A stretch of DNA of 64,000 nucleotides from Notolepis coatsorum (lineage: Eukaryota > Chordata > Actinopteri > Aulopiformes > Paralepididae), in contig OZ020589.1 of the NCBI GenBank assembly GCA_963971535.1, positions 79,654,911 to 79,718,910 on the forward strand, in the 5' to 3' direction. Within the stretch, counting starts at the first letter, position 1. Each line of letters opens with the position of its first letter. Shown here in pieces: positions 1-64,000 of this stretch. The position numbers were made by a program, and so were the translations under genes. Below the pieces are notes generated by a model. The model did not search any database, was not told where the DNA came from, and saw nothing but the letters and a program-made list of their open reading frames with translations.

Positions 1-397
1 GGTTTTTTCAACCTGCAACTTGTTCTTGTCAGAGACCAGCATGGCTGAGTCGTCCGCAAACAGGAACAAGTTGCAGTCACAGGCTGACGACATGTCATTT
101 GCATAAATTAGGAAGAGTAGCGGTCCTAGTATGCTTCCTTGTGGAACACCACAGCTCACTGTGAGGGGGGGGGATAGAGTATACCGTTTACCTCTACCAT
201 CTGTTCTCTCCCCTCCAGGTAGGATTGCATCCAGCTCACTGATAAGCTATCAAAATCAATTGCTTTTAGCTTGTCAATCAGAATGGAGTGATTGACAGTA
301 TCGAAGGCCTTTTGTAGGTCCAGCATGACCATGCCGCAGTATTTGCCTGCGTCCACCTCTTGTTTGATGTGGTCGTTCAAATAGAGGAGGCATGTGT
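1..397 (-). mobile_element. Non-LTR retrotransposon reverse transcriptase fragment, frameshifted
   Basis: On the minus strand two adjoining frames encode the palm of a non-LTR reverse transcriptase: first LDLQKAFDTVNHSIL, then CGVPQGSILGPLLF and FADDSAM, where the aspartate pair of FADD is the catalytic centre. The frame changes at a run of nine G (165-173), which fits a slippage indel. The piece is cut at the window edge and stops at the minisatellite that begins near 399, so it is a dead fragment. It may belong to the same family as the relics at 3015-3838, 10245-10520 and 52690-57085, but no shared stretch is present to prove that. The clade is not resolved. Confidence 0.8.
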
Positions 398-398
398 C

Positions 399-1635
399 AG
401 GGAGCAGCTAGATATATAGCTTAGCACAAGGGCTGGAAGCAGTAGGGAGCAGCTAGCTATATAGCTTAGCACAAGGGCTGGAAGCAGTAGGGAGCAGCTA
501 GCTATATAGCTTAGCACAAGGGCTGGAAGCAGTATAGGGACCAGCTAGCCTGCTTAGCACAAGGGCTGGAAGCAGTAGGGAGCAGCTAGCTATAGCTTAG
601 CACAAGGGCTGGAAGCAGTATAGGGACCAGCTAGCATATAGCTTAGCATAAGGGCTGGAAGCAGTAGGGAGCAGCTAGCTATAGCTTAGCACAAGGGCTG
701 GAAGCAGTATAGGGACCAGCTAGCTATAGCTTAGCACAAGGGCTGGAAGCAGTATAGGGACCAGCTAGCCTATAGCTTAGCATAAGGGCTGGAAGCAGTA
801 GGGAGCAGCTAGCTATAGCTTAGCACAAGGGCTGGAAGCAGTATAGGGACCAGCTAGCCTGCTTAGCACAAGGGCTGGAAGCAGTAGGGAGCAGCTAGCT
901 ATAGCTTAGCACAAGGGCTGGAAGCAGTATAGGGACCAGCTAGCATATAGCTTAGCATAAGGGCTGGAAGCAGTAGGGAGCAGCTAGCTATAGCTTAGCA
1001 CAAGGGCTGGAAGCAGTATAGGGACCAGCTAGCTATAGCTTAGCACAAGGGCTGGAAGCAGTAGGGAGCAGCTAGCTATAGCTTAGCACAAGGGCTGGAA
1101 GCAGTATAGGGACCAGCTAGCCTATAGCTTAGCACAAGGGCTGGAAGCAGTATAGGGACCAGCTAGCCTGCTTAGCACAAGGGCTGGAAGCAGTAGGGAG
1201 CAGCTAGCTATAGCTTAGCACAAGGGCTGGAAGCAGTATAGGGACCAGCTAGCCTATAGCTTAGCATAAGGGCTGGAAGCAGTAGGGAGCAGCTAGCTAT
1301 AGCTTAGCACAAGGGCTGGAAGCAGTATAGGGACCAGCTAGCCTATAGCTTAGCACAAGGGCTGGAAGCAGTAGGGAGCAGCTAGCTATAGCTTAGCACA
1401 AGGGCTGGAAGCAGTATAGGGACCAGCTAGCCTATAGCTTAGCATAAGGGCTGGAAGCAGTAGGGAGCAGCTAGCTATAGCTTAGCACAAGGGCTGGAAG
1501 CAGTATAGGGACCAGCTAGCCTGCTTAGCACAAGGGCTGGAAGCAGTAGGGAGCAGCTAGCTATAGCTTAGCACAAGGGCTGGAAGCAGTATAGGGACCA
1601 GCTAGCCTATAGCTTAGCATAAGGGCTGGAAGCAG
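399..1635. repeat. Minisatellite, about 43-46 bp units in a partly dimeric order
   Basis: About 28 copies of a unit containing AGCTTAGCACAAGGGCTGGA. Two unit types are seen: one starts GGGAGCAGCTAGCTATAG, the other TATAGGGACCAGCTAGC. For long stretches they alternate, giving a dimer near 88-90 bp, with extra variants carrying CTGCTTAGC or CATAAGGG. There is no coding signal. The array directly follows the reverse transcriptase relic. Confidence 0.95.
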
Positions 1636-2411
1636 CTCAGTAGCTAACATAACAACTGTGGTTAAGGCCTTTATTAACCAGCAGCTCAGTAGCTAACATA
1701 ACAACACTGTGGTTAAGGCCTTTAAATAGCTGCACTCATAGGAGCCTGCATGTTGATGTAGCCTCATAAAGCTAACATTATAGCTGCACTCATAGGATGT
1801 TGATGTAGCCTCATAAAGCTGCATATGCTGCACTCATAGGAGCGTGTTGATGTAGCCTCATAAAGCTAACAAGAGTATATGTAATACTGTGGTTATGGCC
1901 TCTATAGTTAGCAGCTCATAGCTAACATAATACTGTGGTTAAGGCCTGCAGCAGCTCAGTAGCTAACATAACAACACTGTAGTTAAGGCCTTTAACCAGC
2001 AGCTCAGTAGCTAACATAACAACTGTGGTTAAGGCCTTTAAATAGCTGCACTCATAGAAGCCTGCATGTTGATGTAGCCTCATAAAGCTAACATTATAGC
2101 TGCACTCATAGGATGTTGATGTAGCCTCATAAAGCTGCATATGCTGCACTCATAGGAGCGTGTTGATGTAGCCTCATAAAGCTAACAAGAGTATATGTAA
2201 TACTGTGGTTATGGCCTCTATAGTTAGCAGCTCATAGCTAACATAATACTGTGGTTAAGGCCTGCAGCAGCTCAGTAGCTAACATAACAACACTGTAGTT
2301 AAGGCCTTTAACCAGCAGCTCAGTAGCTAACATAACAACTGTGGTTAAGGCCTTTAACCTGTGGTTAAGGCCTTTAACCGCAGCTCAGTACGCTAACATA
2401 ACAATACTGGT
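1636..2411. repeat. Higher-order tandem repeat, about 316 bp period
   Basis: A compound unit is present about twice and partially a third time: the segment beginning GCTGCACTCATAGGAGCCTG near 1729 recurs near 2045. Inside it are shorter repeats of CTCAGTAGCTAACATAAC and TGTGGTTAAGGCCTTTAA and of TGTTGATGTAGCCTCATAAA. The junction with the previous array shares the word AGCAGCTCAGTAGC. No gene is seen. Confidence 0.9.
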
Positions 2412-2504
2412 TACTGATTTATTATTTACATTGAAAAGATACAGAGATAATTTGTTAAAGCTGGACCAGCACACTACACCTAGGTTAGTAAACCTAGGCC
2501 CCAG

Positions 2505-2900
2505 ATTCAGATTCAGATTCAGATTCCTTTATTTAGCCATTTGTGTAAAACATAATTGTTGCAGCAATACAGTGTATGCATTTCCTTTCTTTTTTCACAG
2601 AAAACAACACCAACACAGACAAGAAACGAAACAGTGCAGTGGGGGATTAATCAATAAATACATTATATAAAGTGAAGAGTGCAGGGATCCAGTACGGACT
2701 AGTGCAGTGCAGTCAGTGTCATTGTGCCAGTGTCACTTGGGGGCAGAGGGGGGGGTACCGAGGGGGGGGGGGGGACCTGAGGCATTGATCAGCCTGGCGG
2801 CTGAGGGGAAGAAGCTCAGTCTGTGTCGAGCTTTCACAGCCTTTGGGATCCTCAGCCTTCTCCCAGAGGGGAGCAGGGTGAAGAGGCTGTGACCCTCTGC
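2505..2900 (+). repeat. Dispersed repeat resembling a fish non-LTR 3' region
   Basis: It starts with three GATTCA words and CCTTTATTTAGCC, and continues with GGCTGAGGGGAAGAAGCTCAG and a closing TCTCCCAGAGGGGAGCAGGG. This kind of text is typical of the untranslated ends of teleost LINE-related repeats, from memory of the family rather than any search. Short G runs (2748-2774) are prone to slippage. The open frames here are not convincing genes. Confidence 0.35.
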
Positions 2901-3014
2901 TAAAGCTCCACTCCTGCACTAAAGTCGGGGATTCAGTTGGACTCAGATCTGCTGCGTTCCCCCCTACCTGGTGACAGTGTACATCTCATAAAGTAGGGAT
3001 AATCCACCCTGCTA

Positions 3015-3838
3015 CACAAACATCTCAAAACAAACTGGTCAGACTACTGCTTGACCTTACTTCTAGAACCCACCTCGCCCCCGCCCACGTGACAACCTAG
3101 GATGGCTTAGAGTAGACGACAGAGTACAGCAACTTGCAATGGGCCTGTCTACAAGATACATACACGACCAAGGTATATGTGTACAGGTCAAAATACTTCC
3201 CAAAGGTCAGTGAATACCACGACCACAACACCATGGGAGCTCCACAAATCATGTTAAACCCAGATTCGGCTCAAACAGGGACTAAACACGTTTTGCAATT
3301 ATGCCACATCAATGTGGAACGCCCTACCCAAAGATGTAAAGGAATGTGAATCACTACCCACTTTCAAAACACTCTCAAAGAACACCTACGGGAGACTGCA
3401 ATTCGAAACTGGCCCCTGTAAATGTCCTAACCCAACCCCCTCCAATGTACAGTAAAGTACCAAACATGGTTTTGTCAATATTCCAATGTACAGTTGTGCT
3501 TGTGCAGTTGTACAGTGTGCCCCCCCCCACCCCTCCTACCCCCCCCACCTATAATGTACGGTTCTACGTCAAATATATACTCTCTTTTCTAGACTCTTTT
3601 TGTATCACAAACAGTAGGCCTACTGTATTTGCAAATCTGGTATGTCATAAATGTATAGAAGTGTCTATCTGTATGTCACATGTCATGTTATGATGAATTG
3701 AAAATGGGGGTCCCTGATGTAAACAAGACGAACGTCTTTCTCTGGTCTGCATGCCCTTAACAATTGTATGTATTGAGCTGTACTGTATTGTACCCATTCT
3801 GCAATCTGTTAACAAAGTTTTCAATCAATCAATCAAAA
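3015..3838 (+). mobile_element. 3' end of a non-LTR retrotransposon with (CAAT)n tail
   Basis: Decayed coding text (QNKLVRLLLDL, then a frameshifted downstream stretch with KVYVYRSKYFPK) matches the better copy at 52,690-53,040 and 56,981-57,085. It is followed by a 3' untranslated part and the tail TCAATCAATCAATCAAAA at 3820-3838. The same 3' end occurs inverted at 9580-9712 and 46,918-47,018, so the family tail is confirmed within the window. Several frame changes make it inactive. Confidence 0.75.
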
Positions 3839-4065
3839 CCGTGGTCAGTCTGTGCGGAGAAACAAGGATAGCATGGTTGCCAGATCGGATTAACAATATC
3901 CGAACCGCCCATTGTTATCAAAGGTTTGTCAGATTAAGGCTGACTCTCAAATCTGGCAACACTGATGCGTTGCATTGTGGGGGATCCCGGTTTGAAATTT
4001 GAATTGAACCGCGCTACAGACAGAGCCTGCACGTCGTGAGCAACGGAATTGCATCTTCTCCTCAG
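3839..4065 (+). other. Possible untranslated first exon ending in a splice donor
   Basis: Unique-looking sequence lies between a LINE tail and a minisatellite. It ends TCTCCTCAG followed by GTAATT at 4066, a fair donor site. Donor- and acceptor-flanked blocks follow at 4768-4830, 4956-5002 and 5235-5359. I infer a possible first exon of a transcript. There is no clear TATA box and no start codon that would continue into the later blocks. Confidence 0.25.
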
Positions 4066-4202
4066 GTAATTGTGCAACACATATCTTTTATTATTTATAA
4101 GTAATGCGTGCCGCTGATATAAATGAGTGCTGTTTAGTCTGTGTTTTCAGTGACTACTGTAACGTTATTAGCTCGATATTATTAAACTGGCGGGATCTGT
4201 AA

Positions 4203-4605
4203 AATACCAGAGCTGCTAACTGGCTAACGGTATGACTAGCTAACGTTGTATACTGTACCCGGAGCTGCTAACGTTATGACTATGACAGCTAACTTTTGGT
4301 ACCTACTGTACCAGGAGCTGCTAACTGGCTAACGTTATGAGAGCTAACGTTGGGGTACATATATACTGTACCCGGAGCTGCTAACGTTATGACTATGAGA
4401 GCTAACTTTTGGTACCTACTGTACCAGGAGCTGCTAACTGGCTAACGTTATGAGAGCTAACGTTGGGGTACATACTGTACACGGAGCTGCTAACGTTATG
4501 ACTATGAGAGATAACTTTTGGTACCTATACTGTACCAGGAGCTGCTAACGTTATGAGAGCTAACGTTGGGGTACATACTGTACCCGGAGCTGCTAACTGG
4601 CTATC
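4203..4605. repeat. Tandem repeat, about 111-115 bp unit, GAGCTGCTAAC words
   Basis: Three to four copies of a compound unit: GGAGCTGCTAACTGGCTAAC followed by GTTATGAGAGCTAACGTTGG, then GTACATACTGTACCCGGAGC and a second half with CTTTTGGTACCTACTGTACC. Half-units begin near 4261, 4313, 4372, 4428, 4483 and 4540. It contains the GCTAAC word shared by many other arrays in this window. Confidence 0.85.
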
Positions 4606-4767
4606 ATTCAGGTGGGGCTTATAGTGTGAAAAGTATGCTAACCCTACTGTCATGCACTAATAAACTAACCTACACTGTAACACGCAACACTTTGATGAAT
4701 ATTGTTACTCAGCTGATAGAGTTGTAATAAAATATATAATTTCATTGTTGCAAATATACTGTTACAG

Positions 4768-5002
4768 TGCTGGATCTCATCAATGAGATGAACGCAGAAG
4801 ACGGCTCAAGAACAACTACTTCAAGTGGTCGTAAGTGATGTATACATTTTTTTTATTGTGTGTGTGACTGACTGTATATATAATATATACTTTTTAATCT
4901 GGGACATCATTTTCAAAGAGTCATCCTGTAATGCCTTCTCTCTCTCTCTCCCAAGACGGTCAAGATCTACCAAGTCTTCAAGATCTTCAAGTGGTCATGC
5001 TT
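4768..5002 (+). other. Two exon-like blocks (4768-4830, 4956-5002), tandemly related
   Basis: The first block follows TTACAG and ends before GTAAGTGATG; it reads LDLINEMNAEDGSRTTTSSG in one open frame. The second follows a CT-rich tract ending CCAAG and also ends before GTAAGTGATG; one frame reads RSRSTKSSRSSSGHA. The ends of both blocks (TCAAGTGGTC) and the starts of both following introns are near copies, so one arose by duplication of the other. Joining them does not keep the serine/arginine-rich frame, so a protein-coding role is unproven. They could be exons of a decayed gene or of a non-coding transcript. Confidence 0.35.
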
Positions 5003-5111
5003 GTAAGTGATGTATACAATGTTTTATTGTGTGTGTGACTGTGTATATATATACTTTTCAATCTGGGACTTTCATTTCAACAGCTGGAAAGGGTCATCCT
5101 GTGTTGATGGA

Positions 5112-6142
5112 TGCTACTGTATATTATGTAGATGTGCATGACATGGACTAAATTAGAGGTCCTAGATATGCAAAATAATATTGAGAATCACTGGCCTTAG
5201 ACTATCTACTAACGTATTCTCGCTCTCTCTCTAGGTTCATGGCCACTAATGACTTCAGACCTTCAGAAGGACAGTATGCTGGATGAGGAAGGTCTTGGCC
5301 ATGCTGCAATGGCTCCTAGAAGACAAGAACGGAGAGGTGCTGGACCTGGCTGTCAAATGGTTTGTAATGCTACAGTATATTATGTAGATGTGCATGACAT
5401 GGACTAAATTAGAGGTCCTAGATATGCAAAATAATATTGAGAATCACTGGCCTTAGACTATCTACTAACGTATTCTCGCTCTCTCTCTAGGTTCATGGCC
5501 ACTAATGACTTCAGACCTTCAGAAGGACAGTATGCTGGATGAGGAAGGTCTTGGCCATGCTGCGATGGCTCCTAGAAGACAAGAACGGAGAGGTGCTGGA
5601 CCTGGCTGTCAAATGGTTTGTAATGCTACAGTATATTATGTAGATGTGCATGACATGGACTAAATTAGAGGTCCTAGATATGCAAAATAATATTGAGAAT
5701 CACTGGCCTTAGACTATCTACTAACGTATTCTCGCTCTCTCTCTAGGTTCATGGCCACTAATGACTTCAGACCTTCAGAAGGACAGTATGCTGGATGAGG
5801 AAGGTCTTGGCCATGCTGCGATGGCTCCTAGAAGACAAGAACGGAGAGGTGCTGGACCTGGCTGTCAAATGGTTTGTAATGCTACAGTATATTATGTAGA
5901 TGTGCATGACATGGACTAAATTAGAGGTCCTAGATATGCAAAATAATATTGAGAATCACTGGCCTTAGACTATCTACTAACGCATTCTCGCTCTCTCTCT
6001 AGGTTCATGGCCACTAATGACTTCAGACCTTCAGAAGGACAGTATGCAGGATGAGGAAGGTCTTGGCCATGCTGCGATGGCTCCTAGAGGACAAGAACGG
6101 AGGTGCAGGACCTGGCTGTCAAATGGTTTGTAATGCTACAGT
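5112..6142 (+). repeat. 256-bp tandem repeat, four copies, each with an exon-like block
   Basis: Acceptor-like CTCTCTCTCTAG sites sit at exactly 256-bp spacing, with the following base at 5235, 5491, 5747 and 6003. After each comes a 125-bp block ending before GTTTGTAATG. One frame is open through each block (SWPLMTSDLQKDSMLDEEG, then APRRQERRGAGPGCQM). In the last copy GAGGACAAGAACGGAGGTG is a shortened variant. A block length of 125 is not a multiple of three, so splicing all copies together would break the frame. Copies differ by only a few bases, so the amplification looks recent. Confidence 0.85.
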
Positions 6143-6174
6143 ATAAATTATTGTATTACATCACGCTCACCATC

Positions 6175-6595
6175 AATGACTCCACCATCACCCCTCCCCC
6201 CTAGTCCGCAACCTCTGTGTCATCCTCGACCCCACCCTCTCATTTGACCCCATGTCCGCTCCATTGTCAAAACTTCATATTTTCACCTCCGCAACATTGC
6301 CAAAATCCGTCACTGCCTCTACCCCCTGCTGCTGAATCCCTCATACACGCCTTCATCTTTTCCCTCCTGGACTACTGTAACTCCCTCCTCACTGGCATCA
6401 CCTCCCGCTCCCTTCATAAACTGCAGATGGTCCAAAACTCAGTTGCCCGCCTCCTCACTAACACCCGGTCCCGCGAACACATCACTCCTGTCCTCCACTC
6501 CCTCCACTGGCTCCCGATCAAGGAACGCATTAACTTCAAAACACTACTCCTCACCTTCAAAGCCATCCATAGCCTGGCCTCACCCTGGTCTTAAA
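6175..6595 (+). mobile_element. L2/CR1-type LINE fragment (C-terminal part of ORF2)
   Basis: The plus strand encodes, with frame changes, the region after the reverse transcriptase palm of L2-like elements: VRNLCVILDPTLSFD, then LDYCNSLLTGITSRSLHKLQ, VQNSVARLLTNTRSREHITP and LHWLPIKERINFK. This order is the same as in the longer L2 copy at 47,805-49,395. It ends abruptly at the minisatellite near 6600. It is truncated at both ends and inactive. Confidence 0.85.
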
Positions 6596-6599
6596 CTTT

Positions 6600-7446
6600 T
6601 TACACCAAGAGAACGGTGGGGAGAGAATATATACATATGATGGGGAGAGAATATATACATACAGTGGGGAGGAGACTGTACATTAGGAGGGGGTGGGTGG
6701 GTGGGAGAGAAATATACATATAATAGACAGTCTCCTCCCCACCGTATGTATATATTCTCTCCCCACCATATGTATATTTCTCTCCCACCCACCCACCCCC
6801 TCCTAATGTACAGTCTCCTCCCCACCGTATGTATATATTCTCTCCCCACCATATGTATATATTCTCTCCCCACCATATGTATATTTCTCTCCCACCCCCT
6901 CCTAATGTACAGTCTTCTCCCCACCGTATGTATATATTCTCTCCCCACCATATGTATATTTCTCTCCCACCCACCCACCCCCTCCTAATGTACAGTCTCC
7001 TCCCCACCGTATGTATATATTCTCTCCCCACCATATGTATATATTCTCTCCCCACCATATGTATATTTCTCTCCCACCCCCTCGTAATGTACAGTCTCCT
7101 CCCCACCGTATGTATATATTCTCTCCCACCCCCTCCTAATGTACAGTCTCCTCCCCACCGTATGTATATTCTCTCCCCACCATATGTATATTTCTCTCCC
7201 ACCCCCTCCTAATATACAGTCTCCTCCCCACCGTATGTATATATTCTCTCCCCACCGTATGTATATTTCTCTCCCACCCACCCCCCCCTAATGTACAGTC
7301 TCCTCCCCACCGTATGTATATATTTTCTCCCACCCCCTCCTAATGTACAGTCTCCTCCCCACCGTATGTATATATTCTCTCCCCACCGTATGTATATTTC
7401 TCTCCCACCCACCCCCTCCTAATGTACAGTCTCCTCCCCACCGTAT
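6600..7446. repeat. Minisatellite of CTCCCCACCGTATGTATAT type, with internal inversion
   Basis: Units of CTAATGTACAGTCTCCTCCC followed by ACCGTATGTATATATTCTCT and CCCACCATATGTATATTTCT and a CCCACCCACC spacer repeat at roughly 60-100 bp. From 6600 to about 6722 the unit lies in reverse complement (GGTGGGGAGAGAATATATAC), then switches to forward. The array resumes at 8184-8233 after an inserted hAT-type element. Long frames on both strands here are by-products of the repeat. Single dispersed units occur at 10,189-10,236 (reverse) and 11,294-11,360. Confidence 0.92.
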
Positions 7447-8183
7447 TAGGGGTGGGAATCACCAGTTTCATCATGATACGATATGATATCGATTCTTTGG
7501 ACAACGATACGATATTTGCCGATATCACAAAGTCTCTCACGATACAATACGATACGATTAGATTCAGGTGCCTGCGATCGATATGAGATGATATCATATG
7601 CCCATTTAACACAATCGGTAACATTTAGATCAACAAAAAAAAGGTAATGAAAATATCATTTGACATTTGTATTTTTGAGCTCTTCCAGACATTTAAAGGA
7701 AAATCAATCTATTGTTTTTAATACAAATAGACCTCCTGTTCACTGTAAAGTGCCACGTTTTTATATATTGAGCTTTAAACTTTAAGCTACATTTTTTGGA
7801 ACTCAAAACTCACAACCTCCCTCTCCCAAACCGTTCCTACAACAATTTGTTGATGTTGCATGATCATGTATAGGCCTACATTTATTATGTATTATATTGT
7901 TTATGTTTAAATAACATTTAAACATCAAACTCCTCTGACCTCATCTTGTCTTTCCAAAGACGCGCGCACACACACACACACACAGAAAGGGAGAATGCTA
8001 TGCTGTAACATCTACACACACGGAGCTACTGCTGTTGTTCTTGGGCAGATATGAGACTCGCCACAGGATTTTCAAAATAAGAGTATCGATATGAATCGAT
8101 CTTATTACATCGCATCGATCCGATTCGATTGTTGATAATTACATCGATGTATCGATCTGGATCGATGTATCGTCCCACCCCTA
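7447..8183. mobile_element. Non-autonomous hAT-type element with 8-bp target duplication
   Basis: Terminal inverted repeats TAGGGGTGGGA at the left and TCCCACCCCTA at the right bound a 737-bp AT-rich element. The 8 bp CACCGTAT lie on both sides (7439-7446 and 8184-8191), as expected for hAT transposition. Subterminal parts are full of GATACGATA/ATCGAT words that can pair. There is no transposase frame. An internal stretch (CTCTTCCAGACATTTAAA ... CTCCCTCTCCCAAACCGTTC) recurs inside the 53,041-56,972 hAT element. It sits inside the CTCCCCACCGTATG minisatellite. Confidence 0.9.
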
Positions 8184-8233
8184 CACCGTATGTATATTCT
8201 CTCCCCAACGTATGTATATATACCGCCATCTTT

Positions 8234-9579
8234 CTCCCGGGTTGGTGTGATCACATGACTGACAAAGCCGTGCAGTGATGGGCCAGAAGTCAATTCGATT
8301 GCATCCAGGCTCGATTGCTTATCCTGTCTGGGTAGCCCGGATGATGGTTTTTTACATCGAATTTTATACACCGCAATTATGCATCGAATGCATCAATCAA
8401 TCAAGACCCGCGTCGCAGGCACTGCATTCCGTTCTCAGAATGGATTTGAGAGAGATCATCAGCAGGCTATATATGATATTCAGACTCTAGATCTATTTGC
8501 AGAGCCAGATGAGATGAGGCAACCTGTGCGATTGGCTCTTGACAACTAATTTTGCACGTACTGTATAGGCTACAGACAGTATGTGTGTATGTGCGCACTG
8601 CGGGAGGTGGCCAGAAGCGCGCAACTAGCCAACTACTATTATTACTACTATATTAATACAGTTTTATCCATGGCAAAGCGCTCCAGCGCTTGAATACGGC
8701 CGGGGGATCCGCTCTATACAATGCAGACCCACGGCTCTCGTATTATAATGAGCCCGCGAGGCGTGTTATTATTAGAGTTAATAATATTGTATATTGTTTC
8801 CACTGCCTTTTTATTCTATTTTTACTTCTCCACTGTACTATAACTATGTCTTCTACTACCTGTACCTCCCCTCCCCCCGGCCCTCCCCATGCTGCTGAAT
8901 TTATATTATTTTATGAATACAACGTTTAATGTTCGCTAACGTAGAGAAACGTCAGACGTAATTCGAGATACGTCAGACGTACTTCGAGATACTTCCGTAC
9001 TTTCCGCCAATCAGCGCATTGCCCTGTCACAGGAGTAATAGTCCTGTGGCAGGGCGGAAGTTCCAATCTGGACCGAGGCTCCGAGTCTGCAGCTGGACCC
9101 TATTGGATCTCGCTGTACAGCGTTATTGAGATCAATATTGAATTTTTTCGCCATGGCATTCAAAATTCATATATACACCCATGGCCGCCTAGTTATAGTT
9201 GAAAGTGGGGGTGCAAGATTCTTTTTTATTCTTTTTTTTTTATTTTATTTTTTTTACATTTAATGAACACCTGTATGTGCAATTTCCTGCAATATAGAGC
9301 CTTCAATCTTGACCAAAATAAAGCTGCTCTTTTCACTATAAAACTCAGTTTATATTGCAGTATGATAGCTATAATAATAATAACTTCACTGCGAGGGCTC
9401 TTTTAGCTAACGCTAGCTAGGCACGTATGATAGCCAATTACTATTATAATAATAATAATAATAACTTTCCCATCCTCCCAAAGCCCCTCCGGCCCCGTTC
9501 ACATCCGCAGCGGCAGTACCAACAACAACAACAATTAATTGACGCTATCAATAGCCCCAGTGAGCGAGGCGGCTGGCTG
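8234..9579. other. Non-coding stretch, no gene recognised
   Basis: Mixed AT-rich sequence with no supportable gene. It contains a short hairpin at 9021-9055 (GCCCTGTCACAGGA and TCCTGTGGCAGGGC, one mismatch, 7-base loop) in a GC-richer patch, a T-rich run near 9221-9256 and a (TAA)n microsatellite near 9450-9475. The words CTGCAGCTGGACCCTATTGG near 9091 also occur in the hAT element near 21,161, suggesting shared repeat origin. Confidence 0.5.
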
Positions 9580-9712
9580 AATGAATGAATGAAAACTTTA
9601 TTTAACAGATTGCAGAATGGGTACAATACAGTACGGCTCAATACACACAATTGTTAAGGTGATGCAGACCAGAGAAAGACGTTTGTCTTGTTTACATCAG
9701 TGTCCATACTAG
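9580..9712 (-). mobile_element. Non-LTR retrotransposon 3' tail, minus strand
   Basis: Read on the minus strand this is the same 3' end as at 3710-3838: GTAAACAAGACAAACGTCTT, then TGCAATCTGTTAAATAAAG and the tail (TTCA)n. It is cut at about 9712, where unrelated sequence starts. It may be the displaced end of the coding fragment at 10,245-10,520 on the same strand. Confidence 0.7.
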
Positions 9713-9870
9713 CCCCTTTCGTGACTGTGCTGCACCGAGTGAATCCACAGTCACTTGCTCCTCAATGGGAAACCAACCTAGATTTACCCTGAAGGACTGG
9801 TTCTGGCCGAACCGTTCGTTATACAAGTATCACAGAGACATTACAAATGTGCTCACAGTTGCACGAGGGT

Positions 9871-10014
9871 TTCGGACAGAGATACGGGATGGTGCGCAGG
9901 CGCTGTGATCACCCAACGGCGGAAATAATGCCGCTTTGAGCAGTTTATAAAAAAATATTAAAAATATTTATTAGCAACGCCGAGCTTTCAAACCATCCCG
10001 TATCTCTGTCCGAA
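9871..10014. repeat. Perfect 23-bp inverted repeat around a 98-bp spacer
   Basis: TTCGGACAGAGATACGGGAT plus GGT at 9871-9893 is exactly complementary to 9992-10014. The spacer holds a GC-rich half and an AT-rich half. It could be the core of a small foldback element or MITE. No target duplication could be recognised. Confidence 0.85.
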
Positions 10015-10244
10015 CATATACAGAAATAAATACAGTAAAAACATACATGACATCATGACATTTATGGCATAGGGACATACATGACATACAGGTATATACT
10101 GTAGTACTGTTACATTTGTGACATATACGATATGCAAATAATATACAGTACTGTTACCCAGAGATCCTAACAGAAAATATTATATATATATGATGGGGAT
10201 GAGACTGTACATTAGGAGGAGGGGGGGGGGGGGGTGGACATTTA

Positions 10245-10520
10245 CGGTGGCCAGTTTCGAATTGCAGTCTCCCGTAGGTGCTCTTTAAGAGCGGTTTTGA
10301 ATGTGGGCAGGGGTAAAGTGGGTTTTAGGAGTGAGGTTAAGCAGTAGTCTGACCAGTTTGTTTTGTGATGTTTGTAATCTTGTTTTTAGTGCCTTTGAGG
10401 TGCTTTGGTACCATGAGGTGCAGGCATAGTCGTAGTACCCTTGAATGAGTACTGAGAGTACCCATGATTTTTGCCATTTTGTTATCGTGAAATTGGTATT
10501 AAATTTAATTCTGATTGGCA
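10245..10520 (-). mobile_element. Non-LTR retrotransposon coding fragment, minus strand
   Basis: The minus strand reads LIQGYYDYACTSWYQSTSK, then TRLQTSQNKLVRLLLNLTPK, nearly identical to the copy at 52,790-52,980. This is the region downstream of the reverse transcriptase palm. The protein frame breaks after HFTPAHIQN. Between it and the 3' tail at 9580-9712 lie about 530 bp of unrelated sequence, including the 23-bp inverted repeat and a minisatellite unit. Confidence 0.75.
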
Positions 10521-11806
10521 TTAAAAAGTCTTAAAGCCTTAAATCTGACTGGGCTAAACCCTGGTTATTTTCAGCCCAATTTATTCATTTCACTGCAAAC
10601 CATCTGATCAATATATCACCCATACTACATAAAGCATTTACTGACGATCACGTAATTATAAACGCCGCCCCCCCCCCCCCTTTCCTCCGTGCATGATGAC
10701 GCATAACGTATACGATCATATACAGTTGCATTTTTTAATATAGCGTGTCTAGGGAATAAACGGCAATCGATGCATTTAGGTCTATAACTCACATTCTAGG
10801 AATTACTACAGAAAATGATAAAACATACTTATATTCTAGAAGGTATTTTTGTATTTTTGTATGAATGAAAAAGTATAACGTTCCTACATCCTGAACAATA
10901 GATAATCGATGTTGAATGCAGGCATTAAAGTGTTCCGTCTCAAGACGGATTTCCGTCAATTTGATTGGGGAGATCCGTCAATTTGATTCGCAGTCTAACG
11001 GAATTGACTACCTGGTATAATATGATTTGTAGATGCATACAGATTGAAACAAAATTGAGCCAATCAGAGGCGCCAAATATCATGAAAAGGGAATTTTTTC
11101 TACCGAGGCGGCGCCAAGCAGTCATCACTCAGGGACTCGAGTGGTTGCAGCTGGAGGCTATTGGGCGAGTGACATTTGCGAGGTCTGTCCGCCACATGGC
11201 AGGGTAACAAAATAGTTGTGTCCCCTGCTGTGGTTGTGAGTATAGTATACGTTTATTAGCTTAACTCCGTAGCAACATCACACGGGTGTATCTGTAGACA
11301 GTCTCCTCCCCACCGTATATATCTTTTTTCCTACCACCCACCCCCTCCTAATGTACAGTCCCGGACTTTCCAGTGAATCATAGTGTCCTTTTTTTTCATT
11401 TTCCCAGATGCACCATGCACCAAGGATCCAGCTGATTACTGCCAATCTGGAGGATTGTTCCTTATCTGCTCTTCACTTGTGCCACTGATTCATTGACCTT
11501 TTGTGGTGTGGTATGTTTTGATTTTTACTTAGTAATACACTGTATAGTTGGGATTCTGAATTAAACAGTATAATGTTCACATATATTATGGAGCCCCCAG
11601 GGGTCGGGAGAATATTGTGGAAAACAATATAAAACTGAAATGGTAAAGCTAAAAAACTGTAGACCTGACCACAACCCCCTCGGTTCAACAGCACAATATG
11701 TTGCTTTCTCCGCTTTTAAAAGTTGAAATCATCTGATGACATTGAAGGGATAGTTCAGAATTGTGGACATAAAGTTTAATTTACTACTTGGCCATTATGT
11801 TATGTT
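10521..11806. other. Non-coding stretch, no gene recognised
   Basis: No supportable gene. It holds a C-run (10,667-10,680), a short direct repeat of TCCGTCAATTTGATT near 10,950-10,987, and one dispersed unit of the CTCCTCCCCACCGTAT minisatellite at 11,294-11,360. Short open frames here lack any recognisable family. Confidence 0.5.
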
Positions 11807-11915
11807 CAATGGACTGCACTTATATAGCAATAGCGCTTTTATCCAAAGCGCGTATGGCCTCTCATTCACCTATTCACACACATTCACACACCAATGGTGG
11901 CAGCTGCCATGCATA
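11807..11915 (+). repeat. Short dispersed teleost repeat
   Basis: The string CAATGGACTGCACTTATATA, GCGCTTTTATCCAAAGCGC, CTCTCATTCACCTATTCACA and CACCAATGGTGGCAGCTGCC is a recurrent interspersed motif in fish genomes (recalled, not searched). No coding capacity. Confidence 0.45.
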
Positions 11916-12117
11916 TTGATCCATAAATAGTGTTTAGATTGTACTTCTATAGGTTTTTAACTTTACATACTGTATTTAAACATTATATTTGAACAAACAC
12001 TGCAAGCTAAAGTTTTAAATCATTTGAATCTGTTTTATACAGCACACTTGCTTCCAAAATAAAGCAGTTTTACAATCCTGATCGTTTGTTAACACTTGAA
12101 GCTTTTTGTTTCTAACA

Positions 12118-14000
12118 ATCTGTACAATAAAAGTGTTTCTCTGCTGAACTTTGAGTTCTGTCACTTAATTGAAGGAGTTTGATTGTAATAATTATGGGAA
12201 AACCTGTAAAATAACAGTGTTTCACTGCTGAACTTTAAGTTCTGTCACTTTATTGAAGGAGTTTGATTGTAATAATTGAGGAAAAACCTGTGAAATAACA
12301 GTGTTTCACTGCTGAACTTTAAGTTCTGTCACTTAATTGAAGGAGTTTGATTGTAATAATTATGGGAAAACCTGTAAAATAACAGTGTTTCATTGCTGAA
12401 CTTTAAGTTCTGTCACTTTATTGAAGGAGTTTGATTGTAATAATTGAGGAAAAACCTGTGAAATAACAGTGTTTCACTGCTGAACTTTAAGTTCTGTCAC
12501 TTTATTGAAGGAGTTTGATCGTAATAATTTAGGAAAAATCTGTGAAATAACAGTCTTTCACTGCTGAACTTTGAGTTCTGTCACTTTATTGAAGGAGTTT
12601 GATTGTAATAATTATGGGAAAACCTGTAAAATAACAGTGTTTCACTGCTGAACTTTAAGTTCTGTCACTTAATTGAAGGAGTTTGATTGTAATAATTGAG
12701 GACAAACCTGTGAAATAACAGTGTTTCACTGCTGAACTTTAAGTTCTGTCACTTTATTGAAGGAGTTTGATCGTAATAATTTAGGAAAAACCTGTGAAAT
12801 AACAGTCTTTCACTGCTGAACTTTGAGTTCTGTCACTTTATTGAAGGAGTTTGATTGTAATAATTATGGGAAAACCTGTAAAATAACAGTGTTTCACTGC
12901 TGAACTTTAAGTTCTGTCACTTAATTGAAGGAGTTTGATTGTAATAATTGAGGAAAAACCTGTGAAATAACAGTGTTTCACTGCTGAACTTTAAGTTCTG
13001 TCACTTTATTGAAGGAGTTTGATCGTAATAATTTAGGAAAAACCTGTGAAATAACAGTCTTTCACTGCTGAACTTTGAGTTCTGTCACTTAATTGAAGGA
13101 GTTTGATTGTAATAATTATGGGAAAACCTGTAAAATAACAGTGTTTCACTGCTGAACTTTAAGTTCTGTCACTTAATTGAAGGAGTTTGATTGTAATAAT
13201 TGAGGAAAAACCTGTGAAATAACAGTGTTTCACTGCTGAACTTTAAGTTCTGTCACTTTATTGAAGGAGTTTGATCGTAATAATCGAGGAAAAACCTGTG
13301 AAATAACAGTGTTTCACTGCTGAACTTTGAGTTCTGTCACTTAATTGAAGGAGTTTGATTGTAATAATTATGGGAAAACATGTAAAATAACAGTGTTTCA
13401 CTGCTGAACTTTGAGTTCTGTCACTTAATTGAAGGAGTTTGATTGTAATAATTATGGGAAAACATGTAGAATAACAGTGTTTCACTGCTGAACTTTGAGT
13501 TCTGTCACTTAATTGAAGGAGTTTGATTGTAATAATTCTGGGAAAACATGTAAAATAACAGTGTTTCACTGCTGAACTTTGAGTTCTGTCACTTAATTGA
13601 AGGAGTTTGATTGTAATAATTCTGGGAAAACATGTAAAATAACAGTGTTTCACTGCTGAACTTTAAGTTCTGTCACTTTATTGAAGGAGTTTGATCATAA
13701 TAATTTAGGAAAAACCTGTGAAATAACAGTGTTTCACTGCTGAACTTTAAGTTCTGTCACTTTATTGAAGGAGTTTGATCATAATAATTTAGGAAAGACC
13801 TGTGAAATAACAGTGTTTCACTGCTGAACTTTGAGTTATGTCACTTAATTGAAGGAGTTTCATCGTAAATGTAGGGAAAACTTGTGAAATAACAGTGTTT
13901 CACTGCTGAACTTTAAGTTCTGTCACTTTATTGAAGGTGTTTGATCATAATAATGTAGGAAAAAACCTGTAAAATAACAGTGTTTCACTGCTGAACCTAA
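12118..14000. repeat. 84-bp tandem repeat, about 22 copies
   Basis: Unit: AACAGTGTTTCACTGCTGAA, CTTTAAGTTCTGTCACTTTA, TTGAAGGAGTTTGATTGTAA, TAATTGAGGAAAAACCTGTG. GTTCTGTCAC recurs at 12,155, 12,239, 12,323 and 12,407, an exact 84-bp step. Because 84 is divisible by three, long repeat-derived frames appear on the minus strand (a 28-residue repeat), which I do not regard as a gene. Variants (TTATGGG, TTGAGGA, TTTAGGA, TTCTGGG) form local runs, showing block amplification. Confidence 0.95.
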
Positions 14001-14039
14001 CCTGTCAATTAACAGTGATTCTCTGTTCTCGGGTTCTCA

Positions 14040-14187
14040 AATAATAAACAGAATTATCTGTAAATTTATTGCTTTTCCACTTTATTTTAATTAGGGTATT
14101 TCAATGTAAATTCTACAGAATATCTCTGGCACCAAGCTGCCGGACTTCTACCGTTTTTTACCGATTTTTTTCTTACAGTGTGGGCTG
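14040..14187. mobile_element. End of a CACTGTAAGAAAA-type MITE
   Basis: The right end reads TACCGTTTTTTACCGATTTT then TTTCTTACAGTGTG, with GCACCAAGCTGCCGGACTTC inside. This layout resembles abundant fish MITEs with ends CACTGTAAAAA, recalled from general knowledge. The neighbouring 84-bp array may be an expansion of the interior of this element, since both carry CTGTAAAATAACAGTG-like text. The left end was not found. It abuts, and probably truncates, the last exon of the SAM-domain gene. Confidence 0.45.
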
Positions 14188-16163
14188 GTGAGGCGAGGGT
14201 ACTCCGTAATGACCTCTTCTATGTCCTTGGAGTGATTTTCCCCGAATCCACTTGGCTCTGTAGAGGATGGTGTCCTTCATGTACTCCTGAACTTGAGTGA
14301 AGGGCTCCAGGTTATGTTTCAGCCACTCCGTTTGCTGCTGGGCCCTTTCTTCTGGCAGGGTCGATTCTATAGAAACATATATACAACACATTGTAAATTA
14401 ACTATCTAAAAATGATCTCCAATTTCGTAATCCATTTTCACCAGTAGGACTTAGCACATTATTACAATCAGATCCTTTCCCTCCAGTCAGGCGCCCCGGC
14501 TGACCAGAGGGAGGTGCTATTGCCCAGCATTGTTGCATGTTTTGGTGAGGGGTTCAACAAGGTATATTAAACGAGGTAAAGTCAGGAATCAGCCATTTTT
14601 GCTCCATGGAGCCCCCCTTGAGGATTCATGTGCAGTAAGCTCCCCCTGGTGAAGAATATAGTTACCCCCTGGGGACACAGGAAAACATGGCCCTTTTTGC
14701 CGACCCCAGGTATTACCTGGTATATGCCCTGGGTGGCTCGTTGGCTTCAGGCATTCGCTGTCTGGACCCAGAACCCTGCCTCTTTCGGACATTCCGAAGC
14801 CTTTCTTCAATGAATCCAGTAGCTGGATAGTAGAAAGGTTTGCCATTCTTCATTCCCTTCCGGCCTTTGATGCACCATATGTCCTGGAAACGATAAGACA
14901 AGATAGAACTCTGTCACCCTTTGCAATGTTATGCTTAAATTATGGAAAAAGTCCTGTACCTGAAACAAAGAGCAGGGAGGGGGGGGGATAAAATGCATCA
15001 ACCCTGTACCTGGAGTACAATCAAATTGGATCTGATTGATTTTCGTGCAGGAATGGAAAGTGTTGTATTGTAAAATGCCATATATTTTTTTTAAACAGCT
15101 ATTTACAAACACAACACAAAATACTATACTTTATACTTATAGCACATGCATGATCCTGGTCTCTTTTGAAAGATTACATTCTGAAGTTTCTGATACAATA
15201 AAGAAAACTCACTTTTAGTGCTACTGAAATAGAGCAACATAGGTCTGAACTTGAGTTGTTACTCAACGGGTTAACATTGGGTGTCCTGTATGTGATGCGA
15301 GAGAAAAATGACTCCTTATTTTCTACTAATATTACTACTCATCAAATGTTCCATTTCTCTATGAACTAGGCTGGAGGAAGAAAACTTACATAGCCACGGT
15401 CTAAATACTGACAAGAATATAGATGAGTTAGTTTAAGTATTGAAGTTCTGAGATATGTACTGGCTCCAAGTGCTTCCAGATCCATCCATGCTTCTTGAAC
15501 AACTTACAAATAGTGGAACCGGTCGTAGAATCACAATCTGGTCTGCTGCCCTCGATTCCTCTACTGTGGAGACCTCCTGGCTTGATCCAGAAGCTGCAGA
15601 TTCCTCCATGGGGGATATGGTAGCAACAAGGCTTGTTGCAGGTGGCTCAGCATTCGAAGCCTTTTGCAGCAAAGAAAGGTTATCAGCTTAGAGGCATTTT
15701 AGGTTAAAGTGAGTTGTTGTGTACAGATACAAAATATATTTGCAGTCAGCAGTGTCGTTTTCCATTTAACCGATTGACACCCAAGATGGCCAATAGCCTA
15801 CACACATGGAAACATTTAAATACTGGTGAAGATTTATTTTGTCATAGGGTTTAAAGTGGTTAGTGTTTAGTTGTAGAACTATTTTAATTAAACACATTCT
15901 TACTTACAACAATTAATGTCATCTCAGTAGTCCAAGGAGTTTCCCCATCCCAGCAGTCCAACAATGTATCTCAGTCATCGAAGAGTTGTAGCAGAGTAAG
16001 GCAGTCCACAGCATGAAACTAAAGACTAACTATTCAAAATATGTTCGGAATATATACTGTAGGCTATCACTGTGTTTCTAGTAAATCAAGGCAGTGTTTC
16101 TTTCCTGATTTTTTTCCTCACTATTTACAAGTGGCAGTGGCCATTCAGATGGCCATTCACAGT

Positions 16164-16650
16164 CTAAAAACGTCTATAGCGCAGAGAGATGAATAAAGTG
16201 TCAACATCTCTGTATGACTGGACTGCATGTAGTGTGTGATGATCAAGCAGCTCTTTCACATCGATAGCCAACAAATCTTTGGTTTGGATCACACTGTAAG
16301 CAAAGAAATGCTTCTCAAACCCCATTGTCTCCCACCTCTGAACAACTAGCTTTACAGATGGCTCTAAAACCAAAATGGCTTTAATAAGCCCAAACTGAGG
16401 CTCTCCATCTTGGTCATAGGACATAGACACTGTCATGCCTGGTCTGTATGTTGTACCCTTAACAGTGACCCTGGCCGGTACATACAATTCAGCGAAAAGG
16501 GGGATTCCTGTGAGACCACTTTGAATTTCATTATAGCCTTCAAAATGAGCCAGAAAGGTAGCATACCCTGGACCAATTTCTGTGTTGTGGCTTAACACAG
16601 ACCCACACATGAAACTGTAGCATTGCATTATCTGATGTCGATAAGCCATT
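16164..16650 (-). pseudogene. C-terminal part of the same transposase-like family, inverted
   Basis: Starting at MAYRHQIMQCYSF (16,650) the minus strand encodes about 162 residues with LYVPARVTVKGTTYRPGMTV, LIKAILVLEPSVKLV, WETMGFEKHFFAYSV and a final DTLFISLRYRRF. This matches, as I remember it, the C-terminal domain of the family whose N-terminal domain lies on the plus strand at 16,647-18,153. The upstream extension of the frame (serine-rich) is just the antisense of the acidic stretch of the other half. The two halves therefore meet head to head at about 16,650, best explained by an inversion. The last codon precedes the stop at 16,164. Confidence 0.5.
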
Positions 16651-18153
16651 GAGGAAGATGAAGATAATGATGATGAATGGGACGAACTAGAGCAAGAGGG
16701 AATCACAGAGAGAGTAGCCCATTTTATAGCTCATCTTAGATCAAAATCTTCCCAGACCTTTACAAATATAAATGTTGTGGTTCAGCAAACCTCAAGTTTA
16801 ATTGGAGATTTAGTGAGCAGACTACAAACAAAGACCATGTCGCTTTTCAGTCAGTTTGGGCATGATCAAAACCCACAGGTAGAGGAGCTCAGGCAGGACT
16901 TTTTAGATGCAGCTAACCCTTTCGAGGGTCTGGAGACAGACTATAAACAGATTAGGTATTTTACTAACTCTGGGAACTTCATCCAGCCAATTGAGGAGTG
17001 TTTCTCCGATAACCAAACCTTTGTACAGCGGAGAGACTCTGCCACTGGCACCGTTCGACAAGTTGCTCTGACTGATACCTTTCAGCGTATTCCACTAAAG
17101 CGTCTTCTGGTCAAGATACTGGAGCTTCCTGGTGTTTTACAGGCCATGATGGAATGGCAACAGAGAGAGAGTGATGCTCTTCAGGATATATTTGATGGAG
17201 ATTTCTGTAAAAATCCTCCACTCTTTTTGAAAGAGGTGTCAATCCCATTGCTGTTATACAATGATGATTGTGAAACTGTGAACCCCCTCGGGTCAAAGAC
17301 TGGGGTTCACAAGTTAGGATTTATATATTTTATCTTGAAGAGTTTGCCACCAGACATCCTATCCAATTTGCAGTCACACTTCTTGTTGGCAGTCTATAAA
17401 TCAGATGATGCAAAAACCTATGGCATTGATGCAGTGTTGCGCCCTATTGTGGAAGAACTAAAGTGTCTTGAGAGGGATGGCATAACTGTTAACACGCCTA
17501 GCTTCCAAGGCGTTGTCAAATTCGCCATTGTTCAGGTAGTGGGAGACAATTTAGGATTGAACGCAATACTTGGTTACATAGAGAGTTTTTCGGGGAACCA
17601 TGTGTGCCGTTTATGCAAAATACACAGAGATGTCTTGAAAGTACAGACACAGGTAGACGATACGCTGTCCCGAGATGTGAATACTCACGCAGAGGATTTA
17701 CGGACAGACAACCCCTCTCAGACAGGCCTTAAAAGAGACAGTGTCCTCAACAGTCTGTCTTTTTATCATGTTACGGACAATATGGCACTGGACATAATGC
17801 ATGACATCCTCGAAGGGGTAGGGCCATACGAATTTAAACTTGTGTTAAATGCACTCATAGAACAAAAGCTTATCTCACTAGATAAGCTAAACTATCGTAT
17901 CACCAGCTTTGATTATGGCTTTTGTGATGTGGGAAACAAGCCCTCTGTAATAAGTAAGAATGATTTAAAGAACCTTGGAAGCCCTCTGCATCAGTCTTGT
18001 ATTATATTGTGTGCTACTCGTAAATGTGAAAAGAGAGACTTGGCATCACCAGGAATTAGCCTTTTGCATTTAAAGCATGTATACGACATCTGCCTTGATG
18101 TTAGAACACTTAGTGATCACTTACAAATTCTCTGTAAAGTTTTGAGAACTTGA
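16647..18153 (+). pseudogene. N-terminal part of a transposase-like protein (HDxxEG family), plus strand
   Basis: A frame open from 16,647; the first in-frame ATG after the acidic start is within MSLFSQFGHDQN. Landmarks in order: an acidic stretch (EEDEDNDDEWDELEQEG), VAHFIAHL, a cysteine pair HVCRLC, and the signature DNMALDIMHDILEGVGPYE near the last third, then TSFDYGFCDVGNKPS. From memory, fish genomes hold many copies of a gene family with a MHDLLEG motif followed by a C-terminal part with a histidine-rich core. Here the frame stops soon after LLHLKHVYDICLD, where the next exon should start. The missing C-terminal part lies next to it on the opposite strand. It sits inside intron 3 of the SAM gene and overlaps exon 3 antisense at 18,125-18,153. 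Transposase identity is an inference. Confidence 0.55.
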
Positions 18154-19259
18154 GCCTGGGGCCTATTTTGGGGATGAGGTTCCGGATTGTTTCGCCATCT
18201 AAAAGGTGAAACGCCTCCTCATCGATATCTTGATCTGAAAGACAAAGACAGAAAACAAAAATACTTTTACAGTAATTTCAGTGCCATCCAGTGGCAGCTA
18301 ACTCCAACACAGGACCAGGCTGGCAGGACCAGAGAACCAAGATGAAGAACAGAATAATGTGTGTGTGCCTGCATGTGTGTTGAAACCCTATACAATACTA
18401 CTTTGTCATGGAAACATTTTCATGGTCAAGAAAGTAAAAATTCTCACCTTTAAAACTGTCTGTGAGCTCTGGCAATTGCCACTCAATACGCTTTTCTGCG
18501 ACAGAGCTGTCCATCAAGACTGGCCTGAAACAAAAGAGAAAGCAATGTGGAAATGAACACATCTGCAATTAATTAATGCCTCATGCCCAAGTACTCAGCC
18601 ACATGTGAACGATAGGCCAAGTATACTTGCTGACATAGCAGCCTTGAATATTTAGCACTGATTTCAGGTGTAAAAAGCCTCACCACATGTCTGGCTTCCG
18701 CAGTCTACTGCTTAATTTAGTATAGGATGTTGTAAATTGATGCTCGAATCGCGGGACATTAGAGAGATGATGGAAATGTAGACCTCAAAATGGCGCAAAA
18801 TGGCGCTAAATCTCAGTATGTAGCTAGCTAGCGAACCAGCTATGTCACCGCATTGAGAGGACAACAGCTTTATTACACACATATGGTTAATAAAGATATC
18901 AATCATATAACGTTACACAGCTATAGATAGTCTCCAGTTAATCTGGTATCATTACAACCCAAAACACGGTAAAATTAGCAATAACAGTAACGTTACTAGT
19001 ACTGGCTAACTAGGCCTAGCTACTAGCCAGAACCTTTGTAATACTCATAGACTTGGTCACTTTCGATTATAGAAATGAGTAGCTAAGTTGCAACTTGCGG
19101 TGGATAGCTAGCTAGCTAGCTAGCTGATGACGCGACAGATAGCTGTGAAGAGCTAGCTAATTTAGTTCCACAACGTTCACAGTGCATGGTTAACACGACG
19201 CAATAGGTACAATGGATGGGTTGAGATATAAATACTGTGCTAACGAAACGAGATCTTAC

Positions 19260-19440
19260 CTTGAGTCAGTGAAGTCTTTTCCGTGATCGTGAAGAGGGTT
19301 TGTTGGACCGTGTTGACTGTGAACGTGGGACCGTGTTGACTGTGAACATGACCGTCTGACTGACTGGAACAAAAGGGGTGTACGATAGTTCCCAGTGGGG
19401 GAGGGGTGTAGCTTTGCAGATCCCGGCGGAAACACCCAGC
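19260..19440 (-). other. Untranslated first exon of the SAM-domain gene
   Basis: The minus strand reads ACTTCACTGACTCAAG followed by GTAAGATCTC, an excellent donor with its exon end at 19,260. It contains a duplicated CCGTGTTGACTGTGAAC segment and no start codon in phase with exon 2. The upstream border is uncertain; the promoter would lie near 19,440-19,500, where a MITE-like repeat begins. Intron 1 (18,525-19,259) holds only a (GCTA)n microsatellite near 19,105. Confidence 0.45.
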
Positions 19441-19444
19441 TCTC

Positions 19445-19638
19445 TGACCCAACACATGGGTTATGTCTCAGAAAATTGACCCATAATTATTAGAACTCAC
19501 AAATTGGGTCAAAATTGGGTCAAAATTAAATCTCAATAACCCAAATAATGGTTATGCTCAGAGAATTAACCCATAATTTTAACCCAACACGATTAACCAA
19601 GAAATTGGGTTATAGAATTGACCCATCTGTTTTTAGTG
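19445..19638. mobile_element. MITE-like element of ATTGGGTCAA words
   Basis: Repeated words TTGGGTCAAAATTGGGTCA, GACCCATAATTA and AACCCAATTT in both orientations, ending CATCTGTTTTTAGTGTGTAG. This suggests a short non-autonomous DNA element. Exact ends and target duplication are not certain. Confidence 0.4.
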
Positions 19639-19643
19639 TGTAG

Positions 19644-19860
19644 TGTGAGCCTCCCACACGTTACACCTCACCAATGAGAGTCCGCGCTGGCAGGTGAAAA
19701 GAAGTGGCTGGCTGACTCTGCATGTATCGGAGGGGACATGTGATAGTATCTATCAACCCTCCCTAGACCGACCAGTGGGGGGCACATGCAAGCAATGACC
19801 AGGAAGGGGAGGGGGGAATTGGCATGACGACTAAATTGGGACGTCTTGCATTCCCCCCCC
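19644..19860 (+). mobile_element. SINE body fragment, 5' truncated
   Basis: AGTGTGAGCCTCCCACACGT, then GCAGGTGAAAAGAAGTGGCT and TATCGGAGGGGACATGTGA line up with the body of the full SINE at 20,519-20,970. The tRNA-like head is missing. It ends near an AT/C-rich stretch at about 19,850. Confidence 0.6.
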
Positions 19861-20154
19861 CCTTTTTTCCCCCTTCCCCTTCCCCATTCCTATCCCCTAA
19901 CCCCACCCCATCCCACCCAAGGAGAGCGACAACAAACGTACATATAATACACATAAATAAACATTTGAATAATTAAGCATAAATAAAAAAGGGGGAGAGG
20001 GAGGGGGAAGCTCAGTCATCAGAACCAGGCAGGGATGTCAGAGATTCTATGTGATTTAGAAGGGGTCTCCAAGTCTTCTCAAAGGTATTCAGGGAGCTTT
20101 TAGAGCCCTTGAGGGAGAATCTGAGTTATAGACAATAGTAATTCCTTAACCCAC
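19861..20154. other. Left flank of the large LTR element
   Basis: Non-coding C-rich then A-rich sequence without a recognisable gene. It ends AACCCAC; the last five bases CCCAC (20,150-20,154) are the left copy of the target duplication of the large LTR element, with the matching copy at 44,616-44,620. Confidence 0.75.
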
Positions 20155-20359
20155 TGTTGAAGTGCCACGAAGTGACCCTTTTTGTATTTTTGACATCCTG
20201 TTCTCTCTCTCTGACTTGTGTCCCTTGTATGATGTAATATATTAAGCATTATAAAGGATTAAATATAAGTATGTATTATAAGCTTGATAACAGGACGAGT
20301 AGGCCTCTGATATGACGGATGTCTTTTTGTATTCTTATATAACCTGTATAACTATATAC

Positions 20360-21821
20360 TAGGGATGCCCCGATCACGTTTTTTGCCACCGATACCGATC
20401 ACCGATCGTCGTGAGCCATATCGGCCGATACCGATCCGATACCGATCGTTTTTGATTACAATATTTTTAATTGTATTTTATATAATTTTCTTTTTTTTAT
20501 AAAAAATATATATTATATGGGGCGGCTACGTGGCGTAGTGGGCAAGGCGCTCACCACGAATGACGGAGACGCTGGGCTTGCCTGTTCGAGCCCAGCGCTC
20601 CACATTGCTTTCAGTTTAGCTGGTCGTTCATACTAATACACATTGGCCGTATTAGGGGGTGGGAAACTGATGGGTGGGGATCGGGCGTTGTGGACAGCGA
20701 CTTCTACAGGTCGGTTGGTGCCCCTGCGCAGTAGAATCAGGAAGTGTCTGGGGCAGCGTGAGCCTCCCACGCGTTACTCCTCGCCACTGAGAGATCGAGC
20801 TGCGCAGGTGAAAAGATGCGACTGCTGTTACCTCAAGTACCGGAGGGGACTTAGTCCACATTGCAGCCGGCTTGTGGGAGGCAAGAAACAGCGTTCGTGA
20901 CAGGGGAGGGTTGAATTGGATGATACGAAATTGGGATGGGAGGAAATATAGAAAATGGGAGAAAAAGTGGATAAAAAAAAATATATATATATTATATAAT
21001 TAGACTTGTACTTGTATTATCTGCGAGACATTGCCACCACGCAACAAGCTCCACTGTATGTGTGTACTCTAGTAGCCTCCAGCTACAGCCAGGATTCTCC
21101 GGAGCTGCAGCTAGACCCTATACTCGAGTAGCCTGCAGCTACAGCCAGGATTCTCCGGAGATGCAGCTGGACCCTATTGGTATAACGTTACTGTGGTCAT
21201 ATCACATTCAACATGCCCTCAGCTCGAATACGCATCGAATCAGTGTTATAAGACATTGATATCAGGAGCTATCTGTAGCTACTGCTAGCCGGATATATAA
21301 CGTTAATACAACGCCTCAGTGAATTATTTAGTTCAATGGGACATTTCGTTTTGAACAGTGAACTAACTTGCGCTAACGTGAGCTAACAGCTAACAGCTAA
21401 CAGGTATCATACACGTCTCTACTAGACTTGATGGAGCGTTTGTTGATGTCAGGAGCTATCGGTAGCTGGCCGGCTAGATACCGTTCGGTTAGACAATGCC
21501 TCATCATGTATTAAACTAAAAGTGAATAGTTGACTGGGTCATTTTGTAACGGTAGCTAAGCTAATGTTAGCTCAGGGAGACGCCGTCCTCCCGTGTCCCG
21601 TCCCACTAGACTACTAGACCCGTGTTTACATGCGTGCGGGAGTGGCTGGAGGGATGAGCAGACGCCGCACCACCCGGTGTCTGAGACAGAACTCAGCGAC
21701 AGCGAGTGAGATCGGTTTTGACGATCGGCGAAAATAAAGCATTATCACAGATCACCGATCGCATATTTATACTGATTATCGGCCGATAACGATCGGTGGC
21801 CGATCGATCGGGGCATCCCTA
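20360..21821. mobile_element. hAT-type element with TAGGGATGCCCCGATC ends
   Basis: Left end TAGGGATGCCCCGATC, right end GATCGGGGCATCCCTA, and the 8-bp duplication CTATATAC at 20,352-20,359 and 21,822-21,829. The right LTR of the host element keeps the unoccupied site with one CTATATAC at about 42,948-42,955. GATACCGATC/GATCGG words near the ends can pair. There is no transposase frame. A SINE is nested at 20,519-20,970. Confidence 0.93.
20519..20970 (+). mobile_element. tRNA-derived SINE, full length
   Basis: The head carries a polymerase III A box, TGGCGTAGTGGG at 20,531-20,542, and a B box, TGTTCGAGCCC at 20,583-20,593. The body follows (GGGGCAGCGTGAGCCTCCCA, GCGCAGGTGAAAAGATGCGA, CGGAGGGGACTTAG), and the tail is A-rich. 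Flanks ATATATATTATAT-like on both sides may be target duplications but are low-complexity. The truncated relative at 19,644-19,860 shares the body. Confidence 0.8.
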
Positions 21822-21900
21822 CTATATACACTATAAACTATACTACAGTTAATGGAATATGCACAGTCAGAATGGAAAGAGAAGAGGCCTCTGTGCTGTG

Positions 21901-22711
21901 TGTGAGGATTGGCCCGTTGCCGAACACACGCTTCTAGGTCAAGTACCAATTGCCGTCACGCACCTGTTGTTTGTTTGTAATCAGCGCTCCAGAGCCCTTC
22001 ATATACTCGGGTCTTTCTGTCAGTCGTTGTCGGGTCGTTTTGGATTACCACTGCTACTGCCTGTTCCCCCCGTTGTTTTGCCTCGTCTGTTTTTTCTTCA
22101 GGACGTCTATGGAAGTCGCCGCTGTTGTGTTTCTCTATCATCCGTTGGAGCTGTGCCTCGTTGCCCGCTTTGCGCATTTGCGCTTTGGTGAGTTTTTGGA
22201 ACGAACCTTTTGGATTCTCTGTTTTTGTGTGTTTGGATAACACTGAAGATTTGCCGTTTTTGTTTTGTACTGGACTCAGCTAAACTTGTGTGTTGGTAAC
22301 ACTGAAAATTAAGTCACGTGTGATTGTACTGGGCTCAGCTAAACTTGCATGTTGGTAACACTGAAGATAAAGTCACGTGTGATTATACTGGACTCAGCTA
22401 AGGAGGACTGGACTGCCTCTGTATTCCGTTGGCTTGTTTATTGACCACTCTCTCTCTCTCTCCGTTCCTCCCCGAGTTGGATCCTGGAGTAGCTGCAGAG
22501 CCACAGAGGCAGTGGCGCTACGCCGCTTCACCATCTCAATACCGGGACGATCTGCAGAGCCGCAGACACTCTGCCAAGAACATTCTCCCCTTTGTTGTTC
22601 TTATTGTTATTTCGCTCATTCCTGTTTCAGAAATAAATACGCCCTAGTCTTTGGCTACCTCTGAACTACCTGTCTGTGCCGTGCTGTTGGGGTCGGTTTC
22701 AAACCATAACA
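21901..22711 (+). mobile_element. 811-bp solo LTR with CTGTG target duplication
   Basis: It begins TGTGAGGATTGG and ends AACCATAACA. CTGTG lies at 21,896-21,900 and 22,712-22,716. The corresponding place in the right LTR (about 43,021-43,030, TGTGCTGTGAAGCC) has a single copy. An AATAAA at about 22,630 fits a polyadenylation signal. No internal retroviral sequence remains, so it arose by recombination between two LTRs. The superfamily cannot be told from the LTR alone. Open frames inside it are not supported as genes. Confidence 0.88.
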
Positions 22712-24319
22712 CTGTGAAGCCAGGAATGTGGTCACAGAGCGCTGACCTTGACAGAAGCAGAGGGAGAATGATGATGATATGATGTGTAAAACATATCCAC
22801 CAATGTATATGAGTACTGTATATACGGTATATGTCTGTATTGTACATGTATATATATATATATATATCTGTATATATCTGTATATATATATATATATATG
22901 TGTATATATATATATATATAGGTGTACAGGCTATTCCAATTGAAAGCCGGGACCCATGTAGAGGCAGATGGAATTCTAGGGGCTTTCCCAGCACAAAGAA
23001 ATCTATTACTCTCTCAGTTACAGTAACGGCTAGAAAGGGGAGGAGTGGTCATCTTTATGTGTTATGTGTTGATTGGCTGGTAGAATGACATCACTATGAC
23101 ATCACTGTATTTAGACCAATAGTAAAGAGGTCTTGATATGATACAAGACCGGTATATAAGTGACTTCTCCAGTCTTGACGAGTCAGATTTTTCAGTTTTT
23201 TTAAGCCAGGAAATGTCGAGCGGTGTATTGGGGCATGGCCTGGCAATTTTTCAGAGTGGCGTCCCTATGACAAGACTGTTTTTTTAGATGCTCTAAATCT
23301 TTTAAATGACAAAGAGAATTTTTGCTATGCTAAGAGAGAGATGTTTTGTTTTATACTCATTTTAACTGGATTGGACATTTTCAAGACAGAATCTTTGTAA
23401 CTTGCTTTTTCTAATTAAAATAACTTTGTTTAAATTCTTATTGAATTCGTGGACTGCTTTCCTCCGTGCCGTTCTATCACAATGTGCCGCGACGCTGGCC
23501 TCGCCCTGCTTTCATCTGAGGTAAAACGGTATAGCTATATTCTGGAAGCCATGCAGATTTAATCAATTGCTGGTTACTGCTTTTCAGCTAAAGTTATATA
23601 AAGGATATTATATATATGTATACTATTGACAGTAGTAATGCTTAGTTTCACTGTTTGTTGTTTGCAAGCGCCGGTAGCCACTGTGTTCGACGGGCTCCAT
23701 TGGGTTTGTGGGAAGCTGAGAGTCTCGCCACTGCAGGGCCGGATGATCGGTGGCCACGGATTGATGGGCCTGTCAAACTGATAAGGGGTTATGGGGCTTG
23801 CAAATGATTGTTAGTATGCCAATATTACACTATTAGCAGTAATAATACTTATTAAAAGAGTAGTAATATCATCAGGCTTACAAATGATTAGCATTACAGG
23901 CCTTTCCTCACAAATGAGGATAGTGGCGGTGACGGTGATGGTGATAATATAATTACTAGTGTTGTAGGCAAAGTAATATCATCAGGCTTTCAAATGATTA
24001 GCATTACAGGCCTTTCCTCACAAATGAGGATAGTGGCGGTGACGGTGATGGTGATAATAATATTATTATTATTATAGGCAAAAGAGTTCTCCCAGACATA
24101 CATTCGGTTTATTACAAACAAAGAAGAGGTTAACAACTCTTCTATGCTTATATTTCATATCAACTGGATATAACTAACTAGTGACTATGAAGTAAGTGTG
24201 ATAGAAATAGTAATTGACCCGAGAACTTAGCACCTCACTGGGGGATATCGGGTGGCCACAGGGTTATATCTCGAGTAAGTGACCTGAGATAGATAGAGAC
24301 AACCCATCGGCATTCAACA

Positions 24320-24344
24320 TGGCGTCCCTGAGTTCGGGCTGAGA
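24320..24344 (+). promoter_or_regulatory. Primer-binding site resembling tRNA-Asn 3' end
   Basis: Directly after the LTR: TGGCGTCCCTGAGTTCGGGC. The first 11 bases are complementary to the 3' end of vertebrate tRNA-Asn including CCA, with partial agreement afterwards (GGGCT). The tRNA identity comes from memory of tRNA sequences; position and the TGG start are seen directly. Confidence 0.65.
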
Positions 24345-24639
24345 TTGGTATGAGATACAGCCAAATAAAATAAACTAGAAATATTGATAACAGAGAACCC
24401 TGAAATGAACAGATTACAAAAGTGAGTTTAAACCTTACTTGAATGTGCTCTTATCAGCACCTAGGGAGCTAAAACCTTCCGCTTTAGAATACGCCAGACA
24501 AGGGATATTGATCTGTATGGCCCTCAGTGGAAAGCAGTGGCAAATTAAAAGGCAATCTGCGTTTGTGTAAAGAAAACCCTCTCTCTAAATGTCTGGCAGT
24601 TTAGAGAGACATCAGCGCAGCCATACAGGCTGGCATAGG
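24345..24639 (+). other. Leader of the large element, non-coding
   Basis: AT-rich leader between primer-binding site and the first minisatellite. No frame of note. Direct words GGGAGCTAAAACCTTCCGC and TCTCTCTAAATGTCTGGCAG are unique in the window. Confidence 0.5.
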
Positions 24640-25097
24640 AGGCTACCTAGCCGGAGACTACAGGAGGCTACATAGCCTGAGTCTACAGGAGGCTACCTAG
24701 CCGGAGACTACAGGAGGCTACCTAGCCGGAGTCTACAGGAGGCTACATAGCCGGAGTCTACAGGAGGCTACCTAGCCGGAGACTACAGGAGGCTACCTAG
24801 CCGGAATCTACAAGAGGCTACATAGCCGGAGTCTACAGGAGGCTACCTAGCCGGAGACTACAGGAGGCTACCTAGCCGGAGACTACAGGAGGCTACATAG
24901 CCCGAGTCTACAGGAGGCTACCTAGCCGGAGACTACAGGAGGCTACCTAGCCCGAGACTACAGGAGGCTACCTAGCCGGAGACTACAGGAGGCTACCTAG
25001 CCGGAGACTACAGGAGGCTACCTAGCCGGAGACTACAGCAGGCTACCTAGCCCGAGACTACAGGAGGCTACATAGCCCGAGTCTACAGGAGGCTACA
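24640..25097. repeat. 25-bp minisatellite, about 18 copies
   Basis: Unit GGAGGCTACCTAGCCGGAGA plus CTACA, with variants CATAGCC and GTCTACA. The step of 25 bp is exact over most copies (for example 24,661 to 24,686). Confidence 0.95.
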
Positions 25098-25440
25098 AGC
25101 CAGAGCTAATTGATGGCTAACTAGCCAAGAGCTAACAAGAGCTCACAACAGGCTAACAAGCCAGAGCTAATTGATGGCTAACTAGCCAAGAGCTAACAAG
25201 AGCTCACAACAGGCTAACAAGCCAGAGCTAATTGATGGCTAACTAGCCAAGAGCTAACAAGAGCTCACAACAGGCTAACAAGCCAGAGCTAATTGATGGC
25301 TAACTAGCCAAGAGCTAACAAGAGCTCACAATAGGCTAACAAGCCAGAGCTAATTGATGGCTAGCTAGCCAAGAGCTAACAAGAGCTCACAACAGGCTAA
25401 CAAGCCAGAGCTCACAACAGGCTAACAAGCCAGAGCTCAC
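25098..25440. repeat. 61-bp minisatellite, about 5 copies
   Basis: Unit GGCTAACAAGCCAGAGCTAA, TTGATGGCTAACTAGCCAAG, AGCTAACAAGAGCTCACAAC, A. Starts at 25,152 and 25,213 define the period. Related partial copies return at about 26,125-26,280. Confidence 0.93.
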
Positions 25441-26280
25441 AGCCGGCTACCAAGCCAGAGCTAACAAGAGATCACAACTGGCTACCAAGCCAGAGCTAAC
25501 AGAAGCTAACAGCTGGCTACCAAACCAGAGCTAACAGAAGCTAACAGCTGGCTACCAAGCCAGAGCTAACAGAAGCTAACAGCTGGCTACCAAGCTAGAG
25601 CTAACAGAAGCTAACAGCTGGCTACCAAGCCAGAGCTAACAGAAGCTAACAGCTGGCTACCAAGCCAGAGCTAACATAAGCGAACAGCTGGCTACCAAGC
25701 CAGAGCTAACAGAAGCTAACAGCTGGCTACCAAGCCAGAGCTAACAGAAGCTAACAGCTGGCTACCAAGCCAGAGCTAACAGAAGCTAACAGCTGGCTAC
25801 CAAGCCAGAGCTAACAGAAGCTAACAGCTGGCTACCAAGCCAGAGCTAACAGAAGCTAACAGCTGGCTACCAAGCCAGAGCTAACAGAAGCTAACAGCTG
25901 GCTACCAAGCCAGAGCTAACAGAAGCTAACAGCTGGCTACCAAGCCAGAGCTAACAGAAGCTAACAGCTGGCTACCAAGCCAGAGCTAACAGAAGCTAAC
26001 AGCTGGCTACCAAGCCGGAGCTAACAGGAAGTGAACTGGCCCTAGCCAGACACGAGCTAACAGCCGGCTACCAAGCCAGAGCTAACAGGAAGTGAACTGG
26101 CCCTAGCCAGACACGAGTCTACAGCCGGCTACCAAGCCAGAGCTAATTGATGGCTAACTAGCCAAGAGCTAACAAGAGCTCACAACAGGCTAACAAGCCA
26201 GAGCTAATCGATGTCTAACTAGCCAAGAGCTAATTGAAGGCTAACTAGCCAGAGCTAACATCAGGCTAAATAGCTGGAGC
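25441..26280. repeat. 35-bp minisatellite, about 16 copies, plus mixed repeats
   Basis: Unit CCAGAGCTAACAGAAGCTAA, CAGCTGGCTACCAAG, highly uniform from about 25,470 to 26,020. Then come mixed units with GGAAGTGAACTGGCCCTAGC and pieces of the 61-bp repeat. It merges with the 15-bp repeat that begins near 26,285. Confidence 0.93.
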
Positions 26281-26284
26281 TAAC

Positions 26285-28244
26285 AGCAGACGCTAGCTCA
26301 GAAGAAGCTGGCGCAGAAGATGCTAGCTCATAAGAAGCTGGTGCAGCAGACGCTAGCTCAGAAGAAGCTGGCGCAGAAGATGCTAGCTCATAAGAAGCTG
26401 GCACAGCAGACGCTAGCTCATCAGAAGCTGGCACATGAGACGCTAGCTCAGGAGAAGCTAGCACAAGAGATGCTAGCTCAAGAGGAGCTGGCGCAGAAGA
26501 AGCTAGCTCAAGAGAAGCTAGCACAGAGGATGCTAGCACAGCAGATGCTAGTGCAACAGACGCTAGCTCAGGAGAAGCTGGCGCAGAAGAAGCTAGCTCA
26601 AGAGAAGATAGCACAACAGATGCTAGCGCATCAGACGCTAGCTCAAGAGAAGCTAGCACAAGAGATGCTAGCTCAGGAGAAGCTAGCACAACAGATGTTA
26701 GCGTAACAGACGCTAGCTCAAGAGAAGCTAGCACAAGAGAAGCTAGCACAAGAGATGCTAGCACGGAAGACGCTAGCACAGCAGATGCTAGTGCAACAGA
26801 CGCTAGCTCAGGAGAAGCTGGCGCAACCGACGCTAGCTCAGGAGAAGCTAGCACAAGAGACGCTAGCTCAGGAGAAGCTGGCGCAACCGACGCTAGCTCA
26901 AGAGAAGCTAGCACAAGAGAAGCTAGCACAAGAGATGCTAGCACAGGAGATGCTAGCACAGAAGATGCTAGCCCATGAGACGCTAGCTCAACAGAAGCTA
27001 GCTCAAAAAAAGTGGGCACAGAAGATGCTAGCACAGAAGAAGCTAGCACAAGAGACGCTAGCTCATGAGAAGCTGGCACAGCAGACGCTAGCTCATGAGA
27101 AGCTGGCACATGAGACGCTAGCTCAGGAGAAGCTAGCACAAGAGATGCTAGCTCAAGAGAAGCTGGCGCAGAAGAAGCTAGCTCAAGAGAACCTAGCACA
27201 GAGGATGCTAGCACAGCAGATGCTAGTCAAGTGCAACAGACGCTAGCTCAGGAGAAGCTGGCGCAGAAGAAGCTAGCTCAAGAGAAGCTAGCACAACAGA
27301 TGCTAGCGCATCAGACGCTAGCTCAAGAGAAGCTAGCACAAGAGATGCTAGCTCAGGAGAAGCTAGCACAACAGATGCTAGCGCAACAGACGCTAGCTCA
27401 AGAGAAGCTAGCACAAGAGAAGCTAGCACAAGAGATGCTAGCACGGAAGACGCTAGCACAGCAGATGCTAGTGCAACAGACGCTAGCTCAGGAGAAGCTA
27501 GCTCAGGAGAAGCTGGCACAGCGGACGCTAGCCCATGAGACGCTAGCTCAGCAGATGCTAGCTCATGAGAAGCAGGCACAGGTAGCTCAGAAGAAGCTGG
27601 TGCAGCAGATGCTAGCTCATGAGAAGCTGGCGCAGCAGATGCTAGCTCAGGAGATGCTAGCACAGGAGACTCTAGCTCGCATGTTGAGACATCTCAAAAG
27701 ACTGGAGATCCCCAAAAGGGCCTCAATGGCCCAAATGATGGAAATAGAAGTAAGGACCCCCGGTCAAGATCCAGGGGATAACATGGTGGAGAAACGAATC
27801 CCACAGGTGCGAGACGGGAGCATGTCTCTCACTGTTGCAGCAGGATCAGTCATGCATGGAGCACCTATGCAAGGATCATGCTTACTGCTTGAAAAGCTAT
27901 TCATAGGTGTCCCAGGGGGTAACCTACTGGCAGCCCGATGCGCAGCATGGTCACAAGACCAGTTACGTATCGAATGTATGCTGTATGACCAAGTCAAAAT
28001 GCTATCTAACAACAAACACAACAAAGGGGAAAGGAAAGGGGAGAACCCGCGAGATGAGAAGGCTCAACTCCGGCCTCCCAAAGCCTAGCAACAGCCACCA
28101 GCTAAGGCTAGAACAAGGAAAACGGAGTCTTCCGACATCAAATACCTCTCTGCAGACGATTGGGGGGCACTAACCCCAGAGCAGCAAGCAGAGATGAGGG
28201 CAAAAAGGGAGGAATTCAAAGCCCGGAAGGAAAAACATCAATAG
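26285..28244 (+). pseudogene. Gag-like frame with a huge pentapeptide repeat, broken in three places
   Basis: From about 26,285 to 27,690 a 15-bp unit (GCTAGCTCAAGAGAA type, about 93 copies) encodes LAQEK/LAQEM/LAQKK-like pentapeptides. It runs in frame into a unique region reading MLRHLKRLEIPKRASM, then LLLEKLFIGVPGGNLLAARC and finally KYLSADDWGALTPEQQAEM. That last motif recalls the linker near the end of Copia-type Gag proteins (weak, from memory). Breaks: a CAA to TAA change at 26,704, a 4-base insertion near 27,227 that shifts the frame, and a TAG at 28,086. It ends with TAG at 28,242. Position after the primer-binding site fits gag of the large element. Both strands of the repeat are open, so openness alone is not evidence of coding; the unique tail is the better evidence. 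Confidence 0.45.
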
Positions 28245-28730
28245 TATCCTTACCTTCTGGGGCCCTGACACATGACACTCGAGCAAGTGCAAACTGCACT
28301 TGACATTCAGCTCATCTGTCGAGAGGAATAATATATAGTGTTATTGTCATTTAGGAAGAAACATGACATAGAATACTACATTCATTTTGTATACATTTTA
28401 AGTATACTATGTAAAGATGTCTGTCTTTTCTCTAAACCAGAGTAAGGAGGACGAAAGAATTTGTAATCTATTTCATTCAAGGCAAAGGGGATTTCCTGAC
28501 AGTAACTATTTGGTAGGTTACACCCGTACCAACCATATCAGCTGCATGAGATGTACACTCACCAGCGCCTATGGATAAAAATTGAGACTCTGCAAACTCT
28601 CATCAAGCTTAGCACCTTGACGCGGGGGGACAGAGCGAGCATCAGGGTCTCTATATCCGACGGGCCTATCAGATTTGTGGGGACTTGGAAGCTTCAGCAT
28701 ACAGGACGCTGTGGTGCTTAGGCCGAAGAA
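28245..28730 (+). other. Non-coding interior of the large element
   Basis: No gene recognised. The sequence changes character near 28,715-28,730, where Gypsy coding text begins (AAGAATAAGAAAGACACACC). A protease or reverse transcriptase would be expected here in an intact element and is absent. Confidence 0.5.
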
Positions 28731-29159
28731 TAAGAAAGACACACCGATAGATATCAGACACTATCACTCCATGCAAGAGGAGCTGAGTGTTCAGGACGAA
28801 ATCGTCTTCAGAGGAGAGAGAGTTGTGATTCCAGAAACAATCCGAAGCGACATCACCCGCCGCATACACTCTACTCACCTGGGAGTAGAGGAGTGTCTCA
28901 GACGGGCGAGAGAATATGTCTACTGGCCAGGAATGACCGAGCAGATCAGGACAGCCATATCCAAGTGCGACATCTGCAGATCAATGGACACAAAGCAGCA
29001 GAAAGAGACACTGCACTCACACGAGGTGCCGAGCAGGCCATGGGCCAAGGTGGGGACAGACTTGTTTACCCATAACAACATTGATTACCTACTGACAGTT
29101 GACTACTATTCTAATTTTTGGGAGGTCGACCATTTACCAGACACAAAATCGAGTACGGT
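28731..29159 (+). mobile_element. Left copy of a duplicated 429-bp Gypsy integrase segment
   Basis: Encodes DTPIDIRHYHSMQEELSVQD, the zinc-binding part HSTHLGVEECLRRAREYVYW and CDICRSMDTK, and the first catalytic region VGTDLF. It is colinear with 38,721-39,149 at a constant offset of 9,990 bases, with no indel and two mismatches that I could see (28,892 and 29,143). The frame is broken at 29,160 where the BEL LTR starts. Confidence 0.9.
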
Positions 29160-30572
29160 TGTAACTGAGGGGTACAATTCCCTGACTGTATTGTTAGATA
29201 TGATACTTACTACCACTACCTCTTGTACTTTAGACTCTGGCCACCCAGTACTAGGTATAAATAATTATGATAAACACTCCCACCTGATGAAACGGATCCA
29301 ACACAAATGTACCAAGTCGAAAGTCTGCGTTTAATAATAATACATAGCAAAAGGTATGTACAACGATCACTTAATTACATTTATGATTTGAAATAGTATG
29401 CACTTTTATGGCAAATGAGTATTCGTAGGTAGATCAATATCGAATGTCCAATCTCTGATTGCGCAGGAAGCAAATATACAACCTGGAATATTTAGGGAAC
29501 AATAGCAATGATACTTGAATGATTATATAGCTGGATACACTAGGGGAAGGTTCCGACTGCTTGTAGGACAGCTGGAGGGGGGGGGTAGAGTCTGGCTGTA
29601 TCCCGTCTGGCCGAGGGTATCCTGGGAGAGCCCACAGTCGTGCGACCCGGTGCCCAGCGATCCTCGATCCACAGATGAAAGCAGTTGGACTCTCTGTGGC
29701 CGGCGTCCTCCGGTCCACGATGGAGAGACGTGAGGCGACCTCGTCGTGTAGAGCGTCTTCTCACCTGTCGTCCTCTCCGGGGGGGGTATTTCCAACACAC
29801 CGCAGTGTTGGCCTTTATCCATAGAATAATCAAAGTACTCAAAGCATAATCCAAGCCGGGGAAGGCTAGCCGTCGTCGGTAGAATAATCCAATATACAGG
29901 TCCACTCGCTCTTTGGCCTGGAGCTCCTCGGGTGCAGCTTCACGTGGGGTCAACCACCCTGGATAAGCGTCCAGCTGATGCCCGAAACGATGGGGGTGCT
30001 GATTACTATAGAACTCTTACCGCACGAGGCACTACATATGAATAGACTATTATTAGCTTAATAGAATACGTCCAACTCGACGATATAGTGCCAAATATGA
30101 CTATTCAAATATTAATATACACGATGTCTCAATGCCGATACTGGGCCGAATTGGCCTTACTGCCCACACGTGGTTCACGGGAGAGGCTTTTGCGTCTGTC
30201 ACTCTGTTGGAGGGTAAGGAACTGGACTAAAAAGAAAGCTCTACTTTAATAGCGCAGTATATATATATACGCACTATGAACAAATAGTACCATTAGTGGT
30301 GCGGTAGACATATTCCTACGCGGAACTAGGACTTGTCCATACATGTTGAGCGGTACGATTGAACCTGGTCTGAGGGGGTATGGCGACCTGGCACCAAGGT
30401 CTCGTCCAATGGTAGAATGGAGACTATTATGGGATGTTCAGTAGACTAGAAGGGATATTCAATGCATATTGTACAAGGAATATACAAGGGATATCAGGGG
30501 ATATACAAATACAATTAAATATATATATATAAATAAATATATATATTCGGTTTAATCTGATCCTTCAGAACA
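29160..30572 (-). repeat. 3' LTR of the BEL element
   Basis: Plus-strand ends TGTAACTGAGG and CCTTCAGAACA. It nearly equals 37,314-38,720; differences include the G-run length near 29,577, CACGATG versus CACAATG, and a TA-repeat length near 30,262. An ATAAA-rich region near 30,520 and TATATAT runs may carry its signals; none is decisive. Confidence 0.9.
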
Positions 30573-30583
30573 GCCGCCCCCTA
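30573..30583 (-). promoter_or_regulatory. Polypurine tract of the BEL element
   Basis: On the minus strand AGGGGGCGGC directly precedes the LTR start TGTTCTGAAGG. It would prime plus-strand DNA synthesis. Short, and interrupted by one C. Confidence 0.6.
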
Positions 30584-30667
30584 ATTGGTCCCAACCCAAT
30601 TAGTTAAGCAGAGACAGATTAACCGCACTGTCTACCACTCAAGGGTTCGCTGTAAGGGTCAGTCAAC

Positions 30668-33600
30668 TCACAAAGTCATAGGGTCATGGTCATCATCGAT
30701 TGTGTCTGGGAGTCGGGGCAGTTCTATGAGCCTCGCCACAGGACGGGTGTAAATGCGCCCCTGGACGAGTACTTCAGCTGCTCGGACCTTGCCATCGGCA
30801 CCGGTGATCACTTTGCTTACGCGGCCAGCCGGCCACATAGCTCTGGGAAGTGACTGGTCAATAATCATGACGACTGTTCCTTCCGTCAAATTGTCTCTCT
30901 TTTACCCACTTCTGGCGGGTCTGTAGAGACGGTAGGTAGTGCAGTAGGAAACTGCTCCAAAACTTGTCGGCTAATACTTGGCTGTACCTCCACATTCGTC
31001 GGCCGTTCGCTTCTTCAGGCCGGTACATTGTCTGGGGTAACGCGGGATCTAGCCGCCCCATCAGGAGGGTGTTGGGGGTGACTGGGTCGACATCTGCTAC
31101 ATCACTGGAGACGTAGCCGAGGGGCTTTGAGTTCAATACTCCCTCAATCTCCGTGAGGACTGTCATTAGGACTTCTTCCGCCACAGTCTGGGCCCCAAGT
31201 ACTGCGTACAGGGCTGTCTTTATAGAACGTACTTCTCGTTCCCAAGTTCCACCGAAGTGGGGTGCGTTTGGGGGGTTGAATTGGAAGTCAATCTGGGCTG
31301 GAGCGAGGTGGGTCTTAAGTTCTGGGCCCATAGCTTGGAAGCTCTCCTTCAGCTCTCTTTCTCCGCCTTTGAAGTTTGTCCTGTGATCGGACAATAATGT
31401 AGACGGTTTTCCTTTCCGTGATGTGAATCTTCGGAAGGCCATAAGGAATGAGTCTGCGCTCATGGTCGGAAGGAGCTCGATATGTATCGCTCTGGTGGTC
31501 ATGCATTTGAATACAATACCCCACCGCTTCTCGGTGCCTCTTCCTTTCTTTATGTGCAGCGGGCCAAAACAGTCCATGCCTGTTGAGTGGAATGGCTTGT
31601 CGCCGAGTCGGAGGCGACATGGAGGTAGGTCAGCCATCCGTGGTATGCTGGGCTGCGTGCGGCACTTTCGGCAGTCTAGACAGGTTCGCTGGAAGCGTCG
31701 CACCGTCTCTCTTCCTTGAAGTATCCAGTAACGACGTCTGATTTCCGCGAAGACTCTCTCTGCTCCTGCGTGGTGTACATCCTCGTCGTATTTCTTTATA
31801 ATCAGCTCTGTGACCTTGTGTCGGCTGTTCAATACGATCGGGTACTTAATGTCATCCGGTAAATTGGGGGCTCTCCGCAGGCGACCACCCACTCTGATGA
31901 GGGTATGTGTGTCACTCTCGGGGGCCAGATGAATCAATCTGCTGTCTGATGGGACGGGCTTTCCTCCCTGTAGACAGTCTAGTTCATCGGGGAACGAGTC
32001 TCTCTGGGCTCGTTGCAGTAGAAGCAGTTCTGCTTCCTCGTAGTCAGCTGCTGACATATCAGCGGGGGACTTAATCTCTGGGTGGTGCCGCAGGAATGTC
32101 CGTTGCTGCGCACTCTCTATGGTAATGCAATCGTCTATGTTGGGGTCTGCGGAGACAACAGTGCTCAATCCACAGAACATGGGTTTCTTATTCTCAGCCT
32201 CCTCGTCACTTGCTTCCCTCGGGGTGGGCGTGGGCCAATCTCCTTCCGGGAGCTTGAGGAATGCTGGTCCGTCACTGTAGATGTTATGACGGGTTAAGTC
32301 ATCTAGGGACATTCCCCGGGTGATGACGTCAGCTGGGTTGTGTTTTGTATCAACATAGCGCCAGTTTGCTTCTCCGGTTAACTCTCCGGTTAACTCTTGA
32401 ATCTCAGTGACTCTGACTCCCACGAAGACTTTGTATTTGCATGAATCCGATTTGATCCAGGCGAGTACTGTCGTGGAATCTGACCACAGGATTGTTCTAT
32501 GCACCGGAATGGTGAGCTCACGTTGGATGAGCGTGGCTAGATGCGCTCCTGCGAGGGCTGCGCAGAGCTCTAGACGTGGGATAGACTGTTGCTTGCGTGG
32601 GGCTATTCTCGAGCGGGCGAGGATGAATGCTGTGTAGATCTCTCCCCCCTCTTCTTGGGCCCGCAAGTAGGCTACTGATCCGTAGGCGACCTCGGAGGCG
32701 TCACTGAAGACGTGTAGATCCATTTTACATGTCTCTGGCCTCAGCGTGGGTGGGAAGTAGCTTCGGCGTATATTAACGCCTGGGAGTGAGTGGAGTTCCA
32801 TCTCCCACTCTCTCCAGGTGGATGCAAGGTGTGCGGGAATGGGGTCGTCCCAGCCCTGGTCCTTGTCCCACAATGCTCGTACAATCATCTTTGCCCTGGT
32901 GGTGTACGGTAGTATACATCCTAACGGGTCATATTGTCGGGCGAGTGTTCTGTACACACTCCGTCTGGTGGTCGGTATTGCCGTCGACCTTCCCTGCTCC
33001 GTGGTCAGGGGTTTGTGTCTATAGTGGAGCGAATCTGTTTTGAAGCGCCACACTAGTCCTAGTGTCATCTCTTGGGCTTCTCCTGGGATTGTGGCCATCC
33101 AGGTCTCGTTGCTCGCTGCCTTGTCCTCGGAGGAGAGGCTGCGCAGTACGTGCGGATCGCTGCTGGCCCACTGCCTGAGATCAAAGCCGCCTTTGATCAG
33201 AGAGGCGCGGAGTTTAAGTAGGAGAGCCTCGGCTTCTTCCTGGGTCGAAACGCTTTGTAGACAGTTATCTACGTAGAAGCTGTTCTTCACACTGTGTCGG
33301 ACCTCTTCGTCCGCTGCTGGGTCCTCTGCGACATGTCTCTGTAGTGCAAATGTAGCACAGCATGGGCTGCATGTAGTTCCGAAAGGGAGGACTTCCCATT
33401 GGTAGATGGCTGGGTGCTCATCTCCTGGCCTCTCTCTCCATAGGAACCGCAACAGGGGCTTGTCCTCCTCTACTAATCTCACCTGCAGGAACATCCCTTT
33501 GATATCCCCGCTGATAGCCACCTTGTCCTGGCGGAAGCGGAGTAGTACGCCTAGTAGGGAGGGGCCGAGTGTAGGACCGGGCAATAGTTCTTTATTCAGA

Positions 33601-33990
33601 TTTTGGGATCCGATCTGGTAGCTGCAGTTAAACACGATGCGGTCTTTGCCGTTGTGATGAACCTTGTGGTGGGGCACGTACCACGATTCAGTCGTCTGGT
33701 CGGCCTCTTTAATGTCAATCTTTGTGACGTGTCCCGCTGTGATGAGCTTCTCAATCTCAGCGCGGTATACACTTTCTTGGGCGGGGTCCTTGGCTAAGCG
33801 CCGCTCTGTGTTTAGTAGGTACCGCTCTGTGGCGTCTTTCTTTGCGTGAAAGGTAGGCATCCCTTCCCGCCGCAGGAGTGGCGTGGCGTATCTCAACACG
33901 CCGCTGACTGGGACTCTCTTTGTTCCCGTCTCGAGGAGGTTAATGGCGTAGATGTCGTCTTTAGAGCGAATGTCTTTCTTTTCGTTCTTA
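30668..33990 (-). pseudogene. BEL/Pao pol: reverse transcriptase, RNase H, integrase
   Basis: Minus-strand frame (main part 30,858-33,899, open upstream to about 33,990) encoding in order: the reverse transcriptase with GDIKGMFLQV, LPFGTTCSPCCA and the active-site box YVDN near residue 210; the BEL RNase H with FSDASEVAYGSVAY; a zinc-binding HHAGAERVF...CLDCRKC; the integrase core with MDCFGP, LLSDHRTNF and WEREVRS; and a C-terminal domain ending in the separate frame 30,668-30,889 (VARLIELPRLP). That last frame is offset, and the change falls in a short GA run near 30,889-30,895, fitting loss of two bases. Upstream the frame is also offset by one from the gag-protease frame near 33,988. YVDN is normal for fish BEL elements as I recall them. 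Confidence 0.85.
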
Positions 33991-35583
33991 AATTAAAATT
34001 TGTTCTAAGGTCCATAGCCTCTCTACATGCTTCAGGAGTGCGGTGTCTCCCTCTGTGACTCGGGAGTGGAGACAGCTAGTGGCTGTGGTTCGGTTGAGAG
34101 ATTTGGCGAGTGGGCCTTGGAGAGTCCATCCTAGGCGGGTCTCGACTGCTGCAGGACAGCCTCTGGGTCCGGTATGAACCCGGTCTATCAGGACAATGAG
34201 GTCTGCATGGTCGGAGCCTATCAACAGTGTCGGGGTAGCACCGTCTATGAGTGGGATCGGTAGCTTGCGTAGATGTACATATTTCTCCATCAGCTTGGCT
34301 ACGGGGTATGTGTACCGCGAGAGTCCTATTTCTTGGCTGGTGAAAGCGTCTGTAATCCTGTACCGTCGCTCGGGCTGGCCGCTTGCTGCGATAGAGAATG
34401 AGACATTCTCGCCCTTTATCGTTTTCAAATCTCTTCTTATTGTCCGAATTGTCATTTGGTTTTCGCTCCCCCGCAGCCCTAGCTGGGCCGCAGCGGACGC
34501 GAGCAGAAGGGTCTTCTCTGGCCCGTCATCAAGGACGGCGTAAGTGTCCATGACTTTATTCTGGTAGCTCAATGTCACACGGACTACCTTTAAGAGCACT
34601 CTGGCTCCGCTGCTGCTGGCGGGGTCGATGTACATGACGCTTGCTTTGCTGCTGGATGGTGCGGGTGGAGGCCGCCGTCTGTTACTGTCGTGGAGTATGT
34701 CCAGATGGGCTCCATCGCACCGACTGCACTTTTTCTTTAAGCGGCATTCGGCTGCCATGTGTGATCGCGCACAGCGAAAACAGCGTCTGTTGGACTTTAT
34801 CCATTGACTCGCTTCCTCCGCATTCATCTTGGGGAATGAGTCACATTGTGACAGCCAGTGTTCTTTCTCACAGTAGGGGCACACTATCTTCCACTTCTCC
34901 TTTCTTGAGGGGGTACTGTGGCTCCTACTGCTTGGCACTGACTCCGATTGGTGCATGACAGTCACCGATCTTCTTCCATCATTTAGTCTCCTGGTTCCTT
35001 CTCTGGAGCCAGGGGTGCTCCGTCCGAATGTATCTAGCCGTAAGCTGCTGACTTCTCTCGCCAGGAAGTCGGCTAGATCGAGGAGGTTCGGTTCGGGGCC
35101 ATTAGGGTCTCGGTGGTCTCTCTGCTGCCTAAAGCGCTCCTGTCGGGCGGGCGGTAGCTTCTCCAAGATCCTCTCTACATTTGAGTTGGCGTATAGTTCA
35201 TGCCTACCCTTTTCCCTCTGCGCTCCCAGCATCCCTACTAGGGACTGCACTCTGATGGACAGGTCGTCCAGTGCTCGATTGTCTGTTGCTGGGGGTAGGC
35301 GGTCGATGTGCCTGATCTCCTGGATCACGTAATCCCATATACGTCCATATCTCTGGTCCAACGCTACCAGCGCTGCGGTGTATGGGGTCGTGGAAGTGGC
35401 GTAGGCGAGCGCTATGTTGTGCGCGCGGGGTACCTTTAAATGCTTCAGTAGTATCGCGTATTTATGGCGTTCATCAATGACATCCACCAACATTGTCTCC
35501 AGACACATGCGGAGCTCCGTATACTGGGCCCGGTTCTCCTGGGTGAAGTCTGGTACCATACAGACGCAGCGCTCAAAAATCAA
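33988..35583 (-). pseudogene. BEL/Pao gag C-terminal part and protease
   Basis: 531 codons. The N-terminal half matches BEL Gag (YTELRMCLETML, YATSTTPYTAALVALDQRYG, LDDLSIRVQSLVGML). Three zinc knuckles follow: CPYCEKEHWLSQC, CFRCARSHMAAEC and CSRCDGAHLDILH. Then a retroviral-type aspartic protease box AVLDDGPEKTLL, with a proline after the glycine where serine is more usual. The stop at 33,988 is followed one base later by the pol frame, so either a natural +1 shift or an indel separates them. It forms the capsid and processes the polyprotein in live relatives. Confidence 0.75.
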
Positions 35584-35646
35584 ACCAATTCTGCTGCTTG
35601 TCTGCTGCTTGTTGCTGCTTGTGTGCCACTTAAGTCTACTCAGGTG

Positions 35647-37269
35647 TTAATTTTCCGGGGGTGTTGGCTGGGGGAACAAAGGGAGGGTAGTTAACTTAAG
35701 TGCTTCCCCAGGGAGGGGGTCGGGGGCTACTGCCCTCAGACCCCCAAAATAATTTTTATATGGGCAGTCTGACTTGGGGTACTGACCATATATTAGTGTT
35801 GCAATGCATGATAAGTAAACAGTGAAAAAAGCTAAGAAATCTGATGGGGCTGGGACATTTGGGACGAATAAAGATTTAAGATGAAAATCTGCCCAGCCTG
35901 TGGGAGGAAGTGGAGGTGTGAAATCTGGCCCGGTCAAGAACAATAGAGGAGTGGTAGAGAGTGGTAGAGAGGCATGAGAGGTTTGAGTTTTGAGTGCTGT
36001 ATCTGTAGGTGTGCCAATGTATGACGCGGATTGTTGATACATCGGCGAGCGTTGGGGGAGAGGCCTCCTAGGCGAGTCTCCTCCTGCTCCTTGGCGTGGG
36101 CTGGTACCGGCTGTGTACCATGGCCCGCTGGTCCAGGTGCTGTTCCTCGGTGCGGGTCGTGCGTCGTGCTCACCCGTGGATAGCGTCGGGGGTCTGTAGC
36201 GCAGCTCCGCGGGGGTATAGCCTGGGCTGTACTGGACCTCCTGGTCCGGTAGAGTACTGTGCTGTCGTCGGGCGTGGTTCTCCTCCTCTTCCTCTTCGTC
36301 TTCCGTTAGGTCATCCAGGGCTTGTAGTCTCTGATTTAGCCTCTCCGCAGTGTATGCTGCTCCTTCCCGGTGGCTGGGTCTCGCTTGGACCGGTTGGGGC
36401 AGGGGGTCTGCGGGGGGTATAAACCTCGTCTGTTGGTCAAGTTCAGGGTCGCTTACTCGGCTAGGGGATGCCGCCCTGGAGTGATGTCTAGACGAGTTCC
36501 TGGAGCCTCTGGTGGAGGGAGGGGGTGTTGTCCTTCTGATCAGCTGTTCTATTAGTTGCGCTTGTGCTCTGTCGCGCTCGGCTTCGCGCTTGGTGAGATC
36601 CGATTCTCTCTGGGCACCGGTGGCGGCGCGCTGGGCGTCGGCCCGGTCTCTTGCCATATTCTCTTCCATCTGAATGCGTCTTATTTCCAGGCGTATGTGC
36701 TCTTCTTCGCTCCGTTGCTGTATCTGCAATCGATCGCGTTCACCCTGGAGTCTATCGCGTTCAGTAGAGGCTTTCAGGCTGACGAGGAATGCCTGCTGTA
36801 GTGTCCTCTCTGCCTCGCTGGGAGAAGACGGTTGTATAGGGGAGCCGTCCCTTGGGGTACTCCGTGCGGGGTCTTGGAGCTCTATCTCCACGGTGCTCTC
36901 CTCATCTTCTTCCGTGCCGAGTTCTCTCTCGGTAGTGTTGTCTTCCTCCCGGGACTCGTCGGGGACTACTTCTTCGGTATTGGCGGGGTGTAAGGTCATG
37001 TCTGGTTCCCCCTGGTCCCCACCGTGAGCTGGGTCAGTTACGTTAGAACCCATAGGGGCCTCTATGGTCGGGGTAGCCTGGTCGTTAGGGTTAGACATAA
37101 TTTTACTTTCTAGTTTTACCGCGTTTACTGTTGGTAGAAGACTAGGTTGTTGACTGACAGCGTAAGCCTCTAGGTACTGAGGGAGCTGTCGTTTGCGCCG
37201 CGGGCGTTGTTGGTTAGGAGGATCGTTTCGTGGAGTGTTCATCATAGGCCATTTTAATATTAATAACAC
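35647..37269 (-). CDS. BEL/Pao gag N-terminal frame with coiled coil
   Basis: 540 codons on the minus strand, directly downstream of the 5' LTR and primer-binding site. Residues about 150-245 form a long charged coiled coil (RDRLQGERDRLQIQQRSEEE and on). An arginine/serine-rich segment (SRNSSRHHSRAASPSR) and a proline-rich tail follow. The start may be the ATG within WPMMNTPRNDP. The last roughly 70 codons look unlike Gag (hydrophobic, FLAFFTVYLS), so the true protein may leave this frame by splicing or a shift before 35,850 to join the 35,583 frame. Confidence 0.6.
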   Translation of the reverse strand: MLLILKWPMMNTPRNDPPNQQRPRRKRQLPQYLEAYAVSQQPSLLPTVNAVKLESKIMSNPNDQATPTIEAPMGSNVTDPAHGGDQGEPDMTLHPANTEEVVPDESREEDNTTERELGTEEDEESTVEIELQDPARSTPRDGSPIQPSSPSEAERTLQQAFLVSLKASTERDRLQGERDRLQIQQRSEEEHIRLEIRRIQMEENMARDRADAQRAATGAQRESDLTKREAERDRAQAQLIEQLIRRTTPPPSTRGSRNSSRHHSRAASPSRVSDPELDQQTRFIPPADPLPQPVQARPSHREGAAYTAERLNQRLQALDDLTEDEEEEEENHARRQHSTLPDQEVQYSPGYTPAELRYRPPTLSTGEHDARPAPRNSTWTSGPWYTAGTSPRQGAGGDSPRRPLPQRSPMYQQSASYIGTPTDTALKTQTSHASLPLSTTPLLFLTGPDFTPPLPPTGWADFHLKSLFVPNVPAPSDFLAFFTVYLSCIATLIYGQYPKSDCPYKNYFGGLRAVAPDPLPGEALKLTTLPLFPQPTPPEN

Positions 37270-37294
37270 TATATTAATATTACACTGATTACCA

Positions 37295-37311
37295 TCCGGC
37301 TCGAAGGACCA
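37295..37311 (-). promoter_or_regulatory. BEL primer-binding site for tRNA-Tyr
   Basis: The plus strand reads TCCGGCTCGAAGGACCA, identical over 17 bases to the 3' end of vertebrate tRNA-Tyr with CCA (recalled). It lies two bases from the 5' LTR, the normal place. Confidence 0.8.
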
Positions 37312-37313
37312 AT

Positions 37314-38720
37314 TGTAACTGAGGGGTACAATTCCCTGACTGTATTGTTAGATATGATACTTACTACCACTACCTCTTGTACTTTAGACTCTGGCCACCC
37401 AGTACTAGGTATAAATAATTATGATAAACACTCCCACCTGATGAAACGGATCCAACACAAATGTACCAAGTCGAAAGTCTGCGTTTAATAATAATATATA
37501 GCAAAAGGTATGTACAACGATCACTTAATTACATTTATGATTTGAAATAGTATGCACTTTTATGGCAAATGAGTATTCGTAGGTAGATCAATATCGAATG
37601 TCCAATCTCTGATTGCGCAGGAAGCAAATATACAACCTGGAATATTTAGGGAACAATAGCAATGATACTTGAATGATTATATAGCTGGATACACTAGGGG
37701 AAGGTTCCGACTGCTTGTAGGACAGCTGGAGGGGGGGGGGTAGAGTCTGGCTGTATCCCGTCTGGCCGAGGGTATCCTGGGAGAGCCCACAGTCGTGCAA
37801 CCCGGTGCCCAGCGATCCTCGATCCACAGATGAAAGCAGTTGGACTCTCTGTGGCCGGCGTCCTCCGGTCCACGATGGAGAGACGTGAGGCGACCTCGTC
37901 GTGTAGAGCGTCTTCTCACCTGTCGTCCTCTCCGGGGGGGGTATTTCCAACACACCGCAGTGTTGGCCTTTATCCATAGAATAATCAAAGTACTCAAAGC
38001 ATAATCCAAGCCGGGGAAGGCTAGCCGTCGTCGGTAGAATAATCCAATATACAGGTCCACTCGCTCTTTGGCCTGGAGCTCCTCGGGTGCAGCTTCACGT
38101 GGGGTCAACCACCCTGGATAAGCGTCCAGCTGATGCCCGAAACGATGGGGGTGCTGATTACTATAGAACTCTTACCGCACGAGGCACTACATATGAATAG
38201 ACTATTATTAGCTTAATAGAATACGTCCAACTCGACGATATAGTGCCAAATATGACTATTCAAATATTAATATACACAATGTCTCAATGCCGATACTGGG
38301 CCGAATTGGCCTTACTGCCCACACGTGGTTCGCGGGGAGGCTTTTGCGTCTGTCACTCTGTTGGAGGGTAAGGAACTGGACTAAAAAGAAAGCTCTACTT
38401 TAATAGCGCAGTATATATACGCACTATGAACAAATAGTACCATTAGTGGTGCGGTAGACATATTCCTACGCGGAACTAGGACTTGTCCATACATGTTGAG
38501 CGGTACGATTGAACCTGGTCTGAGGGGGTATGGCGACCTGGCACCAAGGTCTCGTCCAATGGTAGAATGGAGACTATTATGGGATGTTCAGTAGACTAGA
38601 AGGGATATTCAATGCATATTGTACAAGGAATATACAAGGGATATCAGGGGATATACAAATACAATTAAATATATATATATAAATAAATATATATATTCGG
38701 TTTAATCTGATCCTTCAGAA
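37314..38720 (-). repeat. 5' LTR of the BEL element, lacking the final CA
   Basis: It starts TGTAACTGAGG and runs to CCTTCAGAA, where the other LTR continues with CA. The next base already belongs to Gypsy sequence (TAAGAAAGAC). The junction shares AGAA with the Gypsy site (GAAGAATAAG at 28,725-28,734), a microhomology typical of recombination rather than clean integration. Confidence 0.9.
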
Positions 38721-39915
38721 TAAGAAAGACACACCGATAGATATCAGACACTATCACTCCATGCAAGAGGAGCTGAGTGTTCAGGACGAAATCGTCTTCA
38801 GAGGAGAGAGAGTTGTGATTCCAGAAACAATCCGAAGCGACATCACCCGCCGCATACACTCTACTCACCTGGGAGTAGAGGGGTGTCTCAGACGGGCGAG
38901 AGAATATGTCTACTGGCCAGGAATGACCGAGCAGATCAGGACAGCCATATCCAAGTGCGACATCTGCAGATCAATGGACACAAAGCAGCAGAAAGAGACA
39001 CTGCACTCACACGAGGTGCCGAGCAGGCCATGGGCCAAGGTGGGGACAGACTTGTTTACCCATAACAACATTGATTACCTACTGACAGTTGACTACTATT
39101 CTAATTTTTGGGAGGTCGACCATTTACCAGACTCAAAATCGAGTACGGTGATAAGAAAGCTGAAGGCTCACTTTGCTCGTCAGGGGATCGCAGATGTTGT
39201 GGTTTCGGACAATGGGCCACAATACTCTTCACACGAGTTCGAGAGGTTCAGTCAGCTGTGGGGATTTAAACACCAGACGTCATCCCCTGGCTACCCTCAA
39301 AGCAACGGGAAAGCAGAGTCGGCAGTCAAAACGGCGAAGAGACTCATGATGAAAGCCAAGGCGGCAGGGGAAGACCCATACCTGGCGATGTTGGATCACC
39401 GCAACACTCCATCTCAAGGGCTAGACACAAGCCCAGCTCAGAGACTGATGTGTAGGAGGACCAGAACCCTGCTACCAACGAGGGATAGTCTTCTGCAGCA
39501 AGAAGTGAAACGCACAACGGCAGAGCAGATGAGACGAGGACAAATGAGACAAGCAAAATACTACGACAGAACAGCGAGAGATTTGGACACGCTAAAAGTA
39601 GGAGAGCATGTCAGAATTCAACCCTTCGAACCGCACACAAGCTGGAGAAAGGCGACAGTGGTGCAGCCTGTTGACCACAGATCCTACAGAGTAGAGCTGG
39701 ACACCGGAACTGTTCTTCGACGAAATCGACGATACCTGAGACGGGACAGGGGCACAGAGCCAGGTGGGCCGGACCTGACTGTATCTGTTGAGACCCACAG
39801 CACACCAGAGTCTACCGCTACTCTGGGCAGGGACATAGGGGACACACAGACTTTAACCACAAGATCGGGTCGAGCAGTTGCTAGACCAGGATATCTCATT
39901 GACTATGCAAGCTGA
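38721..39915 (+). pseudogene. Gypsy integrase, 5' truncated
   Basis: Open from the BEL junction; the first ATG is at 38,761 (384 codons). Counting from it: zinc-binding histidines 33 and 36 with cysteines 66 and 69; catalytic core aspartates at GTDLF (97) and VSDNG (150) and glutamate 186 in KAESAVK, giving the D,D(35)E pattern of retroviral-type integrases. After that come LDHRNTPSQGLDTSPAQRLM and a chromodomain-free C-terminal part (KVGEHVRIQPF, WRKATVVQP). This order and text are Gypsy-type. Gag, protease and reverse transcriptase are missing, so it is a remnant although the integrase frame is intact. Same strand as the large host element. Confidence 0.85.
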
Positions 39916-40004
39916 GTGTGTGGGGCACAGTGTGTTCAAGAAGAAGAAAAGAGAGAAAAAATAATGGTTTTGAAAGTAGATTTTTATGTCATTACCGTTT
40001 AGCT

Positions 40005-40062
40005 CAAGTTCAAGTTCTTTAATAGTTGTCATACAGAAGTACTCCATGTTAGTTCGATATTA
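40005..40062 (-). mobile_element. Tiny LINE-tail insertion with long target duplication
   Basis: CAAGTTCAAGTTCTTTAATA and GTTGTCATACAGAAGTACT, related to the arms of the foldback at 57,496-57,754, lie between ATGTCATTACCGTTTAGCT (39,986-40,004) and ATGTCATTCACCGTTTAGCT (40,063-40,082). A duplication of about 19 bp and a LINE-like tail point to target-primed reverse transcription of a very short end fragment. Confidence 0.6.
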
Positions 40063-40095
40063 ATGTCATTCACCGTTTAGCTCCCTTTAGTTCAG

Positions 40096-40273
40096 TAAAA
40101 GAAAAGGGATGTTACAATAGGTTTGTATTAAACTAAGGTTTTGTTTTCCGCACGGACGGAGTTGAGTGTGACACAGCTAGGTGGAGGGCTGGAGTATGTC
40201 AACGTGAGATTGTAATAAAAGTGTAAGCAACTTGGAGAATGCTTCAATCGTCAATTCTGTAGTTCAGGGTACA
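40096..40273 (+). repeat. Polypurine tract and 3' LTR of the Gypsy element
   Basis: AAAAGAAAAGGGA at about 40,097-40,109 is followed by TGTTACAATAGG, and the segment ends AGTTCAGGGTACA at 40,273. Length about 164 bp, with AATAAA near 40,213. TG...CA ends and the tract support a short LTR. The matching 5' LTR is missing, so the call rests on structure only. Confidence 0.55.
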
Positions 40274-40359
40274 GTATAAACCAAGGCAGAATTTAACAAC
40301 AGCCAAGAGAATATGAACTTAAATGACTGCTGTCAGGTGTCTCTGGAGTAAAATTTATT

Positions 40360-41240
40360 ACAGATTTGAGTCAAAACCTAAGTAGAAAGCTCTACTAGCG
40401 ACTAGCAACCTAAAAAAAGGCTTAAAGTCACACTCGAGTAGAAAGCTCTACTCGGGAATATCACACTTCAGTAGAAAGCTCTATTTTTGTGATTAAAGTA
40501 ACGTTTACTTGCGACTAAAAGGTAACGTAATGTTTACCTAAAGTCAAAACCTAAGTAGAAAGCTCTACTAGCAACTAGCAACCTAAAAAAAGGCTTAAAG
40601 TCACACTCAAGTAGAAAGCTCTACTCGGGAATATCACACTTCAGTAGAAAGCTCTATTTTTTTTATTGAAGTAACGTTTACTCGCGACTAAAAGGTAACG
40701 TAATGTTTACCTAAAGTCAAAACCTAAGTAGAAAGCTCTACTAGCGACTAGCAACCTAAAAAAAAGGCTTAAAGTCACACTCGAGTAGAAAGCTCTACTC
40801 TGGAATATCACACTTCAGTAGAAAGCTCTACCTTGTGATTATCACCCTATAGAAGGATCCGTCTCTCACACTTCAGTAGAAAGCTCTACTCGGGAATATC
40901 ACCCTACGGAAGGATCAGTCTCTCACACTCCAGTAGAAAGCTCTACTTGTGAATATCACCCTACGGAAGGATCAGTCGCTCACACTCTAGTAGAAAGCTC
41001 TACTCGGGAATATCACCCTACGGAAGGATCAGTCTCTCACACTCCAGTAGAAAGCTCTACTTTGTGATTAGCACCCTACGGAAGGATCAGTCTTTCACAC
41101 TCCAGTAGAAAGCTCTACTTGTGAATATCACCCAACGGAAGGATCAGTCGCTCACGCTCTAATAGAAAGCTCTACTCGGGAATATCACCCTACGGAAGGA
41201 TCAGTCTCTCACACTCCAGTAGAAAGCTCTACTTTGTGAT
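40360..41240. repeat. Tandem repeats around AGTAGAAAGCTCTACT
   Basis: First a long unit of about 180 bp (TCAAAACCTAAGTAGAAAGC, TCTACTAGCGACTAGCAACC, AAAGGCTTAAAGTCACACTC) three times, then a unit near 57-60 bp (AGTAGAAAGCTCTACTCGGG, AATATCACCCTACGGAAGGA, TCAGTCTCTCACACTCC) about seven times. AGTAGA and TCTACT can pair across AAGC, so each unit can form a small hairpin. Confidence 0.9.
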
Positions 41241-41790
41241 CTGCATTGCTAACAGATGATAACAGCAGGCTAACTAGCCATTGCTAACATATGATAACAG
41301 CAGGCTAACTAGCCATTGCTAACAGATGATAACAGCAGGCTAACTAGCCATTGCTAACAGATGATAACAGCAGGCTAACTAGCCATTGCTAACAGATGAT
41401 AACAGCAGGCTAATGAGCCAGTGCTAACAGATGATGACAGCAGGCTAATGAGCCAGTGCTAACAGATGATAACAGCAGGCTAATGAGCCAGTGCTAACAG
41501 ATGATAACAGCAGGCTAATGAGCCAGTGCTAACAGATGATGACAGCAGGCTAATGAGCCAGTGCTAACAGATGATGACAGCAGGCTAATGAGCCAGTGCT
41601 AACAGATGATGACAGCAGGCTAATGAGCCAGTGCTAACAGATGATGACAGCAGGCTAACTAGCCATTGCTAACAGGAGCTAATAGCAGGCTAACGAGCCA
41701 TTGCTAACAGGAGCTAATAGCAGGCTAACTAGCCATTGCTAACAGGAGCTAATAGCAGGCTAACTAGCCAGTGCTAACAGGAGCATTCTT
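41241..41790. repeat. 35-bp minisatellite, about 15 copies
   Basis: Unit AACAGATGATAACAGCAGGC, TAACTAGCCATTGCT, stepping exactly 35 bp (41,251, 41,286, 41,321). Later copies change to AATGAGCCAGTGCT and then to GGAGCTAATAGCAGG. Contains the GCTAAC word. Confidence 0.93.
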
Positions 41791-41872
41791 AGACAAGGGG
41801 GCTGTCCCCCGGAGTCGGTGGACGACGTAGCAAGTAGCAAAGGAGTATACTGATCCAGATCAGAACTCAGAA

Positions 41873-42353
41873 ATGGAGGAAGACCGGGATAGGTCAAGCT
41901 CCAGAGCATCCGCAAGGTCCTCATCTAGGTCAAGATCTAGGGAGAGAGTTCGGTACCCAAGGGACGAACCTCCTAGACCTCGGAACAAGAGAGCTAAACC
42001 GGCCAAACTGAGACCTATCAGCAAGGGGCCTTCTCTGAAAGCTCTCCTGGAGCTCAGGATTGGAGGACGTATCCGACGAAGGTGAAGGAGAATGGGCAGG
42101 CGATGAAACAGGGGATATTATGCCCGCATATCCTGTGACATGGAGACAGAGAGACATCGGCCTGGACCCAAGTTACAGGGTGACGAGAGCCCTGAATGGA
42201 CCTGAAAGAGAGAAAAGAAATGAGTCCTCTGTGGACTGTATCTGTGATGTCCTGCGTGGCCTACGGACAGGGTCACACGACCAGGCCAACCACACTTCAA
42301 TAGAGGACTGCTGCTACAATTCTCGGGGACCCGTGGGGTCGCCCGAGAAGTGA
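41873..42353 (+). pseudogene. Serine/arginine-rich small frame overlapping an acidic frame
   Basis: From ATG 41,873: MEEDRDRSSSRASARSSSRS followed by RERVRYPRDEPPRPRNKRAK, ending at 42,085. A second frame, one base on and open from 42,039 to 42,353, has LEDVSDEGEGEWAGDETGD and a plausible globular stretch (PAYPVTWRQRDIGLDPSYRV). Together they look like one protein broken by a frame change between 42,039 and 42,085, or a pair linked by frameshifting. No family recognised. It lies 0.4 kb before the right LTR of the large element. Confidence 0.4.
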
Positions 42354-42461
42354 CAATTCGACCTACCTCAAACTACGGGAGAGATCCAAGAGGTCAGAGG
42401 GGGTGACCATAAGAACTATGACATTGTGTTCTTCAGACGACAACAACTGGGTGCATTGGCC

Positions 42462-42625
42462 GGGAACAACAGATGCAAGTCTTCCCACCGGCTACCAAGC
42501 AACGACGTGGCCCCTATCCTGTCAGGCCGTCCAGCCAGGGAACAACAGATGCAAGTCTTCCCGCTGGCTACCAGGGTGCCAGGGAACAACAGATGCAAGT
42601 CTTCCCACCGGCTACCAGGGTACCA
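42462..42625. repeat. Three-copy short repeat before the right LTR
   Basis: GGGAACAACAGATGCAAGTC, TTCCCACCGGCTACCA begins at 42,462, 42,538 and 42,582. No gene. The stretch to 42,750 ends GATGACAGAGGCGG, a weak purine-rich tract directly before the LTR. Confidence 0.8.
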
Positions 42626-42750
42626 GGGAACCAAGATGACAGAGGGGGTGTGGAGAGTCACAGCCACGTGACCCCGCAATTGCCATCTTGTCCCCCCGTA
42701 CAGACGCTATTAGGACAGTGGAAAGTGACCGACCAGGATGACAGAGGCGG

Positions 42751-44615
42751 TGTTGAAGTGCCACGAAGTGACCCTTTTTGTATTTTTGACATCCTGTTCT
42801 CTCTCTCTGACTTGTGTCCCTTGTATGATGTAATATATTAAGCATTATAAAGGATTAAATATAAGTATGTATTATAAGCTTGATAACAGGACGAGTAGGC
42901 CTCTGATATGACGGATGTCTTTTTGTATTCTTATATAACCTGTATAACTATATACACTATAAACTATACTACAGTTAATGGAATATGCACAGTCAGAATT
43001 GAAAGAGAAGAGGCCTCTGTGCTGTGAAGCCAGGAATGTGGTCACAGAGCGCTGACCTTGACAGAAGCAGAGGGAGAATGATGATGATATGATGTGTAAA
43101 ACATATCCACCAATGTATATGAGTACTATACGGTATATGTCTGTATTGTACATGTATATATATCTGTATATATCTGTATATATATATATATATATAGGCG
43201 TACAGGCTATTCTAATTGAAAGCCGGGACCCGTGTAGAGGCAGATGGAATTCTAGGGGCTTTCCCAGCACAAAGAAATCTATTACTCTCTCAGTTACAGT
43301 AACGGCTAGAAAGGGGAGGAGTGGTCATCTTTATGTGTTATGTGTTGATTGGCTGGTAGAATGACATCACTATGACATCACTGTATTTAGACCAATAGTA
43401 AAGAGGTCTTGATATGATACAGGACCGGTATATAAGTGACTTCTCCAGTCTTGACGAGTCAGATTTTTCAGTTTTTTTAAGCCAGGAAATGTCGAGCGGT
43501 GTATTGGGGCATGGCCTGGCAATTTTTCAGAGTTGCGTCCCTATGACAAGACTCAAGACTTTTTTTAGATGCTCTAAATCTTTTAAATGACAAAGAGAGT
43601 TTTTGCTATGCTAAGAGAGATGTTTTGTTTTATACTCATTTTAACTGGATTGGACATTTTCAAGACAGAATCTTTGTAACTTGCTTTTTCTAATTAAAAT
43701 AACTTTGTTTAAATACTTATTGAATTCGTGGACTGCTTTCCTCCGTGCCGTTACTGCTTTTCAGCTAAAGTTATATAAAGGATATTATATATATGTATAC
43801 TATTGACAGTAGTAATGCTTAGTTTCACTGTTTGTTGTTTGCAAGCGCCGGTAGCCACTGTGTTCGACGGGCTCCATTGGGTTTGTGGGAAGCTGAGAGT
43901 CTCGCCACTGCAGGGCCGGACGATCGGTGGCCACGGATTGATGGACCTGTCAAACTGATAAGGGGTTATGGGGCTTGCAAATGATTGTTAGTACGCTAAT
44001 ATTACATTAGCAGTAATAATACTTATTAAAAGAGTAGTAATATCATCAGGCATACAAATGATTAGCAGTACAGGCCTTTCCTCACAAATGAGGATAGTGG
44101 CGGTGACAGTGATGGTGATAATATAATTACTATTGTTGTAGGCAAAGTAATATCATAAGGCTTTCAAATGATTAGCATTACAGGCCTTTCCTCACAAATG
44201 AGGATAGTGGCGGTGACGGTGATGGTGATAATATAATTACTAGTGTTGTAGGCAAAGTAATATCATCAGGCTTTCAAATGATTAGCATTACAGGCCTTTC
44301 CTCACAAATGAGGATAGTGGCGGTGACGGTGATGGTGATAATAATATTATTATTATTATTATAGGCAAAAGAGTTCTCCCAGACATACATTCGGTTTATT
44401 ACAAACAAAGAAGAGGTTAACAACTCTTCTATGCTTATATTCCATATCAACTGGATATAAATAACTAGTGACTATGAAGTAAGCGTGATAGAAATAGTAA
44501 TTGACCCGAGAACTTAGCGATTTTAGCACCTCGCTGGGGGATATCGGGCGGCCACAGGGTTATATCTCGAGTAAGTGACCTGAGATAGATAGAGACAACC
44601 CATCGGCATTCAACA
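42751..44615 (+). repeat. Right LTR of the large element, uninterrupted
   Basis: 1,865 bp, TGTTGAAG to ATTCAACA, followed by CCCACC, the right target copy at 44,616-44,620. CCAAT at 43,392-43,396, TATATAA at 43,429-43,435, ATTAAA at 43,693-43,698. Three copies of the roughly 100-bp repeat (near 44,041, 44,151 and 44,261) against two in the left LTR. It keeps the empty sites of the hAT and the solo LTR that hit the left LTR. Confidence 0.9.
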
Positions 44616-44695
44616 CCCACCTATTGTGAGATGGAGGTTGAGTATGTTTCCATTTAAAGATAATGAGTCACCTGGCCAGTAAGGTGGAGAAGGCA

Positions 44696-44997
44696 AGAAC
44701 GTTAGGTTATGACTATAACCAAGTTCTGTTAGTTAGGGGCGACGCTTGGCATCACCTTCTGCACTATCTCGCGTACGTGCACGCGTACTGAATAAATTCC
44801 ACAAATGTACCTCTAATACCAGTATTAGTCTGACCACACCCCTCATCAGCTTACCTTCATAAGCAGGTGTGTGGTCACCTGCTCTCCTCCTTCCCAAGCT
44901 TTCACCACAAGGTGAGGTCAAGGGCTGCAGCGGCCGTCTGATGCCAAGCGTCGCCCCTAACTAACAGAACTTGGTTATAGTCATAACCTAACGTTCT
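44696..44997. repeat. 59-bp perfect inverted repeat, DIRS-like terminal structure
   Basis: Arms at 44,696-44,754 and 44,939-44,997 are exact complements and contain GGTTATGACTATAACC, itself nearly palindromic, plus TTAGGGGCGACGCTTGGCAT. A third, diverged copy (GTTAAGGGGCTCAGCTTGGC, then ATCACCTTCTGCAC) follows at 45,004-45,040. Inverted ends with an internal complementary copy are the hallmark of DIRS-type tyrosine-recombinase retroelements; assignment is by analogy. Confidence 0.55.
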
Positions 44998-45040
44998 GTA
45001 TCGTTAAGGGGCTCAGCTTGGCATCACCTTCTGCACAAGG

Positions 45041-46917
45041 GAGGCCAAGCGGAGCCGCTGGCTGACAAATACACCCCGCTGACAGCCCCCCACAACCATC
45101 AGAACAGGGAGGGCCGAGCCCCCCCGACCCCCCCTAATGGCGGGTAGCCCCCCTATTAGGGGCTTCACGGGAAGGCGACGGACCCGACCGTGCGAAGAGG
45201 CACTCAAGCAACTCAACGCACAGGGTGAGCAGACCGTGGCTTGACCCCACGACTACACACACGCACAACCCGCATGCCACCCGGGAACGAACGGAGGAAC
45301 AACCTCGTTACTGCCCCCAGAATCACGGGGTCAAGAGCAAACCCAACCCCGTGGCAAGGCCGTAGCAGCGGAGCGCGAAGGAAGACCCAGATCCACCAAA
45401 GGACCGGGCTCCCTGGAATGGGGGCCCGGAGAAGTCCATGATGCCAGCATCAAGACCCCACCAGGGGGGCACCTAGTGACCCCGCCCCCCACATCGCCAG
45501 CGTATCCGGACAAGGGGCCCCTCAGCCGAGCGGGCCCTGTCCTCCCCAACAGCACACCGCCTGGAACACAAGCCCTGCAACAGGCAGACATCACGGTTAA
45601 ACACACAAGAGGTAACCAACGGAAGCAGGCAGCGCACCGGGGAAAGACCAGGCAACAGGCTGTCAACCCAAGCCTGGAAAAACTGCGGACGAGGCAGGCG
45701 CCAGAAAGGACAGCTGAACAGCCGTCCCGGCGGAAGGGGCGTATGCTGGCGTTGTCGCATAACCAAGCTTTCAAACAGCACGTCAGAAGTGGGATCCGTA
45801 GACCACTCGACCCCTGACAGCTGCCCACAGAAAAGCCCATACGATCGGCAGACGTCATGAACGTGCAGGGGCACCCTCAACCGGAGAACCGGGAGTTGAC
45901 ACTGCAGCAACACACCAGAGAACCAACCACCCAGGCATCACCCCATGCAATGGTTGGTCCCATAACCCCTCAGGAAAGAACCCCGAAACACACCTGCGGC
46001 ACCGCCGCAGCCCGCGTTCCGGTTCCCAACAGGGCTATCCCGGGCCTACGGGTCAACGAGCATCACCCCGGACCGGGCCCGGTGATACGGGGAGCACAGG
46101 ATCCCAAACCCCACCCAACAGGCTCCTCAGCGCCAAAACGCAAGAGAAGAGCGTAATATGGAAGACCAGCCCCAGCACCCCGCACTCGGTATTCCCAGGA
46201 GGTCACCCAACCAAGTACCAACCAAGACCAACCCGTACAGCGGCCGAGATCCGACGAGATCGGACGCGTACAGGTCGGCACGGCCGTAAGCCATTACGAC
46301 AGTGCAGAATACAACGCACCCAACAAGGGTCCCATAACGCTCAACCCTGTGACACCCGGATCGACCTAGCATTTTTCCCCCTGAAAAAACCCCAAGTCCC
46401 TCAGGGTACCAGAACAGCAGATCTGCATCCCCAGCGGACAACGGGTGCACTGATCTGGACCAGCGCGACCAGAACCAGTCCCGTGCCCTAATCACGCCGA
46501 CCTGCCAACCCCAGGAGAAGGGGCAGATATGCGCGTTTGATCCCAACATAAAAAAGAAGGCGCCACCCAGACGTGTCGGTATGAACCGCGTCCGGCGGCC
46601 CACCCCTAGGGCGTGAGACCCTTCCCCATATGTCCAGACCCATTCCGTCATCATCCCCTGACATGAACGGGAACCCATCGACAACACACAGGATGTCGGA
46701 AGAGGAAAAAAAAAACCCATCCCAATTGCTCCATAAAAACGCTGTTTTACCAAAGCAAACGAGGCGCGCCAGTCAGCAACGGCCCAAAGCACATCCTGAG
46801 CCAGCACTATGTGTGCGTTCTGACATACCCACATCAACAATAGGCCGTTTAGACCACCATATTGAATCCCCAAGACGCCCAGGGAACGACAAGAGGGGCG
46901 AGATGCAATCAACTCCA
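45041..46917. other. GC-rich stretch, no gene supported
   Basis: About 1.9 kb of C- and A-rich plus-strand sequence. Several open frames exist on both strands but show biased, non-protein-like composition and no family motif. It may be the untranslated part of the DIRS-like element whose Gag-like frame lies at 50,517-52,100, with an L2 insertion in between. Confidence 0.45.
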
Positions 46918-47018
46918 TGAATGAATGAATGAAAATATTTACCCAACAGACTGCAGTACAGGAATACATACAAAAAGATAAGGGGAGGCAGACCTGAGAA
47001 AGACGTTAGTCTTGTTTC
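46918..47018 (-). mobile_element. Non-LTR 3' tail of the (TTCA)n family
   Basis: Plus strand AATGAATGAATGAAAATATT then GCAGACCTGAGAAAGACGTT, matching 9580-9712 and, inverted, 3710-3838. It directly abuts the (AAATC)n tail of the L2 element. Confidence 0.65.
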
Positions 47019-49395
47019 CATCAAATCAAATCAAATCAAATTTATTTATAGGGCCCGACAACACACGTTAATGTCCCCATGGGCCGTACAGGTCTTCTTT
47101 AAACAAGTCAAGAAGACAACATAACAATAAGTCAAGAACAGAACAAGAACACCATAGGGTCCAAACATTTTTTAGATGAATGCAAATAAATGAAAGAATG
47201 CAAGCACTCCCAGACATACCCCACGCGAAGGTAAGGAAAAACTCACTAAAACCTAACAATAGGGAAAAAAAGCTCCACAGGCAATGTGGAGGAGAGAAAC
47301 CTTAGAAGGGCCGTTCAAGGGGGGATCTCCCTTCTTAGATGTCGGTGATAGTAGTGTTGCAGACGGACAGTTGGTAAGCATGCACTCATGTGTGTGGTGA
47401 AACACAGAGGGGGAAGAGTTAGAGAGTTCCCATGTTTGTGGTGCTGCAAAGGAGCAGACATGTAGTACCCTGTAGTGCCATGTAGTACCCCGTAGTGCCA
47501 TGTAGTACCCTATAGTACCCCATAGTGCCATGTAGTACCCCGTAGTATCCTGTAGTACCCTGTAGTGCCATGTAGTACCCTGTGGTGCCTTGTGGTACCA
47601 TGTAGTACCCCGTAGTGCCATGTAGTTCCATGTAGTGCCATGTAGAGCTATGTAAGCCATGTAGTACCCTGTAATGCCATGCAGTACCAAGTAGTACTCT
47701 GTGGTACCATGTAGTACCCTGTACCCTAACTAAACTACCCTATAGTAAACTACCCAGTGGTACCATGTAGTACCCTGTACCATAACTAAACTACACAGAT
47801 TAATCTAAAGGTCAGTCCCCGACCAGGTGAGATCAAGGTAGGTTGAAGGAGAGAGAGAAAAGATGAGTCTTAAGCAGGGATTTAAAAGCTTCGACAGAGC
47901 AGGCGCCCCTGATGACGGCAGGTAATTTGTTCCACAGGTAGGGAGCGCGGTAGACAAAGGCTCTGTGGCCGGCGGATTTCTTTTTAACCCTAGGGGTCGA
48001 TAGAAGCCCCGCATTTTGTGAGCGCAGAGCACGAGCGGGCGAGTATCGGGAGATGAGATCGGATAGATAGAGCGGTGCAAGCCCATTTAAAATTTTGTAG
48101 GTGAGGAGTAGCACTTTAAAGTCAGAGCGGGCTTGGATAGGAAGCCAATGTAGGGCGGACAAAACTGGTGTGATGTGATCAAATTTTCTAGTTCTAGTTA
48201 GTATCCGTGCAGCCGCATTTTGCACGAGTTGAAGATTTTTGATGCTTGAATTAGGTAAGCCTGAAAAAAGTGCATTACAGTAGTCCAGACGTGATGAGAC
48301 AAAAGCATGAATCAGGGTTTCAGCATCAGCCAGAGTTAAAATGGGGCGTATTTTTGCGATATTACGAAGATGGAAGAATGCAATTTTGGTGACATTTTTT
48401 ATATGTGCATTAAATGAGAGGGAGGAATCAAAAATTACTCAGAGGTTTTTTATGGTGGAGCTCTGGGATACATGACAGGTATCAAAGTTGAGGGAGATGT
48501 CCTGAAACAGGCCTCTGTGGTTTGGGGGGCCAACAATTAACATCTCAGTTTTATCTGCATTAAGGAGTAGAAAGTTTTGCGACATCCATTTTTTGACGGC
48601 AAGCAAGCAGGCCTCAAGGTTTTGTAGTTGGGAGGAATCATTTGGCTTAATAGGTATATATAATTGGGTGTCATCAGCGTAAAAATGAAAGTTTATGCCA
48701 AATTTGCGTATGATATCGCCGAGGGGTAGCATGTAAATCGAAAATAGCAAAGGGCCCAGGACAGAGCCTTGTGGGACACCACATTGCACTGGGAGGGTCT
48801 CAGATGTTAAATCATTATAGACCACGCAGTGTGTTCTATCAGTTAAATAGAATTTAAACCAAGCTAGTGCGAGACCCCGAATGCCAACATGGTTCTCAAG
48901 CCGACCTAGAAGAATCGAGTGATCGATAGTGTCAAAGGCTGCACTGAGATCAAGCAATAAGAGCACAGAGGTGAGGTTTGAGTCAAGAGAGAGCAGTAAG
49001 TCATTTGTGACTTTGGTAACCGCCGTTTCGGTGGAGTGTAAGGCTCTAAAGCCAGATTGAAATGATTCATTAAGATTATTGTTTGATAAATGGTCAGTAA
49101 GTTGCGTTGCGACGATCCGTTCTAACACTTTGGATAGGAATGGGAGATTGGAGATAGGTCTGTAATTTTTCAAGATTAGAGGGTCGAGGTTCGGTTTTTT
49201 AAGTAGTGGTTTAATGACGGCTGATTTAAAGGCCAGGGGCACCACGCCAGTAGACAAAGAGGTGTTGAAGATATTGAGTAGGGCAGGGCCTAGAGTTGGG
49301 AAGAGTTTTTTGATGAGAGTTGCTGGGAGAGGGTCAGACAGGTTGAAGGTTTAGCCGCGCCAACCAGTTTAGAGAGGGCAGGGACCTCTCAGGGA
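47019..49395 (-). pseudogene. L2-type LINE: reverse transcriptase and 3' end, one stop and one frameshift
   Basis: Minus-strand element. Coding from about 49,395: KLVGAAKPSTC, then after a frame change near 49,345 LPATLIKKLFPTLG, NYRPISNLPFLSKVLERIVA, LLLLDLSAAFDTIDHSIL, CGVPQGSVLGPLLFSIY, and the catalytic YADDTQLY. A TGA at about 48,437-48,439 splits the frame; it resumes VIFDSSLSF, RTRKFDHITPVLSALHWLP and APYLWNKLPAVIRGA, ending at 47,805. Next comes a 20-bp minisatellite (47,460-47,780), then a 3' untranslated region also seen at 58,775-59,116, and the tail (TTTGA)n at 47,019-47,045. The endonuclease domain is absent (5' truncation). Dead copy, splitting the DIRS-like region. Confidence 0.88.
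47460..47780. repeat. 10/20-bp minisatellite TGTAGTACCCTGTAGTGCCA
   Basis: TGTAGTACCC and (C/T)GTAGTGCCA alternate about 25 times with variants TGTGGTACCA and TGTAGTTCCA, inside the 3' part of the L2 element. Open minus-strand frames here reflect the repeat. Confidence 0.92.
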
Positions 49396-50516
49396 CCCTC
49401 ATTTCATATCCATCAAGACACATTCAACTCTTTATAAAATAAAGAAAAGGCATCACCCGTATGACCCAACTGCACAGCTGGGAGTAAAAACCCTGTTTTT
49501 CACATGATTTTAATCCAGTCACTCCTTTTAATCAGAGTGTAAGACCAGACTCCCCCAGAAAACACCTTCCCACATGAGACCACGGTCAAGAAAAAGATAT
49601 GTAAACTGTGAGACACGTGACCAACAGACTCAAGTTTGACACATAAACGGGCGCAGCAGGCTGTAAGTCCTGCGCCCAACCTCGACATCTTTAAGACACC
49701 AGCTCATGGAAGGCGTCGCCATAGCAACAATGCTACAACGGGCGGGGAAACCCACCGGATCCTGTCATAACAGGAGTCGGTAGAATACCCCTCCCCCCCC
49801 CCCCCCCCCCCCTGTCAAGCACTGGCTTGGCCCTGACTGGCTCAGCAGAAAAGATCAACAAATCCTCTAAACCAATCAAGTGGGAAAAAGGAGGGGTTTA
49901 TTCGACACCCCCTCCCGAAAACACACCTTTTATCCCTACACACAGAAAACAACCGTAGCCATCTTGAAAACCTCCGGTAGAACAAAGCATAGCATAAGCT
50001 AATACAATGCCTGCTACCCACAAAGTGTAAAAAAGGGTTTACAACAAAACACAAGTCGCCTGTGCGTGAATCCCATACCCGTTGCCTATGTCATACATAG
50101 GAAGAACGCTGAACAAGAGTAATGGCTAGGCCATGAAAAATGTGCGTACGAGCATTACTGCAACTAACAACACAGCGTTGTGAAAACACATATACTTAGT
50201 TAAAGCAATGGAATAACACCAGTTCTAATTGCATGTGGAGCATCAAGCTAATAGAACCTATTACCGAGTGTAAGTTGCAGACCTTGCTTAAAACCCGTAA
50301 CACAACACAACTCACCCCCCAACGTAACAGGGTAGATTCATATATACACAACCCCACCATATGATTTGTATGAAGAAACACACAGTTTGTTCGGCCAAAC
50401 ACAGTCCCCCTTATATCGGGGAACTTTTTTTATTAATTAAAAAAGTGTAAGGCACAAAATCACAGAGGGGCCGGGAAGGGTGTAGAGGAGGGGACACAAA
50501 GGGGAAAAAGTCACTC
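49396..50516. other. Non-coding stretch between L2 and Gag-like frame
   Basis: No gene supported. It has a long C-run at 49,790-49,812 and ordinary mixed sequence. If the Gag-like gene belongs to a DIRS-like element, its reverse transcriptase, RNase H and recombinase should lie here on the minus strand, and none is visible. Confidence 0.5.
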
Positions 50517-52100
50517 CTAACGGCGTCTGCCACCTCGCGCCGCTCGAGTCTTGCCACCCCGGGGAGCCCCGGAGGGACGATAGGTTACAGTCTGCTGGAC
50601 ACGACGTTCCCTACCGTCTCCTCCGGTCTGGGATGGGCCGGCGGTGGCCGAAGCGCCGTTTCGTCCCCTGGCCCTCTTGGCAGGGCCAGCAGCGGCGGTG
50701 GAGGTAGTGGTAGCGGCGACGGAGACAGCTCGACGTCGCGGAAGCCTTCTGCCCCCACCGGCAAGGACGGGAGGCGGAAAATGGGGTTGAAGGACGGATC
50801 TCTCCTCTGCCATTTCTCTGCATGTTGAGGTCATCAATTGCAGGGCCTTCCCGAACAGGCCAGCGTCGGAGAGGGCGGCCGTCAGAAGAGGGGCTCTCTT
50901 CTTCTCTGGCACACGGGCCTGCTCCAGCCAAAGGTGACGCTGGCCCAGGGTGGCCAGGGCGCGCACTTTCCCCATGGCTATGGCCAGCACCTGGGAAAGG
51001 TGCAGAACAGCTCCCGCAGCCTGGGTGATCTGATCGCATTTTACCTCGTTCAGATCCGTGCCGCCCGTCATTATCCCCGATACAAATCTAGCCAGGTGGG
51101 CGATGTTAGACGCCGCAGCCAGCGACTGTGTACCAGCGATGAATGACTGGTCACCCCAATAAGCCAATCGCCTAGCCGACTTCCCCTGGAGGACCGGCTT
51201 GCATAGGGGTTCCCACACCATATCCGGACAGAGGAGCGCGGCCATCGGATTGTCAAGCCGAGGTACGCCCTCCCCCATACCTTTGACTAACCCCGACACC
51301 CGCGTAACTGGTACGTAGGCGGGAGTTAGTCCCATGATGTTGGACACCGCCTGACCCCGACGAACATAGGCCCCCATCGATGGGAAAAATGGGTAGACAA
51401 CGTCCACCCCTCTCACTGGGGGACGCTGCCAGGGATGGCCTATGAGGTCATCAGGGACAGGTGCAGGCAATGGCAGCGGCAGCGGCACACCGTTTGCGGT
51501 GGCGGCTACCGCCATGAGCTCGGGAAACAAGGCCTGCAGTTCCCCCTGCGAACCCTCCTCCACCGACCCCGCATCCCTCGCATACAGCAGGCTGCGACTG
51601 GTCAAGGAGCCACAATCCGATGCGGCTGACAGTAGGGCATCCTGCTGATGAGGCCAAGGTGGTTCCTCGACATCCTCGAACAAGGCGCCCCATGGAGCCA
51701 TTTCTCCCCCCTCCGGGGTCTCCGGAGGAGGGATACTCTCCTCCACGGGACCATCATACAAGAACCCGTCCGCCTCCTCCATGAAGTCTTCAGTTTCCAT
51801 CAGAAATCCAGAGTCGGACGCGTCCTCGCTGGTCTCCAGCAATTCCCCAAACCCAGGCCGTTCGCGTCTGCACGCCACCATCTTGCGACGCGAGCGAGCA
51901 GACGCAAAAAGTTTTCGTCGCAAATCCTCCGGCTCCAAGACAATCCCCCGTTCATCAACGGGCGATTCCCCAGAACCAGAGGAACCAGAGTCGAGATCAG
52001 GCCATCGCCGGAGCGACGGCACCGAACCCTCGGCTCGTCGGTGAGGAAAACTATCCACCGGCAGTCTCCCGGGCTGGGTCGGCAACCACGAGAGTGGCAA
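50517..52100 (-). CDS. Gag-like protein of a probable DIRS-like retroelement, intact frame
   Basis: 527 uninterrupted codons with GC-rich codon use, unlike the AT-rich surroundings. An acidic N-terminal part (ESPVDERGIVLEPEDLRRK; METEDFMEEADGFLYDGPVE), a central globular part with VVYPFFPSMGAYVRRGQAV, GGTDLNEVKCDQITQAAGAV and LATLGQRHLWLEQARVPEKK followed by DAGLFGKALQLM, and a basic glycine/arginine tail (RGGKTRAARGGRRR) suited to nucleic-acid binding. The pattern of a helical core with an RxLWL box and an LFG box before a basic tail resembles Gag of fish DIRS/Ngaro-type elements as I recall it; this is inference. The partner genes are not found. Confidence 0.45.
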   Translation of the reverse strand: MPLSWLPTQPGRLPVDSFPHRRAEGSVPSLRRWPDLDSGSSGSGESPVDERGIVLEPEDLRRKLFASARSRRKMVACRRERPGFGELLETSEDASDSGFLMETEDFMEEADGFLYDGPVEESIPPPETPEGGEMAPWGALFEDVEEPPWPHQQDALLSAASDCGSLTSRSLLYARDAGSVEEGSQGELQALFPELMAVAATANGVPLPLPLPAPVPDDLIGHPWQRPPVRGVDVVYPFFPSMGAYVRRGQAVSNIMGLTPAYVPVTRVSGLVKGMGEGVPRLDNPMAALLCPDMVWEPLCKPVLQGKSARRLAYWGDQSFIAGTQSLAAASNIAHLARFVSGIMTGGTDLNEVKCDQITQAAGAVLHLSQVLAIAMGKVRALATLGQRHLWLEQARVPEKKRAPLLTAALSDAGLFGKALQLMTSTCREMAEERSVLQPHFPPPVLAGGGRRLPRRRAVSVAATTTSTAAAGPAKRARGRNGASATAGPSQTGGDGRERRVQQTVTYRPSGAPRGGKTRAARGGRRR

Positions 52101-52105
52101 CAGCC

Positions 52106-52200
52106 CAGATCAAAACATATTAGGTGACAGCGCACCTGATCAGATCAAAACATATTAGGTGACAGCGCACCTGACCAGATCAAAACATATTAGGTGAAGG
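52106..52200. repeat. 35-bp direct repeat, three copies
   Basis: CAGATCAAAACATATTAGGT, GACAGCGCACCTGAC begins at 52,106, 52,141 and 52,176, just upstream of the Gag-like start on its minus strand. It could be part of the element's 5' region. Confidence 0.88.
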
Positions 52201-52219
52201 TGACAAGGAAGCCACAGAC

Positions 52220-52645
52220 TCATACCCCCCGACACTCAACTAACCGCCTCGGACAGTCCTTCATACCAGTGGCCATCAGGCTCCACAACAGTGGGCAGGG
52301 ACTGCTGCCAGACATCGACCTAGAACTAATAGGAACCCAAGTAGGACAATAACACTACCTTATGCATACTGCACCCTATGTGGATACTGTGATACTGTGA
52401 ATAATGAATAATGTATATTTCAGTTAGTTAGATAGTAAATTATAACACTACCTTATGCATACTACACCTTATGTGACACTGTGAAAATATATTTCAGTTA
52501 GTTAGATAGTAAATTATATTGACCTATTTGTTTACACTGCTTGTGTTGTTTTCACTACCTGTACCCCCCCCTCCCCCATGCTGATATGATGCCTGAATTT
52601 CCCCAAGGGGATCACTAAAGGAATATCTTATCTTATCTTATCTTA
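52220..52645 (+). mobile_element. Non-LTR 3' end with (TTATC)n tail
   Basis: The plus strand ends a coding frame with SFIPVAIRLHNSGQGLLPDI, then an untranslated region with a duplicated block (AACACTACCTTATGCATACT ... TTAGATAGTAAATTAT at two places) and the tail TTTCCCCAAGGGGATCACTA, AAGG, (TATCT)n. The form is typical of fish non-LTR elements; clade not determined. Confidence 0.65.
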
Positions 52646-54420
52646 AAAGGAAAGATGAAATTACCTACCTGGGTTCCATCCTATAGAGGCAAATCTTTCC
52701 TGTGACAAAATGGGATCCAATGTAATAAAACTAAGTCAACCAACGAACTAGATTCCTGTACCGGATCTCCTCTCTGGTAAACAAGAATACCTTGAAGACT
52801 CTAAAAGGAGCACTCATTCAAGGGTACTACGACTATGCTTGCACCTCATGGTACCAAAGCACCTCAAAGGCACTAAAAACAAGATTACAAACATTACAAA
52901 ACAAACTGGTCAGACTACTGCTTGACCTTACTCCTAAAACCCACCTCACCCCTGCCCACTTTGACAACCTATGGATGGCTTAGAGTAGACGACAGAGTAC
53001 AGCAACTTGCAATGGGCCTGGTCTACAAGATACACTACACCAGGGGTTCTCAACCTTTCTGCTGCCAAGGCACCCCTGTGTCCAATAAAACATTCCAGGG
53101 CACCCCTACATACGATAAAGACTTTTCCGGTCCTGTCTTTTTTGCTACAATGATGACAAAAGTGCTTGCTTTCAAAATAACGTTTATTTAACCCATTGAA
53201 ACTGGGAAACACATTTGTGTGTATATGCAGGCTATATAATGCATTATTAGCAGGCGTTTCAGGTCTAAATGTATAAATATAGCAATAGTGTGACCATTTC
53301 TCAAACAGAAAATCATGTTTTTTTTTTTTAAATACAGAAAAGGATCACACAACATGATACCAGTCTGGTTTAGCATGAGAACACAACATTGCAGCTGCAC
53401 TGTTTGACTGGGGCAATCTCAGCGGTCGAATTGGTACTGGAAGGTACTGAATTGGTATTGGTAACTGTAACCTGTTTCGATGGACGAGTTAAAAACGTGT
53501 CCATTTTGTGTGAAAATTCAGCTTTGCGGTTCACGTTGGAAATATTATTCTAGTGAGGTGACGATTGATTATGACATCACATCCCTGCAGAGTGCCTTTT
53601 ACTGTTTATCTGTTAAATACAGTTTTCATTCATTCATTCATTTACATTTTGTATCATAATAATCATAACACAGCGGCTGATACACTCACTTGTTCTGCGA
53701 GTAGACCATCGCCGTCGGAAGCGTGTAATTGGCACTTTTCAGAAGCTGTGTGGTCCGGTCTTGAACTTTCCATAACGTGTCTCGATAAATCCATTTGATT
53801 AGATCCAGCACTGAATGCATTTAGTGATTATTATCACAACGACGATTGCGATAGCCGCTTTGCATTTCCTTGATAACGGACATAGGACTGCTCTGGAAAT
53901 GCGTTGGAAAATCTGTTGGTAAAAGTAATGACGCCTGCCGCGGACGTTAAGTTGGTGAAGTTTCTATAATAACTTTACGAAACGTGTGATCGGTTTCTTT
54001 TTTAGTTCATGTTATTAGATTAGGCAATTATTGTATACACATGAAGCACTAGATAGACTATTTGTTTAGTTAAATAGTTGCAGGGCTGTACGTTAACTTT
54101 TTTTGCACATAGCACTGGTGCTACAGAGGTTGATAGTTTTGTAGCACAGGCCAAAATCTTGTAGCACAAGTATAAAACGTGTTATATTTGTAACAGTCAC
54201 AAATGTGCCTATTGTATTTGTGTTATTTAGTTGCAGTGCCATGTTTGGCTGTCATTTTCATGCTGACAAGTTGACGTCACACAGCCAGACACGTTACATG
54301 TAAGGAATTACATTACAAACATTACAAAAAATGTTTAGCTCTTCCAGACATTTAAATTAAAAACTATTTATTGTTTTTAATACAAATAGACCTCCTGTTC
54401 ACTATAAAGTGCCACGTTTT

Positions 54421-55815
54421 GGGTGGGCAAAACTTAAAAACTCAGTACAGGCAAGGGTATCAATAGTTAAGATGGATGTATTACCAAGAATCAATTTCTT
54501 CAGCTCAATGCTTCCGTTACCTCCTCCAGAGGGCTACTGGAAAAGATTACAAACCTCCACATACAAATTTATTTGGAATAACAAACCACCTCGCATAAAA
54601 AGATCCACCGCACAGAGAAATAAAGCAGACGGTGGCATGGCAGTCCCAGATTTTTTACAATATTTTAATGCCTTCACATTAAGACCATTGAAGAAGATAT
54701 GGTTTGACCCCGAGGCTTTGGTATCTTGGAGAAAATTAGAAGAAAACATAGTAGCCCCACAGAGATTGAAAGACATAGCATACACTAAACTTTCAATCAA
54801 GCATTGTGAGCGAGAATTTGGCCCAATAATAACCCATGCAATCAGGACATGGCGGGAAACACAAAGGAAATTTCCTAACCCTCAAGTATGGCATAATCAC
54901 ACTCCCATATTCAATAACAATGCTCTCTTAATGGGAAAACGACCTATAAGATTCCCTATATGGGAAGAAAGAGGCATACACTCATTAGGGGATATTTTTA
55001 ATAACAAGGGCCTCTGTAGTTATGTCGAAATATGCATAAAGTTTAACCTCACCGAGTCCACATGGCTTTTTTACATACAGTTACGACTTTGTATGAGATC
55101 TCACGGTGTTCCATTACACATACCAATTGAACACCACAGATACCACAAATTTTTCTATGAAAGAGATACATTGGGAGGTTTTGTATCAGGTTTTTATTAC
55201 CAATTACTAACGTCCTCGTATGAAACCCTTCAACTAGACAATGTCTGGAGGAGGGATATACCAGACCTGGAAAATGACTTTGATTGGCAAGGAGCCTGGG
55301 CAAATGTCCGACTTACATCAAGGAACCCGGATCATCAACAAATCAATCTGAACTATATTCACAGGACATACTTGACTCCTATAAGGCTGTGCAAAATGGG
55401 GCTTATACAAGACTCCAAATGCTCCCAATGTACAAATGGGGACGAAGGAACATTTATGCACATGTATTGGGACTGCCCACCAGTTAAGGCATTCTGGAAA
55501 GATGTGTCCCAACAATTATCAATACTCGTATTTTGGAATATACCTGTACACCCCGCGGTATTGCTATTGAATGATGTTTTTGAGTTTGCAGTGAATCCAC
55601 AACTAAAAAGATTGGTTTTATCGGGTATCACAGTAGCTAAAAAACTGATCGCATCACGTTGGTTTCAACCGGAAAAAATGTGCCGGAAAGTGTGGTTTCT
55701 TACATATCTCGATGTGATATATCAAGAAATATCTACAGCAAGAATTCTGGGGCTCAATGAATCCAAAATGTCAATGTGGTTAGAAGTGGTGGAGAGAATA
55801 AAAGCTAGCCTATAA
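54421..55815 (+). pseudogene. C-terminal part of L1-type ORF2
   Basis: About 464 uninterrupted codons from the truncation point to TAA. Landmarks: VKMDVLPRINFFSSMLPL, YKFIWNNKPPRIKRS and GGMAVPDFLQYFNAFTL, all typical of the region after the L1 reverse transcriptase, and near the end a zinc-finger-like CSQCTNGDEGTFMHMYWDCP. The polymerase and endonuclease domains are missing, so the protein would not be active. The frame is unbroken, so the insertion is fairly young. The only ATG near the start falls in the target duplication and is not meaningful. Confidence 0.85.
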
Positions 55816-56152
55816 TGGTGATGTCTGGTTAGGAGTGAGGGATAATGGAGGTACTATCCAAGAGGGGGTCCGGGAGGGGGGGGTTTGAGCTGGAGCATAT
55901 GTGTGTAGGGTTTTAGAAAATAGGTATTAGGGGTATATTATATACTAACATTTATATAATTGTAACTTCGCTGGATATACACTGTATACGGTTAAAATGT
56001 TATTATTGACTATTTTTGTTTTATCCTGTTTCTGTACTTGCATATATTTTAACCACCTTTACTGAAAGTTTCATTATACATTGTGTGTTGAGTACTGACT
56101 TTTAATAAGTTTTGTTCTGCAATAATAAAAAAAAAATAATAAAAAAAAAAAA
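54421..56152 (+). mobile_element. L1-type LINE, 5' truncated, with poly(A) and 15-bp duplication
   Basis: AAAGTGCCACGTTTT lies at 54,406-54,420 and again at 56,153-56,167. The insert ends in an A-rich tail (56,121-56,152). The interrupted text continues smoothly on both sides, as the paralogous stretch at 7760-7790 shows. Coding part is listed separately. Confidence 0.9.
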
Positions 56153-57085
56153 AAAGTGCCACGTTTTGATATATTGAGCTTTAAACTTTAAGTAATTTTT
56201 TTGGAACACGCAACCCCTTCCTCTCCCAAACCGTTCCTGCAATTGTTTTATGTTGCATGATGATCATGGATACATTTATTATGTATTGTATTTTTTATGT
56301 TTAAATATCAACATCATCTGTCTGTCCACCCTCAGTACATTTACTATCAATATAATATACTCGTCTGACTTCATCATATCTTTTCAAACGCACACACACA
56401 GAGGGAGAATGCCCCCCCCTCCTCCCCAGTCCTCCTTCCAAGTCCCCACTCTGCTGTTCTGTCGCTCTGAACAGGGCTTTAGCTTGTTGTTAGCTTATGC
56501 TAACGTCGCGTTAATTCCGGTCATAAAGGAATGTCAAGGATTGCAAAGCATGTTATATGCATTTGACCCGTTGCAGAATAAAACAGCAGGGATTTGTTTT
56601 GGTTCGCGAAAACACTATCCTTGCTGTTGCAATGTGCGTGTTCACTGTTCCAGACTCTACTGCTGCCTGAGACGCTACTAGTACTGCTGTGTGGAGATGC
56701 ATCCGGCTGTGTGCTGTAGAGCGGATATGAGTCACGACACCACGGATTTTCAAAATAAGAGTATCATAATGACCTGAATGTTGCTAGCTTTCGGAGCCTA
56801 GTTATTATAGCTGGAGCTGCGCTAGGGCAGAAAGGAGACCCGCTACAGGATTTTCAAAATAAGACTGTTGTCATTCTATATTTCTAAAGAACATTCCCAG
56901 GCATCTCGCGGCACCCCTGGCAGCTCTCCGCGGCACCCTTGTGTGCCGCGGAACCCCTGTTGAGAACCGCTGCACTACACCACTAAGATACCCATGTACA
57001 TGTTGAAATACTTCCCAAAGGTCAGTGAATACCACGGCCACAACACCAGAGGGAGTTCCACAAATCATGTTCAACCCAGATAAAA

Positions 57086-57495
57086 TTATTTAAAAAGTAA
57101 AAAGAAAAAAAAAAAAAAAAAATTGTAACTTTTTTTTTAATAAAAGAAAAATCGTCATAACTTAGAAATGAGATTGCATAGGTCTATGAATCGATATCGC
57201 GATTCTGTTTCGATTAATTGCCCAGCCCTACAGTGTGTACAGTAAGTTAGCTTGGTGATCATCATTGTGATGTAGGCTAAGCTGGCTAGCTACTGTTAGC
57301 ATACAAGCTTTTACAAACACTGTAGCCTACTTACTTTTTCATCCACAACTTTTTTTCTGATCCAGATGCATAAGTCCACTTCTTCATGTTGCTCAGTTGC
57401 TTGTTTATACTTCGGTCCTAATGTTGGCGCAAAGTTTAATTTAGCCTGTGTTGTTATAGCTGTACAGCTTACTAAACTACTAGCTTGCTATGTTT
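57086..57495. mobile_element. hAT-type end fragment and unclassified flank
   Basis: AT-rich text ending TCGCGATTCTGTTTCGATTA, ATTGCCCAGCCCTA at 57,231 reads as a right hAT end (inwards TAGGGCTGGGCAATTAATCG). The left partner is not found. After it, to 57,495, unique sequence with no gene. Confidence 0.45.
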
Positions 57496-57754
57496 CACAC
57501 AGTCAAAATGGGTCCAGCTGCAGGTTCGGAGGTTAGGTTTAGCTCAGGCCAATCTCAAGTTTCTCAAGTTTATTTATTAGTTGTCATACAGAAGTACAGA
57601 ATACTTTTATACAAAATGCTTCTTTCTGTTACATTTTGTATAAAAGTATTCTGTACTTCTGTATGACAACTAATAAAGAAACTTGAGAAACTTGAGATTG
57701 GCCCGAGCTAAACCTAACCTCCAAACCTGCAGCTGGACCCGTTTTGACTGTGCG
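57496..57754. repeat. Long foldback: 123-bp arms, 13-bp loop
   Basis: Left arm 57,496-57,618 and right arm 57,632-57,754 are near-perfect reverse complements, with a few mismatches (for example AAAATGGG against AAAACGGG, TTATTTATTAG against CTAATAAAG). Loop CTTCTTTCTGTTA. The inner arms contain TTGTCATACAGAAGTACAG and the (CTCAAGTTT) tail words of a LINE-type end; the outer arms hold GGTCCAGCTGCAGGTTCGGA. Confidence 0.92.
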
Positions 57755-58440
57755 ATGCAGCAATCTCTGATTGGATTTTCAAGGCTGCCAATCATTCATC
57801 CTCTGTGTATTATTGGATTGTCAAGGCTGTCAATCATTCAATCCCCCATTCAATGGCAAGAGTTTAACTGCACAGACCGTGCTTAGATGAAGTTAATAGC
57901 CTATTTTGATTGGCTATTATTTATTATTTATTTAAATTGGGTCAACCTGTGCAGATATTCTGCACGAATATTACTGCAGTCATTACTGCAGTGCAGGCCT
58001 GCTCAGAGCTGGCAATTTTGGCAATGTTTGAAGAAAAAAATATTCACTGGCATTTTTTACAGAGGAAAACATTTATAATAAAAAATAATAATAATAATAA
58101 TTTAAAAAAAAATATATATATATGTAAATTAATAATAATTATGAATTATGAGTGAATTTGTGTTTCACGTGTTGTCATAGAGAAACCTCCACTGGTGCTA
58201 ACGTTATGACAAGATGTGTGTAGGCCTATGTAATGTTAATGGCTATGTTTTTAAAGTCGTAATGAAGATTGATTTCTAATATATTGCGCTTGCAATTTCC
58301 ACACCCAGCTGAGCAGCCGGGCCAGCCGGTGCGTCACTTCTCCCGGCTCCGTGCCAAATGAAGATTTTTTTTGCTCATCCCGTGAACCGAACAATACACA
58401 CACGCCCCGAACCGGGGAGGTCGTGCCGAACAGTGTACGG
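57755..58440. other. Non-coding stretch, no gene
   Basis: AT-rich with a (TAA)n-like run near 58,079-58,140 and a duplicated TGGATTTTCAAGGCTGCCAA / TTGGATTGTCAAGGCTGTCA. No frame of interest. Confidence 0.5.
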
Positions 58441-58774
58441 TTCGAATGCGTACCGTTCCACCCCTAGACGTTAGGATACATTCGAGACAGCCTCGAGTTC
58501 GTGTAGTGGACTTTGTGTACAATCTTGCACTGTGTGAGGCTGTGTCGGGGAGGTCGCGACCCTCTCTGCGCCGCCCCCTATCCCCCTGTCTCCGGCTGTC
58601 CCTGAGCAATGACCGGAGTGTTGAACACTCCGTGATTAAGACGGGGAGGACGCGACCCTCTTTGCGCCGCCCCTGTGCCTCAAATAGATTTGCTATCAGC
58701 TCTATCTTCAATATTTCAAAATGTTCAGTTGCTATCGCTATCAGCTCTATCTTTAATCTTTCAAAATGTTCAGT
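58441..58774. repeat. hAT-like end plus two short direct duplications
   Basis: TACCGTTCCACCCCTAG at 58,453-58,469 looks like a hAT end. GGGGAGGTCGCGACCCTCTC, TGCGCCGCCCC near 58,548 recurs with small changes near 58,644, and TCAGCTCTATCTTCAATATT, TCAAAATGTTCAGTTGCTAT near 58,698 recurs near 58,741. No gene. Confidence 0.55.
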
Positions 58775-59116
58775 TGCTATTGCATGCACTCATCTGTGTT
58801 TCACTACACACTTGAGTGCATGCTTACCAACTGTTAGTCTGCAACACTACTATCACCGACATCTAAGAAGGGAGATCCCCCCTTGAATGGCCCTTCTAAG
58901 GTTTCTCTCCTCCACACTGCCTGTGGAGCATTTTTCCCTATTGTTAGGTTTTAGTGAGTTTTTCCTTACCTTCGCGTGGGGTATGTCTGGGAGTGCTTGC
59001 ATTCTTTCATTTATTTGCATTTATTTTAAATTTGTTGGACCTTATGGTGTTCTTGTTCTGTTCTTGACTTATTGTTATGTTTTCTTCTTGACTTGTTTAA
59101 AGAAGACATGTACGGT
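58775..59116 (+). mobile_element. L2 3' untranslated fragment, interrupted by a retrovirus
   Basis: It matches the reverse complement of 47,080-47,400: ATCTAAGAAGGGAGATCCCC, GCCTGTGGAGCATTTTTCCC, TGTTAGGTTTTAGTGAGTTT, GTTTTCTTCTTGACTTG. It breaks off after GTACGG at 59,116, where the intact copy continues with CCCATGG. The small open frame across it is not a gene. Confidence 0.85.
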
Positions 59117-59858
59117 GTAGGATAATAATAGTATTCAAATAGGAATAGAGTCAAATGACTTGCTCACTCAGAGGGTCCAGATAATAAGGTTTATTAACCA
59201 GATCAAATCAAATCATTACAACAATAGAGAATATGGCTGGAGATCTTACCTAAACAGACCAGCTCCGTCAGTCAGGTAAAAAGATCTAGTTCCCCAGTTG
59301 GGGGAGCAGTTAAGTACCAGGTGAACAATGGGGGGAGTGGGGGAAGGGGAGGGGAGGAAGGGGGCGTAGTTCATACATATATTCCACAGTTGGGTCCTTT
59401 TCTCTTTTATAATGTGGCTGGGACAAGTATTCTCAGATGTATGACTGGAATAGGTAAGGTCAGCATAACATGAGATAATAAATGAGATAAAATAGTAAAA
59501 TTATAAACTTGTTGTGACCTATTTTGGTCATAGGGTCAATAAATGAAAAGAAATATAAAATAGTAAACACATGAGATACACAATTTAAAGGAATGAATAA
59601 ATGAGATAATTTGGTGAAATATAAAATAAACAATTAAAGGAATGAAAGTAAATATAAAATGAATTAATAAATGAGATAGAATATGGTGAAATATAAAATA
59701 AACAAAGTAAATATAAAATGAATGTAATATAAAATACACAATTAAAGATAAAATGAGTTATTATTTGAATGTCAGTATTTATACAGTGTGGGTTAAGATC
59801 TATGTGTATTTTTAGGGTTGTGAATATCGCCCCTTTTACTTTTTACTTGATGGCAACA
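59117..59858 (-). repeat. Probable 3' LTR of the retrovirus
   Basis: The plus-strand ends are TGTAGGATAATAATAG and GATGGCAACA, giving TGT...ACA. On the minus strand AGTAAAAGG directly before TGTTGCC is a possible polypurine tract (59,859-59,871). An AATAAA on the minus strand at about 59,191-59,196 fits a polyadenylation signal. A G-rich run (59,328-59,365) lies inside. The inner border is inferred, because the partner LTR is outside the window. Confidence 0.5.
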
Positions 59859-59935
59859 CCTTTTACTTTAGTATATACACTGTCATCTGGCTATGACCAT
59901 CAGGTCAATGGTAAAATATAAAAGCATTTAAAGGT

Positions 59936-60633
59936 TGGCAAACAGATATAAACGTGAATGAAAGAAATGAAAAGAAATATAAAATGAATTAAAATAGTAA
60001 ACAATGAGATAAAATGGTAAAATATACACCATTTAAAGGTTGGATAAAGAAATGAAAAGAAATATAAAATGAATTAGAATAGTAAACAATGAGATAAAAC
60101 GGTAAAAACATGAATGGAATAGGACTTAATGCAAATATGACCATCAGCTCAGTGAATGACACAATTTACAGGAATGTTAAAGAGAAATATAAAATGAATT
60201 AAAATAGTAAACAATGAGATAAAACGGTAAAATATACATCATTTAAAGGTTGGATAAAGAAATGAAAAGAAATATAAAATGAATTAGAATAGTAAACAAT
60301 GAGATAAAACGGTAAAAACATGAATGGAATAGGACTTAATGCAAATATGACCATCAGCTCAGTGAATGACACAATTTACAGGAATGTTAAAGAGAAATAT
60401 AAAATTAATTAAAATAGTAAACAATGAGATAAAACGGTAAAATATACATCATTTAAAGGTTGGATAAAGAAATGAAAAGAAATATAAAATGAATTAGAAT
60501 AGTAAACAATGAGATAAAACGGTAAAAACATGAATGGAATAGGACTTAATGCAAATATGACCATCAGCTCAGTGAATGACACAATTTACAGGAATGTTAA
60601 AGAGAAATATAAAATGAATTAAAATAGTAAACA
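59936..60633. repeat. 210-bp tandem repeat between env and LTR
   Basis: GCAAATATGACCATCAGCTC, AGTGAATGACACAATTTACA starts at 60,131, 60,341 and 60,551, an exact 210-bp step, with partial repeats upstream. Each unit holds smaller repeats of GAAATATAAAATGAATTAAA, ATAGTAAACAATGAGATAAA. No frame crosses it. Confidence 0.92.
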
Positions 60634-62202
60634 TTAGAGGTTCTGCATTGTGGATTCTAGTGCGTATCTGTGGAAGTATGGTGCAAGGGGGTTGGTGGGT
60701 TCGTTTTGCGTTTCTTCTCTCATGGTCGTGGCGATCATCATGGTTATCGGGGGGGGTTGGCTTGTGCAGAGTACTTTTGTGATGTATCCAACTCCGAATT
60801 TTATAGTATGCACACACACTACTAGGATAACAAATATTATTATTGCATACATAATGTACCGAACTACCACTGCTCCTATTGTACCAAGTTTCTCGGTCAT
60901 CCAATCGGACATGGTATACGTTGGCGGGATGTGTGCGGCTCTGGAGATGTTGTGCAGGTGTTCAATGATGCTTGGTATAGTCATGTTGTCGTTTGCAGGT
61001 ATGTAGACACAGCATTCTTGACCGATTAGTTTACATGTTCCTCCAGTACTAGATAGCAGGAAGTCCAGTGCTGCTCTGTTCTGCAATGTCATCAATCTGA
61101 TTGATGTCAGTTTGTTGCTGACGAGTGACAGTCCTTCAGCATCTGTGTTGGCTAAGTCTTCTATCAGTGTGGATAGGTCTGCGATTTGATCTAGGGCTGA
61201 CATCACACCATAGGAGGGGATTAGTGCTCTGAAAAAGTCGCATGTCTTGCAGGCCCGGTCATGTGTGTGGAAGTGATTTGCGTGGCGTGTCTTTCTAGTC
61301 AGTGGGTGTTGTGGTAGGGTCGGTGTCACTCTCATGGCTGGCACTAAATATCCTAATGCACATGTGCCTTTCCATCCGGGTGGAAGGGACGGGTAAGCTT
61401 GTGCGCCACATATCCAGTAGGTCCCAGGCGGTGCTGGTGTTGTCGTTCGTTGGGTGGTGGGGGTTTCTTTGGTTGTGGGTTTCAGTGGTGTCTTTACAGG
61501 GTGGATGTTGTCCCAGGGTGGTGTTAATCTTTGTTGGCGGATGGGGTAGATATTGTCTCTGGTCCGGGGGGATATCGTTCTTCGTTTGCGGGTCGCCTGG
61601 GGCACTTCACAATGTTCCAACACCCCGACATTCTTTCCCCAACCCTTTTGAGATACACATTCTGTAAACTTCACTGGGGTAATAGAAACTGGTATTCCAT
61701 TTGTATCATGACTTTGTCGAATCTTCATGTTTGATTTTGTGCAGCTTTCAGCTGTCCCTGTGGACTTGTTTAGAGAGGCTTTGTGGCATTCTGTTAGTGG
61801 GAGGCCCATTAACGGAAAACCATCTTCGGTAGAATGGGGTATTAAGCCGCATACATAGCAATTTGATTGGTTAGCAAAATGTGCGACTGCTTGGCTTAGC
61901 TTTAAATATAGGTTGTTGCGGTGACTGTTAACATATCTTTTGGTGCGTTCAACTGCTTTCCCCTTACCGCCCTTAAACCCATTGATCCATGATTGAGGTT
62001 CGTCCAGTGTCGCCCACACAATGCATCCCGCTATGCCACATGCGATGATTAAGCAGTTCCAGTTGGTGGTCATTTTTCCTATTGTTATTGGTCTCATGGT
62101 AGATTTGCCCTTTTGCAGTGGGATGCGTGGATCCAGGATGCTTTTCCGTCGCACTTTACTGCCGTGTCCGTTACTAGCAGCACCTGAAATGGACCAGACC
62201 AT
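60634..62202 (-). CDS. Retroviral envelope glycoprotein, gamma type, open frame
   Basis: 522 codons without a stop. The first about 35 codons overlap pol in another frame; a splice acceptor (CATTTCAG before GTGCTGC, near 62,183-62,190) fits a spliced env message. A hydrophobic signal-like segment is at residues 49-66. In the surface part a CYVC motif lies at 115-118. A basic site RKTR at 303-306 (another, RKRR, at 205-208) could be the cleavage point. In the transmembrane part the CX6CC motif is at 390-398, and the anchor is about 441-465. CXXC plus CX6CC is the mark of covalently linked gamma-type envelopes. The stretch after RKTR is histidine-rich and not clearly hydrophobic, so the fusion peptide is unclear. 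Role: receptor binding and membrane fusion in related viruses; whether it is expressed here is unknown. Confidence 0.85.
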   Translation of the reverse strand: MVWSISGAASNGHGSKVRRKSILDPRIPLQKGKSTMRPITIGKMTTNWNCLIIACGIAGCIVWATLDEPQSWINGFKGGKGKAVERTKRYVNSHRNNLYLKLSQAVAHFANQSNCYVCGLIPHSTEDGFPLMGLPLTECHKASLNKSTGTAESCTKSNMKIRQSHDTNGIPVSITPVKFTECVSQKGWGKNVGVLEHCEVPQATRKRRTISPRTRDNIYPIRQQRLTPPWDNIHPVKTPLKPTTKETPTTQRTTTPAPPGTYWICGAQAYPSLPPGWKGTCALGYLVPAMRVTPTLPQHPLTRKTRHANHFHTHDRACKTCDFFRALIPSYGVMSALDQIADLSTLIEDLANTDAEGLSLVSNKLTSIRLMTLQNRAALDFLLSSTGGTCKLIGQECCVYIPANDNMTIPSIIEHLHNISRAAHIPPTYTMSDWMTEKLGTIGAVVVRYIMYAIIIFVILVVCVHTIKFGVGYITKVLCTSQPPPITMMIATTMREETQNEPTNPLAPYFHRYALESTMQNL

Positions 62203-64000
62203 CTGGGGTTTAGTTTACTTTTTCTTTTGAACACCATTATATATACATAGTCACCTGGGTTCAATCCATGACATGGTGTTGTTGGTGGTTGTGGTTGTGC
62301 CTGCCTCACTAAGGGGTGGAGCCTCTTCATCTGGGCACACAAAGCTTTGTAATAGTTAATAGCAATTTCGTCTGCTAGCAATAACTGGACTTGTGATAAC
62401 GGGGGAAGCATTGTGGTTGGTGTCGACATTGGACGTCCAAATAATATCTCGTGAGGTGACAATCCTGTTCCTCTGTTTGGCATTGATCTCATTTGCATTA
62501 ATACTAAGGGGAGGGCGTCGGGCCATTTAAGGCCTGTCTCTGTACATGTCTTAGCTAGACGGTTCTTGATGGTTGAGTTTTGTCTTTCTACCGCACCTGC
62601 ACTTTCAGGGTGGTAGGGTGTGTGCAGGTGTATTTTCATGCCTAATGCGGTAGATAAGTTGTTTATCAGTTGTGCCGTAAAGTGCGTACCTCTGTCTGAA
62701 TTTATGGAGTGTGGACACCCGAATCTTGGAATTATTTCTCTGACTAATACCTTAGCTACTGCTTGAGCGTCGTTGCGTCTGCATGGGAAGACTTCGACCC
62801 ATTTAGAGAACATATCTACTAAGACTAGCGCGTACTGGTATCCCATGCTTTTTTCTAATTGGATGAAATCCATTTGGATGTTAACAAATGGTCCCCAAGG
62901 TGGTGGGTGGGCGCCACGTCTAGTCTTTATAGCTTTACCTATATTGTGTTGATTGCATACAACACATCTTGAGCAGTATTGGTGAGCTAAACTGGTGATA
63001 CCTGGCGCGTGCCACTGTGAAGTGATACTGCCCACCATTGCGAATTTTGACACGTGGCTAAGTCCATGTGCTAATCTTACTAACAGGGGGAGGAGTTGTT
63101 TTGGAGCTACAACTCTACCGTCAGCATGTTTCCACATGCCGTCTGGCATTTTGGAACAACCTGCTGACGTCCATACTGGCCACTCAGATGTCGCCTCTGC
63201 CTGTAATGAAACGACATGATCAAAAGTGGGAGTATTATCATTGGCGATTGTGATAGCCATTTGTTTTACCAACAGGGAGGGGACGGTCGCTGCCCTTTTG
63301 GCACAGTGATCCGCTCTGGCGTTTCCCTTTGCAACCAGAGAAGGAGAAGAAGAATGTGCAACACATTTTACAACAGCCAATAGCTTAGGAAGTAAACACG
63401 CCTCTAGTAGGTTAGTGACTAATACAGCATGTTTGATGGGAATGCCTGATGTCTTAATGAACCCTCTGTGTTTCCATATTAATCCCACATTGTGCACTAC
63501 ATTGAACGCATAACTTGAGTCTGTGAAAATTGTAGCAGACTTACCCCTGGCCAACACGCACGCTCTCGTCAAAGCGAAGATCTCCGCTGCCTGTGCTGAA
63601 CAATTATTAGGTAGTTTTGCACTTTCAATCATCACATGGTCATCAACAACAGCGTATCCAGCATTCAAATCACATCCATTAGTGTGTCTTGACGCGCTAC
63701 CGTCAACATAATATACTAGATCACTGTTAACTAGTGGTGTTTGTTGTAAGTCGGCTCTGGGTGAGGTGACAGCTGAGATTGTATCAATACAGTTATGTGA
63801 CATTTCGTTATCCTCATATAGGGGAACAAAATTTGCTGGGTTTATTGGCGGTGCACGTTTTATGGTCAAGTTTGGGTTTGCCAATAGGATCGCTGTGTAT
63901 GTAGTGTGTCTGGATGCTGATAAGTGTTGTGTAGCTGCGTTTTGTAAAATAATACACACAGAATGTGGGACGTAGACTGTTACTGGATGTTCTAGAGTAA
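62094..64000 (-). CDS. Retroviral pol, RNase H and integrase part, partial
   Basis: Open from the window edge to 62,094; upstream of GTG 63,959 the frame continues to 64,000. Numbering from 63,959: RNase H residues D86 (YYVDGSAS), E126, D147 (FTDSSYAF) and D217; integrase zinc site H298, H302, C332, C335; catalytic D364 (MDF), D422 (SDRGTHF) and E458 (AVERQ), spaced D,D(35)E. The C-terminal part has KLNPRWSGPFQVLL, the usual end domain of gamma/epsilon-like integrases. It overlaps env by 109 bases. All catalytic residues visible are kept, so this portion shows no decay. Confidence 0.9.
   Translation of the reverse strand, partial: TLEHPVTVYVPHSVCIILQNAATQHLSASRHTTYTAILLANPNLTIKRAPPINPANFVPLYEDNEMSHNCIDTISAVTSPRADLQQTPLVNSDLVYYVDGSASRHTNGCDLNAGYAVVDDHVMIESAKLPNNCSAQAAEIFALTRACVLARGKSATIFTDSSYAFNVVHNVGLIWKHRGFIKTSGIPIKHAVLVTNLLEACLLPKLLAVVKCVAHSSSPSLVAKGNARADHCAKRAATVPSLLVKQMAITIANDNTPTFDHVVSLQAEATSEWPVWTSAGCSKMPDGMWKHADGRVVAPKQLLPLLVRLAHGLSHVSKFAMVGSITSQWHAPGITSLAHQYCSRCVVCNQHNIGKAIKTRRGAHPPPWGPFVNIQMDFIQLEKSMGYQYALVLVDMFSKWVEVFPCRRNDAQAVAKVLVREIIPRFGCPHSINSDRGTHFTAQLINNLSTALGMKIHLHTPYHPESAGAVERQNSTIKNRLAKTCTETGLKWPDALPLVLMQMRSMPNRGTGLSPHEILFGRPMSTPTTMLPPLSQVQLLLADEIAINYYKALCAQMKRLHPLVRQAQPQPPTTPCHGLNPGDYVYIMVFKRKSKLNPRWSGPFQVLLVTDTAVKCDGKASWIHASHCKRANLP

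What the first reader, a model, noticed from the sequence alone, without database searches (positions are those of the whole stretch)
20155..44615. A single 24.5-kb LTR retroelement spans over a third of the window
The 1.87-kb repeats at 20,155-24,319 and 42,751-44,615 are not a random segmental duplication. They start and end with matched TGTTGAA/TTCAACA termini, are flanked by the same 5 bp (CCCAC), carry CCAAT and TATATAA boxes, and the left one is followed at once by a TGG-starting site complementary over 11 bases to tRNA-Asn. The interior is mostly minisatellites and later insertions with no own polymerase, so it looks like a very large non-autonomous element. I know no named element with this build.
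Basis: partly seen in the sequence, partly recalled or inferred. Interest (0 to 1): 0.9.

Follow-up and report, generated by a model that had tools for sequence, protein, structure and literature searches.

The report
Hitchhiking retrovirus remnant swollen by insertions
A defective retrovirus-like element with about 10.6 kb of its own DNA, stretched to 24.5 kb by later insertions, likely spread by borrowing the enzymes of a foamy-virus-like relative in the same genome, and some sister copies carry a retroviral Gag gene joined to zinc fingers predicted to bind DNA.

Summary
In detail: 20155-24319 and 42751-44615 are paired LTRs of one insertion (CCCAC target duplication, TGTTGAAG...TTCAACA ends, an 11-base tRNA-Asn-type primer site, no own polymerase). 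But 24.5 kb is the span: a hAT-like transposon, a solo LTR, and a truncated Gypsy carrying a BEL element make up about 13.9 kb, leaving about 10.6 kb. The LTR family is dispersed, and the LTR-end/primer-site junction occurs 625 times in the genome. A polymerase-bearing relative exists: at C30 an element with the same LTR 3' end and primer site encodes a 1,305-aa Gag-like protein with a macro domain and, in the -1 frame, a reverse transcriptase closest among solved structures to chains I take to be foamy-virus Pol. The window element keeps scrambled pieces of that Gag and only the start of Pol. It is thus a non-autonomous endogenous-retrovirus derivative, likely mobilised in trans. Unexpectedly, 8 of 10 related loci (picked by a finger-bearing query) join the macro/Gag frame to 3-8 C2H2 zinc fingers whose variability concentrates at the four DNA-contact positions. 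The window copy lacks this module. The kind is known (compare zebrafish Bhikhari); the macro-Gag-finger fusion was not found in ten searches of open papers.

The parts
20150..20154 (.). left copy of the 5-bp target-site duplication CCCAC
   Evidence: sequence; matched at 44616-44620
20155..24319 (+). 5' LTR, interrupted by two insertions
   Evidence: blastn to the 3' LTR
20360..21821 (.). hAT-like DNA transposon inside the 5' LTR, ends TAGGGATGCCCCGATC / GATCGGGGCATCCCTA, 8-bp duplication CTATATAC
   Evidence: absent from the 3' LTR; ends read by eye; hAT label recalled, no protein
21901..22711 (.). solo-LTR-like insert of another element inside the 5' LTR, 5-bp duplication CTGTG
   Evidence: absent from the 3' LTR; ends read by eye
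24320..24330 (+). primer-binding site TGGCGTCCCTG (11 bases complementary to the 3' end of tRNA-Asn; tRNA sequence recalled)
   Evidence: same site after the LTR in five other window-type copies and in the relative L044
24637..27678 (+). minisatellite blocks (25-, 61-, 35-, 30/15-bp units); the 15-bp unit encodes a pentapeptide repeat (AQEKL-like) in frame with the Gag C-terminus
   Evidence: Tandem Repeats Finder, translation
27114..28088 (+). open frame: pentapeptide repeats plus Gag C-terminal part
   Evidence: L043 ORF1 residues 1081-1304 match 27624-28235, 60% (tblastn)
28139..28285 (+). remnant of the first residues of the pol frame (L043 ORF2 residues 30-77)
   Evidence: tblastn 59%, E 4.7e-10; nothing further of the 695 residues tested
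28286..28723 (+). stretch weakly similar to the 3' part of the window's own LTR, possibly an internal LTR relic
   Evidence: local alignment score 5.2 SD above 60 shuffles; only 2.5 SD against the relative's LTR; suggestive only
28724..40299 (.). later insertion block: 5'-truncated Gypsy (plus strand, 28724-29159 and 38717-40299, own 3' LTR about 40110-40299 by eye) holding a BEL/Pao element; about 98 bp of host element lost at its left edge
   Evidence: absent from four other copies printed across this point; Gypsy piece dispersed alone; integrase domains
29160..38717 (-). BEL/Pao element, LTRs about 29160-30570 and 37314-38717 (K2P 0.0029), pol at 30861-33992
   Evidence: Pfam Peptidase_A17 7.9e-47, RVT_1 2.8e-9; LTR distance over 1,406 sites
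40325..40742 (+). second leader-like stretch: matches the relative's sequence just after its primer site and its leader repeats
   Evidence: blastn to L044 3109-3182 and L043 8-435, 74-80%
40369..41785 (+). second minisatellite block (173/57- and 35-bp units)
41758..42149 (+). Gag arginine/serine-rich piece (L043 ORF1 residues 794-933), frame broken, out of order relative to the C-terminal piece
   Evidence: tblastn E 1.1e-26; blastn 81%
42743..42750 (+). polypurine-like tract AGAGGCGG directly before the 3' LTR
   Evidence: sequence; same context before 5 of 6 LTR starts found in other copies
42751..44615 (+). 3' LTR
   Evidence: copies at many places
44616..44620 (.). right copy of the target-site duplication CCCAC
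   Evidence: sequence

Best explanation
It is a single insertion of a non-autonomous endogenous-retrovirus derivative of about 10.6 kb, later stretched to 24.5 kb by other transposons, and it likely moved by using the Gag, reverse transcriptase and integrase of a foamy-virus-like relative that is present in the same genome. Shown: paired LTRs with a 5-bp target duplication, a primer site, a purine-rich tract, the same LTR 3' end and primer site as the relative, scrambled Gag pieces, only the start of Pol among the residues tested, and many dispersed copies. Inferred: that transcripts from the LTR promoter are packaged by the relative's proteins, primed by tRNA-Asn, copied and integrated in trans; the relative's integrase itself was not read. 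Also inferred: that the family began as a fusion of two proviral fragments, because a second leader-like stretch and a Gag piece follow the Gag C-terminus out of order. In related copies the macro-domain/Gag frame runs into C2H2 zinc fingers. Those copies would make a Gag-finger fusion protein, whose role (guiding the particle or integration to DNA, or countering host zinc-finger repressors) is untested.
For: LTR pair, target duplication and ends. Of 20 LTR 3' ends found in 20 fetched loci, 5 run into the primer site, 14 into unrelated sequence, and 1 is truncated; the match missed at least one further end (L022 near 5604, seen). L025 is a solo LTR with target duplication GGAAC. Relative L043/L044: 1,305-aa ORF1 and an overlapping -1-frame ORF2 with RVT_1 (1e-29). 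ORF2 matches chains 7kse and 7o0h ('Peptidase A9', 'Pr125Pol'; foamy by recall) at 225-226 bits, Ty3 at 95-98 (7q5b so named, 4ol8 by recall) and the next Gag-Pol chain 8wus_E at 74. Its LTR ends CTCAACA and is followed at once by TGGCGTCCCTGG; a candidate start TGTTGAAG lies 2.1 kb upstream (by eye). Window Gag pieces match its ORF1 at 80-86% DNA. Pol similarity stops by residue 77 in the window and in the 6 of 20 other loci that show any. CAACATGGCGTCCCTG occurs 314+311 times, 0 in the reversed control; 6 of the 15 macro places on C1 and the listed part of C4 have it within 5 kb upstream on the same strand (by eye). dN/dS over macro-Gag is 0.18-0.65 in 42 of 45 pairs. The nested BEL's LTR distance (0.0029) is below the element's (0.0102), as order of insertion requires.
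Against: Outside the end and primer site the two LTRs share no convincing sequence, so the pairing with this particular relative is indirect. A family search for foamy Env (PF03408) found nothing; its controls also found nothing, so it is uninformative. The RNase H match is to a sub-threshold RT_RNaseH profile (20.7 bits, cut-off 24.8), which does not favour a foamy assignment. PR and IN of the relative were not seen, because only 10.2 kb was read. No reference tree could be made, so a lokiretrovirus-like or other class III origin is not excluded. The window's own Gag is broken up, so this copy can only be a passenger. No transcription or mobilisation data exist here.
Confidence: 0.8

Rival explanations
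1. The element is mobilised by an unrelated BEL/Pao or Gypsy family, and the Gag pieces are only captured cargo.
For: 5-bp target duplications and a G-rich tract before the LTR (GAGGCGG; compare GGGGGCGGC of the nested BEL) would also fit BEL.
Against: The nested BEL has another primer site (TGGTCCTTCGAGCCGG) and its proteins show no significant similarity to the element's interior (best E 0.2). The relative shares primer site, LTR 3' end, leader repeats, Gag and pol start.
Confidence: 0.1
2. The relative is not foamy-like but belongs to another deep retroviral branch (for example lokiretroviruses or ERV-L-like elements) that the solved-structure database does not represent.
For: The foamy call rests on solved structures; no Env match (uninformative); the paper passages I read name lokiretroviruses as a separate branch found in vertebrates including fishes.
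Against: The score gap is large (225 against 98 bits). Foamy-like ERVs of 17.4 kb are described in ray-finned fish (PMC5512871, passages).
Confidence: 0.25
3. The zinc-finger and macro frames are passive remains without function in the element.
For: Several frames carry stops; the window copy has no trace of them; the ten loci were the best matches to a query that itself holds fingers, so their share is biased.
Against: Open macro-finger frames in 8 of 10 loci, dN/dS below 1 over macro-Gag in 42 of 45 pairs, and contact-position entropy of 2.2-2.7 bits against at most 1.3 elsewhere; such a pattern could, however, be inherited from the captured host array.
Confidence: 0.35
4. Segmental duplication or assembly join of two loci.
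For: Large span; long tandem arrays.
Against: Target duplication, LTR ends and dispersed copies with different flanks. No reads were available to check the assembly.
Confidence: 0.01

Closest known systems
Bhikhari (Bik-1, Bik-2) of zebrafish, PMC10996621 (passages read)
   Same: Non-autonomous ERV families that encode Gag but neither pol nor env; many solo LTRs; Gag structurally compared with foamy viruses.
   Different: Bik-1 Gag is 617 aa with a coiled coil and capsid domain; the text has no 'zinc' and 'macro' only in 'macroevolutionary'. Sequence relation of the two was not tested.
Foamy-like endogenous retroviruses of ray-finned fish (AciFLERV, AliFLERV), PMC5512871 (passages read)
   Same: Large (17.4 kb) foamy-type ERVs, multicopy and young; helper mobilisation in trans proposed there as one option.
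   Different: They use a tRNA-Lys primer site (tRNA-Asn is reported there for newt NviFLERV-1); the text has no occurrence of 'ADP' or 'zinc'. The window element has no pol beyond its start.
Large retrotransposon derivatives (LARDs), named in PMC6431247 (passages read)
   Same: DNA between two LTRs replacing the coding sequence, moved in trans.
   Different: Here Gag pieces survive and related copies code for a fusion protein.
Fish ERVs with macro-domain ORFs (Basta 2009 as cited in PMC4977317, passages read) and zebrafish gag loci with Znf domains (45 of 1,119 gag genes, PMC8672886, passages read)
   Same: A macro domain, and separately a zinc-finger domain, associated with fish ERVs or their gag loci.
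   Different: There the macro domain is an additional ORF in Epsilon-like elements and the Znf domains are described at gag loci without a macro domain in the passages seen; here both are in one frame with Gag, in copies whose relative has a foamy-like RT.

Membership tests
LTR retroelement | paired LTRs with short inverted ends and a target-site duplication | tested here: met
   CCCAC, TGTTGAAG...TTCAACA
LTR retroelement | primer site after the 5' LTR and purine tract before the 3' LTR | tested here: met
   TGGCGTCCCTG at 24320; AGAGGCGG before 42751; the same in other copies
LTR retroelement, tRNA-Asn primer | complementarity to the host's own tRNA-Asn | not tested
Autonomous retrovirus / ERV | gag, pro, pol (env) between the LTRs | tested here: not met
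   only Gag pieces and pol residues 30-77 of the 695 tested; the window element is not filed as autonomous
Foamy-like ERV (the relative L043/L044) | foamy-type reverse transcriptase | tested here: met
   225 bits to chains recalled as foamy PR-RT, next Ty3 98; no tree
Foamy-like ERV (the relative L043/L044) | foamy-type Env | tested here: inconclusive
   PF03408: no match, no control rang
Foamy-like ERV (the relative L043/L044) | separate pol not made by Gag-Pol frameshift (recalled foamy trait) | tested here: inconclusive
   ORF2 overlaps ORF1 by about 190 nt in the -1 frame, which would also fit a frameshift
Non-autonomous gag-bearing ERV (Bhikhari-like) | multicopy, LTRs, gag without pol | tested here: met
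   20 fetched loci; pol start only, in 6 of them and the window, none of the later residues of 695 tested
Non-autonomous gag-bearing ERV (Bhikhari-like) | no env | tested here: inconclusive
   only PF03408 was tried, without a ringing control
Bhikhari family itself | sequence relationship to Bik Gag/LTR | not tested
   no reference sequence at hand
BEL/Pao | BEL pol between the LTRs on the element's own strand | tested here: not met
   the BEL pol is a nested minus-strand element
Ty3/Gypsy | Gypsy pol belonging to the element | tested here: not met
   the integrase piece is a separate dispersed Gypsy, absent from the other copies seen across that point
Macro domain (in L043 ORF1) | macro profile and fold | tested here: met
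   Pfam 5.8e-10 above cut-off; model pLDDT 81.6; Foldseek best 3ewp_B E 1.9e-10; the 50 rows shown are macro domains, designed hydrolases (recalled as built on macro scaffolds) and three 5iit rows (Vtc4)

The most novel reading that the evidence does not exclude
A retrovirus-derived family has turned its Gag into a DNA-addressed protein: a macro domain that would erase or read host ADP-ribose marks, fused in frame to a captured C2H2 zinc-finger array whose contact residues diversify from copy to copy. The arrays would steer integration, or mask element DNA from host zinc-finger repressors, so that a transposon family is running its own zinc-finger arms race and seeding new finger arrays into the genome.
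Probability: 0.25. Interest if true: 0.88.

Novelty: new variant of a known kind. Interest (0 to 1): 0.62.

Why it matters
Retroelements and host zinc-finger repressors are usually seen as opponents. Here retroelement copies themselves carry finger arrays with diversified DNA-contact residues, joined to a macro-domain Gag. That makes testable whether transposons recruit the host's own weapon and whether they are a source of new zinc-finger genes. It also shows how a passenger ERV family is built, by keeping LTRs, primer site, Gag ends and pol start, and how a 10.6-kb element can look like a 24.5-kb one.

Tried and rejected
Segmental duplication: rejected by target duplication and ends. Gypsy integrase as the element's own: rejected, absent from other copies. 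BEL as parent: rejected for protein and primer site. The 433-bp duplication beside the BEL as a giant target-site duplication: rejected, since the BEL right end lacks its last bases and joins Gypsy at a short shared stretch (read by eye). RTs in L018 and L029 as the element's pol: rejected; L018's is 48% identical to the window's RT at 48442-49350, and neither matches L043 pol. Host gene behind the finger tail: 3 matches among 40 candidates, none better than E 1.5e-4. Foamy Env: nothing, uninformative. Repbase/Dfam comparison: no such library here. Similarity of the LTRs of window element and relative beyond the ends: only short matches, best E 4e-4.


Full report
The observation. Two repeats, 20155-24319 and 42751-44615, are direct and collinear. 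They begin TGTTGAAG and end TTCAACA, and CCCAC lies outside both. Aligned as they stand, they differ at 14 of 1,389 collinear sites, K2P 0.0102 (two alignable pieces, 21821-21900 and 23573-23861, were dropped by the chaining rule). With the fish rate quoted in PMC5512871 (1.46e-8) this would be about 0.35 My. That rate was not calibrated for this host, and the number of nested insertions suggests a slower one. The left LTR holds a hAT-like element (20360-21821, duplication CTATATAC) and a solo LTR of another family (21901-22711, duplication CTGTG), both read by eye.

What is element and what is insertion. The plus-strand integrase at 28724-29159 and 38717-39912 is part of a dispersed Gypsy: its 3' region occurs alone at many places (1,562 first-look candidates, 40 scored) and its similarity ends at about 40298. 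Inside it sits a minus-strand BEL/Pao element (Peptidase_A17 7.9e-47) with LTR distance 0.0029 (4 changes in 1,406 sites). In four other copies of the LTR family that were printed across this point (L014, L017, L028, L032) the sequence at 28723 continues without this block through about 98 bp into 40299. The Gypsy is therefore a later insertion that lost its 5' part together with those 98 bp. Taking away 11,576 bp here and 2,286 bp in the left LTR (two inserts with one copy each of their target duplications) leaves about 10.6 kb. The stack is ordered as expected: the BEL is younger than the element that holds it.

The family. With the 3' LTR as query, the genome (3.42 Gb, 4,787 contigs, unnamed) gave 3,447 first-look candidates, of which 40 were scored. 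Twenty stretches were fetched. An approximate-match survey found 20 LTR 3' ends: 5 run straight into TGGCGTCCCTGAGTTCGGG, 14 into unrelated sequence, 1 is truncated; it missed at least one end seen (L022). Of 6 LTR starts, 5 follow GACAGAGGCGG and one (L025) follows unrelated DNA. L025 is a solo LTR flanked by GGAAC on both sides. The junction CAACATGGCGTCCCTG occurs 314 times forward and 311 reverse, and 0 times in the reversed control; this count mixes window-type and relative-type copies.

The relative. Some copies carried long frames, one with a macro domain and zinc fingers. Searching with that frame gave 9,134 candidates, 85 scored, 24 rows of them with a 1,305-aa open frame. One such place was read: L043 and, upstream, L044, 10.2 kb in all. 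ORF1 (1186-5103) has a macro domain (Pfam 5.8e-10). ORF2, overlapping by about 190 nt in the -1 frame and cut by the end of the stretch, has an RVT_1 domain (1e-29) and a sub-threshold RT_RNaseH match. Against solved structures ORF2 scores 224-226 bits with five chains named Peptidase A9/RT, Protease/RT or Pr125Pol, which I recall as foamy-virus Pol, 95-98 with Ty3 RT and 74 with the next Gag-Pol chain. L044 ends an LTR with CTCAACA followed at once by TGGCGTCCCTGG, and a candidate start TGTTGAAG lies about 2.1 kb upstream (by eye; the 3' LTR was not read). A database search with ORF1 found four proteins of 1,382-1,401 aa, 36-38% identical over 94-96% of it, all with a macro domain (7,992 candidates were scored).

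How the window element derives from it. Window 27624-28235 matches ORF1 residues 1081-1304, and 41758-42149 matches residues 794-933. The order is reversed relative to the relative, in the window and in L013, L022 and L028 among others. Window 28139-28285 matches ORF2 residues 30-77 and nothing further of the 695 residues tested; of the 20 loci L013-L032, six show a trace and all six stop by residue 77. Window 40325-40397 and its following repeats match the relative's leader, and 28286-28723 is weakly like the window's LTR (5.2 SD above shuffles; 2.5 SD for the relative's LTR). The simplest history (inferred) is that two proviral pieces were joined, pol being lost, and that the joined element, still holding LTRs, primer site and purine tract, then spread with borrowed enzymes.

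Zinc fingers. Ten loci came (L033-L042; L033 overlaps L027). All ten share interior pieces with the window element; two (L033, L042) show a window-type LTR within the short stretch held. Eight hold a macro domain and 3-8 C2H2 fingers in one open frame, one (L041) has macro without fingers, and one (L039) has no such frame of 250 aa or more. They were the best matches to a query with fingers, so the share is biased; L043 has none. Four further copies (L014, L017, L028, L029) have pentapeptide repeats running into fingers. Among 66 fingers (58 distinct) the entropy at positions -1, 2, 3 and 6 is 2.24, 2.17, 2.65 and 2.26 bits, and at most 1.28 anywhere else; part of this could be inherited from the captured array. 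Over the macro-Gag part, 42 of 45 pairs give dN/dS 0.18-0.65; the other three (0.89, 3.29 and undefined) are a near-identical trio with dS at most 0.004. The macro model (L043 residues 140-340) has pLDDT 81.6 and matches macro domains best. The window copy has no trace of macro or fingers at E <= 1e-3. A donor gene for the fingers was not found.

Known or new. PMC10996621 (passages) describes zebrafish Bhikhari: ERV families with gag, without pol and env. PMC5512871 (passages) describes 17.4-kb foamy-like ERVs in ray-finned fish with tRNA-Lys sites and a newt one with tRNA-Asn. PMC4977317 (passages) cites macro-domain ORFs in Epsilon-like fish ERVs. PMC8672886 (passages) reports Znf domains at 45 of 1,119 zebrafish gag genes, so fingers beside gag have a precedent. 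PMC6431247 (passages) reviews giant elements and large retrotransposon derivatives. PMC12440569, PMC9040795 and PMC3386198 were seen by passages only.

Limits. One relative was read over 10.2 kb only; its protease, integrase, env and 3' LTR were not seen. No reference tree, no Repbase and no expression data were available. The Env search had no ringing control. Host identity and host tRNA-Asn were not tested.

Noticed in passing
window 28727-29159 and 38717-39149: A 433-bp direct duplication of Gypsy integrase flanks the nested BEL (99.5%). The BEL's right LTR lacks its last bases and joins Gypsy at a short shared stretch, and the left Gypsy edge starts within about 10 bp of the same Gypsy coordinate: a rearrangement, not a target-site duplication.
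   Followed up: partly
G000 C1:166140310-166163307 (L036-L038): Three macro-finger copies on the same strand at 10.6-10.9 kb spacing, suggesting a tandem array of the element; L013 also starts with element sequence before its left LTR.
   Followed up: partly
window 12114-14012: Tandem repeat with a period of about 84 bp, about 22 copies by length, mostly 87-95% alike; further tandem blocks at 399-1635, 5111-6145 and 59970-60633.
   Followed up: no
window 46174-46291, minus: 5S rRNA-like match (Rfam RF00001, 55 bits), possibly the head of a SINE.
   Followed up: no
window 48442-49350, minus: Reverse transcriptase frame (RVT_1 3.2e-36), probably LINE-like; 48% identical to an insert in L018.
   Followed up: partly
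window 16645-18150: Open frame of 502 aa with a sub-threshold match to Transposase_21 (E 3.4e-4).
   Followed up: no
window 47084-47408 and 58793-59115: Inverted pair of 325 bp at 94.8% identity.
   Followed up: no
window 20520-20620: A stretch inside the hAT-like insert looks like a tRNA-derived SINE head (by eye); ARAGORN found no tRNA in the window.
   Followed up: no
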